64,000 bases of DNA, taken from contig OY987229.1 of NCBI GenBank assembly GCA_963920705.1, positions 18,915,728 to 18,979,727 on the forward strand, in the 5' to 3' direction. Position 1 is the first letter of the stretch, and the number at the start of each line of letters is the position of its first letter. Below the pieces are notes generated by a model. It was not told where the DNA came from and did no database searches. It worked only from the letters and a program-made list of their open reading frames with translations. This DNA is from Odiellus spinosus (lineage: Eukaryota > Arthropoda > Arachnida > Opiliones > Phalangiidae). Both the position numbers and the translations under genes were made by a program. Positions 1 through 64,000 of the stretch are shown in pieces.

Positions 1-8
1 AAACTTAC

Positions 9-830
9 CATTCCACCTTGTACGTAAGAGTCCAATAAGGGCATGCCTTCTTTTCTTATACCTTCTACTGTCTATATAAATTTAATAGAGATTAATTTTT
101 CTAACACCATTTTAGCTTCTACATTCTACCCGAGGTATATAATAACCCCCTTCGGGGGGAAGTATGAAAGCCCCTATACTACCAATGCTAAAAATCACGA
201 ACAACAAGAGCCCGCTGCTGACTATCTAGGCCACTAGCTCGCGCTGGACTTCTCAATGTCGCTACTCTAGTAAATGGTCTTTGTATAAACAAGACGGCTC
301 GATTTGTGTTTAGAACTTCCTGTCTCAGGAGTCAGGCTGTCTGCTAAAATGGAGTCGAAGGCTGACTTCAGCTCGCGAGTTCCGGAAGTGTGCGTAGGGA
401 AAATTTAGTGAGGTTCAAAATGGTGTAACTATTTTTTGGGAGTAAAGCGGTGTGTCGATCCGCCGCGATTTACGCCGGGCACTTGTTGTTCGTCGATTTT
501 GCCTACCTTTCATACTTCCCCCCGAAGGGGGTTATTATATACCTCTGATTCTACTCACTTTCTGGCAATCGTCGTCCAAATCTTTCATCTTCTTATCTAT
601 ATTCAAAAGATTACCCCGTCCTTAAACTAAGCCGTCTCTTGAATGTGGATCTTAATTTGCATATTTTTCAGAAATTATAAAAACTTACCAATAACCTCTT
701 TCATAGTAGGGTCGTATCGCGTTAGCAAGTACTTGCATATTGGTAGGCTAAAGGCTGGGGGATTAGACTCTGTACTGACCGTAAATAAGTACAGAGCAAA
801 AAGCAAAACCACGAACGTTATAGGTGACAT
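9..830 (-). CDS. MX1, Group II micro-exon secreted protein (partial, 3' part off left edge)
   Basis: Exons seen: 689-830, 559-596 and 9-71; later exons lie beyond the window. Exon 1 encodes a signal peptide (starts MSPITFVVLLFALYLF), a mature start with one cysteine (SLPICKYLL), and ends in phase 1 at a GTAAG donor. Exon 2 (38 nt) reads DKKMKDLDDDCQK and ends at GTGAGT. Exon 3 (63 nt) reads from TVEGIRK to YVQGGM and matches the 60-nt exon of MX5 and MX7 in position and pattern. All phases join in frame. The intron between exons 2 and 3 carries an inserted element (130-546). Unknown function; product probably secreted. Exon calls rest on splice motifs and agreement with paralogues. Confidence 0.72.
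130..546. mobile_element. Foldback MITE, 7-bp TSD, family CCGAGG/CAGAGG
   Basis: Near-perfect terminal inverted repeats of about 40 bp (GAGGTATATAATAACCCCC at the left, its complement at the right). The target duplication attctac is at 123-129 and 547-553. It has no coding capacity and sits in intron 2 of MX1, with its right duplication about 5 bp from the GTGAGT donor. It belongs with the other 7-bp-duplication elements in this window. Confidence 0.85.
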
Positions 831-1113
831 TTTCTGGAAGAATTAACTATTTTTGCGAGGGAAAACGGAGGTTATTTTATAGCAAAAACAATAGCTACTT
901 TTATTACAATGTTATCTGACTTCATCTAAAATTTCCCGCTATTATTATAGTTAATGGCGGTTATTATTATATTTGGGATAAGGTTTTTAGATTTATTTAG
1001 TGCCAATATAATTTTATTGATAAACTTGTCATTTGCAACCATTACTACCTTCATTTGATAATTCGGGATATTTTTAAGGTTATTGTAAATTGCATTTTAT
1101 TTCTTTCATTCAT

Positions 1114-1396
1114 GAAATATATCCTAATGATTTTAAAAATTAAAATTAGATCCAAATTTCACTGATCTCTCCCTCCAGCCAATCGTGTAACGCCTGGCCT
1201 TCCAACGAACAAAATACTCGCTATGTCGAGATTATAGCGCGAGATTTTATAACTAACGACGAACGTGGCGCACGACAAAGAGCATGCCACGAGTATTTTG
1301 TTCGCTGGAAGGCAGGGCGTCACACGATTGGCTGGCGGGAAATATCTTTGAAATTTGGCTCTATTTTGATTTTTAAAATCATTGGGATTTATTTCC
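1114..1396. mobile_element. Foldback element with ~110-bp inverted arms
   Basis: The left arm (from GAAATATATCCTAATG through CCAGCCAATCGTG to CAAAATACTCG) is repeated inverted on the right, around a loop of about 60 bp. It is absent from the matching place in duplication copy 2 (near 5100), so it inserted after the duplication or was lost there. I see no clear target duplication. Confidence 0.7.
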
Positions 1397-1696
1397 CGAA
1401 TAATTAATAGAAGAATCCATAAAAAAATCTCTTAAGTTTCCTCTTCACCCTCCCTTTAAATATAATTAAAACAATTACGATTTTCGAAACTCCCACGTCA
1501 GTTTCGTCATAACGAAGTTCTACTGTCTAGGATAATTTTCAAAAATATTTAATTAAATATTCTCTTAATTAGAATTAAAGTATAATACACTATCAATAGA
1601 AATTAAGGCGAATATGTCTAAAATTAAAATAAATGGAACGAAATTGAATTTAAATAATATTTTTAATTAGTTCAATTCTTTCTTGCATGATTTATT

Positions 1697-2666
1697 TTAC
1701 CCAGCAAGCTTTCCAAAACATCCCTACAAGAAATAGGTTTTTGTAATTAAAATAACTTTTAATTAAGATTAATTTTTATCTTACCATAATACCCTGCACT
1801 TTCATAGCTTCGCCGGCCATCTGTTAAAGAAGCGAAAGCCTAATTAAAATCTAATACGACAAGTTTGAATTGTTTTAGACATTAGTTTTAGAATATCTTA
1901 CCTTCATATTCGCGGCGCAACACTGTGATGAAAGTTAATTTAATCAAATTCTCGATTAATTAATTAATCTGCAGAGTAAAATATTTGAAATAAATAAATA
2001 AACCATATACCTTCTTCAAATCCTTGTCACTCTGAAAATTTCAAACGTAAATTTAGATTAAAATTAGGAATATAAGCACTGATACTTAAAGCATTCGATA
2101 TCATTCTTACATTATATTCCTTGCAGTTTTTCTCGAACTTTGGCACAAATGGCTCTAATTTCTGTAATAATATAAAAATTTAACTATCCGTAATTGCAAA
2201 TATACGTGTTACCCTGGTTGTGAGGTCGGAATGTTACTTCTCTAAAATTCGCTTACTGATTTGCATTCGGCGTCCATTTTAGCCATTATCTCCTTCTTCT
2301 TCGCCTGGCCTATAATTAAGTTAACCAATTAAACGAATAATTGTATTTTGCAATTAGCACCTTTTGATATATATCAGTTATATATTAAGGTGAAATCTTT
2401 ATGAAATTTCTAATAACATTTGATTGGTCGCTGACCCTTATACGCGAAGAAATTCAGGATCTCTAAGAATCCAGCTATTATATCCAAGCAAAATTTGGTA
2501 CCAGAACTTGTTCCTCGAGCAGAAAGATAGATATTTATATGATAAAAAAGCATTCTGTACCTTCGGGTCCACACATTTTGTCGATATTTTCTTTAGTGCA
2601 TTCTAAGCCTGCACTGACCAAAGCAACTAGAGCGACTAGGAAAATTGCGGTTAATAAAACCTTCAT
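1697..2666 (-). CDS. MX2, Group I micro-exon secreted cysteine protein
   Basis: Seven exons: 2561-2666, 2257-2309, 2111-2161, 2011-2031, 1902-1922, 1785-1820 and 1697-1723 (106, 53, 51, 21, 21, 36 and 27 nt), giving 104 residues. Exon 1 is a signal peptide (MKVLLTAIFLVALVALVSAG) followed by C-x8-C and ends in phase 1; later exons join in phase 0. Cysteines fall at AECKS (exon 2), KNCKEY (exon 3), CCAANMK (exon 5) and GCFGKLAG-stop (exon 7). Donors and acceptors are canonical. It is the duplicate partner of MX4, with identical exon sizes except the last. TATAAGTA lies at 2745-2752. Function unknown. Confidence 0.85.
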
Positions 2667-4240
2667 TTTTATCTTCTGATAGCGGTGGCGGTTTTGAATT
2701 CTTAATCAAAGGAACTGATAAAGATCTCGGTATTAACACTAGATACTTATACTAAAAAATTATACATCTTAATTGTTGCTTGGTAGTTGGTACTACCTGG
2801 TTTCTTTGAAAACATAGCCTGAACAAATATTAAATTAACATACTTATCGAAGTACGAGTTGTTTCACAATCTAGCGATTAATGGTACTCGACTCTAATAA
2901 TAGATAATTACATTTTACGACCAAACGAAGTTGTTTAAATACGAATATTTTGCAATCTTTATAATTATGAGTATCTGACGCGTATTTGCTTTATTTTTCA
3001 AAGAATTTTATTCAAAAAAAAAAAAAAAAAAAATATTAGTAGCTAAATTTCAGAAACTCTCGTAAGGAGTTCCAAGATTTTAATTTACTTACCATCAAAA
3101 GAGGTTTAGCTGGATTCATGGAGATATCCTTAATTATAAGGAATAGCAACCAATAATATTGATCATGGAGATCCTGCATTCTCCATATAAGAGCCACCAA
3201 TCAATGTCATTGGACGCTAGTTCTTATATGGGGAGTTCTGGTGATCACCAGGAATCGATAAAAAAATCAATTGGTTTTAGGTTGCATTCTCCCTCTAACT
3301 GCATCAATTGGTGATATACGCTTCAAATTTTATTTTTTTACTTGATATAATTAGCCTACACTATCTACATGATGATTAAAAGGGTGTACAACTTAACAGC
3401 GTTCCCCTAAACTGGGGTCCCTGACATTCTCGAGAACTTTCGAGCCAAGGCCCTTCTCCAGTCGATAATGATAATGTTTTGCCATCATTAGTAGATCTGG
3501 GCTATAATCTTTGATATACACCTGACTAAATATTAATTCACGACGATTAAAAGTTTCAAATATGGTTTAATTCGACTCTAATTGACTTGTTTTTAGCAAA
3601 ACGGGGATAAAAAATCCCGAATATTCACGAGTTGGCACGAGAGTGTTTTATCAGGGTAAACTTAAATTTAAATATGGTAATAGTCTGGTCATTATAAAGC
3701 TTTTGAATGAAAACTCGCGTATGAAAAACGATCGCAAGTTCTAGGTTAAATTTAAGCACCGTTATGACGTCACGCACATAGATAATTTATGTTTCCTGAT
3801 TAAATTTTATTCAAAGAGAATACTGAACAGGAGTTTGTAGAAGATATGGCTTTTCGAAAAATATTGCGTGATAGTGAATAAATTATTAAGGGAGTATTAC
3901 GTGGTGTTATTCTAAAACTTGGAGATTTTTTTAGCAAGTCCTAATTAGTTAACAACATCGTTATTTGGTGGTGGGCTATTAACAGGATTTGAACCCCGAA
4001 TTCGGCAATTGTAGCCTGACGAGCTCGTGACCTCTTGACATTTTTTAGGACTTCAGAGAGATTTTGAGATTTCAAATTTATTTTTATTTCTCATAGAGAA
4101 CGAATAGAGATTAAAATTTTGACTGTCGAATTAATGAATTAGATTTTATTTTTAAGAAATGTTTATTTATAGACAATATTGTTTCTTTAAAAAAATATGA
4201 AAGTTGATTACACGTATGGATCGTAACCACATAATGAAAT
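2667..4240. other. Spacer between MX2 and MX3, no gene seen
   Basis: AT-rich and matched by 6754-8115 in the second duplication copy. A remnant at about 3105-3297 shares its right end (GGTTGCATTCTCCCT) and interior with the TTAA-flanked foldback family. Near 3965-4030 the minus strand has a short tRNA-like T-arm (GGTTCAAATCC) without a full cloverleaf. I found no exons with good splice sites. Confidence 0.5.
2745..2752 (-). promoter_or_regulatory. TATA box of MX2
   Basis: TATAAGTA on the minus strand, about 80 bp upstream of the ATG; MX4 has TATAAATA at the equivalent place. Confidence 0.6.
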
Positions 4241-4837
4241 TTAAAAACTGATAGAAGTTGAATTCGCAAGGTGTTTTTCGCATTCCTTAGCCTCTAACGA
4301 TCTGACACATTTTTCAAACATTCCTAAATACCAAAATTTAATATTAATATTCGAATTATAAAATGAACAATTTTTTTCCTATAGTTCAGTTAAACACTAA
4401 TCATCGCGTATTCGTGATCAGCCATGATCTAATTAAATTTAAAAAAATGTTAATTATATTAAATTTAACGTGAAATTAAAGTTAAATCTAACCGGAGCCA
4501 TCCTTCTGCAGTATTGTACTTTCGTTTTGAAATCGGACTGGAAACGAAAGTAAAATTAATTCAACAAATGTAGGCTTATCTAATTTGCGTAAACAATTAA
4601 GATAAATACTTTGCCATTCTCAAGATATTCATCAGCAATGGGATAAATTGGTTTAATTTTATACACGGCCTAGACATTAATACGCATATTCTTCAGAAAT
4701 TAAACACCTTACCAATAGTCTCTTTCATAGTAGGGTACTTGCCTTCATGGTAGGCTAAAGGCCGGGAAATTAGATTGTGTACTGACCATAAATAAGTACA
4801 TAGCAAAAAGCAAAATTAAGGAAGTTATAGGTGACAT
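4241..4837 (-). pseudogene. MX3, chimeric Group II locus made by the duplication
   Basis: Exon 1 (4713-4837) is a copy of MX1 exon 1; exons 4610-4669 (60 nt, from AVYKIK to LENGK), 4493-4505 (13 nt) and 4241-4323 are copies of MX5 exons 3-5. No Group II exon 2 lies between them, and only 43 nt separate the two halves. Exon 1 is 17 nt shorter than MX1's and its frame closes early (FSLP-stop). It ends in phase 2 whereas the next exon needs phase 0, so no intact product is predicted. Its last exon lacks the early stop of MX5 and could read on (GMFEKCVRSLEAKECEK). Probably non-functional. Confidence 0.7.
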
Positions 4838-5352
4838 TTTATGGAAGATTCAACTATTTTTGCGAGGGAAAAGGGTGGTTATTTTATGGCAAAAACAAAA
4901 GCTACTTTTATTACAATGTTCCCTGACTTCATGAAAAAATTTCCCGCTATTATTATTGTTAATTGCTGTTATTATGATATTTGGGATAAGGGTTTTAGAT
5001 TAATTTAGTGTCTATATAATTTTATTGATAATATGGTCATTTGCAACCTCAATTGAAAGTTCTGGATATTTTGAAGGTTATGGCATATTGCATTCTATTT
5101 CTTTCAGGCTCCGTTTAAAGGGAGAATGAAACCTAAAAACAATTAAATTTTTATCGATTCATTATCGTATAAAAGAACTTATTGTTAGGTTAATTTATTC
5201 TTCTCTTAATTAGAATTAACGTATAATACACTATCAATCGTTTTAAGAAATTAAGACGAATATGTCTAAAATTAAAATAAATGCAACGGAACTGACTTTA
5301 AATAATATTTTTAATTACGAAAGCAGTTGGATTCTTTCCTTCATTATTTATT

Positions 5353-6753
5353 TTAATCTTTCTTTGTCAAACATTCCTACAAGAAATTAATTTTTTGTAA
5401 TTAAAATCACTTTTAGTTAAGGCTATTTTTAATCGTACCTGAGCACCAGACACTTCCTTAACGTCGTTTAACAGCTGTTGAAGAAACGAAAACCTAATTA
5501 AAATCTAATACGCCTAATTAAAATTCTTTTAGACATGAATTTTTGAATCTTACCGCAATTTTCGCGGCGCAACACTGTGATGAAAGTTAATTTAATCAAA
5601 TTCTCGATTAATTATAATATATATTAAAATATTTGGAATAAATAAACCGTATACCTTCTCCACGTTCTTGTCAGTCTGAAAATTTCAAACGTTAATTTAG
5701 ATTTAAATTAGTAATATAAATACTAAAACTTAAAGATTCGATATCATTCTTACATTGTAATCGTCGCAGATTTTCTTGCACCTTGGCACAAATGGCTCTA
5801 ATTTCTGTAATTATATAAAATTTAACTATCGGTAATCGCAAATATACAAATACATTTAACATTAAAAGGAAATGCCTTCCATTAAAATAAATGTAGCTTA
5901 TAAACTCAGACCAGAGAAATTTCTAAAAACCTAAGAATAATATTCCCGATTCGCTCTCTCATACGCTATCCTCAAAATTATTAGCTTTACTAACCCTAAA
6001 AAAAATTTAGCAAGTTAACTGAATATTAGGGCTCCTGCTTGTCTATCAATATTGTAAGATAGCCCTCCTAATGCTCTATCGTTCGATAGTATGGAAACAA
6101 TTGCTCATTACACGTTAATTAGATGAAACGAATCAATCCATGAAGTAGCAGTTTTTTCTAAAAATAATCTAGCATTATTCTTAACCATGGAACATAATTT
6201 GAATATTTCTAATTAGAATCAATTTTAATTTCGGTCCCCTAAAATAATATGTACGATTTAGATGGTTTCGTCAAAATATTGCCTTCATTATGGTTCGGTC
6301 GACCTATTTTTAGTTTTAAATCGGATGGTAAGCTCCAAAAACTTTAATATCATTCTTTGGGGTTATTTTAAGACCGTTAAAAAAATACTGAACACTACCC
6401 CTGTTTATTACTACTCCTAGGTGTTACCCTGGTTATGAGGTCGAAATGTTAATTCTCTAAAATTCGCTTACTGATTTGCATTCGGCGTTCATTTTTTCGA
6501 ACTTTGCCTTCTTCATCGCCTGGCCTTTAATTAAGTTAACCAATTAAACGAATAATTATATTCTGAAGTCGCCATGTTCTTATATATTTCAGATATATAT
6601 TTCCTCTAGTAGAAAGCTCGGTATTTATGATAAAAAGTATTCTATACCTTCGGGTCCACACATTTTATCGACTTTTTCTTTATTGCATTCGAAGCCTGCA
6701 CTGGCCAAAGCAACTAGAGCGACTAGGAAAATAGCGGCTAGTAGAACCTTCAT
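5353..6753 (-). CDS. MX4, Group I micro-exon secreted cysteine protein
   Basis: Seven exons: 6648-6753, 6472-6524, 5754-5804, 5655-5675, 5554-5574, 5439-5474 and 5353-5376 (106, 53, 51, 21, 21, 36 and 24 nt), giving 103 residues. The signal peptide MKVLLAAIFLVALVALASAG is followed by CNKEKVDKMC. Later pieces include NAECKS, RCKKICDDYN, TDKNVEK, CCAAKIA, LLNDVKEVSGAQ and ECLTKKD-stop. Phases are 1 after exon 1 and 0 elsewhere. Intron 2 is enlarged by an insertion absent from MX2. TATAAATA is at 6830-6837. Unknown function; probably secreted and disulfide-bonded. Confidence 0.86.
5848..6420. mobile_element. Unclassified insertion in MX4 intron 2
   Basis: The intron matches MX2 intron 2 on both sides (CGCAAATATAC, then GTGTTACCCTGG). 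The intervening stretch of about 573 bp is missing from MX2. It shows no inverted termini, open frame or clear target duplication that I can see. The type is unknown. Confidence 0.5.
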
Positions 6754-8115
6754 TTTTATCTTCTGATAGCGGTGGGGTTTAGAATTGATAATCAAAGGAA
6801 CTGATAAAGATCTTGGTATTAACACTAGATATTTATACTAAAACATTATACACCTTAATTGTTGCTTGATAGTTGGTACTATCTGGTTTTTTCCAAAACA
6901 CTCGCCTGAACAAATATTAAATTTAACATACTTATCGATATCCGAGTTGTTCCACAGTCTAGCGATTAATGGTACTCGACTCTAATAATAGACAATTAGA
7001 TTTTACGACCAAACGAAGTTGTTCAAACACGAATATTTTGCAATATTTAAAATTATGAGTGTATGGCGTGTATTTGCTTTATTTGTCAAAGAATCTTATT
7101 CCCAAAAAGCTAGGAGTATATATAGCTGAATTTCAGAAGCTCTCTCTCATAAGGAGTTCCGAGGTTTAAATTTACATATTTACTTGTAAATTTAAAAGCT
7201 GTTAGATTTTTAGCTCCCTTTAATTTTAGCCTTTAATATCTATGATGATTAAAAGGGTATTCAACTTAACAGCGGTCCCCTAAACAGGGGTCCCCGACTT
7301 TTACGAGACCTTTCGAGCCGAGGCTCTTCTTCAGTCGATAATGATAATCATTTTTTGCCATCATTAGTATCTGGGTTATAATCTTTGATGTACACCTGAC
7401 TAAATATTAATGCGTGACGAATACTAGTTTCAAATATGGTTTAATTCGACTCTTTGACTGGTTTATACCAAAACGGGGATAAATAAATCAGGACTAGGCA
7501 CGAGAATCTAAAGTAATTATACTTAAATGTTGTAATTACAAAACTTTTGAATGAAAATTCGAGCATGAAATATGAATGATTGGAAGGTAATTAAAGCATC
7601 GTCATGACGTCATACACATGGAACAGTATTATTCCCTGTATAAATATTTAAAGAGAATATTGAACTGGAGTTTGAAGATGAGGAATTTCAAAAAATGTTG
7701 ATAGTTTAATTAAAAAATATTAATAGTGAATAAATTACGTGGTTGTTATTCTCAAACTGGGAATTTTTCCTTAATTCACAAGGTCAAAATTAGTTAAAAC
7801 CATCAAGGGAGGGTAGGTAACAATTAATACAGCAATTTTACACTGCCGTGCTCGTACATCCGCACACTCGTAGCCTTTGGACATATTTTAGGATTTTAAG
7901 TGAGATTAAAAGCTATTAGGAATTTTACTTACTTATTTATCATAGAGAACGAACGTGAAAATTAAAATAGATTTTTTTAAATGTTTATTTATAGACAAAA
8001 TAATTTCTTTAAAAAAATATAAAAGTTGGTTACACGTATAGATAACCACATTATGAAATTTAAAAAACTGATAGTTCAATTCGCAAGGTGTTTCTGCATT
8101 CCTCAACCTCTAACG
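6754..8115. other. Spacer between MX4 and MX5, no gene seen
   Basis: Apart from the MX4 promoter region, this is the second copy of the spacer at 2667-4240. AT-rich, with no convincing exon, RNA gene or inverted element. Confidence 0.5.
6830..6837 (-). promoter_or_regulatory. TATA box of MX4
   Basis: TATAAATA on the minus strand, about 77 bp upstream of the ATG. Confidence 0.6.
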
Positions 8116-8958
8116 CTATCTGACACATTTTTCAAACATTCCTAAATACCAAAATTAAATATTAATATTCGAATTATAAAATAAACAATTTTTTTATATA
8201 GTTCAGTTAAACACTAACCATCGCGTATTCGTGATCAGCCATGATCTAATTAAATTTAAAAAAATGTTAATTATAATATTAAATTTAACGTGAAATTAAA
8301 AATCTAACCGGAGCCATCCTTCTGCAGTACTGTACTTTCGTTTTAAAATCGGACTGAAAATGAAAGTAAAATTAATTCAACAAAAGTAGGCTTATCTACT
8401 TTGCTTAAACAATTAAGATAAATACCTTGCCATTCTCAAGATATTCATCAGCAATGGGATAAATTGGTTTAATTTTATACACGGCCTAGAAATTAAGTAA
8501 AAGTTAACTAATTAACTGTAGAATTAGTGATTAGATTAAAATCTTACTTGGCGACATTCGTTGCCCAGAAATAATAATACTAAAACTAAAATAAAAATAA
8601 AATATAAATTTCGAATAGAACTATTTCAATTTTATACTCTTGTTAAAACAAAAGGAATTGGTTATCACTACTTTTATCCCTATTAGGCTTAGCTTTGTGT
8701 ATTAGTACGTCTTAGCCTTGTCCCTTTTACCAACTCCTCTTGATTAACATAAGTATCTCAACTAATTCGCGCTAATCGAATTGATATAAAAAATATAATT
8801 ACAAACGTACCGTAAGTGTTCTTGAAAGTGTGGTAACTATCAATGAAATCGACGCAGCCTCTCATCAATTCTTCTCTGCTCCTTCCTTGCACCAGAAATA
8901 AGCCCGCTGAAATGGCTAACGTAACAATTAAGAAGGTCTTGCAATTAAAATTAAACAT
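8116..8958 (-). CDS. MX5, Group II micro-exon secreted protein
   Basis: Exons: 8811-8958, 8548-8579, 8426-8485, 8309-8321 and 8116-8141 (148, 32, 60, 13 and 26 nt), giving about 92 residues. Exon 1 carries the signal peptide (MFNFNCKTFLIVTLAISAGL) and MRGCVDF. Exon 2 ends GNECRQ, exon 3 runs AVYKIK to LENGK, exon 4 is KDGS, and the last exon is GMFEKCVR-stop. Exon 3 aligns with MX7 exon 3 (IYPIA shared). The exon 2 acceptor and the 13-nt exon are the least certain calls. The gene lacks the 24/27/27-nt exons of MX6 and MX7. TATAAATA is at 9022-9029. Confidence 0.65.
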
Positions 8959-9021
8959 TGCGGAGTCTACACTTTATTTTTCTAATTTAGGATTAATTTT
9001 ATTTCACGTTACGGGAGAAAC

Positions 9022-9029
9022 TATTTATA
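9022..9029 (-). promoter_or_regulatory. TATA box of MX5
   Basis: TATAAATA on the minus strand, about 65 bp upstream of the ATG. Confidence 0.6.
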
Positions 9030-9318
9030 CTAAATTATGATCTGTTTACATAATTAGGTGGGCGAGTTTTAATGACAATGATTAAGCTTGATTGTCATAT
9101 TTAAATAATTTTAAGAGCGTTGCGATTACCGGAGAGGTAAATAAACCTTTGATTGTTCTACTCTCATTTTTTACAGCTTTGTCATTACCTTGAATATCAG
9201 GATATGTGTTTTTTTAATTCAATTTATCATTATCATATTTAATTTCATATCGATAGAGTTATTTTTGAACTATTTACTTTGAGGGCACTTTGACCTACTG
9301 GTGTTTAAGATCCTTCCA

Positions 9319-9974
9319 AGGGATAATGCAACCTAACAAGTGATTTTCATCGATTCCTTATCGTTTAAATAGGCCTAATCCACCAATAAAACGTTTACGA
9401 AACAAATATTAAACTAGAAATAAATTTCAAACTTAACCGGAAAATAGGCTTAGCGGGATTCTTTGAGATTCTGAATTCGTGCAAGGAGGATCAGAGAAGG
9501 AGAGGAAATGTGGGGCTGCGTTGAGTTAGAGAGAGAAGAGCCAACCTCCCACTCGGGTGGAAAGGGGGGATAGGAAATACTCGAGGTAAACTGTTGTCAC
9601 GTGGTCGCTAGCTAGCGCGTCTCATAAAGGATTCGTTTTACCCACGCGACAACATTTTACCACGAAACGTCTCTACCCCCGTTCTCCCAGAGTGGGAGTT
9701 TAGGCCGACGCAGTAGGAACCGCGCCGTCCCCACATTTCCTCTCCTTCTCTGATCCTCCTTGATTCGTGTAAGGTCTAGCGACCAATAAACAAAGGCCCG
9801 TCGTTCACGCGAGATCTTCACTAGACTTACAATCGCATTCGATTGGTTGCTAACCCTCATACGCGAGTAAAGCAGAATCTCCATGAATCTCGCTAAGCCT
9901 ATTTTAAATTTATTTCTTGTTTAATATATAAGAAATCGATGTAAATTCACTTGTTGTCAAATTGCATTCTCCCT
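9319..9974. mobile_element. TTAA-type foldback MITE with a nested MITE
   Basis: The left end reads AGGGATAATGCAACC and the right end is its complement, followed by TTAA (9975-9978); the left TTAA is mutated. The arms contain TCGATTCCTTATCG and AATAGGCCTAATCCA, as in the copies at 24046 and 48048. A second element (9482-9762) is nested inside. Termini are piggyBac/Kolobok-like by the TTAA flank only. Confidence 0.75.
9482..9762. mobile_element. MITE, 7-bp TSD, family CAAGGAGG (copy 1)
   Basis: Terminal inverted repeats start CAAGGAGGATCAGAGAAGG. The target duplication attcgtg is at 9475-9481 and 9763-9769. It is 281 bp, GC-richer than its surroundings, has no open frame, and is inserted inside another foldback. 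Sister copy at 40500-40789. Confidence 0.9.
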
Positions 9975-10128
9975 TTAACCAATCAGGGCGACATAAAAGA
10001 ATACGTAAGACGTAATTATTCATCATCATGCATTTGTTAAAACATAGCTTCATCATAATTAATTCATTTTTATTTGGAAATAACATAAATTATTTCAATT
10101 GCTACTTTTCTTTTTGCAAAATTGAGTA

Positions 10129-12021
10129 TTAGTCTTCTTCGGAGTGACCAAATTGTTTGGCCAAAGCTATTAAACAGTCCTGCAAAGAAAATTAAGTTAT
10201 AATTAACTTTTAAATACTTAGTTTATGATCAAATTCTAAAGGATCTTACCCAAGCTGGCTTATGTTTTATGAAAAGCTTTAAAAATCAAATCAGTTACTA
10301 TTATACCAATGTTAATCAATACGCAAATTTAACTTTAATGTTTAACTACGTAAACTTACCTCCTGCCAAGCTTCGGAATTGCACGCCTTAAAATTTATTG
10401 TTTCAATTAAAAATTTAAAATTATGATTATAAATATATTAATTTATAGCTTACAGCTTCATTCTCGGTTTGAGTGCGCTGATAATAATTAAAAAAATCGT
10501 TTAAATTTTCAAAGTAATTGTGTTATGGCTTTGAAATTACAGGCGTAGCTTTAAGATATTCAGGAAAATTTTATAAAAGTTTTTGAAGTTTTGTCATTGG
10601 TCGCTAGTCTTTATACGGGGGAGTTCAGGATTTCTCCATGAATCCAGCTAAGCCTATTTTGATGAAAAGTTCAGTTTTTTTACTGCCTATTTAAACGATA
10701 AGGAATCAATAAAAAATCACTTGTTATTAGGTTGCATTCTCCCTTTTAAACCAGTTAAACGCTGTTATCAAGTAGTATCCTAATTCCTGAAACTCCTAAG
10801 GCGCGCCTTTAGTGTCAGCAGAAGCCAATGAAACCCTCCTTTGAAGTCTACTACTCTAATGTTCCATATAGCGCTCCTCTCTGTATGGGTAAAATTTCCA
10901 ATTTTACGAGATCGGAGGGGTCCTACTTCATACCCCCTGTCTACGGAAAATTGGAAATTCTCTCTCTCCACAAACGACGACGTTTTTTTGACGAACTCCG
11001 AGGCTGCTAGAGATATTCGCTCGACGAACTCCCGTTCCGAAAATATCTACCGTTAGGAGGCGTACGAATCGCGCCTTTTGAGAATAACCCATACAGAGAG
11101 GGGTAGACAAGACCCGGGAGTAATAGACTTCAAAGGAGGGTTTCATCGGCTTCTGGTGTCAGTAAAGTGCAATAAAATTGTAATTACAGGTTTGCTAATG
11201 TGTTCCTCTATTATAGGGAAACATTCGTCGCTCATTTTCAAATATTTCTAAATCAAAATGAAGTATATAATCAGAACCCAAAAAAATTAATTCTTCCACG
11301 AATAGATATAGTTTGTAACGTGAGTCTTAAGGCGTGTTTAGACTATATGAAAATTCTCTCTAATACCCTCTTCAGACGAGGCGTAATTAGCCGTGGTTTA
11401 ATCAGATTTAACCGAGGTTTACATAGCCTTTTCAGTTCAATAAACCTCGGTTAATTTTGAATAAACCATGGTTAAATCTGATTAAACCGGCTAGTTACGC
11501 CTCGTCTGAAAAGGGTATAACCATCAATAAGATTAAGTTACGTATAGTCTGAAAGCGGCTTAAACAAAGTCATTCAAAAGTCTGGAAAATTAACGCCACA
11601 ACTTAAGTATGACCTTTGAGGTTACATTTCGCCTAAAGGTACTACTCTATTTTCACTCACGAGAGCCGCAGTTTGCATAATTTAATAGATAGTATGGATT
11701 TACAATGATCCAAATCCTCTTGAACACAAGTACCGATTTAATTTTAAATATATTTATTAATTACTCACGTCTTGGCAATCATCTTCGAGCATAGTTTTAA
11801 TCATAGCTAATAAAAACCAAAAAAAAGTAAGAGTTGCAATTTCAGGAATATTTAGATTTAAAAAGATGAAGTTTTATCTTACAATGGTGCGATTTAAGTT
11901 CTGGAAATTTTTCAATCCCTTTAACACATTTTTTCAAAACATCCGGTGGTAATTCGATCGAATACGCAAACGCTATAATAGTTACCAATAATATTACGAC
12001 CTGCACTTGTATTTTTCCCAT
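10129..12021 (-). CDS. MX6, Group II micro-exon secreted protein
   Basis: Exons: 11883-12021, 11769-11806, 10454-10477, 10360-10386, 10250-10276 and 10129-10179 (139, 38, 24, 27, 27 and 51 nt), giving 101 residues. Signal peptide MGKIQVQVVILLVTIIAFAY, then LKKCVKG. Exon 2 ends EDDCQD, then RTQTENEA, ACNSEAWQE, LFIKHKPAW and DCLIALAKQFG up to EED-stop. The last four exons align one to one with MX7 (LFIK and CL..LA.QFG conserved). I could not find the 60-nt exon; intron 2 (1.3 kb) is full of inserted repeats that may have destroyed it. TTAAATAG near 12104 may serve as the TATA box. Confidence 0.78.
10598..10745. repeat. Remnant of the TTAA-type foldback family
   Basis: It shares CATTGGTCGCTAG, CCATGAATCCAGCTAAGCC and GGTTGCATTCTCCC with the right half of the copies at 24046 and 48048. 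The left half is missing. It lies in MX6 intron 2. Confidence 0.6.
10819..11155. mobile_element. MITE, 7-bp TSD, family CAGAAGCC (copy 1)
   Basis: 337 bp, with termini CAGAAGCC[A/G]ATGAAACCC inverted at both ends and target duplication gtgtcag at both flanks. The arms extend far inward (CTTTGAAGTCTA, then CCCATACAGAGAGG). It lies in MX6 intron 2. Short open frames in it (MKPSFEVYYSN-like) recur in every copy and are not genes. Confidence 0.92.
11366..11515. mobile_element. TA-flanked foldback MITE (family CCCTYTTCAGACG)
   Basis: 150 bp, ends CCCTCTTCAGACGAGGCG and its complement, flanked by TA on both sides as in Tc1/mariner-type MITEs. Related pieces lie at 52003-52125 and 59360-59451. It is in MX6 intron 2. 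Confidence 0.75.
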
Positions 12022-13722
12022 TTCTAATCGGTCTTGATACGAAGATGGTTTTTAATTCAATCGCTTATGTCGAAAGAGGTTTAAACCCTAAATAATATTC
12101 CTATTTAAGGGTCCTAAGTCGTAGATCCTTAATTGATTTTTTTTCTTCCTTAATTTCGTTTTAACGACGTAATACGAAGGCAGTTTAAATAAAGATGAAC
12201 AAATTAAATTAATTTATTCGAAGATAGAAGAGAAAAATAATAAAGAACCCATTAACATATTACATTGCGTGATGGAACGAAGTAATGACTATTATATTTC
12301 CATTCTGTGTTGATTTAAATTAAAGGTGGGTAAATATACGTTGTGAACGTTGCATATGACACGCGTGTTCTATCTAGTCAGGAGATATTTTTGTACGCTA
12401 AATATAAATGTAATTTTTTGGGTTTGCGTGTGGTTTTGAAAGTAAATCTTTTGTCTCTATATTTCTGAAGAGAAATTTTATAGTTTTAACCTTGCTCTGA
12501 TTGTTTGGGTATTTTTAAATGAATTTTTGGTTTGAGCAGGTTTATTTGTTTTTGACTATCTGTTTATATAGGTCAAGGGTTAAGAACTTAATTCATTTGC
12601 CCCCTTGAATGTTTCTTCATAATTTTGGAATTAGAAATTCTTTTATTTAGCGAATTTCAGTGAGTACTCTAGAACAAGAAGAATCGCTCTCAGAGCTAGT
12701 TTTCAACATTAAAGATAATTTAACTCGCGGATCTAAATTTTATCTTCAGACAAAAACGATATAACCTCTGTCAAAGCGTTAAGCCTAACGCTTTATCGTT
12801 AAGCCTAACGCTTTATCGTTAAGCCTAAAAGATTAAAATTCAAACTCCTATAGGGAGACAGCAGAGATCCAAGGGGGAAAGTAAGCCTGACGTTATGGAA
12901 CCCCCTTACTGGGGAAACTCTTGTAATGGCGAATACTGTAACTACCTCACTAAGGGGGATGACACCGAGAGGTGAGAGATAGAAACTTCTGACGTTTCCC
13001 TTACTGAATAATAATAAAGAGTACTTTTCACAAGGAGTCCAAGGTTCTAAAAAAAGCTGTCAACAAAGTCAAACAGCTTTGAACATGGAGCTATTTTTAA
13101 TATAACAAATCGTGCCACGTGAATTGATTGTAGAATCATAATTAATCACTCAATTATTCCAAAAGATAGGCGTAGACAATCAAAATGTCTTATCGACCCC
13201 GATTGTGGGAGTCAAGGATAGTAAAGAGAGAGGTTAAGCAGGCAGATACACTCAGTCAAGCCACGCCCACGGGCCATTTTAATTTAAAGGCACTAGGAGA
13301 TGTATGATGTGCCGTATTGTATTTGACTGCCCTCTTCAGTTGTCAGCGGACCTTTAAATGGCCACGCTCTGGTAATCAAGCCCTTATTTCATCCAGTCAC
13401 ATGACTTGGCGGAGTCTGCTGCACCTGTCTCTTTACTAACCTTGGTGGGAGCTATATGGAACTCCGTAAACGCCTGGGTTTAAAACGATATCAATTTAAT
13501 TAAGTTTGTTGGAAGACTCGTGATAACATGAACGAGATGATTACAAATTATTTAAAAATACGAAAAAATATTATAATTCTTTATTAATTACATGTCTTAA
13601 TTTAAAATGATATATAAATCAAGGTACGCTTAAGGTCAAATTATTGGTTAATCGTGAATGTTTTTTAACCATTTGACCTTTAAACGTACCTCAATATAAG
13701 ACATTTGATGATCCCAAATCAA
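12022..13722. other. Spacer between MX6 and MX7, repeats only
   Basis: It holds a 20-bp tandem repeat (AAGCCTAACGCTTTATCGTT, about 2.6 copies, 12774-12828). A degraded foldback at about 13195-13445 has arms containing AGTAAAGAGA and its complement. No exon set was found. Confidence 0.5.
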
Positions 13723-16712
13723 TCAAGATTCTCCAAACTGTTCTGCCAGTGTCCTCAAACACTTCTGTAAAATAAATTATAATTAATTTATAAATAGATT
13801 TTGATTTATATATATGTAAAACCGAATAAGTTTCAATTTACTTACAAAAACTTTCATATACTTTATGAATAACTATAAAATATCATATTTAAATTAGTTA
13901 ATTTACATTAAGTTCAAAATATTTATTATACTTAGACTTACTTGAGAAATCTGCTCGCTTTTGCAGTTCTACGTAATCAAAAAATTAATCAACGTTAATA
14001 CTAAATAATTTATAATTTAAATTATATCTTACCTCTGTTAAAGCTGCTTCGTCGGGCTAAATAATAGAAAATAATTGTTAATTATTTAAAATATAATTTG
14101 TTAAATAATACACTACTATTCAAATTTTCAAAATCAATTTGTTTTTCATTATTTCAGATTATATCAACGGTTCAAATTTAGCGCCAAAAAGCAGGAGTCC
14201 TCTTATTAAACACGGGCATGCGCAGAAGTTGCCTTCTTCCCCGACGAGGAAGACACTGCCTAATGGCGTCGGGAAGAAATGCCACGCGCTACGTTAACGA
14301 CGATTTTGGACTTCAATTTACGCGTAGTTTCGGGCCGATAAAGTTTGCGTGTTTCGATGTGATTATCAACCGAATTTGGAGTAAAGATTGACGATTCGAT
14401 TGGGATAACTGGTAAGTCTACACTTTTTCGTTATAAAGTATTAACATTTTGGCCTCGTGGGGTCCTTAGGCTTTATGATTCGACTCGTAATGGCGACGTA
14501 TTTGGTTTCTCGCCAATTTTTTCACTCAGGGGTTTCCTAGGGCTTTATAATAATGGATCTGATTGACTGTGAAATTACTTAAATTATACTAATTTATGAA
14601 TCTTAAATTAATTTAGTTTTTTAAGCGTAAAGGCCACTTCGTGATATATTTTTTAACATAAATCGTAGGATCAATATTATTTCGTGTAATTTTAATTGAG
14701 AACTCAGGGTGTGCAAAATTTTTGAACTGTATGCCCAACCTAAGCTGAGTTTGAACTCGATGCACTGTCAAAGCTGAACCCAATGTACAACTAATTCAAG
14801 ATTGACGTCATCCTTGTTTTAAATAAGGTCCAAATGAGCCCTTTTCTACTTAAATTACGTTGTCGGACATAATACAAACTGAAGGGTTAATCCGGTCAGT
14901 CACTGTAAAATCTGTCCACCGATTATCCTGTTATTTTAACTACAACTTTGGGCAATGCTATATAGATTCACAGTTACATAATTAATTTAGTACAGTTAAT
15001 CCTGGAGGCGTATGGAGTGATAAGTCCGAGGTAGAGCCTGAAGGCGGATTAACTAGGGAAAGTAGGCAGACACCCCTCCAAAGGGGGTAGTAAACCACGG
15101 AATCAGACGAGCAAAGGGGGGTGAAACATCGCCGTTACTGCGCATTAGCTCATCATCCCCCCTTCACATGTATGACGCAGACTCGCAGAGGCTGATGGCC
15201 TTCTGTCCTACTAATAACAAGTCGTTGCGTCATCTCGCGTTCATTAAAATGAAAAGAAACTTACTTTATCAGCGAGAAATTTTTCAGCAATTGGATAAAT
15301 TTCTTTTGTCATTGCTATATATTCCTAAGTACATTTAACGCAAAATTTTAATCGCTATCTATTTAATAGAACAAAATTAAAACTTGCCTCCTTGCATGAA
15401 TCGTCAATCATTGATTTAATGAGATCTGTGAGGAAAGTTTTTATTTAAGACTCGTAAACAAAATAATATGCTAATAATAAATAGGTTCACTAATACAAGA
15501 GAAATAGAACTTGGTTATTGGATAATTCCTAATATTATTATTACACGATACAAAGTATCAGAGAAAATGGCAAAAATTAAACTCGGGGAAATATGATGAT
15601 AACCATTAAATAAAAACATTATTTAAGGAAGAAGCTGGTGAATATAACGCGTTTAAAAAACTAATTGTGCAAGAAAGCTGATTAGACCGACAGGTCAAAA
15701 GCTTTCTTGGACAATTTTTTTTAATAATAAAAAATAAACTCGGTTATATCCACATAATATAAATACCATTGAGTCTAATTCTAAAATATCATCGTCCATA
15801 ATTTGGTTGAATTCAAGGAATATTTTGATTAAAAACAGGGAAAATTGTTTGAATTTTGATGAAATTCATGATAATCGTACAAATTTTGTTAAAATTCATG
15901 ATAAACGTTAAAAATTTTGTTAAAATTCATGATAAACGTTCAAAATTTTGATGAAATTCATGATAAACGTACACAATTTTGATGAAATCCATGATAAACG
16001 TTCAAAATTTTAATGAAATTTATGCTAAACGTACAAAATGCAGAATTAATTCAGGGGAAAACGCATAAAATTTTGATTTAATTCAGGGGAAAACGTATTA
16101 ATAAAATTTTGATTTAATTCAAGGGAAAACGTATAAATAAAATTTTGATTTAATTCAGGGGAAAACTTATAAATGAAATTTTGATTTAATTCAAGGGAAA
16201 ACGTATAAATGAAATTTAGATTTAATTCAGGGGAAAACGTATAAAATTTTGATTTAGTTCTGGGGAAAACGTATAAATGAGATTTAGATCTAATTCAGGG
16301 AAAAACGTATAAATAAAATTCAGATTTAATTCAGGGGAAAATGTTTAACATATTGATTGATTAAAGCCAGGCAAACGTTACTAAAAATTATTCAAAACCG
16401 GGAAAACGATAAAAAAATTAATTTCGCATATTTTCCAAAATTAACCCAACAGACAGGGTGAACTGACGAGCGAGATAGTTCGCTAAACCTGACTTTATTT
16501 AATTACAGTCAAATGTGATTAGTATATCGCAATATTTTATACTTACAGTGTTGAGATTTGATATATTCGAACTTATTAAAAGCCTTAACGCATAATTCTA
16601 TGAAAATCTTTGAACCGGGTTCTATAGTTTCCTCATCATCACAAAATATAAGGGGGAATAATCCCGCCAATAAAATGATAGTTATTCCGTGGATAAACCT
16701 TTTTCCTGCCAT
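13723..16712 (-). CDS. MX7, Group II micro-exon secreted protein
   Basis: Exons: 16547-16712, 15388-15425, 15265-15324, 14033-14056, 13942-13968, 13846-13872 and 13723-13764 (166, 38, 60, 24, 27, 27 and 42 nt), giving 127 residues. Signal peptide from MAGKRFIHGITIILL to IFC, then FIELCVKAFNKF. Exon 2 ends DDSCKE; exon 3 runs EYIAMTK to FLADK; then PDEAALTE, NCKSEQISQ, LFIKYMKVF and KCLRTLAEQFGES-stop. The exon 2 donor is GC (GAG|GCAAGT), an apparent GC-AG intron. Introns 1 and 3 exceed 1 kb; intron 1 holds a tandem repeat. A TATATATC lies only about 10 bp upstream of the ATG, so the promoter is unclear. Confidence 0.82.
15835..16350. repeat. ~33-36-bp tandem repeat array in MX7 intron 1
   Basis: Two related unit types lie in succession: AAAATTCATGATAAACGTT-type units (about 33 bp) and GATTTAATTCAGGGGAAAAC-type units (about 35 bp). 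There are about fifteen units in all, moderately diverged. No coding potential. Confidence 0.8.
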
Positions 16713-18383
16713 ATTTCAGACTGATATATAGAGACGCAATTTGAATCCTTTTTAACCAACATTAACTTGACCTCCCTTATTAAGAATTCCTTTAACATTT
16801 GTGTAATTTTGTTCCAACGTTAATAATTCAAATAAAGATGAGCAAATAATGGCAGTCTGCGCTCGTAAACGTTAACGTCTGTATCTGTATTATAATGATC
16901 TAGGCTTAGTTTTTACGCGTATACGTTAGACGTTTCTACCATTAGAATAATTTGCTAGTTTAAAGAACTTTCTGAACCAATAGATGGTCGAATAATGACG
17001 TAAATCACGTTTTATTCTAAACCTTTTGTAACAAATATCGCGTGATCAACGCTTCGACTTAGGATATATAGATTGCGGATGGTAAACGAGTAAACAAGGT
17101 TCAAGAGGAGTTAGTAAAAATGGGTAAAGCTTGGGCGAATATATACGAAATGTTAGACATCGTAGAAATAGAAATAGTCAATGTTAATTCTACTGGTTTT
17201 TCCACGAAAAACATAACTGCGTATTCAATTTTCGACCCTATAGTTAAATTCGTTTTAATAATATACCAAGAACCCATAGAAATATACAAGAACAGGGGCA
17301 CTAGATACCCAAGGGCTGAGATCGCGAGATAAAATGAAATTTGAAATTTAGCGAGTGCTGACGTCACTCAGATGAGCTTTTTTACCTCTTTACAGGGTTC
17401 ATATAAACCTGTAAAACTTGGAAATCTCAGGGACATAAATTAAAACCTAAAAATTGGGGACATTTTCAAAATATTAGGGAAATTCTGGGAATTCATAGAA
17501 ATTTGAGGCTTTGGAATATTTGGTCTAAATGGATTGTTTCATCCACACCAGGGTGTCCCAAGTTACTCCATTTTATTGACAGAAGTGGGTAGTTTTGTCT
17601 TGGATTTGGAAATTTCAGGGAAATGTCAAAACCTGTCTTTAACTCCCTTCTTCGTTCGCCTGGGGTGATCTCGAGATGAGATGAAGTATCGCGATGATTC
17701 TTATAATCACTAATACTAATTTTAGTAGTTATTTTCTAAGCCACATTGGCAATTTGTTCTATCAAATTATCGGAATTCTCGCGTGAAACAATGCTAGACT
17801 CGCTTGTACCTTTCTCCAATTATTAACTTCTGGGAAAACGTTTAATCCATCTCACCCTGAAATGTCATCGCGCGTTTGAGCGATAGACCCTAGCTTTCTT
17901 TTAGTTTTTTCTGTGGTAAAATTTCTTGAATATGAATATCTTTAAACGGTACTTTTCCATGAAGTCATGATTGTTTTTTGACCTTGTAATATTTTATATT
18001 TTAATGGGGTTATATTTACATAATTAAAACAGTACCTTTATTAAGAAAATAACCTAGATATTTGGGTTAGTTTGAATTAATGAATTTTATTCACGAATAT
18101 CAATATTTATTTAGGACAATAAAACGTTCGCTATACTTTAGTGTTTAGTTTCTTTAACGTATGCGTAAATAATATTTAATTTATTCGTTTTTGAGCTAAA
18201 ATCTTTACCTCCATACAATGATGATGATTAGTACCGTCTTCAAATTGTACTTGATACCAACATTGCTTATTAAAACTCCACAAAAGCCTTTTAATATTAA
18301 TAATAACTGATTTCCGGTTAATATGAAGTTTTCTTTCTATTATTGGATATTAAAATGTAATTTTAATTTAGTCATCCTAATCC
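16713..18383. other. Spacer between the MX7 start and the satellite
   Basis: At 17101-17367 both strands stay open (88 residues on minus, and 70 on plus beginning MGKAWANIYEML after a TATATAG near 17072). Neither has family features, splice sites or recognisable similarity, so I do not call a gene. The remainder is AT-rich and featureless. Confidence 0.35.
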
Positions 18384-21290
18384 CAACTGATAGAAATCGA
18401 ACAAAAATCCAATTTTGACCCCTATCTTAAAAGGGTCGTAACTTTTTTCTACTTGCACCAAGGCATAAATTAATAGCACCATTAGAAAGAAGACATTCCC
18501 AAGATTAATTTAGAATAAAAAAATTGACATGAGCCACTCGTTAAAGGTTATTCCGCTACTGATACAAATCGAGCAAAAATCCAGTTTTGACCCCTATCTT
18601 AAAATGACCATAACTTTTTTCTACTTGCACCAAGGCATAAACCGATAGCACCATTAGAAAGAAGACATTCCCAAGATTAATTTAGAATAAAAAAATTGAC
18701 ATGAGCCACTCGTTAAAGGTTATTCCGCTACTGATACAAATCGGGCAAAAATCCAGTTTTGACCCCTATCTTAAAATGACCATAACTTTTTTCTACTTGC
18801 ACCAAGGCATAAACCGATAGCACCATTAGAAAGAAGACATTCCCAAGATTAATTTAGAATAAAAAAATTGACATGAGCCACTCGTTAAAGGTTATTCCGC
18901 TACTGATAGAAATCGAGAAAAAATCCAATTTTGACCCCTATCTTAAAATGGCCGTAACTTTTTTCTACTTGCACCAAGGCATAAACCGATAGCACCATTA
19001 GAAAGAAGACATTCCCAAGATTAATTTAGAATAAAAAAATTGACATGAGCCACTCGTTAAAGGTTATTCCGCCACTGATACAAATCGAGCAAAAATCCAA
19101 TTTTGACCCCTATCTTAAAGTGGTCGTAACTTTTTTCTTCCTGCACCAAGGCATAAACCGATAGCACCATTAGAAAGAAGACATTCCCAAGATTAATTTA
19201 GAATAAAAAAATTGACATGAGCCACTCGTTAAAGGTTATTCCGCCACTCATACAAATCGAGCAAAAATCCAATTTTAACCCCTATCTTAAAAGTTTCGTA
19301 ACTTTTTTCTACTTGCACCAGGGCATAAAACAATAGCATCATTAGAAAGAAGACATTTTCTAGATTATTTTAGAATAAAAAAATTGACATGAGCCACTCG
19401 TTAAAGGTTATTCCGCCACTCATACAAATCGAGCAAAAATCCAATTTTGACCCCTATCTTAAAAGGGTCGTAACTTTTTTGTACTTGCACCAAGGCATAA
19501 ATTAATAGCACCATTAGAAAGAAGACATTCCCAAGATTAATTTAGAATAAAAAAATTGACATGAGCCACTCGTTAAAGGCTATTCCGCCACTGATAGAAA
19601 TCGAGAAAAAATCCAATTTTGACCCCTATCTTAAAAGGGTCGTAACTTTTTTCTACTTGCACCAAGGCATAAATTAATAGCACCATTAGAAAGAAGACAT
19701 TCCCAAGATTAATTTAGAATAAAAAAATTGACATGAGCCACTCGCTAAAGGTTATTCCGCCACTGATAGAAATCGAGCAAAAATCCAATTTTGACCCCTA
19801 TCTTAAAATGGCCGTAACTTTTTTCTACTTGCACCAAGGCATAAACCGATAGCACCATTAGAAAGAAGACATTCCCAAGATTAATTTAGAATAAAAAAAT
19901 TGACATGAGCCACTCGTTAAAGGCTATTCCGCCACTGATAGAAATAGAGCAAAAAGCGAATTTTGACCCCTATCTTAAAATGGGCGTAACTTTTTTCTAC
20001 TTGCACCAAGGCATAAACCGATAGCACCATTAGAAAGAAGACATTCCCAAGATTAATTTAGAATAAAAAAAATTATATGAGCCACTCGTTAATGGTTATT
20101 CCGCTACTGATACAAATCGAGCAAAAATCCAATATTGACCCCTATCTTAAACTGGCCGTAACTTTTTTCTACTTGCACCAAGGCATAAACCGATAGCACC
20201 ATTAGAAAGAAGACATTCCCAAGATTAATTTATAATAAAAAAATTGACATGAGCCACTCGTTAAAGGTTATTCCGCCACTCATACAAATCGAGCAAAAAT
20301 CCAATTTTAACCCCTATCTTAAAAGTTTCGTAACTTTTTTCTACTTGCACCAGGGCATAAAACAATAGCATCATTAGAAAGAAGACATTTTCTAGATTAT
20401 TTTAGAATAAAAAAATTGACATGAGCCACTCGTTAAAGGTTATTCCGCCACTCATACAAATCGAGCAAAAATCCAATTTTGACCCCTATCTTAAAAGGGT
20501 CGTAACTTTTTTGTACTTGCACCAAGGCATAAATTAATAGCACCATTAGAAAGAAGACATTCCCAAGATTAATTTAGAATAAAAAAATTGACATGAGCCA
20601 CTCGTTAAAGGCTATTCCGCCACTGATAGAAATCGAGAAAAAATCCAATTTTGACCCCTATCTTAAAAGGGTCGTAACTTTTTTCTACTTGCACCAAGGC
20701 ATAAATTAATAGCACCATTAGAAAGAAGACATTCCCAAGATTAATTTAGAATAAAAAAATTGACATGAGCCACTCGCTAAAGGTTATTCCGCCACTGATA
20801 GAAATCGAGCAAAAATCCAATTTTGACCCCTATCTTAAAATGGCCGTAACTTTTTTCTACTTGCACCAAGGCATAAACCGATAGCACCATTAGAAAGAAG
20901 ACATTCCCAAGATTAATTTAGAATAAAAAAATTGACATGAGCCACTCGTTAAAGGCTATTCCGCCACTGATAGAAATAGAGCAAAAAGCGAATTTTGACC
21001 CCTATCTTAAAATGGGCGTAACTTTTTTCTACTTGCACCAAGGCATAAACCGATAGCACCATTAGAAAGAAGACATTCCCAAGATTAATTTAGAATAAAA
21101 AAAATTATATGAGCCACTCGTTAATGGTTATTCCGCTACTGATACAAATCGAGCAAAAATCCAATATTGACCCCTATCTTAAACTGGCCGTAACTTTTTT
21201 CTACTTGCACCAAGGCATAAACCGATAGCACCATTAGAAAGAAGACATTCCCAAGATTAATTTATAATAATAAATTTTACATGAGCCATT
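18384..21290. repeat. 172-bp satellite array, ~17 copies, with a higher-order block
   Basis: Units share GTAACTTTTTTCTACTTGCA, AGAAAGAAGACATTC and GACATGAGCCACTCGTTAAA; ttaaagg anchors at 18541, 18713 and 18885 give a 172-bp period. Diagnostic variants (TTAACCCCTATCTTAAAAG near 19270 and 20300; AATAGAGCAAAAAGCG near 19946 and 20977) recur about 1,031 bp apart. A six-unit block was therefore duplicated as a whole. Not coding. Confidence 0.95.
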
Positions 21291-21447
21291 CGTTACGGTC
21301 TTAAAATGGCCGTAGCTTTTCTCTATTATTACCCTTTTGTTCTGTTTTATTCAAAATGAAGATATAGCGAATAAGTCGTGTAAAATTTCAGTAACATTTA
21401 AAAACTTCAATTTATTGAAACATTACACATAATATTTCCTTTTAAAT

Positions 21448-23649
21448 TTATTGTTTAAAGCAGTCATTCTTTGCTTTCATCTTTTCCATTAACTGAAATA
21501 TTTAAATTTAATTTAATGATTAGAATATTGTACGTGGTATATAAACTTCGTTTAAAGATAAACCATGTGTTTCGTAAAATTTCACTTCAAAAAAAATTAT
21601 GATTCTAAACTTTCAGACCATCTAGAAACTCATGGTTTAAAAATCGAAATTTTTACCACTTTCTATATTGTAATTAAGACATTATTAATTGTTATATATT
21701 TACCGATTTCCTCATTTCGCAAACCTAAAAAACCAAACAAATAGATAAAACACATTTATGATAATAATTTAATAATAATTTTAAAATATACCTTTGCAAC
21801 GTCGCTAGTTTTCTGTTTTAAAATTAAATGAATTATACGAATTATTGCAGGAAAATTTTAATGATTTATCTTATGGAAGGTGTTACCCTTTTATTTTTTC
21901 GAATATAATATTTTTAGTCATTTCATACTATTAATAACCCCAGAAGCCGATGAAACCCTCCTTTGAAGTCTATTACTCCCTGGTCTTGTCTACCCCTCTC
22001 TGTATGGGTTAGTTTCAAAAAGGGCGATTCGTACGCCTCCTAACGGTAGATATTTTCGGAGCGGGAGTTCGTCGAGCGAATATCTCTAGCAGCCTTGGAG
22101 TTCGTCAAAAAAACGTCGTCGTTTGTGGAGAGAGAGAATTTCCAATTTTCCGTAGACAGGGGGGTATGAAGTAGGACCCCTCCGATCTCGTAAAATTGGG
22201 AATTTTACCCATACAGAGAGGAGCGCTATATGGATCATTAGAGTAGTAGACTTCAAAGGAGGGTTTCATTGGCTTCTGATAACCCGTATTCAAAGTTTTT
22301 TTAAAAATCAAGGTTAAGAAATTTCAAAATTAAAATGCCTAAATAATATATATTTAATTTTTTTGTGCTTGAAGACGTGAATTGTTTCTAGAACAATTAA
22401 AATTAAAGGTTTTCTATTGCGGCATAACTACATGATCGCGTGGCTATTTTAATTGATTCTCGAATGTTTTTCCACGTGATCTCGGTATTCTTTCGCGAAA
22501 GTCTAAAAAGTCGTACATGTTTATTTTAAACTTATCGTACAATCACGTTTTTTTAAATATTTTACATCATCAAGCGGATAAAACTGAATTTGCATATTTG
22601 GGTTCAATTTAATTTTGAAGTTTCTTAAAAATAATTTGATTTCAACGTGTAAAAATTTTGAATTTAGCTCAAACCTTTAAGTATACGGACCTTCGATAAA
22701 AAGGATGACATCCCCAATTAAATATAAACCCAACTAACCTTGTATTCCTCGCAACTCTTGTTGCATTCGTCAAAGAGAGGTTCGGTATCCTTAAAATTAA
22801 TATAATTATTTAATTTTAAATAATAGGAATAAGATTTAAGTTACCTTTTTGCATTTTTCGTCCATTTTTTCAAACAACATCTTTTTCATTTGCATACCTT
22901 ATTAATAGTAAAATTATTACATTTAATTATGTAATTATGTTTTCAAATGTAGGGTTCAAATCCAGAAATAACGAATTTTATTTTCTTAATAATATGCCAG
23001 TTAATTTGCGGTTGAAACCATGCATTTTTATCAAAGCTATGAAATTAGTCTTCGTATATATTTTAAAATCAGTCTTATGTCATTGAGAGTTCATCATTGA
23101 AATTACATTTCTTTAACCGAAAGAGATGTTTCATTGGCATCAGCAACACAGTTTTCTCGCGAATGTTTTCAAACGGATTTAGGTTTAGTTAGTCTAATTA
23201 GCGACTTTGTTAATTAACCTAAATCGCCACGAAACCTGTGGTGAGTTTTTATATAGTTTTTACGCGTGTTTTAAAAGCCCCTAGAGCTCTTAATTTTAGT
23301 CTTCTCGTTTATAAGGATAAGAATAATATACAATTAAGGTTAATATTATGCTAATAATAAGAATAATTTATAATTTGAATATTTCGCCTGATGTAGAAAA
23401 TAGTCTAACCTCTACGAGTATACTTTAGTGACATATACATTTCAAATTTAATTTTTCTTGATGGAATTTAGACTATATGTAAATTGGCTCTAAATCTTAT
23501 TTCCAAGCCTGTTTCCCTGATAGTTAAGTTAAATGTTACGAACCTCCTTCTCCACAAATCATGTCTAATTGCTCCTTGTTGCACTCATCACCGGCTAACA
23601 CTGATGTTAGAAACAATACGAAAAGTGCGCAGATTACCAAAACCTTCAT
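21448..23649 (-). CDS. MX8, Group I micro-exon secreted cysteine protein
   Basis: Exons: 23544-23649, 22845-22897, 22739-22789, 21792-21812, 21704-21724 and 21448-21492 (106, 53, 51, 21, 21 and 45 nt), giving 98 residues. Signal peptide MKVLVICALFVLFLTSVLAG, then CNKEQLDMIC. Later pieces: MDEKCKK, DECNKSCEEYK, KTSDVAK, VCEMRKS and a last exon LMEKMKAKNDCFKQ-stop that corresponds to exons 6 plus 7 of MX2/MX4 joined. The exon 1 donor is GTTCGT, weaker than usual. Intron 3 carries the MITE at 21941-22278. TATAAATA at 23731-23738. Confidence 0.83.
21941..22278. mobile_element. MITE, family CAGAAGCC (copy 2)
   Basis: 338 bp, opposite orientation to copy 1, target duplication ataaccc on both sides. 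Inserted in MX8 intron 3. Confidence 0.92.
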
Positions 23650-23730
23650 TTTCGTGTTTATTTCGTCGAATAGATTGTTTTAAGTTCCAATTTTATTGCA
23701 ACAACTGAAATTGTAACTGTCTCTTTTCGG

Positions 23731-23738
23731 TATTTATA
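23731..23738 (-). promoter_or_regulatory. TATA box of MX8
   Basis: TATAAATA on the minus strand, about 82 bp upstream of the ATG. Confidence 0.55.
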
Positions 23739-24045
23739 GGTAATATGAAAAGGTTCTTATATAACGCTATTTAAAAATAATTGGGAAAAATATCAAAATG
23801 TGTTTTTTCAATCTAATTTTTTCGGCCTTATCTATTATTAAAACTGATCAAATATTTAACTATATATAATTTCTTATATTCGAGTAACTTTTCCGTGAAA
23901 ATTCATTCGCAAACCGAAAAATATTGGCCATTTAAATATTTGTACAGTTTCAGTGCGTTTTAGCTAGATTGCACGCGTATCCGGTTTCTACGAAAACAGT
24001 TTTATGATATTTTCTCTATAGCTTAATAACTTTGCACGGCCTTAA

Positions 24046-24480
24046 AGGGAGAATGCAACCTAACAAGTGATTTTTTTTTATCGATTCTTTATCGTTTAAA
24101 TAGGCCTAATCCAACAGTAAAATGTTTTACAAATCAATATTAAATTCGAAATCAATTTAAAACTTATCCAGAAAATAGGCTTAGTTGGATTAATGAAGAA
24201 CCTAAATTTCTTCATATTGATGGATCAGCGACTAATCGAATGTTATTGGTAGTCTCATAGAGATCTCGCCTTAACGACGGGGCTTTTCTCATTGGTCGAT
24301 AACCCATCAATGCAAAAAAAAAAATTAGGATCTCCATGAATCCAGCTAAGCATTTTTACGGGCAAGTTTTGAATTATTTTCTAGTTTAATACTTGTATGT
24401 AATTTTTTTCTGCTGGATTAAGACTAGTTAAACGATTAGAAATCGATAAAAAATACTTGTTTTTGGGTTTCATTCCCCCT
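24046..24480. mobile_element. TTAA-flanked foldback MITE (copy 2)
   Basis: 435 bp, with ends AGGGAGAATGCAACC and complement and TTAA directly on both sides. The arms contain AATAGGCCTAATCC and GGCTTAGTTGGATT; the interior has ATTGGTCGATAA. It lies between MX8 and MX9. The rest of that spacer (to 25187) is AT-rich with nothing recognised. Confidence 0.8.
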
Positions 24481-25187
24481 TTAAATATATACTATCACAC
24501 TAGCTATTACTCGTTAAAAGTGACGTGCTTTAAAAATTAATAGAAATTTATTTAGTCCGTTAATTTACTTAATTTAATAATAATTATAATTATAATTGAA
24601 ATTCCTCTTATTTGGTTTCAGTTCTTTACAAAATTACCTTTGGTTGCGACCACAATTGTTCGAAACGGTGTTTTCCTTTACTTAAAGATAAATAAGTTTA
24701 GTTTCGTAAGTTAAATTAATTTTAACTCTAGTTAAACGTCGCAAAAAAAAAAACATAACCTCTCTTAAATCATTAAACCTAAATCACCAAGCCTAAATAC
24801 ATAGATAATTATATATTTGATTATTCTGAGCGATTTACCATAGGCTATATACTACTTTTTACCTATTTGACGACGTCATAGCGTTGCCAAAAATCAGAAA
24901 TTCATACTTTTATATTTAGTTAAAACGGAGACGTTGGACCTTCCAAAACATATTTTAAGCTCAAAATCAATTTTCGAAATCTGAAATACAAATATTAAAT
25001 CCAAAATCCAATATAAAATCACTTTAGTAGATTTCCAAATTTCCCAAAATCCAACAAAATCCATCACTTTATTTCAAAATCCGACTAAACCATCAATTGA
25101 TTAAATATTTTATTTCAAAGTGTAAATACAAATATTTTCTTATTTCGTTCGCAATCTTACGAGGTGTTGTAGCATCATTTAGATACA

Positions 25188-27064
25188 TCAGGCGCACTCT
25201 TTCGACTATAGAGATGATTAAACTAGTTTTAATCAGTTTAACTATTAGATTTAAATAATCAAATTACATCCATTGCTTTCGTGACTGATTCCTCCATCTG
25301 AAATATGCGTAAATAATTTCAATATATTAATTTTCTAGATTTAATTCAATAATTAAATTTGAAGAACCTACTTACCGGTTCTCGTTTTTTGCAAGCCTAT
25401 TAAGTTTAAAATTTGGCGAATTTAAATATTTAATGGTTATTTCAGAAATTCATATTAAATATATTTATGTATGAATTTTAATAAGATTAGATAATTAGAT
25501 TTAATTTACCTTTTTAACATCTTTATCCACCTGAATTTAGTTTGAAATAAATTTAAAAATATAGTTTTTTAAATATCGAAAGTTGAGGCTAAATATTTAG
25601 ACCCCCCTTCTAAGCGTGCAAATTAATTAACAAACTTACTAGATACTCGGCGCAAATTTCGTCGCATGTTTTTTTAAAGGGAATCATTATCTAAAATTAA
25701 AATTAAAATTTCCGGGAATTTCAAATGAAGAAAAATGATTTTAGTTCAAACCTCTTGAAATGAAAAATATTAATATTAAAGTGACATTAACGTCTCCTTA
25801 ACGACGCCAAATAATAATAACTTTTCGACGATTTAAAAAATTAAACCTTGACCCATTTTAGTTAGTTTAATCCAAAAAATTTCAAATTAAAATTACCAGT
25901 TTAACGACGCCAAATAATAATAACTTTTCGACGATTTAAAAAGTTAAACCTTGACCCATTTTAGTTAGTTTAATCCAAAAAATTTAAAATTAAAATTACC
26001 AGTTTAAATTAGCCCGGTTGTTTTCGAGAAAAATTTCAATTTCCAGAAAATTATCTTAGCCAAATCAATTGTCTTTGAAATGTAATTTTCATACCTTTTT
26101 GCATTCTTCCGATACTGTGCTCAACATGTCTTCCTTCATTTTTGTGCCTAAGAACATAAAATAATTTTAATTATAATCATTTTAATTAGTATATAATTAA
26201 GATTAAATATGCTCGTTGAAATTGTGGTGGCGAGATTAACGCCAAACCACACCCTTATATCCTCTTAATTGGGAGAACTATATCTGAACTAATCAGACAC
26301 GGATTTAAAGGGACAGGGAAACATTGCTTTTGAAAATTTTGGGGAGAAAATAGCGTTAAAAATGGATAAAACCACCATTTTGGTCTTAAATGGACATATT
26401 TTGTTGTACAAAAGTGTTTTGCAAATGAATTCGGTATAACCAATCACGGAATAGGGTTAGTCACGTGAGCTTAAAGATTTATTTTATATTGATTCAATAT
26501 AATTTAAATATATTATAATTTTAACCAAATATTAATTTATAGAAATCAATTTTAAACTTACCCGGAAAGTAGGCTTAACAACAATCCATTGAAAGTTTGA
26601 TATCTCATAGTTTACGTGTCAACGACAAATGAGCGAAAGTTCGCCCTTGTTTGAAGCGTTTTACTGTCGGAATAAAGAGAGCGCTGTGACGCTGTCACGT
26701 GATTCGCTGGTGACCCCTTAACTATGAGATTCAAAACACTCCATAGATTATTGTTAAGCCTATTTTCCGGTTAAATTAAAAATTAATTTCAAGCTTAATA
26801 TGGTTTTTGCATTTTTTACTTTAAAGAATAGAGGTTTCATTCTTCTTTAAAAGAGTGGTTTAAGTTCCGCGCAGATTAAAAAAATTAAGAACTCGACGTT
26901 CAGCACTTAGTTGAAACTAATTAACAATTAAAGCAATTTAATAAACAGTACAGCCTACCGTCTTCACTACAAATCACGTCCATAAAATCTTTGTCGCATT
27001 CAAAATCGGCTTTAACCGTAACTATAGAGATTAAGAAACACAGAAATACTATGGACATCTTCAT
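25188..27064 (-). CDS. MX9, Group I micro-exon secreted cysteine protein
   Basis: Exons: 26959-27064, 26095-26147, 25640-25690, 25510-25530, 25376-25396, 25268-25297 and 25188-25205 (106, 53, 51, 21, 21, 30 and 18 nt), giving 99 residues. Signal peptide MKMSIVFLCFLISIVTVKA, then CDKDFMDVIC. Later pieces: SEECKK, KTCDEICAEYL, VDKDVKK, ACKKREP, MEESVTKAMD and SKECA-stop. The last junction is uncertain: without splicing, exon 6 would stop at once (MEESVTKAMDVI-stop) and the final cysteine would be lost. Intron 1 contains a foldback (26560-26782) and intron 2 a 113-bp direct duplication. Confidence 0.8.
25799..26010. repeat. 113-bp direct duplication in MX9 intron 2
   Basis: Two near-identical copies beginning ACGACGCCAAATAATAATAA (starts near 25801 and 25914). 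Confidence 0.85.
26560..26782. mobile_element. Foldback element in MX9 intron 1
   Basis: The arms CCGGAAAGTAGGCTTAACA and complement resemble the interior arms of the TTAA-flanked family. The middle (GTTTTACTGTCGGAATAAAG) recurs in MX15 intron 1 near 42230. Probably a related subfamily; the outer ends are unclear. Confidence 0.55.
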
Positions 27065-27110
27065 GTTTACTATTCAATTAAACAATGATAGTATATGAAG
27101 TCTGGTTTAG

Positions 27111-27119
27111 TTTTATATA
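27111..27119 (-). promoter_or_regulatory. TATA box of MX9
   Basis: TATATAAAA on the minus strand, about 47 bp upstream of the ATG. Confidence 0.55.
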
Positions 27120-27497
27120 CCTCATCTTCATTTTATCAACGTAGCCTGATTAAATATGCCTTTGCATTTGATTGAAATGATGGAACATTTTTTTTAAATT
27201 CTAGTTAAAGCAAATAAATTGCAAAATGGAATGGCGAAAATTCCTTTAGTTTTATTGTTATAGATCATGGTATGTTAGTGGACGGTGAAAAATGATTTTT
27301 ACGCACCAGTATCAGAAAACACGTCACTCTATAACTTATGCTATCGTGGAAATTTCGGCATCGCTTTATTGTATTCGTGTCCCGCTGATTTAGCTTTACA
27401 GTACGACCTGAAAATTTGAACTGTTTTTGGTATTAGTATGATAGATAATTACATTTTTTTTTTTTATTCGGTAAATATATTTATTGTGTACAGTTTT

Positions 27498-28357
27498 CTA
27501 TTCTGACATCTTGGGCATGCATTCCTGAAAATATTAATGATTTTAAGGCCTATTTCATCTAGGATTAGTAATATACAACACTCCTCATAAGGATTCCAAG
27601 CTTCTTAAAAATATACTCTTTCGGAAAACCTAACCAATCGCAACGCGTTATTCGAAATAAAACATGCACCATTTTGAATTAGACATGTTAAATATAACAT
27701 TGAACTCTTTATGAATAGTGAAGTTTTACTCCTAGCATACATATTTCTCTTACCCCCATTTCGGTTTTAGCTTTTTCAAATATCTAATTTAAACAAGATT
27801 TAATTAAATCATTTTTGACCTAATTTAAAATTTTAAAACTTTTTATGAAAAGTTTAACTTACATTCATTAGTTCTTTGCATGTCTATAATAATTTTAAAA
27901 CATTAGATTTAATTTTAGTTAAATAATTTAAAAAAAAGCTTACATTCTCCACATTTTCTTTAGCCTAATTTAAAATATTCTGGTTAATTAATGGTCTTAA
28001 TATTAAAATTAAATTAATTTACATCGCAGGCTGCTTTATGCTTATCGTGATATTTTGATTTAACTTCTTGGCTCTTCTAATTAAAAATCAAGATTGAAAA
28101 GTATTAATAAATTAATCTAATTCAATTTACCTTTTTACATTCTTCACTCATTGAATCTTCTAAATCGGCTGCCATTTTTTCACCTGTTGAAAAATTAAAA
28201 TTAGTCTTTATTAAATTTATTACCGTTTGGTGTCGCGCGGACCTTCAGCTCCGCAAGCGAAGTCGAGCAGATTTTTGTCGCATTTCGTTTCTAGTTGTTC
28301 GTCCTGCGCTGCAACTAGAACTGCAACCGCTACTGATACTAAGAATATTCTTGTCAT
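27498..28357 (-). CDS. MX10, Group I micro-exon secreted cysteine protein
   Basis: Exons: 28243-28357, 28131-28183, 28023-28076, 27944-27964, 27863-27883, 27754-27783 and 27498-27524 (115, 53, 54, 21, 21, 30 and 27 nt), giving 106 residues. Signal peptide MTRIFLVSVAVAVLVAA, then CDKNLLDFAC. Later pieces: SEECKK, KAACD at the end of exon 3, AKENVEN, TCKELMN, IFEKAKTEMG and ECMPKMSE-stop. This is one of the most compact members, with all introns under about 230 nt. The exon 1 donor GTCCGC is weak. No strong TATA box; TTAAATAG near 28391. Confidence 0.84.
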
Positions 28358-28947
28358 GGCTTACCGACTTTATTGAACAATTATACTAACCTATTTAACA
28401 TTCTATCCTAGGATTGTGACGTCGAAGTTACTTATTTGTTTAGCTTGAAACCTCTGTATACTTTTATCCAAGATTTAAGTACTATAGTGAAGCTAAAAGG
28501 GTTGCACAATGTCGATTAGCCTGAAGAATTCGATATGTATAGATCTTTAATTAACAAAAATAATTCTTCATGGTTTAAACCTCATAATTTTTGAGATTTA
28601 AACCACGAATTATCGGTTTAATTAGTTTAAATTTCTTACCATGGTTATTAAAATTTATACGAAGGAACATATGAAGAATTGCAGTCTCCTCCGTAGATAA
28701 CTCTTTAAAATATATTAGCAAATTTCGAACCTGATAGTTTAATTTTAAATTAAGTTTAAAAATTTATTGAAGTCATTTGTATCATTATGATACATTTGTC
28801 CAAAAATTGTTAATTAATTATTAATACCACTTTAAGTTTATTTATCATTTAAATTTATTCACTTAGAACTTGTTGAATATACAAAATTCATTGAATCGTA
28901 ATTATTTAGTCGAATAGTTGCCTGAACGCTTTAGTCGAGCCGTGTTA

Positions 28948-30296
28948 TTACATCTTAGGCCTGCATTCCTCCTATAACGAAATATTGATTTTAAGTTTAA
29001 AATTAAGCAAAAATGGCGAAATTTATAATCTTACTCCCATATGGTCCTTGACTTCTTTAAACATCTATTAAATAATTAAATAATTTAAAATTATTGAATA
29101 ATAATTCTTAGTATCGGTACCGTAAAGGTAATATTAACTTACCGTATTCATAGTGGTGCAAGTCTTTTGGAATAAAATAAATCAAGATTTATTTCGTGAA
29201 TTTACTACCTTAATTAGATAACTTAATATTTAGTTGAAATTAAAAAGCTTACCGCCGTAACGTCGTCCGTTTTCTATTTTTCAAACGAATACGTTTTCAA
29301 TTAAATGATTATATATTTATATTGAGATTTAATTTGGGATGGATATACATACATACCTTACACATTTCTTCGTGTTTAGTTTCCATTGTGCCCTTTAGCT
29401 CCTCGGCTTTCTAATAAAACGATTTTAGTACGTCAACAAAGGTTAATAGTAGTTAAGGCTGGACTTTCCGCAAAAGGCTTCTGAAAATAATTAGTACCAT
29501 AAACGCGTGAAATACGATGGAAAATTGTGTGAGTTCTTGTACAGAAGACCGCGCGAGTAAAACGCTGAATTTTGCGCTCTTCTTCATTGTGTTTCGAGCG
29601 TTTATTGTACTAACCATCTTCAGTACCAAGAGATATCTTTTGAAGAAAGTTCAACCTTGAACTCGAATTTTTGGCTTTTTTAAAACGGGGCCGTTCAGTT
29701 AAGTAATTCTCCTAAGGAGTCGTCGAGGAGTTAATCAGTTTCGTAAAATCTGTACACCCATTATTTAACTACGCGAATACGTAACTGATCTATTTATTAA
29801 TGTCAAAAACACCGACTACGTCGAGTGATCAGTTAACCAATTGGACCTGACAATATATTTTATTTGTACTAAAATATTTTTTTGGATTTGGAGGCCAAGA
29901 TGCTCTTTAAATGACCGTTAAAATCAACCTTTATTTAAATTAAATACGGTCTCTTTCTCAATGATATATTTTTATTAATTACGGCTTTGCACTCTGGGGT
30001 CATAGCATCCATCATCTTCTTCGCGTGTTCTTTGGCTACAAAGATTGAGAAAATAATGTAAAATATTAACCTTTGAGTTGCGAAGCTTAATTTCAAACCT
30101 TATCTTTAAAATAACTCCTCCCAAGTCCTAACCCGAAAGGTTTAGACTAAAAACCAAAGTGCTAAATAATTTTTAGAACAAATATACCTTCTGATCCACA
30201 TATGAAAGTGATCATTTTCTCATCGCATTTGTAGTCTCCCGCAGATACTAAAGCGACGATGGTGGCCAAAGCCAAGCAAACGAACATGGTTGTCAT
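28948..30296 (-). CDS. MX11, Group I micro-exon secreted cysteine protein
   Basis: Exons: 30188-30296, 29983-30035, 29357-29410, 29253-29273, 29143-29163, 29036-29065 and 28948-28971 (109, 53, 54, 21, 21, 30 and 24 nt), giving 103 residues. Signal peptide MTTMFVCLALATIVALVSA, then CDEKMITFIC. Later pieces: TPECKA, HEEMCK, KTDDVTA, TCTTMNT, MFKEVKDHMG and EECRPKM-stop. Closest relative is MX12 next door: exons and introns align along their length, so they are tandem duplicates. The second Met (four residues in) is an alternative start. TATAAAA at 30377-30383. Confidence 0.86.
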
Positions 30297-30376
30297 CTTG
30301 GTTGAAAGATTTGTGTGCTATTGAAACTGAAACAATTAGTTGTTAAAATGGAAAGATGGGTATATCGAAACGTTCC

Positions 30377-30383
30377 TTTTATA
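30377..30383 (-). promoter_or_regulatory. TATA box of MX11
   Basis: TATAAAA on the minus strand inside a stretch also present upstream of MX12. Confidence 0.6.
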
Positions 30384-31530
30384 TCAAAATTTAGTGCCGG
30401 GTTTTACCATTTTCGTGACAACTGAAATTACATTTTTCCTATCGAATATAGATAATCTAAATTTATTTAGCTTGATTTGATGTTTTTATAATCCCCAAAA
30501 AAATCACAATGATCTAGAGTTTATTCAAGACCCTTTGAATCACGTTTGCGTTAACGAAAATATCAGGAAAGGGGGGTTGTTTTTCTTAACCGCTTTTTAC
30601 TAAACGATAATTTGCGTTTTATTCGCAACCTTGACTGAATTATACGAATTTCTATCTTGGTTTATCAGTACGCGCAAAATTTGATATATTCATTACGTAC
30701 GAAGGAATAAAATTGATAGAGATACAACTGATAATGTACTTCGCACACGCTGTTAATTGAAGATGGAGTAAATTAATAAATCTAGACGAATATATAGTTT
30801 AATAATTACTCGAAACACGCAAACTATTGCGAAATTACGAATATAGTAACATAATTAAGTTTAGTATTCATTTTAATGGTTGACACAGCCTGATTTCGCA
30901 ACTAAATCAAACTCAAATTGAAGCGATCATCACGAGATTTAGTTCTAATATTTTTAGCTATAACCTATACATCCGCCCCTAGGGTGGGCTGTAGCTATTT
31001 TATTGTTTGCGGCATCACGTCCGCCGTTGTTGGAAAAGACGAAAAACAAAGTGATCGCTTTATTTAGTGAACTATTTAGTTTGTCGATGCTTAAACATTA
31101 GTTTTGTAGCAAAATAAAGTCGACATTAATTCGGGAGCTAATTTCTAATGACGTCCTTAATAAACAATGTGAGCTAGGCCTAATACGAGTTAAAAACTTC
31201 ATTAGTTGGCTTTGTAAATCAAATTTGCAAATTCCACGATTGTCAAACCAGCTAGATTAATTTCGCAAATCGTCGGCTCGCTTAACAGTTTAAATTTGAT
31301 TTAAATACAATAAACTGAATCGTAACTTCCTCCAAAAAAATAGTTTCTATGGCACCATTGAGGACCAATTTTATTAATCTTCTAATTTTTATAATCGGTG
31401 TTTAGTAATACATCTTTAAGTTCAATAATCAATTAAATTTATTCATGAAGAACTATAGTTGAATACACAAAGACAATTGAATCATAATTATTTAGTCGAA
31501 TAGTTTCCTGGACGCTTTAGTCGAGCCACG
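30384..31530. other. Spacer between MX11 and MX12
   Basis: The first part is duplicated upstream of MX12 (compare 33279-33720). The rest is AT-rich with no exon, RNA gene or inverted element recognised. Confidence 0.45.
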
Positions 31531-33175
31531 TTATTCCATCTTCTTAGGCCAACATTCCTCCTATAACGAAATATTGATTTTAAATTTAAAATTAAGCAAA
31601 AATGGCGACATTTTTATCTTTTATAATCTTACTCCCATATGTTCCTTGGCTTGTTTAAACATCTATTAAATAAATCCGAATTTTATTTTATTATAAAATA
31701 ATATTCTTAATTAAAGGTAATAACTTACCGAACCCATAGTGGTGCAAGTCTTTTGGAATAAAATAAGATTTATTTCGTAAATTTAACACCTTCAGTAGAT
31801 AACTTAATATTTAGTTTAAATTTAGTAGCTTACCGCCGTTACGTCGCTCTTATTCTATTTTTCAAACGAAATCGTTTCCAATTAAATGATTAAATTTTTA
31901 TTTTCGGAATTAATTTAGGATGGATATACGTACCTTGCACATTTCTTCGTGACCGGATTTCATTTTATCCTTTAACTCCTGGGCTTTCTAATTAAAACAA
32001 AAAGGAGGTTATACGTCAATTAGAATATTCAGTAATTTAAGAATGAACTTATACAAAAGGCTTCTAGTGGTACTGAAAGTGATTAGTACAATAAACGTGC
32101 GAAACACAATGGAAAACTGTTCGAGTTTAGAGGTCCGTCGCCGAGAAAAAAAAAACACTGAAAGTTGAACGTTTCTACATCGTGTTTCGCGCGTTTATTG
32201 TACTGGCCATCTTCAGTACCAATAGAAATCTTTTAAAGAAAGTTCGACCTTGATCTTGAAATTTTTTGCTCTTAATTATGAAACGGGGGGTTTAGTTCAG
32301 TAACTATCCAAAGGGTCATCGAGTTATCAGACTTGATCGAAGTGTTAAGCAGCTTCTCAAAATATGTACACCTATTACTTAAATGATTACCAAACTGACA
32401 AAAGCCTTTGGCAATGCTACGTCAGGGTTGCCACAGGTCAGGGAAAACAGGGAAAATTCAGGGAATTTGAAAATGAGTCAAGAAAGTCAGGGAATTTTAA
32501 GATATTTTAAAAAGTCAGGGAATTTTAAGATATTTTAAAAAGTCAGGGAATTTTAAGATATATTTGAATTAATTACGGTTTTGCACTCTGGGGTCATAGC
32601 ATCTATCTTCTTCTGCATATGTGCTTCAGCTATAAAGATTGAGAAAATAATGTAAAATATTAACCTTTGAGTTGCGAGGTCTAATTGCGAACTTTAAAAT
32701 AACTCCACCCAAGTTAAATCACTCCGAATGAAAATTTTTACCTCAAAATCGGTACGCTATAACTTAATTTCAACCTTCGTTGCTAAACTTGAATTTGACA
32801 ATCGTAAATTTTAAGTCTAGCTTAAAACTAGATTTACCCTCATTGTATCTAAATCTACCGAACAGTTTAATCTCAAACTGGTGAACCCTAACCTCCAATT
32901 CGTTAAACTTAACGCGAAAGGCTTTGTTTCAAAGTCACTAAGCCTAACCTGATGGTTTAGTTTCAATGTCGTCGCTTCAATAACCTAAAACCTTAAAACT
33001 CAAAGCCACAAATTTCAAATTAAATCTTCTAAAGTTACTAAATAATTTTTAGAAAAACGAATTTTTTTTTACCATCTGGTCCACATACGAAACCGATCAT
33101 TTTCTCATCGCATTTGTGCGCAGATACTAAAGCGACGATGGTGGCCAAAGCCAAGCAAACGAACATGGTTCTCAT
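31531..33175 (-). CDS. MX12, Group I micro-exon secreted cysteine protein
   Basis: Exons: 33073-33175, 32577-32629, 31934-31987, 31834-31854, 31729-31749, 31633-31662 and 31531-31560 (103, 53, 54, 21, 21, 30 and 30 nt), giving 103 residues. Signal peptide MRTMFVCLALATIVALVSA, then CDEKMIGFVC. Later pieces: TPECKT, HEEMCK, NKSDVTA, TCTTMGS, MFKQAKEHMG and EECWPKKME-stop. Tandem duplicate of MX11. Signal peptide and exon 2 are nearly identical; the residues after the signal peptide and the C-terminus differ most. Intron 2 contains a CAGGGAA-rich tandem repeat at 32430-32566. TATAAAA at 33272-33278. Confidence 0.86.
32430..32566. repeat. CAGGGAA-rich tandem repeat in MX12 intron 2
   Basis: Begins GTTGCCACAGGTCAGGGAAA, then about 28-bp units GTCAGGGAATTTTAAGATAT with trailing A-rich bases. 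Similar CAGGGAA strings occur near 17450. Confidence 0.7.
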
Positions 33176-33271
33176 CTTGGTTGAAAGATTTATTGACGTC
33201 TTTTAGCAAATGTTATTGAAACTGGAACAGCTAATTGTTGAAATGTAAAGATGGGTATATCGAAACGTTCC

Positions 33272-33278
33272 TTTTATA
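33272..33278 (-). promoter_or_regulatory. TATA box of MX12
   Basis: TATAAAA on the minus strand, about 97 bp upstream of the ATG; same context as MX11. Confidence 0.6.
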
Positions 33279-34148
33279 TCAAAATTTAGTGCCGGGCTTT
33301 ACCATTTTCGTGACAGTTTAAATTATAATTTTGCCTACTCGAATAAATATGCTAAATTTATTTAGCTTGATTTGATGATCCCAAAAAACATCCTAATGAC
33401 CTAAAGTTTATTTTAAGACCATTTGAATCACATTTGCGAAAGCGTAAATATCAGGAAATGGGGTGGTTTTTCTTAAACGCTTTTTACTAAACGATATCGC
33501 AACCTTGACTAAATTATACAAATTTCCATCTTGATTTGTCAGTACGCGCAAAATGTAATGTCCTCGTGACGAACCGAGTAAAAAAATTGATAGACGTATG
33601 ATAGCGTACTTTAACACGCGCTGATAATTGAAGATGAAAAAATCACCTAAATCTAAGCGAATATATAGTTGAGCAATTACTCGGAAAAATGCCCTGAATT
33701 GTCAGATTACGAATTTAGACTTAACATAATTTAGTTTAATCATTTCAATAGTTGACACAGCTTAATTTCACAATTTCAAACTCAAATTTAAGCAAATCGT
33801 CGCTCTCTGAAAAACCTAGTATAACTTAGTCTGATCTTTGCTTTGTCGAGGGTAACTCTTTACCTATTTTATCCAAACGGAACAGAAATTTTCAGGATTA
33901 CCATTCTTCATATATTTTATCTTTAACTTCTATTAATTTCAACCATTTCCATATATTAGCCACTTTTTCGCGATTTGGTTTTCTTCACACGTTTCCATTT
34001 TTGGGTTTCTTAAACAAACCAAATTTTAAAATAAATATATGAACTAGATTTCTCAATGAATATTTTAGTATATTTACCAGAATAACTAACGCTTTAAGCC
34101 CTGCTCAATAATGAAGCTCAGAGAACTGGAGATTAAGAAAATTCTTAA

Positions 34149-34823
34149 AGGGATACTATTAGCTGAAATGAAGTATTTTTTTTCTGATTCATTATGTAAA
34201 AATATGCTCCCCTGAATTTTTTCATAATTTTTGAAGTACAAATACTATTAGAAAATATTTTTTAAAGTTTTATATCCTAAACATGCATTTGAATTTTTCT
34301 ACCATTGCCAAGAAGCCAATCAGAAAAAGGACTCATCCCCGACTTACGAAGATAAAAAGAACCCCTAGCGACATCTAGATCTTCGTTTAAATTTTGGATT
34401 TGATTTTTATGAAAATTAGGTTTATAAAAGATTGTAGGCATCATTATCATCCAAAGCTCGTTACTAGCGAAGCTTATAGTTTTTAAAACGTAGCTGCTGC
34501 TTCTATTGGAGAAAATTAGTAAATTATTCTATTTCAAATCTTCAATTTAAACCAAGATCTTTATATTATCACCTAGATGTCGCTAGGAGCTCTACGATCT
34601 AACTTCGATAGAGTCTCCTGTCATTGGCTCTTAGCTCTGATTGGTCCTTTGGCAACAGTGAAAAATTCAAACACATAGCTAAGCCTAATTAAGTTTTAAA
34701 TAATTAATTCTCATCGAAATAATTTTTTAAAAAATGTGAAAAAATTCAGCAGGATATATTTAATTGCAAGGAATCAGATAAAAAAATAAAATGGGTACGA
34801 AATTTTCACCTAATAATCTTCCT
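34149..34823. mobile_element. Diverged TTAA-flanked foldback
   Basis: The left end AGGGATACTATTAGCTGAAA mirrors the right end imperfectly (complement AGGAAGATTATTAGGTGAAA). TTAA is at 34145-34148 and 34824-34827. The arms contain TCTGATTC and complement. It occupies most of the MX12-MX13 spacer; the rest shows nothing recognisable. Confidence 0.6.
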
Positions 34824-35266
34824 TTAAACAGTGTACCGAGAAAGTAAGAATAAGAATTTGTCTCTCGGTTTTTGAGAACCATGGGCTCCATGTTTTGTAA
34901 AGGTTCAGATACACCTAGGGTAAACCGCTATGGTTTTGGATGGAAACGACATGAGAACTGAATGTTAAATCTAGCTTAGCAAAATTTTACAGTTTTAAAT
35001 GTTAATTGATTGGGGTTTTCAAACAATTATTTTTTAAATATTTTTTTCTTACGTACCGTTTTTTAATTACTTTAAATTTAAATACGACAGTTAATTTGTT
35101 TGGTTGCGTCAATAATTATATATACTTGAAATTAATGAACACTGAGATTATGCATTTTAAATTTGATAAATTTTATTTATCTTCAACTTTTTCAATAATA
35201 CGATTGAATTTTCAATAGTCCGTGAATTTGCTTTTGGGTAAATACAACATGGTTTACTTATGTTGG

Positions 35267-37405
35267 TTAGTGTGGTTTGCAACCATCCTAAATATCAAAA
35301 ATAAAAAAAAAATTAGTTAATTCGACAATTTTCTAATTTAAAATTTAGCTTTTTCTGATTATTTACTCCGACTGTAGTTTCCATTTTCTTGAATAGCTGT
35401 ATATAGATTCAAATTAATAAGAGTTAATATCAACCCAGATAATTTTCAATTAAAATTAACTTCATTAGTAAACGTCACTTACATTTTTAAGTCCTTCGCA
35501 AGTCTAAAAATGATAAAATTATCGTTAATATTTATAAAAATATTTAGACTTTTATATTTCCTGTAATACATACCTTAGTAGCATCTGATTTTCCCTATTA
35601 AAAGTCAATTAAATTTTATTAGAGATTTATTATTTTTAGTTAGATTTGATATTTAAATTAGGATTTAATATTCTTTCAAGCTTAAGTACTGATAAATGTA
35701 TATTAATTGTTGGATCCATTGCGGTGGTAGTCCCCAAATTAATCCTGCATAAATAATCTATGAATTGATATCATTTAACTTACTGCGCAGATTTGCACTT
35801 TTTCTGGGGTCAGGGCTTTCATGGCATTAATAACTTTCTGAAATTATAAAATTTTGATTGCTATTATCAGTATATATTAATTTATATTATTATTATATTA
35901 ATTGAATTGAATTAAAAATAAACTACAATTCAATCATTATTATTATATTAATTTCAATTATTACTATATTAATTTCAATTATTTCTATATTAATTTCAAT
36001 TATTACTATATTAATTTATATTAATTTAAATTATATAATGTGAGGTCCATCTTATAGACGAAAGCTTTTGGAGTTTTTCTAAAAATTACTACCGGCAGAT
36101 ATTACATAAAATTGCATAATTTTAAAACGTCATACCGTTTTGCAATCGGCACTCATATTAGATTGATTAATCATATCTTCGCCTCGTTTTTCAGCTATTA
36201 AAGAAATATCATAGGTTAGTTTTTCTTCAATTAAATATAAATATTGGTTTTTCTCTTAACTCCTCCATACTATTCCTTAGAGATAAAGTTTATGGTGACC
36301 TCTATACTGACTCGTATTTATAGGAAGGTGTGTAATTTTGGTTTTAAAGTAGCAGGGTGACCACTTTTCCTATATTTCCTATTTTTTCCTATATTTTCAC
36401 CTCCTTCCTATTTTCTCCTATAATTTAATGGCAATTCCTATAATCTCCTATATTTATCTACTCAAAATCTCTAGTTAAGGGTAAAGTTATAAATCATACT
36501 GTCAGCTGTGGCTGTATAAGATTATTTTAGCTTAACTGTACATTTTCCAGTTAAAATAATCTGTAAAATTCCATACTGTTTAAGCAATTGGATCATATTA
36601 ATACCATGTTTAAACCGGTGGCGAGAGTTGTGACGCAATAATAAACATGGTTCCTACTTTTAATTAATTCTTTTCCTATTTTATCATATATTTTACACTT
36701 ATTTCTTCCTATTTTATCATATATTTTACACTTATTTCTTCCTATTTTATCCTATATTTTACATAAAATTCTTCCTATTTTATCCTATATTTTACATAAA
36801 ATTCTTCCTATATTTTCCTATATTTCGCAAAGAAATTTCCTATATTTGATTTTCAAATTTTCAGTGGTCACCCTGAAGTAGTAATGTTATGAAAATCGTC
36901 CATCCCAAGTAAAACAACTCAAAGAAATTATTTTTGTAATAATTAGGAAAATGAAATCTTCATTTTGAGCATATAAAATATACTAAAAGGAATAGGAGCT
37001 TTAGTATTGCTAGTACAATGTTTAGTCGAGGTCTGGGATATCTTCACTTTCGGCAGCTCTTCTAATGACCGAGCAGAAAGACTAAATCAGCGCTATGGCT
37101 ATTAAACAATTGATAATTATCTTAATGAATACCCAAAACTGGCGTTCATAAGCGTCCTCTAATGGCACATATTGGCAAAAGTAACTTTTCTTCCAGAATA
37201 AGTTTACTAATTTTTGGGTTCGATCACGAATGAACGAAAAATTGACTAAGTGTTAGAAAAAATCTTAAATATTACCGTCCGTTGCGCAGATTTTATTGAC
37301 CAAATCGGCGTCGCAAGTCCTAGGACCTCCTGGTCCACCTTTTTGGGCCGTAACTAAAGCTACAATAGCTAAAGTAATAATTACTACTGCGAAAATAGCC
37401 TTCAT
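35267..37405 (-). CDS. MX13, Group I micro-exon secreted cysteine protein
   Basis: Exons: 37276-37405, 36136-36194, 35784-35837, 35574-35594, 35483-35503, 35367-35396 and 35267-35287 (130, 59, 54, 21, 21, 30 and 21 nt), giving 111 residues. Signal peptide from MKAIFAVVIITLAIVALV to TAQ, then a GGPGGP linker and CDADLVNKIC. Later pieces: SADCKT, VQICA, GKSDATK, TCEGLKN, LFKKMETTVG and DGCKPH-stop. Exon 2 is two codons longer than in its neighbours. Intron 1 hosts the hAT-like element at 36353-36875; intron 2 has a 20-bp TA-rich tandem repeat (about 35870-36020). TATAAATA at 37494-37501. Confidence 0.86.
36353..36875. mobile_element. hAT-like non-autonomous element with internal tandem repeats
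   Basis: Termini CAGGGTGACCAC and GTGGTCACCCTG, flanked by aagtag on both sides (6 bp). The interior is built of TTCCTATTTTATCCTATATT-like units. The CAGGG ends resemble hAT MITEs, although the usual duplication there is 8 bp. In MX13 intron 1. Confidence 0.8.
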
Positions 37406-37493
37406 TTTTTTATTGCAAATTAGGAGTTTTACAACTTATTTAGAATCAATTCGGACAACGATAGAATATGAAAATCTAACGATCTAGAAAGCC

Positions 37494-37501
37494 TATTTAT
37501 A
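37494..37501 (-). promoter_or_regulatory. TATA box of MX13
   Basis: TATAAATA within GAGTATAAATAGG on the minus strand, about 90 bp upstream of the ATG. Confidence 0.65.
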
Positions 37502-37976
37502 CTCGCGTTTTTAAGTGGATTGGAAGAAGAAAAAAATCAAATCAAAATTGGGTTAAGTTTTTGTGATTGAATAAGATTTAGGTGAATAAATAGTCGAACA
37601 AGCTTCTTTGTTCGACTTACAAATTCAATTATGATCCTTATTTTATTCGGGTTGACCAGTCGGGGTTCCTAGTCTGTTTAAATACACGCATATTTAATAT
37701 AATAGATAGATTATACGGAAGAGAATAAAAAAACAAAAATATACAACATTATGCCCTCTTATAAATTAAATAGAATTTAGGCTATTCAGTAAAAAAATCT
37801 TATAAAGGCTAATTTCCACCTGACTGCAAAAAGCAAAAACGGGAAAATTCAGCTAGGCGCACGAAAAAAAAACCTTTTTGCAAAGCTCTATGTAGCTGAA
37901 AATTATATACTCTTATAATTATATATTGTGTACTCTACCATTATTTACAATTTTCGTCTATCTTAGTAGATGAAAC

Positions 37977-38312
37977 CAGAAGTAGATGAAACCCTCCTTT
38001 GAAGTCTACTACTCTAATGTTCGATATAGCGCTCCTCTCTGTACGGGTAAAATTCCCAATTTTACGAGATCGGAGGGGTCCTACTTCATACCCCCTGTCT
38101 ACGGAAAATTGGAAATTCTCTCTCTCCAGAAACGACGACGTTTTTTAACGAACACCAAGGCTGCTAGAGATATTCGATGGACGAACTCCCGCTCCGAAAA
38201 TATCTACCGTTAGGAGGCGTACGAATCGCGCTTTTTGAAACTAACCCATACAGAGAGGTGTAGACAAGACCAGGGAGTAATAGACTTCAAAGGAGGGTTT
38301 CATCGGCTTCTG
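37977..38312. mobile_element. MITE, family CAGAAGCC (copy 3)
   Basis: 336 bp; left terminus CAGAAGTAGATGAAACC, right terminus GGCTTCTG; flanks atgaaac and atgaagc (6 of 7 match). It lies upstream of MX13. Confidence 0.88.
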
Positions 38313-38629
38313 ATGAAGCTTAATAACAAAATTTATCGTTCATAAGCGTGGCAAAAGTAGAAACTAACAAAGCCACACCCGCATAATCATAGCAACGCAC
38401 TAGGATTTAATTGTTAGTTCCTCCTTTTGCCTGCCCCGTTTGCCGTTAGAGGACGCTTAAGAACTACATGTTTTGTTATTCATACTATTAAGATAAATGT
38501 CCATTGTTAATATTTCTAGATGTAAGCTTATTTAAGATATGTTACTGAATTTAAAATAACTATTTTTTTCAACTATAACTTTAATATTTTTTGTGACACA
38601 AATAATATTTTTGAAATATCTTCTCGTTC

Positions 38630-39967
38630 TTATTTGTCTTCGGGTTTTGGTCCTCCTTTACCTCTTTTACCTCCTTTAGGCCCACATTTATCCTTTATTG
38701 TTTAATTATTATCATTTAGTTATGATTCCTATAGATTTATTGGAATGTATTTAAATGGTATCGATACTTACTCCCATTGTTGTGCGAAAATCGTCCATAG
38801 CCTATAATGAAAAAATAAAATTGAAAATATGAAACACGCGTATAATTTGAATTAAAGCAACGCTTACTTTTTTCATCGCGGCGCACGCCTGTCGTCGATA
38901 GAAAGATAAAATATCATTAATTAGTTTAATTATCGCGAGAAATATAATAATTCATGTCTTTGATTTAATACTCTTACAGTAGGAACCTCAGCTTTTCCCT
39001 GAAAGTTTTAAAAAATTAATTAGTCTTTGAAATTTGATTTTAATTAATTAGAAGGTGTTTATAACTTACGGCACAGGCTGCGGCCATATCAGTTTTTAGT
39101 TGGGGTATCGCTTTTTGGGCAGTCTATAACGAATGTTTAATTGATTAGCTATAGTTTAATAATTAACCGTTTATTTATGCCTTTTTAGATTGTTTTTACA
39201 TTTAAAACTAATTAAAAAAAAACTGAAATTCATTAGACGACTTAGCGTCTAATGTTATGGGCCGATCTTCATGTGTAATGCGAAATTCCATAGGCCTACG
39301 ATTAGCTTTTATGATTGCTCCATAGTTGTGATAATGAAAAACATGCCCATTTAATATAATAAATTATAATCTAATTACCGGTTTGCATTCCTCACTCATT
39401 TTTGACATCCATTTATTTTCCATTTCATCGGCTAATGAATAATTAACAGTGATATTAATAATATAATTTAGTCAGTAGATATTTAACCACTACTCGTGAT
39501 GTAGTTTACATCAAGCCTTAACAATGCACTCATACAATGTAATAATATATTACAAGCCTTTTACTTGGAAGTTCAAGAAAAATTGACTAGTAGCTCTTTG
39601 TATAGTCTCTTGAGCGGGAGTAAAAATTAGAAAATTTCGAAAGAGAAAGATTCGTTTACAACTCTATATATTGCTTAAATTATCTAGGAAAAATGAGAGA
39701 TAAAAAAAGTATGATTTGAAATCGGTCTGAAAGTGCCAAATAGGATCTTAGCTTTATTGTTAGGCTTCATTCTCCCTTTACGAGACTTTTTGTAATAAAT
39801 TATTAAAATTAGGAAACTTTTATATTATACGTACTTTTAGCGGCACACATTTTGTCCAGAAAATTTGCATCACACTGCCTTCTCTGTCCTCCTTTATCGC
39901 CTCCCTGTTTAGCGCTAGATATAGCCAAGACGGCCAGAGTTATCATTAAAACTAAAGAACTCTTCAT
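38630..39967 (-). CDS. MX14, Group I micro-exon secreted cysteine protein
   Basis: Exons: 39835-39967, 39379-39431, 39070-39123, 38978-38998, 38868-38888, 38772-38801 and 38630-38692 (133, 53, 54, 21, 21, 30 and 63 nt), giving 124 residues. Signal peptide from MKSSLVLMITLAVLAI to SSA, then a basic/glycine linker KQGGDKGGQRRQ and CDANFLDKMC. Later pieces: SEECKP, AAACA, GKAEVPT, ACAAMKK, AMDDFRTTMG and a long last exon DKCGPKGG...PEDK-stop rich in Gly, Lys and Pro. Paired with MX15 by signal peptide and exon sequence. TATAAATA at 40042-40049. Confidence 0.87.
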
Positions 39968-40041
39968 TTTTGCGTTAGGATTGTATATTGTTCAGATTCT
40001 AATTGAATAATTCGAAAGGAAAGTTTATCAAGATGTACCCT

Positions 40042-40049
40042 TATTTATA
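40042..40049 (-). promoter_or_regulatory. TATA box of MX14
   Basis: GAGTATAAATAAGG on the minus strand, about 80 bp upstream of the ATG. Confidence 0.65.
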
Positions 40050-40499
40050 CTCGAAATTAAAAGGGGAGATGTAAAGGGGGTGTGAATTTAATTATGTTTT
40101 TACGTGCGTACATTGTAGGTGAATCAACATAAAATACCCTTTCTTTGTTTCAAAATTGAAGAATTGGATCTAGATTGTTATAAAGTGAATAGTTCGGGTC
40201 TGTTTAAATATATATAAGAACAAGAACCCGTAGAAATAATTTCACAACCGACAAATAATGGTAGTTTTGAGTTAATCCTTTATTTTGTTTTTCGTAAATA
40301 TTTTTCGCCCATTTAAAAATCGACTTATCTCGCTCGCACGCATGCTTAATTACCTTGAACGCTCAGGAACTCTCTATATAGATAGATAGTTCCTGGTGCG
40401 CTTGAATTAGAATCTTCAATCGAAGTCCATAACCCCCCCATTCCAATGTCAAGGGTTAACAAAGTTCCCGGTGCATGGTCTTGTCGCTATCCACTCTTC

Positions 40500-40789
40500 C
40501 AAGAAGGATCAGATAAGGAGAGGAAAAGTGGGGCTGCGTTGAGTTAGAGAGAGAAGAGCCAACCTCCCACTCGGGTGGAAAGGGGGATAGGAAATTCTCG
40601 AGGTAAACTGTTGTCACGTGGTCGCTAGCTAGCGCGTCTCATAAAGGATTCGTTTTACCCACGTGACAACAATTTACCACGAAGCATCTCTACCCCCGTC
40701 TGTCCCCGTTCTCCCAGAGTGGGAGTTTAGGCCGACGCAGTAGGAGCCGCGCCGTTCCCACTTTTCCTCTCCTTATCTGATCCTTCTTG
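40500..40789. mobile_element. MITE, family CAAGGAGG (copy 2)
   Basis: 290 bp, termini CAAGAAGGATCAG and complement, target duplication actcttc at 40493-40499 and 40790-40796. Very similar to the copy at 9482-9762 throughout (for example GTCACGTGGTCGCTAGCTAG). Both copies are young-looking. Confidence 0.92.
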
Positions 40790-41403
40790 ACTCTTCTGAC
40801 CCGCGGTTAGTTAATAAAAGAAAAAGCCCTGCCCATAAGAATTATATATCGCTTTTCGAGTTAAACCTTTTTTACATTTTTACAAAGATCATTGAAAGTC
40901 CGGTATCCTTTTGCAAGGATCCTAATAGATAGGTAACTCCCTAAAATATGTCTGTAGCGTGCTATCGGACTCTTTTAAATTAAAATTCACACCTTTTTCT
41001 TCACTCTACTGGAAAATTACTGAACCTGAGATTTTAGCAATGTTTTTTAAAACGAAAACCAAATTATTCGAAATTTATTAAACATTAAGCCTGAAATATT
41101 TTCCAAAATAGTTTATTCAGGTTATAGAATCGTACTTTTGAAAATTTAGTTTAACCTCTTTTAACAATTTGTTCACTTTTAATTCAAAAAGTTTTGTATT
41201 TTAACTGAGCAAATCGTAAATTACCATTACCCTGGTTAAGTTACCGCTTAAATTACCGAAGTGATTTATCGATTTACAACCCTAATTTTATTTAAGTGGC
41301 TATTTTTAAACTTATAAATTTTAAACAATTTTATTATAGAAATCTGTTTTACATTTAATATCATAATTGTGACACAAACTTCTTTTTTTATTTCGGTATA
41401 TTC

Positions 41404-42666
41404 TTAATTGCCTTTTTTGGGACCTCCTGGAGGTCGTTTAGGTCTGCAATCCTTCTGTTAATTATTTAACATATTTAATTTAACAATAATAATTATTGGA
41501 AATAATTTTATTGGTACTTACTCCCATTTCGTCGCCCATTTCTTTAAAAGCCTATTAAAAAAATTAATTAAAGCCAGTATAAGTCATAATTAGTAGGTTT
41601 TTATTTTTGGAAATTAAAGTTGTACTTACTTTATCCATCGCGGTGCAAGCCTGTCGTTGAAAGAAAGTTTAATTAATATTAATTAGTTTAATTATCGCGA
41701 GTAAAATCAGAATTAATCTCTATCTCTAATTTTAAACATGGTATATATACTTACAGTTGTAACGTCAGATTTTCCCTGGAAATTTATCAAAATAATTGGA
41801 CATGAAAAATTTTATTTAAAATAAATTAATTGTTATAAACTTACGGCGCAGGCTGTTGCCTTTTTAGTTTTGAAATTTGCCACCGCAGTTGTGGCTTTCT
41901 GTGAAAAACGTGCGAGTTTAATCAAGTACCCAATGTTCATTTAAATATAATGAAACTTACCGTTTTGCACTCATCACTCATTGATGACATCATTTCCGTA
42001 CTCTTTGCGTCGGCTGCATGAATAAATAATTATAATAAATTGATTATTTATAAGTATAAACCCACCACTTTTCAAAAGGATTCCAATTTAGTTAACATTT
42101 TATTGGATGTTCAATATCAAACCTATAGCTTCTCTACTGATCCATGTGGAGTTTGATATCTTTCCCTTAACGAGTTTACGGCTATAGATCAAAAGCGCGT
42201 CAAACTTAAGCCTAATTTGAAATGTTTTACTGTCGGAAAAAAGCGAATTTTTCTCACATAATTTGCCATAGACTATTCCAGCGAGATTTCAAACTCTCCG
42301 ATGATAATTATTAAGCCTAGTTTTCAAATAAGATTGCATTTCTAACTTAATATTCGTTTAATTTTTATAATGATCATGCTTAGTTAATCTCTTTAATTGG
42401 AAATTAATCTTATTAACTATCTCGTGAGGTCGGAGAGAAAGTAATAGATAAACGCGTAACTTGACTCGCATTTCTCCATAAATTAAAATTAGGTAAACGA
42501 TTAACTTATCCATAAATTAAAATTAGGTATAAATTCATAACTTACAATCTTCGGCGCACACTCTTTCCAGGAAAGATGCGTCACACTTGGGTGGGCCGTG
42601 TCCCTTTTTAGCGCTGGATAGAGCCAGGAAGGCCAGAGTTATCATTAAAATGAACGAACTCTTCAT
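41404..42666 (-). CDS. MX15, Group I micro-exon secreted cysteine protein
   Basis: Exons: 42546-42666, 41961-42013, 41845-41898, 41755-41775, 41630-41650, 41522-41551 and 41404-41454 (121, 53, 54, 21, 21, 30 and 51 nt), giving 116 residues. Signal peptide from MKSSFILMITLAFLAL to SSA, then KKGHGPPK and CDASFLERVC. Later pieces: SDECKT, ATACA, GKSDVTT, ACTAMDK, AFKEMGDEMG and KDCRPKRPPGGPKKGN-stop. Basic, Pro/Gly-rich tail like MX14, of different length. Intron 1 contains a repeat at about 42105-42330 related to the foldback at 26560. TATAAAATA at 42753-42761. Confidence 0.87.
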
Positions 42667-42752
42667 CTTGGTATAAGTCGGTTAGGGCTGTAGTGTGAAG
42701 AGTCTAATTTAAATATTTAAATTCAAAAGATAGGATTATTAAGATGTACGCC

Positions 42753-42761
42753 TATTTTATA
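42753..42761 (-). promoter_or_regulatory. TATA box of MX15
   Basis: GAGTATAAAATAGG on the minus strand, about 87 bp upstream of the ATG. Confidence 0.65.
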
Positions 42762-42789
42762 CTCGAAATTCGGAAGGGAGATGAACAGG

Positions 42790-44128
42790 GGATGAAACTA
42801 GATTAATTTCGTATTTACGTGACGATATCAATACGTTCGATTCAAGGGGTGTTACATTATAGGTGAATCAACATAAGAGGCCTTTTTTTCTTTGTTTCAA
42901 AATTGATAGTTTAGACGCTGTTTATATTAGCTTTTTTGAATTTCAGCTAGTTCTTTTTTGTTTAAACATATGTTTAGACCATAGCAACAGATGTTAAGGA
43001 CATAGTAACGGATATAAAACCCATCAACTCCATAAGGAGACCAAAGTTTCTGAAACAAACTTAATATATACAAGTATTTGACAGTAATCAAGTTTTTTTT
43101 AATCTCTTTGGAATGTTAAATTACACTGCTAAGCAAAGTTGCAAAGCGATGTAGGTCAGAACACAATTCATGATGGACGAACTGAAATTAAACTATGGCC
43201 TACATAAACTTTGAGAGTTTTGACTGTTAATCGGGTTTAGGTGACGAAATTCCTAATGTTTATGTAGTATTTTAGTCGAGGGGTCCGGACTTGGCATTGT
43301 TTTGTACGGGAGCTTAGGATTTGAAGCGATTTTGAGGTTTAAAAGCTGTTTTTGGGAGAGGTTTTTTTTTTTTTAATTTTGGATTTTCCGTAGAGAACGG
43401 TCAGAGATTTTTGATTTTGGTCGAAGTGTACTGGATTTTAGCAAATGTCCGACCCTTGATCTTAATTTGTTGCAGCTAGGGGCGCATGTCTAATTGAGTT
43501 CTGTTGAATACACGTTTTAAATGTAAACCATTAAAACTCTAATAGTTTATATACTTATTAAAATATGAAATTACCAGATGCAGGTAATTCTCGATATATA
43601 TCCATCAATAAAACCTTTTGGGCTCTTTTTGAATGGGGTTTGTGGGTTTTACTACATATTCTATCCTAGCTGATAACAGTAAATGGTAGATGAATGAAAG
43701 TTTAACCAGAAGTTTCACGTAATATCACTGAAAAAGTTTATAATTTAAATTGCTGTATAAATAAGAAAAATAATTTCGTTTTTCTTTGTATGATTAGTTC
43801 TTTAGTTCGAACCATTCTTTTGTTCGAATGATATACCAAGTCAAACCCTGAAAGTATCGTAATTCTTAGGAAAGGCCAGCCGTAATAGGCTTAGCTGAAT
43901 TTGAAATCATTTAAAGATCATTACCCTGATCTGGCCAACATTCTTAATTAGGACGAAAACACTCTTCGAAGTGTCCCCTAAACTTTAAAATAAAATCATA
44001 GCGCTATTGGGAACCATTATTTTTACAACGTGACCATAATATATATATTAATTATTATTTATTTCAATTTTAATTTGAAGTCGTTTTACATTTGTTCGTT
44101 TGTAAGAAAAACTCAAGTGGATAATGAT
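42790..44128. other. Spacer between MX15 and MX16, no gene seen
   Basis: AT-rich on both strands. No micro-exon set, RNA gene or paired termini recognised. Confidence 0.4.
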
Positions 44129-45444
44129 TTATTTTTCTTCCGAAGATTTTCCACCTTTACCTTTGCCTTTGCCTTTGCCTTTACTTTTAAGGCAATCCTA
44201 AAAATAATTTCAGTCAAATAAATGCGCTTATAAAACGTATTATCCGCTCTTACCCCCAATTTTACTTTGCCATCCTCCATCAGCTGCCAATATATAATTA
44301 AGTTAAATTCAGAACTGAAAACACCCAGGTTCAACCTTAGAATGGATATAAATTCTAATTTAAAAATCTGAATTTAATGGGCATTTATATCCATTCCAAG
44401 GCTGCAACTAGATATAAAATTAATCTTACGGTGTTCAAGGCAGTGCAGGTCTTAAAAATTAGTTTGAAAAAATTAATGTTAAATTTAAATATTAAACACA
44501 AATTTTAAAATAAGTTTATAACAGATTTTATTTCGTAAAGTAGATGTTTCAATCCGTCACCTATAACTATTTTAAATTAAATTTAATTATATTAAATAAC
44601 TTTAAAGCCGTGGTAGGCAACGGATTGAAGAATCTAGGTTCAAATTGTCTATTCCTCATTAAGTTATATACCATGATAAAAACCAAAATTAAAAGTTATT
44701 TACCTCATTTGTTTTACCGGCTCTTCCCTATTATTCCGTTGAAACGTCGTAAAACACTATTAGTTTAAAATTAATCTTAAAGTTTAATTATTACCGCGCA
44801 TGCTGCGTCAAATTGAGGTTTCAATTCCACCATTATGGTTTCGGCTCTCTGTAAAACAATATTTTCAAAATTGGGCATTAAAAAAATTCGGGTTGCCACG
44901 AGTTATTGAGGTTAGGTAAGATTGAAATTTGGTTTATAGCGCCATGAATGAAAGGGAAACCCGTGGAAACCCTGTAATAGTCAAAAGTTTTTATACAATA
45001 CCGCTTTGCAAGTGGCATTTTCTATTTTAGCCACATTTTCTTGAATCTTGTTAGTACCTTTATATAATTAAAGATAGTTTTTAATTAAAAATGATTTTAG
45101 AGAAATTAAAAATGACTATAATTTCGTCTATAAAATTATAAGGTTCTTCTGTAGAATATATTCTAACCTTCGTATACATTATTTTTGTCAAAGCTAACAG
45201 GAAAATAATTGTTAACTAATTTCTAGTATATAATTATAATATCATATCTTAGTATTTTGCCAAAGCTATCGCGATTTGAGTTAAAAGAAAATTTGTTGAA
45301 AATACCATTAATAGCGCAAAGAGATTCGAGCGTTTTATCGTTGCATTTCATGCCTTTGCCTTTGTCTTTGTCTTTACCGCCTTTTTTGGCGACAATTAAA
45401 GCCGCAATAGCCATGATAGCGATGCATCTGAATAAAGATTTCAT
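44129..45444 (-). CDS. MX16, Group I micro-exon secreted cysteine protein with GK tail
   Basis: Exons: 45306-45444, 45002-45057, 44795-44848, 44704-44727, 44430-44450, 44254-44283 and 44129-44197 (139, 56, 54, 24, 21, 30 and 69 nt), giving 130 residues. Signal peptide MKSLFRCIAIMAIAALIVA, a Lys/Gly/Asp linker (KKGGKDKDKGKG) and CNDKTLESLC. Later pieces: ATCKA, DAACA, GRAGKTNE, TCTALNT, LMEDGKVKLG and DCLKS followed by a (GK)n tail ending SSEEK-stop. The tail is coded by a GGCAAA hexamer repeat that also creates an antisense open frame, not a gene. Pairs with MX17. TATAAATA at 45532-45539. Confidence 0.87.
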
Positions 45445-45531
45445 TATTGCGTTTAAATTTAACTAAAGTAGAGAAGTACTGAAGTCACAAACAAAAGTTC
45501 TAAAAGGAAAGATTGTAAGGATTACTTTCTC

Positions 45532-45539
45532 TATTTATA
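45532..45539 (-). promoter_or_regulatory. TATA box of MX16
   Basis: GGGTATAAATAGAG on the minus strand, identical to MX17's. Confidence 0.65.
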
Positions 45540-46221
45540 CCCGAATTATTTAATTAAGAATAATTAATAATAATAATTAACTTACTAAGCATTGATCGTG
45601 ACTTTTATTTTAATTAAATCACATGGTTTAGGTGAATAAATACAGAATACATTTAGTAAACGGGCTATTTCCTCTTACGTAATATTAAAAGAAAAAGATA
45701 GGCCCACCTAAAACAATTGTTTTCTTCTTCAAATATCCCATATTTAACTTAACATTTAATCTTCGAATTAATGTTTTTTTTTTGGAAATTACCTCGCCAA
45801 GGTTGGCAGCTTTATGAAAACCAAATATAATTTAACTCCCAACTTTTTACGTAACCTCTAACCGAGAAATTAACATAGTTAAGTAATTAATTTTTATATA
45901 TGGATAATTAACCCTGTTGCGAAACAGCCCAATGGCGACGAAGATGGGATTGGAACCCACCTGGGCTTAGCATTAAATTTAATATCACCTGATCGTGAAA
46001 AACTATTTTAAATCATTTTTACAGCCCGAAAATATTGCTCTCTAGCGCGCGAAATTGTGCTTTTTTAACTGACGTTGATAGGTTCTTATTGGGGATTAAT
46101 TGTTAGGGCTGATCATAAGAAAAAGATATAAATCAAACTGTGAATTTTTTTATTTCAAATTTCAATTTGATTTATTTTTACATTCGAACGGTTGTAAGGG
46201 AAAACTCGAATGGAGAATGAT

Positions 46222-47642
46222 TTATTTTCCTTCCTTGCCCTTTTTAAGGCAGTCCTCCTAAAAGTCGTAAAGTAAAATAAGTCAAATAATTGCGCTGAAA
46301 AAAGTAATTAGCAAAACTTACCCCGATTTTGTCTTTGCTTTCCTTCATCAGCTGTCAATTTATAATTGAGTTAAATTGAGAACAATCCAATAAGCTCAGG
46401 TGCAACCTTAGAAAGGATGGAAATTCTACTGGAAAGTTATGATTTTATGGGAATTTCTGTCCATTCTAAAGATGCCACTTAATTAAAATTTAATCTTACT
46501 TTCTTGAAGGTAGCGCAGGTCTTAAAATAGTTTAAAAATGATTAGAAATTAATATTAAATACGTTAATTACCATCTGTAATTAGATGCTATTTTAAAACT
46601 GTAAATACAATATCAAGATATTTACCTCCTCCGTTTTACCAGCTCTACCCTGTTTTTTACGTTAAAAACGCAATTAGTTCAATCAGGAAGATTCAATTAA
46701 AATTTACCAGTTTCAATTAAAAGTAATTAATTAAAAAAATATTATTACCGCGCAAGCGGCTAGGTATTGAGGTGTTATTTCCATCAATAAAGCGTTAGCT
46801 TTCTGTAAAACAATATTTTCAAAGTTTTCTATTAAAATAAATCAGGTTTTCCAACCGGCAAAGTTAATTAAATAATCGAAAAATATTAAATTTGTCAGAG
46901 AAAAATCGAGGAATTTTATCTAGCGAGTAAATGTTACACAAAATTTAAGGAAACCCATAGAAACCCTGTAAATGTCACTATGTTTCGATACTGTACCTGT
47001 TTGCAGTCGGCATCGTTCATTTTTGCAATCATTCCTTGGGCCATTTCATTGCCTTTTTTATTAACAAAAAAATTTATTTAAATTATAAAGAAACTATAAG
47101 GGCTAAAAATAAGAGTTTTTAAATCTAATTTAAGAATCTGCACCCAAAATTATCAATAAATCATCTTTACACAAATTTTAGAAGATATTTTAAAAGCTTT
47201 TGACTAGATTTGAATTTCAATGTATAGGTAAAATCGGGCCACTTCTGATTTAGTTACTTGAAAACGTTGTTACGTGGCTAGAAAATAAAGGACAGTATGT
47301 ACAGTCGAAGGCTTGGGCCGTTGGGTTCATCTAATTGGCCCGATTTTACACGTCATGGAAATTCAAAGTGTTCAAGCCCCAAAAAAGTGTCCAATAATCG
47401 TGTAAAAGGCTTAACAGGGACAATTCAAAAACAAATTTCATTTTAAAATCATATTTAACAAATTTTCATTTTATGATAAGAGTTAAACAAAATATTTGAA
47501 AAATACCTTTTGGACTGCAAATAAACTCGAGAACTTTATCGTTGCATGGGTGACCTCCTTTGGCGTTTTTTTTGTCGTCTTTTTTGGCGCAAACTAAAGC
47601 CGCGATAGCCAGGATAGCGATGCAAATGAATAAAGATTTCAT
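46222..47642 (-). CDS. MX17, Group I micro-exon secreted cysteine protein
   Basis: Exons: 47507-47642, 46997-47052, 46749-46802, 46626-46649, 46500-46520, 46322-46351 and 46222-46257 (136, 56, 54, 24, 21, 30 and 36 nt), giving 118 residues. Signal peptide MKSLFICIAILAIAALVCA, linker KKDDKKNAKGGH and CNDKVLEFIC. Later pieces: DADCKQ, LAACA, GRAGKTEE, TCATFKK, LMKESKDKIG and EDCLKKGKEGK-stop. Tandem paralogue of MX16 with the same exon sizes except the first and last; the tail lacks the hexamer expansion. TATAAATA at 47736-47743. Confidence 0.87.
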
Positions 47643-47735
47643 TTCTGCTTTGACAATAACGTTATCTAAATTATAGATAAGTATTGTAGTTACAAACGCA
47701 ATGTTCTAAGGAAAGATTGTAGGGCTTACTTTCTC

Positions 47736-47743
47736 TATTTATA
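47736..47743 (-). promoter_or_regulatory. TATA box of MX17
   Basis: GGGTATAAATAGAG on the minus strand, about 95 bp upstream of the ATG. Confidence 0.65.
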
Positions 47744-48047
47744 CCCATCTTATGGCACTACTATAATTATTCATTTTCGTGACTTTTATTTCAATTAAAT
47801 GGTGAATTAATTTAGGTGAATCAATATTAAGTACATTTAGAAAACGTTCATTTCCTAAAGAAAATGGTGTTTGTTTTTTTTTCTATTCTTTAAAATATTA
47901 CATTAATTCTTTAAACAATTGATATTTCCTGGAATTAATTGAATACTGTTAAATATAATATCCAACCAATCCAACCTTACTTTGTGCTGGAGATGTGATT
48001 CAGTTTTGCACTGATAAAAGCTCCGAGAAGAGCTTTTCTGCTCTTAA

Positions 48048-48480
48048 AGGGAGGATGCAACCTAACAACAAGTGATTTTTTATCGATTCCTTATAGTTTA
48101 AATAGGCCTAATCCACTATTTAAAAAATTTACAAACAAATATTAAACTAGAAATAAATTTAAAACTTACCCTGAAAATAGGCTTAGTGGGATTCATGGAG
48201 CTCCTGATTTCCTCGCGTGTAAGGTCTAGCGACCAATCGCGCGCGACGTAAGTCTCGTGGAGATCTCGCGTGAACGACGGGCCTTTGCTCATTGGTCGCT
48301 AGACCTTACACGGACGCGATTCAGGATCTCCATGAATCCCGCTAAGCCTATTTTCAGGGTAAGTTTTAAATTTATTTCTAGTTTAATATTTGTATTATAA
48401 ACTTTTTATTGGTGGATTAGGCCTATTTAAACGATAAGGAATCGATAAAAAATCACTTGTAATTAGGTTGCATTCTCCCT
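48048..48480. mobile_element. TTAA-flanked foldback MITE (copy 3)
   Basis: 433 bp, ends AGGGAGGATGCAACC and GGTTGCATTCTCCCT, TTAA at 48044-48047 and 48481-48484. The interior is a second inverted repeat around TAAGGTCTAGCGACCAAT. This is the best-preserved copy in the window. Confidence 0.88.
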
Positions 48481-48970
48481 TTAAGGGCTTTTGATTCTTA
48501 ACATTAATTGCAAGGGATGATGTGTAGAGTAGCTTTGTTCGTCCTGATAAAACGGATATGAAATATTGACTTTTCATTGTTTTTATTCGTAAGTCATTCC
48601 GTTTTGGAATAATTATTTCGATTAAAGGAATCTGATTAAATATTCGATATTTAATTAAAGAAACCTTGGCTTTTTTTATCACAACTTTAACGATCTATTC
48701 TTCTGGAATAAATTAGCCACTTGTATCCTAATTTAATTGTTTGAAGGGAAATCATGAACTGATTCACTTACATCCAAACATAATTAAACTTTAGAAATTA
48801 ATTTAAATACCTAGAGCTTGTCCAATAATTGTTAAAGAATTCTCGAAAATAAATTCAAACGCTTTTCCATTTCTAGCTCATTGTTTCCGTTTAATAATGA
48901 AAGATTTTATATGGAAAAGATTGTTATGAATGAATTAAATTACAAATTCATCGTCCAAGGCTGATGTGTT

Positions 48971-49030
48971 ACTTAAACCGCGTTCATACTAGGCTTTAGA
49001 ATCGATTTAAACCGTTTAGAAAACGTTTTT
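48971..49030. repeat. Single end of the GTTCACACTAG foldback family
   Basis: CGCGTTCATACTAGGCTTTA followed by CGATTTAAACCG. Related ends occur at 50470-50737, 56153-56340, near 56425 and near 60270. Confidence 0.5.
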
Positions 49031-49295
49031 CTAGAATATATCTTTCTGGTGAAGTCCGCAGAATGTCCTAACTTTCATTTGAAACTTCACGCTAATTACT
49101 TTCCAGAAACATTTTAAGTTAAAAATTCATTTTTTGTCATTTTAAATTTCATAAAAGGGAAACAGCTTTATATTTTATTATTATTTTCATAATTTACAAA
49201 CAAAATTATGAATAAAATCATGTTTCCACAATTTTTAGGCGACATTTTATAAATTTCGAAGTTGGATTAGTTTTGAATATCCATCAGCGTAGAGT

Positions 49296-49630
49296 CAGAA
49301 GTAGATGAAAGCCTCCTTTGAAGTCTACTACTCTAATGTTCGATATAGCGCTCCTCTCTGTATGGGTAAAATTCCCAATTTTACGAGATCGGAGGGGTCC
49401 TACTTCATCCCCCCTGTCTACGGAAAATTGGAAATTCTCTCTCCACAAACGACGACGTTTTTTTGACGAACTCCAAGGCTGCTAGAGATATTCGCTCGAC
49501 GAACTCCCGCTCCGAAAATATCTACCGTTAGGAGGCGTACGAATCGCGCTTTTTGAAACTAACCCATACAGAGAGGGGTAGACAAGACCAGGGAGTAATA
49601 GACTTCAAAGGAGGGTTTCATCGGCTTCTG
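49296..49630. mobile_element. MITE, family CAGAAGCC (copy 4)
   Basis: 335 bp with perfect target duplication gtagagt (49289-49295 and 49631-49637). Downstream of MX18. Confidence 0.92.
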
Positions 49631-49963
49631 GTAGAGTTAATAAGGACCAATCATTATTTCAGTCTCTTCAACAGTACTATCGCGATTGAGTTTCTTAAAA
49701 ACGTCGTCAGATGGCGGAAGTCACCTCTTATGAATATAAATTGGGCTGGATCCGTTGGGTTCATCTGATTGGTGCTTTGAATTTAATCTTAAACTTAAGA
49801 AATTAATTCAAACATTAAAAACATGGCTAATAAGTATGCGAAATTTCCGAAATACGTTTTTGGGCATTATTCTATCAAGAAATAAACGAAACTGAAGTTT
49901 TGTTAAATCAATTTATTACGCCAAGATTTAATCTCATTTTTAATATCGTTGTTAACTTTATTA

Positions 49964-52615
49964 CTATTCTTTTTTATCTCCACCGCCACCACCCCATTTG
50001 GGCAAGCAATCCTGTAAAATTAAATAGGGAATACATTACGTAAACATATTCGTCTTATTGTAATTTAAAAGTTTGTGTCTAAACTTACCCCAAAATCTTC
50101 GCGAGTTTTTTTCGTAAGCTGTGGAATAAATGGAACGTTAATTAAAATGTAGGCGCGTTTAATTTTATAGTTACTTCATTACCTCTTTAAGAGTTTCGCA
50201 TTTCTGTTTACAAACAAAACAAATGTTAATTAATCTTGTTTTATAGCAAGACGATATAATTAACTCACTTTAGCTTCATCGGTTTCCTACAAATTAAAAA
50301 TAATTCCTTTTAGTTTGATATGACTGGAATATTAATTGGTTTCTTAATTATATTAGTTACCCCGCAAGCCGTTTGTAGTTTTGGTCCCATCTCGACTTTC
50401 ATGGCATCCCATTTCTGGAATTTAATTGAAAAATAGTTCATATTATCACATTAAGTTTATAGGGTTTATTTAAGCTAAGTTCACACTATCGTATTTCTAT
50501 CGATAAAATCAAACCTTTTAAGCGCTATTTGTTCGCGTACCATCTTTATATTAACCGTTTTATCTTAAGGTTGTTGAAGCCTAATCAGTTTGAAACTGGT
50601 TCCCGAAGCAGTTTCGAGAAATCGATTCAAAACGATTTAAAAAAAAAATAAAAAACGTTTTCCGTTCACGCGACTGCATAGTAACGTTTTGAATCCGTTT
50701 CAATCGATTCCGAAGTCTAGTATGATCGCGGCTTTAATAAACTGTTTCTGATATCGTAAATTATTATAGTTAATTTTTATATAGTTAATCATTATGTTGT
50801 GTGTAAAGAATTAGTGGACTCGCAGCGTACGACTGTAGTTTTTGTAAGAAAGTGGGCTCATATTCGCGCGCAATTTTCCTACCTCCAACACTTATTATGC
50901 CATAAATACGACGAATAATAAAACAAAAAAAGCTTAGAGGACCTGCGCTCTTCACATTTCTAGCGGCAAAAATATATTCTAACATCCTGCGCCTTTAGAA
51001 TTTCGGGGGTCATAATTGAACAAGTTTTGAACATAGTAATACTATCCAACTATTTGAATACGATACCGTTAAACAATCGGCGCTCATTTTAGACTTGATT
51101 TTTTCCTCCATCTTTTTGCCTATAATAAGAAAATCACAATTAGTATACGATATAATTACAAGCACGCATTTTTATTTACTCTATTACAACATTTTGTAAA
51201 GGACCAATTAATAAGGCCACCGCGTAGGGGATATTTAGTCCCAAAATGACTGGTCCCATCAAACGATTTGATATATATAGACTCTTGGTCCCATCCTGCA
51301 TGGCTAACCCATGCAGGATTGATTTGGGAAATATGTATGTGAAAAATCTAGACGAGATTCTAAATGCCCTACAGGAATTTTGTCAAACACGTACAACAAA
51401 ATTGTACGTGATAAATTTGAATTATATTTACTTTTGTCAGCGTCTTTATTGCAAGCAAATTTGACAATCATTTCGCAAGACATCTTTGGCATGCATTCTT
51501 TCTGCGATTACAAAATTATATTTAAACATTATAATAATTATTATTATTATTTTCTCTAGTACTTACTCCCATTTTTTCCATGTTTTCTTTTCCCATCTAA
51601 AAATTTTTTTTTTTTTTTTTTTTTTTTTTGTAATTGTAAAATCTTAGTGTATAGTCAATGGTTTAACGATAGTTAATTATAGGCTTACCTTCTTCAAAGC
51701 CTGGCAAGTCTACGTAGAGTTAAATATACATTTATATATAAATGTTTATTTGTAAAAAAAATATTTTGTCTTATATTTAAAATCTTACTTCATCCTGTTG
51801 GTCTTTTTTCTGTTAATTAACAACTATATTTAGCTGATACGAAATTTAGTTTTAAGTTTAGTTTTATCTTACCGCGCAAATTTCGGTTTTTTGCTTGGTA
51901 ATTTCCTCTTTCAAACCTTCATATTTCTAAAAAAATATACATTTCACGTTAAATTAAGCACCACCGACCACTAAACATCTTCGACCACTAATAACCTCGT
52001 AATACCCGTAATTAGCCGTGGTTTAATGAGATTTAACTGAGTTCAATAAACCTCGGTTAATTTTGAATAAACCATGGTTAAATCTGATTAAACCAGCTAG
52101 TTACGCCTCGTCTGAAAAGTGTATAACCCTTCCATTCTCATCGCCCTTTCAACTTTGATCCTTAATTGTTGACTTTCACCAAATTAAATTTCGGCAATTA
52201 TTGCTTTTATACGACCTTTTACTTCAACCGTTTTGACCTTTTTACTCTTTTGATCCGTATTCGCTTTTTCTTGAACCTTATTACCATTAAATTGCTTCGT
52301 CCCCTATTCATCGTGACCCTTATAGCACCCTCGTAACCCTTCGAGGCAAACATGTTCACCTATTACGTACCGTTTTGCACTCGGGAGTCATTTTTTCTAC
52401 CCACTTTTTGCCCATTTCTTTACCTATGATGAAAAAAATGCGAATGGAATCGGTGTTTCAAAGTGAAGTTCTATTTTCATTAACTTTTCTATACCTTTAT
52501 CTCCGCAAGAGAACTCTATCATTTTGTCGCAGGGCATTCCATGGCCGTAAACTTCGACGCAAATTAAAGCTAGGCCCAAAGCCAATACGCAGACGCTAAT
52601 TATTGACGTTGTCAT
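49964..52615 (-). CDS. MX18, two-domain Group I fusion protein, 13 exons
   Basis: Exons: 52495-52615, 52371-52423, 51873-51926, 51789-51809, 51689-51709, 51567-51596, 51432-51501, 51067-51119, 50361-50414, 50269-50286, 50183-50203, 50089-50118 and 49964-50011, giving 197 residues, all phases consistent. Domain 1: signal peptide MTTSIISVCVLALGLALICV, CDKMIEFSC, TPECKT, TEICA, TCQALKK. Exon 7 (70 nt) joins a normal last-exon motif (KECMPKM) directly to an exon-1 mature motif (CEMIVKFAC) without a signal peptide or stop and ends in phase 1, as exon 1 does. Domain 2: SADCLT, QTACG, ETDEAK, KCETLKE, LTKKTREDFG and DCLPKWGGGGG...KKE-stop. It therefore has two six-cysteine domains behind one signal peptide. 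Confidence 0.84.
50470..50737. mobile_element. Foldback of the GTTCACACTAG family in MX18 intron 8
   Basis: The left end TTAAGCTAAGTTCACACTA is mirrored on the right (AGTATGATCGCGGCTTTAA). The arms contain CGATTxAAACCG-like strings. Confidence 0.6.
52003..52125. mobile_element. TA-type foldback MITE remnant in MX18 intron 2
   Basis: Related to 11366-11515 (TAATTAGCCGTGGTTTAAT and complement). The left end is truncated; the right end is GTCTGAAAAGTGTATA. Confidence 0.65.
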
Positions 52616-52674
52616 TTTGATAACTTTTCCCTGTAGTCGTTTATGGAATAGAGAACGATGTTCTTGGTACTTCT

Positions 52675-52682
52675 TAATTTAT
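52675..52682 (-). promoter_or_regulatory. TATA box of MX18
   Basis: GGGTATAAATTAAG on the minus strand, about 60 bp upstream of the ATG. Confidence 0.6.
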
Positions 52683-53869
52683 ACCCGCGAAATAATACGA
52701 AAAATAATGATGTTTTCGTGACTTTAGTTCGTAAGAATATGTTTGAAAAAGATTTTGGATGGATAGGTGTATCAATACATTAAGAATTGTTTAAACAACT
52801 TTAACGGAAATTACTGGAATTACCCGAGTGAAATGCGTATATTTGCGTTGTATTTGATGTTTTATGTAGGCGATGTCACCGTTAATGTTTCCTAATTTAG
52901 TTTTAAAAATCTGAATAAATATCTAATCTATAAATATATATAATTGTCGCTGCTGTTTTTCGATGTTATACTTAACCGAATTACACAAAAGTTTCATTGG
53001 AATTTGGGCAAGCTATTTGGCCAAAAATGCTTTTAAATTTGGAAAATAGGATAGTAAGCACACTTTATTTCCACATAAAATTCTACTTAAATCTAATATT
53101 CTAGTGAAAAATAGTGATGGAATATTTATTTTCCACAGAACTAAAGTTTTTCCACAATGTAAAAGGTTGGCTTCATCCTTGGAGCAGACTGTCTTCAATG
53201 TCTTACTCTAACTATAATCACCAGATTTTTCTTTTATACTTCGAATAATGGTTATAAGATATTTTTGAGAAATCACCCTGTAAAAGTGTTTCATCCGCCT
53301 TGCAATAATGTACGGCAGTAAAGCCCGCTTGCAGGGTTTAGAAGTGCGAAATGTCCTTAGTGCGTTTTAGACCAAAAATCAGTTAATCACATTGCTATTA
53401 CAAAACAATATTTTCTAGGGTGCACCAATTTATTTCATTACGGGCAACATATATTACGACTCTGATTTTGAACGCCTGGTTTTGCTATTCCTCATTATCT
53501 TTTACGATCAGTGTTCATTCGTTAGGTCCGGCTTTGGTTTTTGCGCTTCATAGTGCCAGACCCTATTCTATGGCAGGGTGTAGGAAGTCTCGGGTCTTAT
53601 TTTCCTAACGTGAACGTACCAGAGTGTTAACTAGGGCTGCCTATCCCGTCAGCCACGTCAGTTCAATAGAGCGAAAAGGGTATTTGTAAAGTGTGATAGG
53701 CACTGAAGCTTTGGGGCTCTTTCTTTGGCTATGAGTCAGAATAAATTAAACGCAATATGTCCATCATTCCTTCTGTGTTTACATATATTTTCCTGTACAA
53801 ATAAATATGAAAATCATACGATTTACACGATTATCCCTCCCTCCACGTCTTTCACGATATTGGTTCCAT
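52683..53869. other. Spacer upstream of MX18, no gene seen
   Basis: No splice-flanked micro-exons with the family pattern on either strand. Short open frames at 53013-53198 and 53420-53608 lack a signal peptide, splice context or recognisable similarity. Confidence 0.4.
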
Positions 53870-54206
53870 CAGAAGCCGATGAAACCCTCCTTTGAAGTCT
53901 ACTACTCCAATGTTCCATATAGCGCTCCTCTCTGTATGGGTAAAATTCACGATTTTACGAGTTAGAAGGGGTCCTACTTCATCCCCCCTGTCTACGGAAA
54001 ATTGGAAATTCTCTCTCTCCACAAACGACGACGTTTTTTGGACGAACTCCAAGGCTGCTAGAGATATTCGCTCGACGAGCTCCCGCTCCGAAAACATCTA
54101 CCGTTAGGAGGCGTACGGGTCGCGCCTTTTGAGAATAACCCATACAGAGAGGGGTAGACAAGACCCGGGAGTAATAGACTTCAAAGGAGGGTTTCATCGG
54201 CTTCTG
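53870..54206. mobile_element. MITE, family CAGAAGCC (copy 5)
   Basis: 337 bp with perfect target duplication gttccat on both sides. Between MX19 and MX18. Confidence 0.92.
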
Positions 54207-54517
54207 GTTCCATTTAGGTGGATATAATATATGATACAGGATGTTTAATGATCTAATTACTCTTTTAAATGTACTGTCCTTGATAAAGATAATTACCTTC
54301 TCAAAAATTAGATTCTACTTAAAGTGAGACTGTCACAATTTGGCTTAATTAGTTTCGTTATAACGTGGTTTAATTGTGGAAGTAAGCATTTGAGAACAAA
54401 ATTTCAATTTTATGTTTTTAATTTCTACCTTTAAATTTGAACAAAAAAATTACAAAGCATTTTCATAGAAGTGATTTTATTTTTTCGTCCTCATTATTAT
54501 ATTTCGCCTCCTGACTT

Positions 54518-55659
54518 TTAATTGTCTTTTTTCATTCCTTTAAAGCATTCCTGAAAATTTTCAATTTCAAATTTAGTATTTATTAGAAATGATAATCGAT
54601 GAAGTAACGATTTACATACCTTTAATACCTTCAACTTTTCGCAAGCCTGTACGAAAATTTAATTAAGTTAATCCACTCCATTTATACATTACATTACATT
54701 AGTTTTATAAAAAATTTAGTTTTATTTTTGAAAACTAATTCATTTAACATTATCTTACCTCTTCAGATTTTTCACTGTCTTCTTTCTATAAATATTAATC
54801 AAGAAATACTAGTTAATGGAATATAATATCCATTATATTCTATTCTTTTTAAATTTAAGTTTAAAAAAAAAATATTAAATGACGCAAACTAATAAATATA
54901 ATACTTACGAATATCTTGCAAGCCGCTTCTTTAGCTTCGGGAATTTTCTGAAATTAAAATAATTTATTCGTGATTTCAAATGTGTAATAAAATCCCACAC
55001 GCTTTTCCTTTCCCCTTTACGATGCTAGTGATTTACACGCTTTAAATTGGAGAAATAATAATTCATTGTTGAATTTTTATTTTACTGGTGTGCGGGAGAA
55101 GTTGGAAAAAAAATTTCCTCGGTTAATTATCGAAGTTGCGAAAGTAGACTCATGTTTAATTCAAAAGGACTTAATTTCTGAAGCCAATGAAAGTTACTAT
55201 TTAAATTAGTGATTATTTATAACGCGCTTTTAAGAGATAAATTGGTTCACCAGCCATTTTTTTTATGATATTTCATCGGCATCAGCAACAAAATATTCTA
55301 GAGAATTTTCTGTCTTAAAATTTCTTCGAATTTAGGTTTAGCGACTTTGATATATTAACTGCAAAATTACTGGGGAAACTTTGGTAAATTTTGATACGGT
55401 TTTTACGCGTATATTTTAAGTCTAAATAGATTAAAAATAACTTGTTATCGGAGTCTAGTATTCCTTTTAAAACGTAATTTTATACCGTTTTGCAAGATTC
55501 GTCGGTTATCTTTTCCATAATTTTTTTCATCTTTTCGTCTGATCCATCTGAGCACCATTTTTCCAACTTCTCCTTGCCGCATTTTCTTTTTCCATCGCCA
55601 CCAGCTTGCACGGCCACGATGACCACCATCAGAGCGACAATAATTAAAGCAGTCTTCAT
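54518..55659 (-). CDS. MX19, Group Ib micro-exon secreted cysteine protein
   Basis: Exons: 55486-55659, 54909-54947, 54759-54785, 54620-54646 and 54518-54550 (174, 39, 27, 27 and 33 nt), giving 99 residues, all junctions in phase 0. Exon 1 combines the usual exons 1 and 2: signal peptide MKTALIIVALMVVIVAVQA, CGKEKLEKWC and then DESCKT at the donor. Later pieces: EAACKIF, KEDSEKSEE, ACEKLKVLK and ECFKGMKKDN-stop. The six-cysteine order is kept. First of four adjacent paralogues with near-identical signal peptides. TATATAAG at 55706-55713. Confidence 0.87.
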
Positions 55660-55705
55660 TTTAATTACGAATGAAAAAGTGATTTACTTCGGAGACTGCT
55701 TTACG

Positions 55706-55713
55706 CTTATATA
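55706..55713 (-). promoter_or_regulatory. TATA box of MX19
   Basis: TATATAAG within a block (ATTATATAAGCGTAAAGCAG) shared by MX19-22. Confidence 0.7.
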
Positions 55714-56152
55714 ATGAGATTCGAGATGGCAAATCGATTTAAATGTGTGCGTAATGTGAACAAACACAGTGTGGTCCAAATTTCTTCGTTGCGCGTTCCA
55801 CCACCTTCTCGTAGTACGGACTTTAACCAAACGTTTAACAACCTAATGGTTTATGATCTCGTAATTAGTCGATTACAAGTAATGTTTGATTCACGTTTTG
55901 CTAACATTATTTGCGAAACAAAATTAATGGTGTAAATTGTAAATGAGTTCGCGATATCCCTATTTTAAGGTATTTTTTATTTCCGAATTTTAGAGAGTTA
56001 TTTTTGAGATATGATAGTTTTAGGCTTCGAGGTTTTAGAGAGTGCAGGATTTTGAGGATTCCATTATTTATAATTAAAGAAAAATTCAGATTTACAAAAA
56101 AGAAATTTGGCCGCGTCGTGAACTGAAGACTGAAACTGATTTTACCTTTTAC

Positions 56153-56340
56153 TTAGCTGCGTTCACACTAGAGACTTTGAAACCGTTTTGAACCGCTTTG
56201 GAAAGGTCAAATTATAATATTTTGGGGGTCACCCGTGTAGATCTTTCATCAAAAAATTAAATTAAGATCTCGAAGAGTCGTTTTGAACATTCGAAACGGT
56301 TTGAAAGCAGTTTGAAAGAGTCAAGTGTGAACGTAGCTTA
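56153..56340. mobile_element. Foldback MITE of the GTTCACACTAG family
   Basis: About 188 bp, left end TTAGCTGCGTTCACACTAG, right end CAAGTGTGAACGTAGCTTA, inner arms GAAACCGTTTTGAA and complement. Between MX19 and MX20. A second single end lies near 56415-56455; otherwise the spacer is empty. Confidence 0.75.
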
Positions 56341-57164
56341 GAAGTTAGATTGTAAATTTTTGAGTCAGTCCGAAAAATATAATTATTGGAGCTTAAAATA
56401 ATGAACATTTCAGAGTCACTTTAGCCGCGGTTCATACTAGCCTTAGTCTCGATTTAAATGGATTGGAGCCAAAAATGGAACATTTCTAATTTATTTTCCC
56501 AATCACTATACCAAAAAAATACCTATTCGAGAATTTTTTCGCAATTTTAGACCCGTTCTTAGTGTTTAAATTAATTTCTAAAGTTAACGCCCCTTATTCC
56601 TAAACTCATGAATAATCTGAGCTGTAATTCTAATGTATTGCGCCAGATGTAGAAAACTTTATATCGAAGCAGACCACTCAAATATTTAAAAAATGGCTTT
56701 GTGAACAAAGACCCCGAAGAACGTGATTATGACTTCGGATGGCTGATATGACTGATATTATATCTAAAATGTCTTTGTGAACAAAGACCCAGAAAGACCC
56801 GTTATAATTTCGGATGGCTCAAGTGACAGATATTAAATTTTCTTTTAAAACGTAAAATTTAATTATAGTCTTAATCTGACTGGATTTAGAGTTTCTAATT
56901 TCAAAACAACTGATTTTATTCACTCACATATATTTAAGAAAAATCATAACAGACGATTTTCTCCCATTGAACCTTAACATTAAATTTGGCTTAATTAGTT
57001 TCGTTACAATGTGGTTTAATTGTGAATGTAAGAATATGACAACAGAATTTCAATTTTATGTTTTTAATTTCTACTTTTCAATTTGAACAAAAAAATACAA
57101 AATCAAAGCATTTTCAGAGAAGAAATGTATTTCGTTCCTGATTTCATTTTTCGCCTCCTGATTT

Positions 57165-58402
57165 TTAATCTTTCTTCTTTCCTAAGCACTCCTGATAATT
57201 TTTTAATTTCAAATTTAGTATTTATTAGAAATGATTATCGATGAAGTAACGATTTCCATACCTTTACTTGCATGATCTTGTCGCAAGCCTATGCAAAAAT
57301 TTAATTAAGTTAATGCACTCCATTTATTAATTACGATACATTAGTTTTATAAAATTAACATTATCTTACCTCTTTAATTTTTTCATTGTCATCATTCTAT
57401 AAATATTAGTGAAAAAATACTAATTAATATCTGTTAATTTTTCTATATTTATACAAAAATTAAAAGAATTATCTTTTAAGTTCAATAACAGTTTTACAAT
57501 CCCATTATCCTATTTATTTTTGGCAATTTTAAATAATATTACATTCAAATTAATAAATATAATACTTACGAATATCTTGCAAGTCGCTTCTTTAGCTGCA
57601 GGAACTTTCTGAAATTCAAATAATTTATTTAAATACGCGGTTTTCGGGATTTCAAATATGTAATAAAATCCCACACGCTTTTCCTTTCCCTTTTCCAAAT
57701 GCTAGCGATTTATTCCGTTGGATACCCTAAAAGATGGTGGTTAATTTAAGAGCACGCTTCAAATGGTGTGCGGGTGAAGTTTATTAATCCGCCATATATT
57801 TTAAAATAACGTTGGAAAAATGGTATTTTTCATCGATTTAGACTTAAAAACTTTATCAAATTTGGCCGAAGGCTTTCGCGGTTAATTATCAAAGTTGCGA
57901 AAGTAGACTCCAAGAAAGTTCATATTTAATTCAAAGGGACTCAATTGCTGAAGCCAATGAAAGTTAATCTTTAAAATGGTGGTTAGAAATAACGCGCGTT
58001 TAAGAGATAAATTGGTTCACTAGCCATTTTTTACGATATTTCATTTGCTTCAGCAACAAAATTTTCTAGAGAATTTTCTGTCTTAAAATATCTTTTGATT
58101 TAGGCTTATCGACTTCGATAAATTAACTGCAAAATTACTTGGGAAACTTCGGTAAATTTTGATACTGTTTTTACGCGTATATTTTAAGTTCAAAAATAAC
58201 TTGTTATCCCTTAATAACGTAATTTTATACCGCTTTGCAAGGTTCGTCCATCTTTTCCACCTTTTTTTTTTATCCATTCTTCTCCTGTCTTTCCGCACAT
58301 GATTCCCAACGCCTCCTTGTCGCATTGTTTTTGACCGCCCCCACCAGCTTGCACGGTCACGATGACCACCATCAGGGCGACAATAATTAAAGCAGTCTTC
58401 AT
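57165..58402 (-). CDS. MX20, Group Ib member with a frame problem in exon 1
   Basis: Exons: 58231-58402, 57570-57608, 57370-57396, 57262-57288 and 57165-57191 (172, 39, 27, 27 and 27 nt). Signal peptide MKTALIIVALMVVIVTVQA, CDKEALGIMC, then a run of ten A. Downstream of the run the expected EKMDEPCKA lies in another frame, and exon 1 is not a multiple of three as it is in MX19, 21 and 22. Later exons are intact: EATCKIF, NDDNEKIKE, ACDKIMQVK and ECLGKKKD-stop. Either a one-base homopolymer length change (real, or a sequencing or assembly error) or a young pseudogene. All splice sites and the promoter are kept. Confidence 0.75.
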
Positions 58403-58438
58403 TTTGAAAAAGTGATTTTCTTTAGAGACTGCTTTACG

Positions 58439-58446
58439 CTTATATA
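58439..58446 (-). promoter_or_regulatory. TATA box of MX20
   Basis: TATATAAG about 40 bp upstream of the ATG, same block as MX19. Confidence 0.7.
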
Positions 58447-58586
58447 ATGAGATTCGAGATGGCAAATCGATTTTAATGTGTGCTTAATGTGAACAACAAC
58501 TTGAGTTTTGTAAATGTTTTTAATTTCTAACTTTTACTTTGAACAAAGTCAAAGCATTTAAATAAGCGCGAGTTATTATTTCGTTC

Positions 58587-59025
58587 CTATTTTCTTTCCT
58601 CGCCATCTTTCTTCTCGTCATCTTTCTTCTCGTCATCTTTCTTCTCGTCATCTTTCTCATCATCTTTTCCTTTCGCGTCTGTTTTGCATTTCTGATAATT
58701 TTTTAAATAAAATATAAAGTGATTAGTAGAAATGATAATCGGTTAAGTATAGCGATTTTCATACCTCCCATATTGGGCTAGTCATCGCTGCGCAAGCCTA
58801 TGTAAAAAATTTAATTTAATTAATGCACTACATTTATTAATTTAAATTCGTTAGTTTTATAAAAACAAATTTTAAATTATTTCAACATTTTTAAAATTAA
58901 TAATTATCTTACCTCTTCAAATTTCTTATTATCGGCATTCTATACATATTGGTGAAAAAAATATTTGAATTAATTAATATCTTGTTTAACGGCACATTTT
59001 CTACAAATTATTTAAGCTTTTTGTG

Positions 59026-59064
<39 letters not shown>

Positions 59065-59830
59065 GTAACTCAACGCTATTAATGTTTTCTAAATTCATAA
59101 ACAGCTAGGATTTATCATGTTGACAACTTGAAATAAAAAATTACGCAAATTAATTATTATACAACTTACGAAAATCGCGCAACCGGCCGTTTTCAATTTA
59201 TCAAATTCCTGAAATTAAAATATTTAAATTTTCGTGAGTTCAAATGTGTAGTAAAATTCAGCGCTTTTTCTTCCGCCTTCCCCGATGCTAGTTAGAGCTA
59301 GTAACCTATAAGATCGCTCTTAATTTAAGGTCACCCTTTAAATTTTAGAAACGCAAACCCAAATTAGCCGGTTTAATCAGATATGGCCGTGGTTTAAACC
59401 TCGGTTAAATCTGATTAAACCACGGCTTAATTACCCTCCTCTGAAGAGGGTATAAGGCGCTTTCCGATAATGCGATCCTCGTAACACTCGCAAAATCGTG
59501 TTTGTAGTTGTTACATAAGGGCAACAGCGTAATGGCGGTCATAGTTGAAATTTTCTTTTACCGCGTGGTATTCGAGTTAAGTAAAATTTTAAAATCAAAA
59601 GTAATTTTATATACATCTTTGCATTCAGCGGGCATTTTTTTCATCCAGCCCTTGCCTTTTCCTTTGCCTTTGCCTTCGCCTTTGCCTTTGCCTTTGCCTT
59701 CGCCACCCCCTTTCTTTTCTCCGCACCATTTTTTCAGTTTATTCTCTTGGCATTTTCCTTTTCCTTCGCCACCAGCTTGCACGGCCACGATGACCACCAT
59801 CAGAGCGACAATAACTAAAGCAGTCTTCAT
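58587..59830 (-). CDS. MX21, Group Ib protein with GK-rich insert and acidic repeat tail
   Basis: Exons: 59615-59830, 59170-59208, 58913-58939, 58765-58797 and 58587-58691 (216, 39, 27, 33 and 105 nt), giving 139 residues. Signal peptide MKTALVIVALMVVIVAVQA, CQENKLKKWC, a GKGKGEGKGK-type insert, then PAECKD at the donor. Later pieces: AGCAIF, NADNKKFEE, ACAAMTSPIWE and KCKTDAKGKDDE followed by tandem KKDDE repeats to EERK-stop. The first exon is 42 nt longer than MX19's through GGCAAA-type hexamer expansion; the tail comes from a 15-bp repeat. The 125-residue antisense frame here is a shadow. TATATAAG at 59877-59884. Confidence 0.87.
59360..59451. mobile_element. TA-type foldback MITE remnant in MX21 intron 1
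   Basis: Contains AACCTCGGTTAAATCTGATT and ends CTCTGAAGAGGGTATA; related to 11366-11515. Confidence 0.6.
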
Positions 59831-59876
59831 TTTGATTACGAATGAAAAAGTGATTTACTTCAGAGACTGCTTTACG

Positions 59877-59884
59877 CTTATATA
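59877..59884 (-). promoter_or_regulatory. TATA box of MX21
   Basis: TATATAAG about 50 bp upstream of the ATG, same block as MX19. Confidence 0.7.
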
Positions 59885-61379
59885 ATGAGATTCGAGATGG
59901 CAAAACGATTTTAATGTGTGCTTAATGTGAACAAACACAGTGTGGGTTTTTTTTTTTCCAAATTTCTTCGTTGCGCGTTCCTCCACCTACTCGTAGTAAG
60001 GACTTTAACCAAACGTTTAACAATCTAATGGTTTATGATCTCTTAATTGTTCGATTACGCGTAATGTTTAGTTCGCGTTTCGCTACCATCATTTGCGAAA
60101 CAAAATTAATGGCGTAAATTGTAAATGAGGAGTTCGCGATATCCCTAACCTTTTTCACGTTCGGGAATTTTAAGGTATTTTTAAAAATTCATAGATTTCC
60201 AAATTTTATAGATTAATTTTTGAGATTTTAAAAATTTTAAAACGGTTTAAATCGATTTCAAGGCCTAGTGTGAACGCGGCTTTTAAGAATCAAAGAATTG
60301 GAAGAGAGTTAAAACATTTCTGCCTTTAAAATTGAGAATAGCCCGTGCAAAACCATGATTTTAAACACACAATCGTGTATAAAAATTTTAACATTTAACG
60401 AAATAAGTCTGATATGTTAAATACAGCAACATTTGTATCCATATCACGATATTTACTTCCCATATTTATAATTGGCTTAATTTAAGCTCAGATTTTCTTG
60501 CGTGAATAATAACAGATTCCTAAAATCATCGTCGTTGTCGTTTCATGGTACGATCACGTTTCATCCACTTAATTCGATGCAATAGAAAGAAAGGCTGGTT
60601 GATTAGAAACGAAAAGGCTAAGGGGAGTATACTCTCATATCAAAGTTAAACAAAGTTGTATAGACCCGTTAACATCAGGAGTAAATCACCTTTGAGTTGT
60701 TAACTATTTTTATAAGTGATTTAGAATTGATTGATTGTAAAAGTTTAAGTCCCAATTTAAAAAACTTAAACCACTCTAAAATTTTATATTTCTCACTAAT
60801 GAAAAAATATTAAAATATAATTGAAACGTTCATTGTGAGGTCCCAAGTCAACACCGAAGTAGTTTTTCCACAGATATATGTCAGTATCTCCAATGTTGTC
60901 AAGTCAGCAACTCCAACGGATTAGGCTTAGCGGAATTTCACAGATTGGAATGTCCAGATTAGGCTTAGTTGATTAATTATCGGATTTTTCACGAATGGCC
61001 AGAATAATATTAGCGGATTTTGCCCGAATAACCAGTTTAAGCTTATCAGATTATATAGCCACGAAAAGCAAATGCTTGGAAAATTACTTCTCCCCCATTT
61101 TCTTGCTCTGCTCAAAAATATAGAGAATAAAGTGTCTCTGGAAATTTAATTCTGTACTCTGCCTCGGATTAATTTCTATACCCTCCCCGAGATTTTATGA
61201 AATCAGTCAAACATAAAACGCTATTAGACTATCCTCCCGGCATATATTATTAAGCTGGCCACTTAAACATCAATTATTTTATTATGAAAACTCAAAAATT
61301 TTCAAAATTCAAGTTTTATAAATGTTTTTAATTTCTATCTTTTATTTTGAACAAAATTCAAGCATTAATTATTTCGTTC
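59885..61379. other. Spacer upstream of MX21
   Basis: The first 230 bp resemble the upstream regions of MX19 and MX22, so the gene duplications carried flanking DNA. A single GTTCACACTAG-family end lies near 60240-60285. Nothing else recognised. Confidence 0.45.
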
Positions 61380-62765
61380 CTATTTTCTATCTTCGTCACT
61401 TTTCTTCTCGCCTTCTTTCTTCTCACCTTTTTTAGCTTTCATATCTGCTATACATTTCTAATATTTTTTTTTTAAATTAAATAATTAGTATTTAATAGTA
61501 ATGATAATCGATAAAGTATAGCCATTTCCATACCTCCCATACAGGACTCTTCATCGCTGCGCAAGCCTATGTAAAAATTAAATTTAATATATTTATTAAT
61601 TTAATAAGATATACGTTACTTTTATAAAAACGAATTTTTCATTCAACATTTTTAAAAATAATAATTATCTTACATCTTCAACTTTCGCATTATCGGCATT
61701 CTATAAATAATAGTAAAAAAAAATATTTCAACTAATTAATACGTTGATAAACGGTTAACTTTTCTTAAAATTGGACTCCTAGCTATACGATTTTTGTAAA
61801 AAAAAAAAAAAAAAAAAAAAACTATAACTCAACGCTATATTATGCAAATTAATAAATATAAAACTTACGAATATCGCGCAGGCCGCCGCTCTCAGCTTTT
61901 TCTTTTCCTGAAATTAGAATATTTAATTAGGCGATTTTTCGTGATTTCAAATGTGTAATAAAATTCAACGATTTTTTTTCCCCGTTAGTGCTAGTGATAC
62001 GTTCCGTTGGGTACCCTAAAAGATCGTGCTTAATTAAAGACACTCTTTAAATTTTAGAAACTAAACCCAAGCACATGTAAGGCGCTTTCCTATAATCCTA
62101 TCTTCGTTCTCGGAGCCCATTGTTGAACTTTTTTTTTTTACCGGTGTTCGAGGGATGTTGGAAGATTAGTTAAACATTGCGTATTAATCTGCCATTAATT
62201 TTAAAATGACTTATGGGAGAAGCCGATGAAACCCTCCTTTGAAGTCTACTACTCTAATGTTCCATATAGCGCTCCTCTCTGTATGCGTAAAATTTCCAAT
62301 TTTACGAGATCGGAGGGGTCTAACTTCATACCCCCCTGTCTACGGAAAATTGGAAATTCTCTCTCTCCACAAACGACGCGCGTTTTTTGGACGAACTCCA
62401 AGGCTGCTAGAGATATTCGCTCGACGAACTCTCGCTCCGAAAATATCTACCGTTAGGAGGCGTACGAATCGCGCTTTTTGAAACTAACCCATACAGAGAG
62501 GGGTAGACAAGACCCGGGAGTAATAGACTTCAAAGGAGGGTTTCATCGGCTTCTGCTTATGCCTAGAACTTCAATAGTAATTTTATACCTCTTTGCAATC
62601 CTCGGGCAAATTTTTCCATCTGCCTTTGCCTTTGCCTTCGCCACCCTCTTTCTTTTCTCCGCACTTTTTTTTCAGTTTATTCTCATCGCATTTTCCTCTT
62701 CCACCACCAGCTTGCACGGCCACGATGACCACCATCAGAGCGACAATAACTAAAGCAGTCTTCAT
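61380..62765 (-). CDS. MX22, Group Ib micro-exon secreted cysteine protein
   Basis: Exons: 62589-62765, 61869-61907, 61674-61700, 61534-61566 and 61380-61457 (177, 39, 27, 33 and 78 nt), giving 117 residues. Signal peptide MKTALVIVALMVVIVAVQA, CDENKLKKKC, short GKGKG insert, PEDCKE. Later pieces: AAACAIF, NADNAKVED, ACAAMKSPVWE and KCIADMKAKKGEKK...DEDRK-stop. Closest to MX21; the acidic/lysine tail is shorter. The MITE at 62217-62555 ends 33 bp from the exon 1 donor. TATATAAG at 62812-62819. Confidence 0.88.
62217..62555. mobile_element. MITE, family CAGAAGCC (copy 6)
   Basis: 339 bp; left terminus GAGAAGCC, right GGCTTCTG; flanks cttatgg and cttatgc (6 of 7). In MX22 intron 1, close to the donor. 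Confidence 0.88.
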
Positions 62766-62811
62766 TTTGATTACGAATGTAAAAGTGATTTACTTCAGAG
62801 ACTGCTTTACG

Positions 62812-62819
62812 CTTATATA
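62812..62819 (-). promoter_or_regulatory. TATA box of MX22
   Basis: TATATAAG about 50 bp upstream of the ATG, same block as MX19. Confidence 0.7.
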
Positions 62820-63570
62820 ATGAGATTCGAGATGGCGAAACGATAATGTGAACAAATATAATGTGGTTTTTCCCTATTTTCGTCCTAGCGCGTTCACCAC
62901 TTTCTCGTAGTACGGACTTTAACCGAACATTTAACTATCTAATGGTTAATTATTCCATTTCGAGTAATGTTTGGTTCGCGTTTTTGCTAACTTTATTTGC
63001 GAAACAAAATTATAATGGGGTAAATTTTAATGAGGAGCACACGATAGGGGAGTATTTTTACATGTATGAATTCGCAGAAAGATTTTGAGATTTAGGTTTA
63101 CATAAATTAAAGAGTTATTTGAGATATGACAGAAAATTATAGATTTCCACACTTCACAGAAAGTTTGATTTACATATTCACACTAGATCTAGTACTGAAA
63201 CCTTTTTTAGACTAAAATATTTGGGTTCTTTTGATTGGTCTAATTTTATACTTCACTAAACTTCAAACTTAACTAAACTTTAGTAATTATTTTAATTTTT
63301 TTACTTTAATAATTTTACTTTAATAATTTTAAAAATCTTCTCTTTAAAAAAACAATTAGTGAGGCTAAATTAAAATAAATTAAATGAAATATCTGCTTAA
63401 TTATAGAAATATTTATGCATTGAAATTATATTTTAGGCTTAGTTAAGTTTAAAATTAAATTTTAAATGGTATATGAAATATAAGAGTTTCAATACTGTAG
63501 GAAAAATCAATACACACATTGTTTGATTTAGTTAACTATTAACTTTATTCATTTCTTAAATGCAAGCAAG
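62820..63570. other. Spacer between MX22 and MX23
   Basis: The first 200 bp are homologous to the DNA upstream of MX19 and MX21. The rest is very AT-rich with no feature recognised. Confidence 0.45.
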
Positions 63571-63931
63571 TTACTGTCCACGGAGTTCAGCTCCTATGTC
63601 TCTAAGGCAGGTTATCGCCGCCTACAAACAGAATTAAATATTACTTAATTCTGAATAATTAAAATAACAATTAGATATTTAATCTAACCTCGTTTGCAAG
63701 AAGATTTTGTAGACTGCTCCGCAATGGTTGTATAACCTGTCGTTTCATCGAAATTAAAACCAATTTAATCATTAAAACTTAAAGATCGCGTATACGAACC
63801 TGGTTTTCGAAACTGGTTGTAGCCTTTTATACAAAAAGAAACATTTACATTATTAACAATTATTAATTATCCTTAATTCATTTTAATAAGAATTAATAAT
63901 TTCAACTTACCGTGTTAATGTTTTGGTCAGT
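63571..63931 (-). CDS. MX23, 3' exons of a micro-exon gene running off the right edge
   Basis: Exons: 63911-63931 (21 nt, TDQNINT), 63800-63823 (24 nt, ATTSFENQ), 63689-63736 (48 nt, from VIQPLRS to LLANE) and 63571-63621 (51 nt, AAITCLRDIGAELRGQ-stop). All have canonical sites and phase 0. The last exon resembles those of MX6 and MX7 (CL..L or CLRTLAEQ), suggesting Group II. The signal-peptide exon would lie beyond 64000. Confidence 0.72.
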
Positions 63932-64000
63932 CTACGAAATTAAAATTTTAAATTAGTTTAATCAAAATAATCAACAAAAAAATTAAACCAAATTTCGTTT

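Follow-up and report, generated by a model that had tools for sequence, protein, structure and literature searches.

Genes for predicted secreted proteins form a tandem, single-strand array of micro-exon genes on chromosome 5 of the harvestman Odiellus spinosus, as our analysis confirms. The 64,000-nucleotide stretch analysed here (the window) holds 23 loci of this array between positions 9 and 63,931, all on the minus strand. The first-pass annotation had listed the same 23 loci, and all of them could be rebuilt, 22 as gene models and one as a pseudogene (4837). The array is larger than the window: the row runs past both ends, to about 81 kb and about 28 loci (26 modelled, pseudogene 4837, and the truncated locus 72580, which lies outside the window). 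At the window edges, locus 65114 has exons 1-3 outside and gene 830 has exons 4-5 outside. We consider it fairly likely that the array is a tandem gene family whose products are secreted harvestman proteins with six cysteines and a probably helical fold, which would act outside the cell as an exocrine cocktail.

The features are listed below in the order of transcription. Names are start positions, and "chain" gives the share of exons held by the automatic splice chain.

63571..63931, minus: locus 65114, exons 4-7 (63931-63911, 63823-63800, 63736-63689, 63621-63571); start outside the window, as is the first exon (307 nt, N/Q/G-rich); all exons placed by hand, chain 0/7
61380..62765, minus: gene 62765, 5 exons (the first, 177 nt, a fusion of exons 1 and 2), 6 Cys, K/E-rich tail; chain 5/5
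58587..59830, minus: gene 59830, 5 exons, fused exons 1 and 2 with a G/K-rich repeat, D/E/K-rich tail; chain 1/5, 4 by hand
57165..58402, minus: locus 58402, 5 exons, frame-shifted in exon 1 if modelled like its paralogues
54518..55659, minus: gene 55659, 5 exons (the first a fusion of exons 1 and 2), 6 Cys; chain 5/5
49964..52615, minus: gene 52615, 13 exons encoding two six-Cys domains in tandem; chain 11/13, exons 7 and 8 by hand
46222..47642, minus: gene 47642, 7 exons (136, 56, 54, 24, 21, 30, 36 nt); chain 3/7
44129..45444, minus: gene 45444, 7 exons, G/K-rich tail; chain 4/7
41404..42666, minus: gene 42666, 7 exons (121, 53, 54, 21, 21, 30, 51 nt); chain 7/7
38630..39967, minus: gene 39967, 7 exons (133, 53, 54, 21, 21, 30, 63 nt); chain 7/7
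35267..37405, minus: gene 37405, 7 exons (130, 59, 54, 21, 21, 30, 21 nt); chain 6/7
31531..33175, minus: gene 33175, 7 exons (103, 53, 54, 21, 21, 30, 30 nt); chain 6/7
28948..30296, minus: gene 30296, 7 exons (109, 53, 54, 21, 21, 30, 24 nt); chain 6/7
27498..28357, minus: gene 28357, 7 exons (115, 53, 54, 21, 21, 30, 27 nt); chain 7/7
24894..27064, minus: gene 27064, 7 exons, the last (24980-24894) uncertain; chain 7/7
21448..23649, minus: gene 23649, 6 exons, final two fused; chain 4/6
18386..21295, no strand: 172-bp satellite, 16.9 copies, within the array between genes 23649 and 16712, outside any gene
13723..16712, minus: gene 16712, second subfamily, 7 exons (166, 38, 60, 24, 27, 27, 42 nt); chain 4/7
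10129..12021, minus: gene 12021, second subfamily, 7 exons (139, 38, 60, 24, 27, 27, 51 nt); chain 5/7
8103..8958, minus: gene 8958, second subfamily, 6 exons (148, 38, 60, 45, 27, 39 nt); chain 5/6
5353..6753, minus: gene 6753, 7 exons (106, 53, 51, 21, 21, 36, 24 nt); chain 7/7
4234..4837, minus: pseudogene 4837, exon 1 with a stop; no splice chain found
1697..2666, minus: gene 2666, 7 exons (106, 53, 51, 21, 21, 36, 27 nt); chain 7/7
9..830, minus: gene 830, exons 1-3 (830-689, 596-559, 71-9), exons 4-5 past the window; chain 5/5

Gene architecture

In the usual layout, a signal-peptide exon and one of 53 nt (or 38 nt) are followed by exons mostly of 51 or 54, 21, 21 and 30 nt, with a short exon at the end. 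Together the 26 models contain 175 exons, with seven exons in 17 loci, six in three, five in five and 13 in one. The same internal exon lengths recur between loci (21 nt 32 times, 27 nt 12, 30 nt 11, 53 nt 11, 54 nt 10 and 51 nt nine times among 123 internal exons), and 67 of the 123 are no longer than 36 nt. Length is divisible by three in 99 internal exons; the remaining 24 are each an exon 2 or a fused junction exon. Every internal exon combines this with phase-0 borders, other than exon 2 and, in gene 52615, the junction exon. Introns range from 54 to 1208 nt (median 86 nt), and 148 of the 149 are GT-AG; the exception, a GC-AG intron, follows exon 2 of gene 16712. With the frame-shifted locus 58402 set aside, 23 of 145 introns are in phase 1, 122 in phase 0 and none in phase 2. 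The claim of micro-exons with matching phases and sizes is thus borne out.

Not every locus is intact: pseudogene 4837 has a stop in exon 1, and locus 58402 is frame-shifted as modelled (the program's open alternative adds a weak 26-nt exon). Gene 52615 is best read as a single two-domain gene of 13 exons, in which exon 7 (51501-51432) links the first domain with the second. As for interruptions of the array, a check of open frames in the window revealed no long one pointing to another gene, but the 2.9-kb satellite and short repeats do lie inside the row.

Evidence that the models are genes

The splice-chain score, calculated by dynamic programming over candidate starts with the same settings for controls, separates the genes from opposite-strand controls. 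It lay between 12.4 and 51.3 in 26 of the 27 starts tried (five of them outside the window), the exception being pseudogene 4837. Locus 65114 was not among these starts and scores nothing because its first exon is longer than the program's limit. Plus-strand ATGs scored at most 4.4 in the window (171 ATGs) and 5.8 in 40 kb of the left flank (111 ATGs). The score is tuned to the family, since its phase pattern and its weights for residues were fixed after the first genes had been seen, and some chains overran into the next gene (30296). The automatic chain holds 142 of the 175 exons; for the other 33, splice sites and paralogues guided manual placement. Eleven of the 26 models are identical to the chain; ten were adopted from it, three of which later gained one exon.

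A strand bias is also seen in the first exons. The window has 24 ATGs with a hydrophobic N-terminus on the minus strand vs one on the plus strand, in agreement with the signal-like first exons reported initially. The 24 represent 20 of the 23 loci, because three genes have a second in-frame ATG and so count twice, and the match at 49245 was rejected as a gene.

Proteins and family searches

By a crude hydrophobicity score, the N-terminus is hydrophobic in all 25 proteins considered (the protein and dN/dS work leaves out locus 58402). The spacing C-X8-C-X18-C-X18-C-X9-C-X17-C is identical in four genes and varies in the others. In an alignment of 23 sequences (A1, which excludes 58402, 830, 65114 and domain 2 of 52615), three Cys columns are invariant and a fourth is kept in at least 90%, which upholds the description of the proteins as cysteine-patterned. 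We attempted to deduce disulphide pairing from joint Cys loss in this alignment and rejected the result; the subfamilies contradict each other.

No known family had been recognised in the first pass, and our searches point the same way. Pfam gave nothing above the curated cut-off for the 11 queries with cut-offs shown; over all 23 members of A1, the best E value was 0.001 among the matches listed (25 of 37 weakly matching families, with cut-offs for the first member). Against solved structures, the best E values were 0.22 (one protein) and 0.088 (profile), which is chance level. A profile search of 5.8 billion proteins yielded 771 candidates, none at E<=10 with the profile as query. Judged by sequence, the family thus appears to have no convincing relative in Pfam, solved structures or the 5.8 billion proteins.

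We also searched seven proteins singly against the 443-Mb genome (E<=10), obtaining 36 matches, 20 of which were the query's own exons. Of the other 16, two lie elsewhere with E values of at least 0.8, and 14 fall within this part of chromosome 5. Thirteen of these are loci of the array, and one is a relative on the plus strand.

Upstream DNA and divergence

A TATA-like box occurs within 200 bases upstream of 24 of the 27 starts, two of them at odd distances (-185 and -18). Counted by groups, this is 16 of 18, against a background rate of 0.316. The motif TCACGAA lies upstream of six of the 27 starts, and in five of the 18 groups against a background of 0.017, though its P value is optimistic because the motif was chosen after looking. 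Upstream GATA sites number 1.5 vs 1.2, and forkhead-like sites 1.06 vs 0.60, per 400 bases.

Signs of local duplication come from self-alignment of the array and from pseudogene 4837, which is chimeric; in blastn its 5' part resembles gene 830 (80% over 241) and its 3' part gene 8958 (93% over 453). Across six close pairs, dN/dS of the mature part ranges from 0.62 to 1.62. In one pair, dN exceeded dS in 179 of 200 bootstraps; for the five others this count lay between 15 and 75 of 200. Positive selection among the array genes is not demonstrated. Comparing exons with introns in seven pairs (introns of very different length left out), we found exons clearly faster in one, equal in one and slower in five. 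Ordinary or relaxed constraint therefore also fits. The 200 bases upstream, compared with exons in seven pairs (gaps uncounted), were less diverged in four and equally or more diverged in three, with the strongest conservation between 59830 and 55659 (0.048 vs 0.337 in exons).

Possible functions

Several other explanations deserve weighing. Decaying or chance splice-like sequence without working genes would account for pseudogene 4837, for locus 58402 as modelled and for truncated locus 72580 outside the window. It is nevertheless very improbable given open frames across GT-AG or GC-AG junctions in 25 of the 28 loci, the far lower opposite-strand controls and the conserved cysteines. Antimicrobial or immune peptides of haemolymph or gut would be cationic, disulphide-bonded, infection-induced and diversified against microbes, and families of this kind commonly duplicate in tandem and change. 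Seven of the 25 mature proteins do carry a net charge of +5 to +10, some with G/K-rich tails, and one member each weakly matched two families of peptide precursors, Defensin_propep (E 0.014) and Myticin-prepro (E 0.059). However, net charge spans -7 to +10 and ten of the 25 are acidic, the two Pfam matches belong to a scatter of 37 weak families, and 18 upstream stretches of 400 bases contain no NF-kB-like sites (a comparison of low power, with a background of 0.098 per stretch). We therefore regard an immune role as unlikely.

Proteins used in reproduction, whether made with the eggs or by accessory glands of the male (for seminal fluid or a nuptial gift), seem a similarly doubtful identity. 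Secreted reproductive proteins often evolve fast. Harvestmen also offer a precedent, as Leiobunum produces nuptial secretions in penial accessory glands (PMC6131725), although that work measures free amino acids rather than proteins and its main text does not contain the word Phalangiidae. The array sequence itself contains no pointer to reproductive tissue. A structural secretion such as a glue or sheath, in which linker and tail repeats would be mechanical and the six-Cys domain would form cross-links, draws on the G/K-, D/E/K- and N/Q/G-rich stretches of some members and on a sub-threshold match (E 0.14) between locus 65114 and a family of glycine-rich proteins. Harvestman pedipalps bear glandular adhesive hairs. 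However, many members have no such stretches and the copies differ strongly, so that a structural role appears rather improbable.

An exocrine cocktail acting outside the cell is the reading we prefer. The layout, clustering, cysteine pattern, TATA boxes and signs of duplication are plain features of the array; the expression, secretion, fold, tissue and action of its proteins are inferred. The family, perhaps special to the harvestman lineage, would have grown on chromosome 5 through repeated local duplication and loss of copies (birth and death). Most genes combine a TATA box, a signal-peptide exon and a mature domain spread over several tiny exons. The Cys core is kept, whereas the residues between cysteines change, as do the linkers and tails that are charged or rich in glycine. 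The symmetric internal exons (phase 0, multiples of three) could be skipped without a shift of frame, which might yield further variants. The products may be released jointly by an exocrine gland (of the mouthparts or foregut, the pedipalp adhesive hairs or the genital tract as an accessory gland) and, as a cocktail, could bind partners or surfaces outside the cell. An insect source of the DNA is rejected: in the mitochondrial genome, trnL(UUR) adjoins nad1 instead of sitting between cox1 and cox2, an order that marks non-pancrustaceans, and a search for 7tm_6 gave a single match. As the animal is very likely a free-living harvestman, there is no reason to assume a role of a parasite towards its host or towards a host plant.

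More tentatively, the array may represent an undescribed protein superfamily in a free-living arachnid that reached the micro-exon layout independently. Exons of about seven residues would then be single helical segments around cysteines, and symmetric splicing with shared promoters could produce a changing secreted repertoire. Secreted families built from micro-exons are familiar mainly from blood flukes and from gall aphids, in which they are interpreted as effectors that manipulate the host. An independent origin in a free-living predator or scavenger would uncouple this architecture from parasitism or gall-making, and would add a separate case for asking why fast-changing secreted families turn micro-exonic. 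Harvestmen also gain a concrete candidate set of gland genes. Our results suggest that ordinary gene prediction may miss micro-exon genes of this type.

Comparison with known micro-exon and secreted families

The Hessian fly SSSGPs are described as small secreted protein families whose non-coding parts are better conserved than the coding parts (PMC2955719). Set against that description, a similar pattern is found in one of seven harvestman pairs for introns and in four of seven for upstream DNA.

The first-pass annotation had drawn an analogy with aphid bicycle genes and schistosome MEGs, which holds for gene layout and fails for phases, classifier, exon number and intron length. Bicycle genes, reported from aphids, phylloxerids and coccids, have about 17 exons on average, with internal exons nearly all in phase 2, and some accepted homologues have no CYC motif (PMC9168663). 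The harvestman genes resemble them in signal sequences, fast-changing proteins, short internal exons and a layout kept better than sequence. They differ in internal exons of phases 1 and 0, in having fewer exons and in their arachnid host. The published gene-structure classifier for bicycle genes has a cut-off of 0.72 (PMC9168663); re-implemented from its published coefficients, it gave the 26 models a maximum probability of 0.0004. Exon phases, classifier and arachnid host together rule out that these are bicycle genes.

Schistosome MEGs, as described in PMC10526429, have 10-20 very short exons, most commonly of 15 nt, and introns of 100 to nearly 5000 bp. They are spread over eight chromosomes, and their secreted products vary through alternative splicing of central exons. 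Compared with that description at the level of gene layout, the harvestman genes have five to seven exons (13 in one), a median intron of 86 nt and 21-nt exons as the commonest, and sit in one array in another phylum. In common with MEGs they have numerous tiny internal exons whose lengths are in most cases multiples of three; by their hydrophobic N-termini, the products may be secreted as well.

Extent and genomic setting of the array

The first-pass annotation had described 23 loci on a single strand, and this count holds, with 23 loci touching the window. Five further loci lie past its right edge (80667, 78535, 76124, 72580 and 66577; loci are named by their start positions in window coordinates, with negative values in the left flank and values above 64000 in the right). 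The whole array thus comprises 28 loci over about 81 kb, every one on the minus strand. A lone opposite-strand relative was found about 49 kb off the array:

-49190 (L009), plus strand: relative of gene 12021; exons of 139, 38, 60, 24, 27 and 51 nt, from the automatic chain

Outside the array, the left side has a sulfotransferase (Pfam E 1.6e-19) together with part of a HAD-type hydrolase (E 0.0012, below the cut-off), and the right side has Ig-domain exons (C1-set, above the cut-off) and EB-module exons. When seven array proteins were searched singly against the whole genome (E<=10), 20 of the 36 matches were the query's own exons, 14 were other loci in the same stretch of chromosome 5 and two lay elsewhere (E>=0.8), although these searches ran exon by exon and distant members elsewhere would escape them.

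A 172-bp satellite (18386-21295; 16.9 copies, 94% matches) sits inside the array and coincides with a local change in GC skew. A repeated element with inverted ends recurs in introns and spacers (about 62555-62217, 54204-53880, 22278-21941 and 11155-10817); its end sequence GATGAAACCCTCCTTTGAAGTC and the complement have 16 and 17 exact copies in the 264 kb of window and flanks, and it looks like a short non-coding transposon. In the left flank, a long simple tandem repeat (about -74900 to -73200) is open in many frames.

Host genome

A search of its own genome (assembly 443.07 Mb, 286 contigs) placed the window at G000:C5:18915728-18979727. On the mitochondrial contig (16,074 bases), trnL(UUR) adjoins nad1 rather than lying between cox1 and cox2, an arrangement that argues against insects and crustaceans. 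Mitochondrial cox1 also has nine matches on G000:C17 (13.74 Mb), each reading with internal TGA codons; these are apparently nuclear copies of mitochondrial DNA. A 403-aa receptor-like frame without introns (L032, G000:C15:11731779-11732501) was the sole match at E<=0.001 in a 7tm_6 search, and is perhaps a gustatory-type receptor. Contigs C5 and C17 measure 24,932,610 and 13,741,978 bases. The excerpted genome report for Odiellus spinosus (Opiliones, Phalangiidae) gives 443.70 Mb, 16 chromosomes and a mitochondrion of 16.07 kb, with chromosome 5 at 24.93 Mb and another pseudomolecule at 13.74 Mb (PMC11503004).

Gene models and controls

Signal-like hydrophobic ATGs in the window number 24 on the minus strand vs one on the plus strand; the 24 represent 20 loci once three double counts and one non-gene are removed. 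Recurrent internal exons of 53, 54, 51, 21 and 30 nt emerged already from the first splice-chain search, in which phases were free. Fixing the phases gave scores of 12.4-51.3 for 26 of 27 starts, while plus-strand controls peaked at 4.4 in the window (171 ATGs) and at 5.8 in 40 kb of left flank (111 ATGs). Tuning of the score on this family favours its genes; identical scoring was used for the controls.

Across the whole 264 kb, the minus strand gave 84 hits scoring >=8 from 776 ATGs. Eight of these do not fall in modelled genes: the partial gene 72580 accounts for one, three continue into exons of either 72580 or 52615, and the other four, at two places, are unexplained. The same scan of the plus strand gave six hits from 783 ATGs, three from the relative at -49190, two from one flank gene near 86258 and one at -1754 in a hydrolase-like frame.

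The final set holds 26 models with 175 exons (142 also in the automatic chain, 33 hand-placed). Introns are GT-AG in 148/149 cases and GC-AG in one. Leaving aside 58402, first introns are in phase 1 in 22/25 models and in phase 0 in three with fused exons, while later introns are in phase 0 in 119/120 cases. Canonical exon sizes are 103-139, 53, 54 or 51, 21, 21, and 30 or 36 nt, followed by a short last exon; the second subfamily (16712, 12021 and 8958) has exons of 38, 60, 24, 27 and 27 nt, two of these being fused in 8958. Exons 1 and 2 are fused in 62765, 59830, 58402 and 55659, as are the last two in 23649, all variants compatible with intron loss.

Gene 52615 reads as two domains linked via a 70-nt exon, which encodes the final part of domain 1 together with the first cysteine motif of domain 2 and has no signal peptide. 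Locus 4837 is a chimeric pseudogene, one part being 830-like and the other 8958-like. Modelled after its paralogues, 58402 is frame-shifted, though a weak 26-nt exon gives an open alternative; 72580 is broken, and its last exons were not found.

Predicted proteins

Three cysteine columns are invariant among 23 aligned sequences, and a fourth is kept in at least 90%. Four proteins (42666, 39967, 33175 and 30296) share exactly C-X8-C-X18-C-X18-C-X9-C-X17-C, and 37405, 28357 and domain 1 of 52615 each have one spacing off by 1-2 residues. Spacing is more variable in the remaining genes, and mature parts carry 4-8 cysteines, the two-domain gene excepted. Simple residue propensities, a weak indication, suggest a helix leaning in the mature parts of 23/25 proteins (exceptions 65114 and 8958). 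Linkers and tails of some members are K/G-, D/E/K- or N/Q/G-rich. Searches of Pfam, solved structures and a large protein database returned no convincing relative.

Divergence and upstream regions

Mature-part dN/dS in six close pairs ranged from 0.62 to 1.62. The sole ratio above 1 was not significant (dN>dS in 179/200 bootstraps; 15 to 75 of 200 in the other five pairs), and signal peptides were under tighter constraint in three of the four pairs allowing a ratio. In 2666/6753 exons diverge more than introns (0.202 vs 0.124); in 47642/45444 the two are equal, and in five pairs it is the introns that diverge more. Compared with exons, upstream DNA diverges less in four of seven pairs, equally in one and more in two. 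In 24/27 genes a TATA-like box lies no more than 200 bases from the start; the element TCACGAA, chosen post hoc, occurs in six of the 27.

Interpretation and comparison with known systems

The safest statement is that this harvestman array is a new, locally expanded family of micro-exon genes whose products are small cysteine proteins, probably secreted. Harvestmen are free-living arachnids. From analogy, and from the combination of signal-like starts with TATA promoters, turnover of tandem copies and weakly constrained sequences, we infer that the products may form an exocrine cocktail active outside the body. An immune or a reproductive role seems less likely to us.

Among the matches listed from open-licence literature, none described a family of this kind in arachnids. 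Intron/exon phase and the published classifier, which we re-implemented, ruled out bicycle-gene identity (PMC9168663). Schistosome MEGs, as described in the excerpted source, differ from the array in exon number, intron length and genomic dispersion (PMC10526429). Hessian fly SSSGPs, in the excerpted account, offer a likeness by description only, as families of small secreted proteins whose non-coding parts are conserved (PMC2955719).
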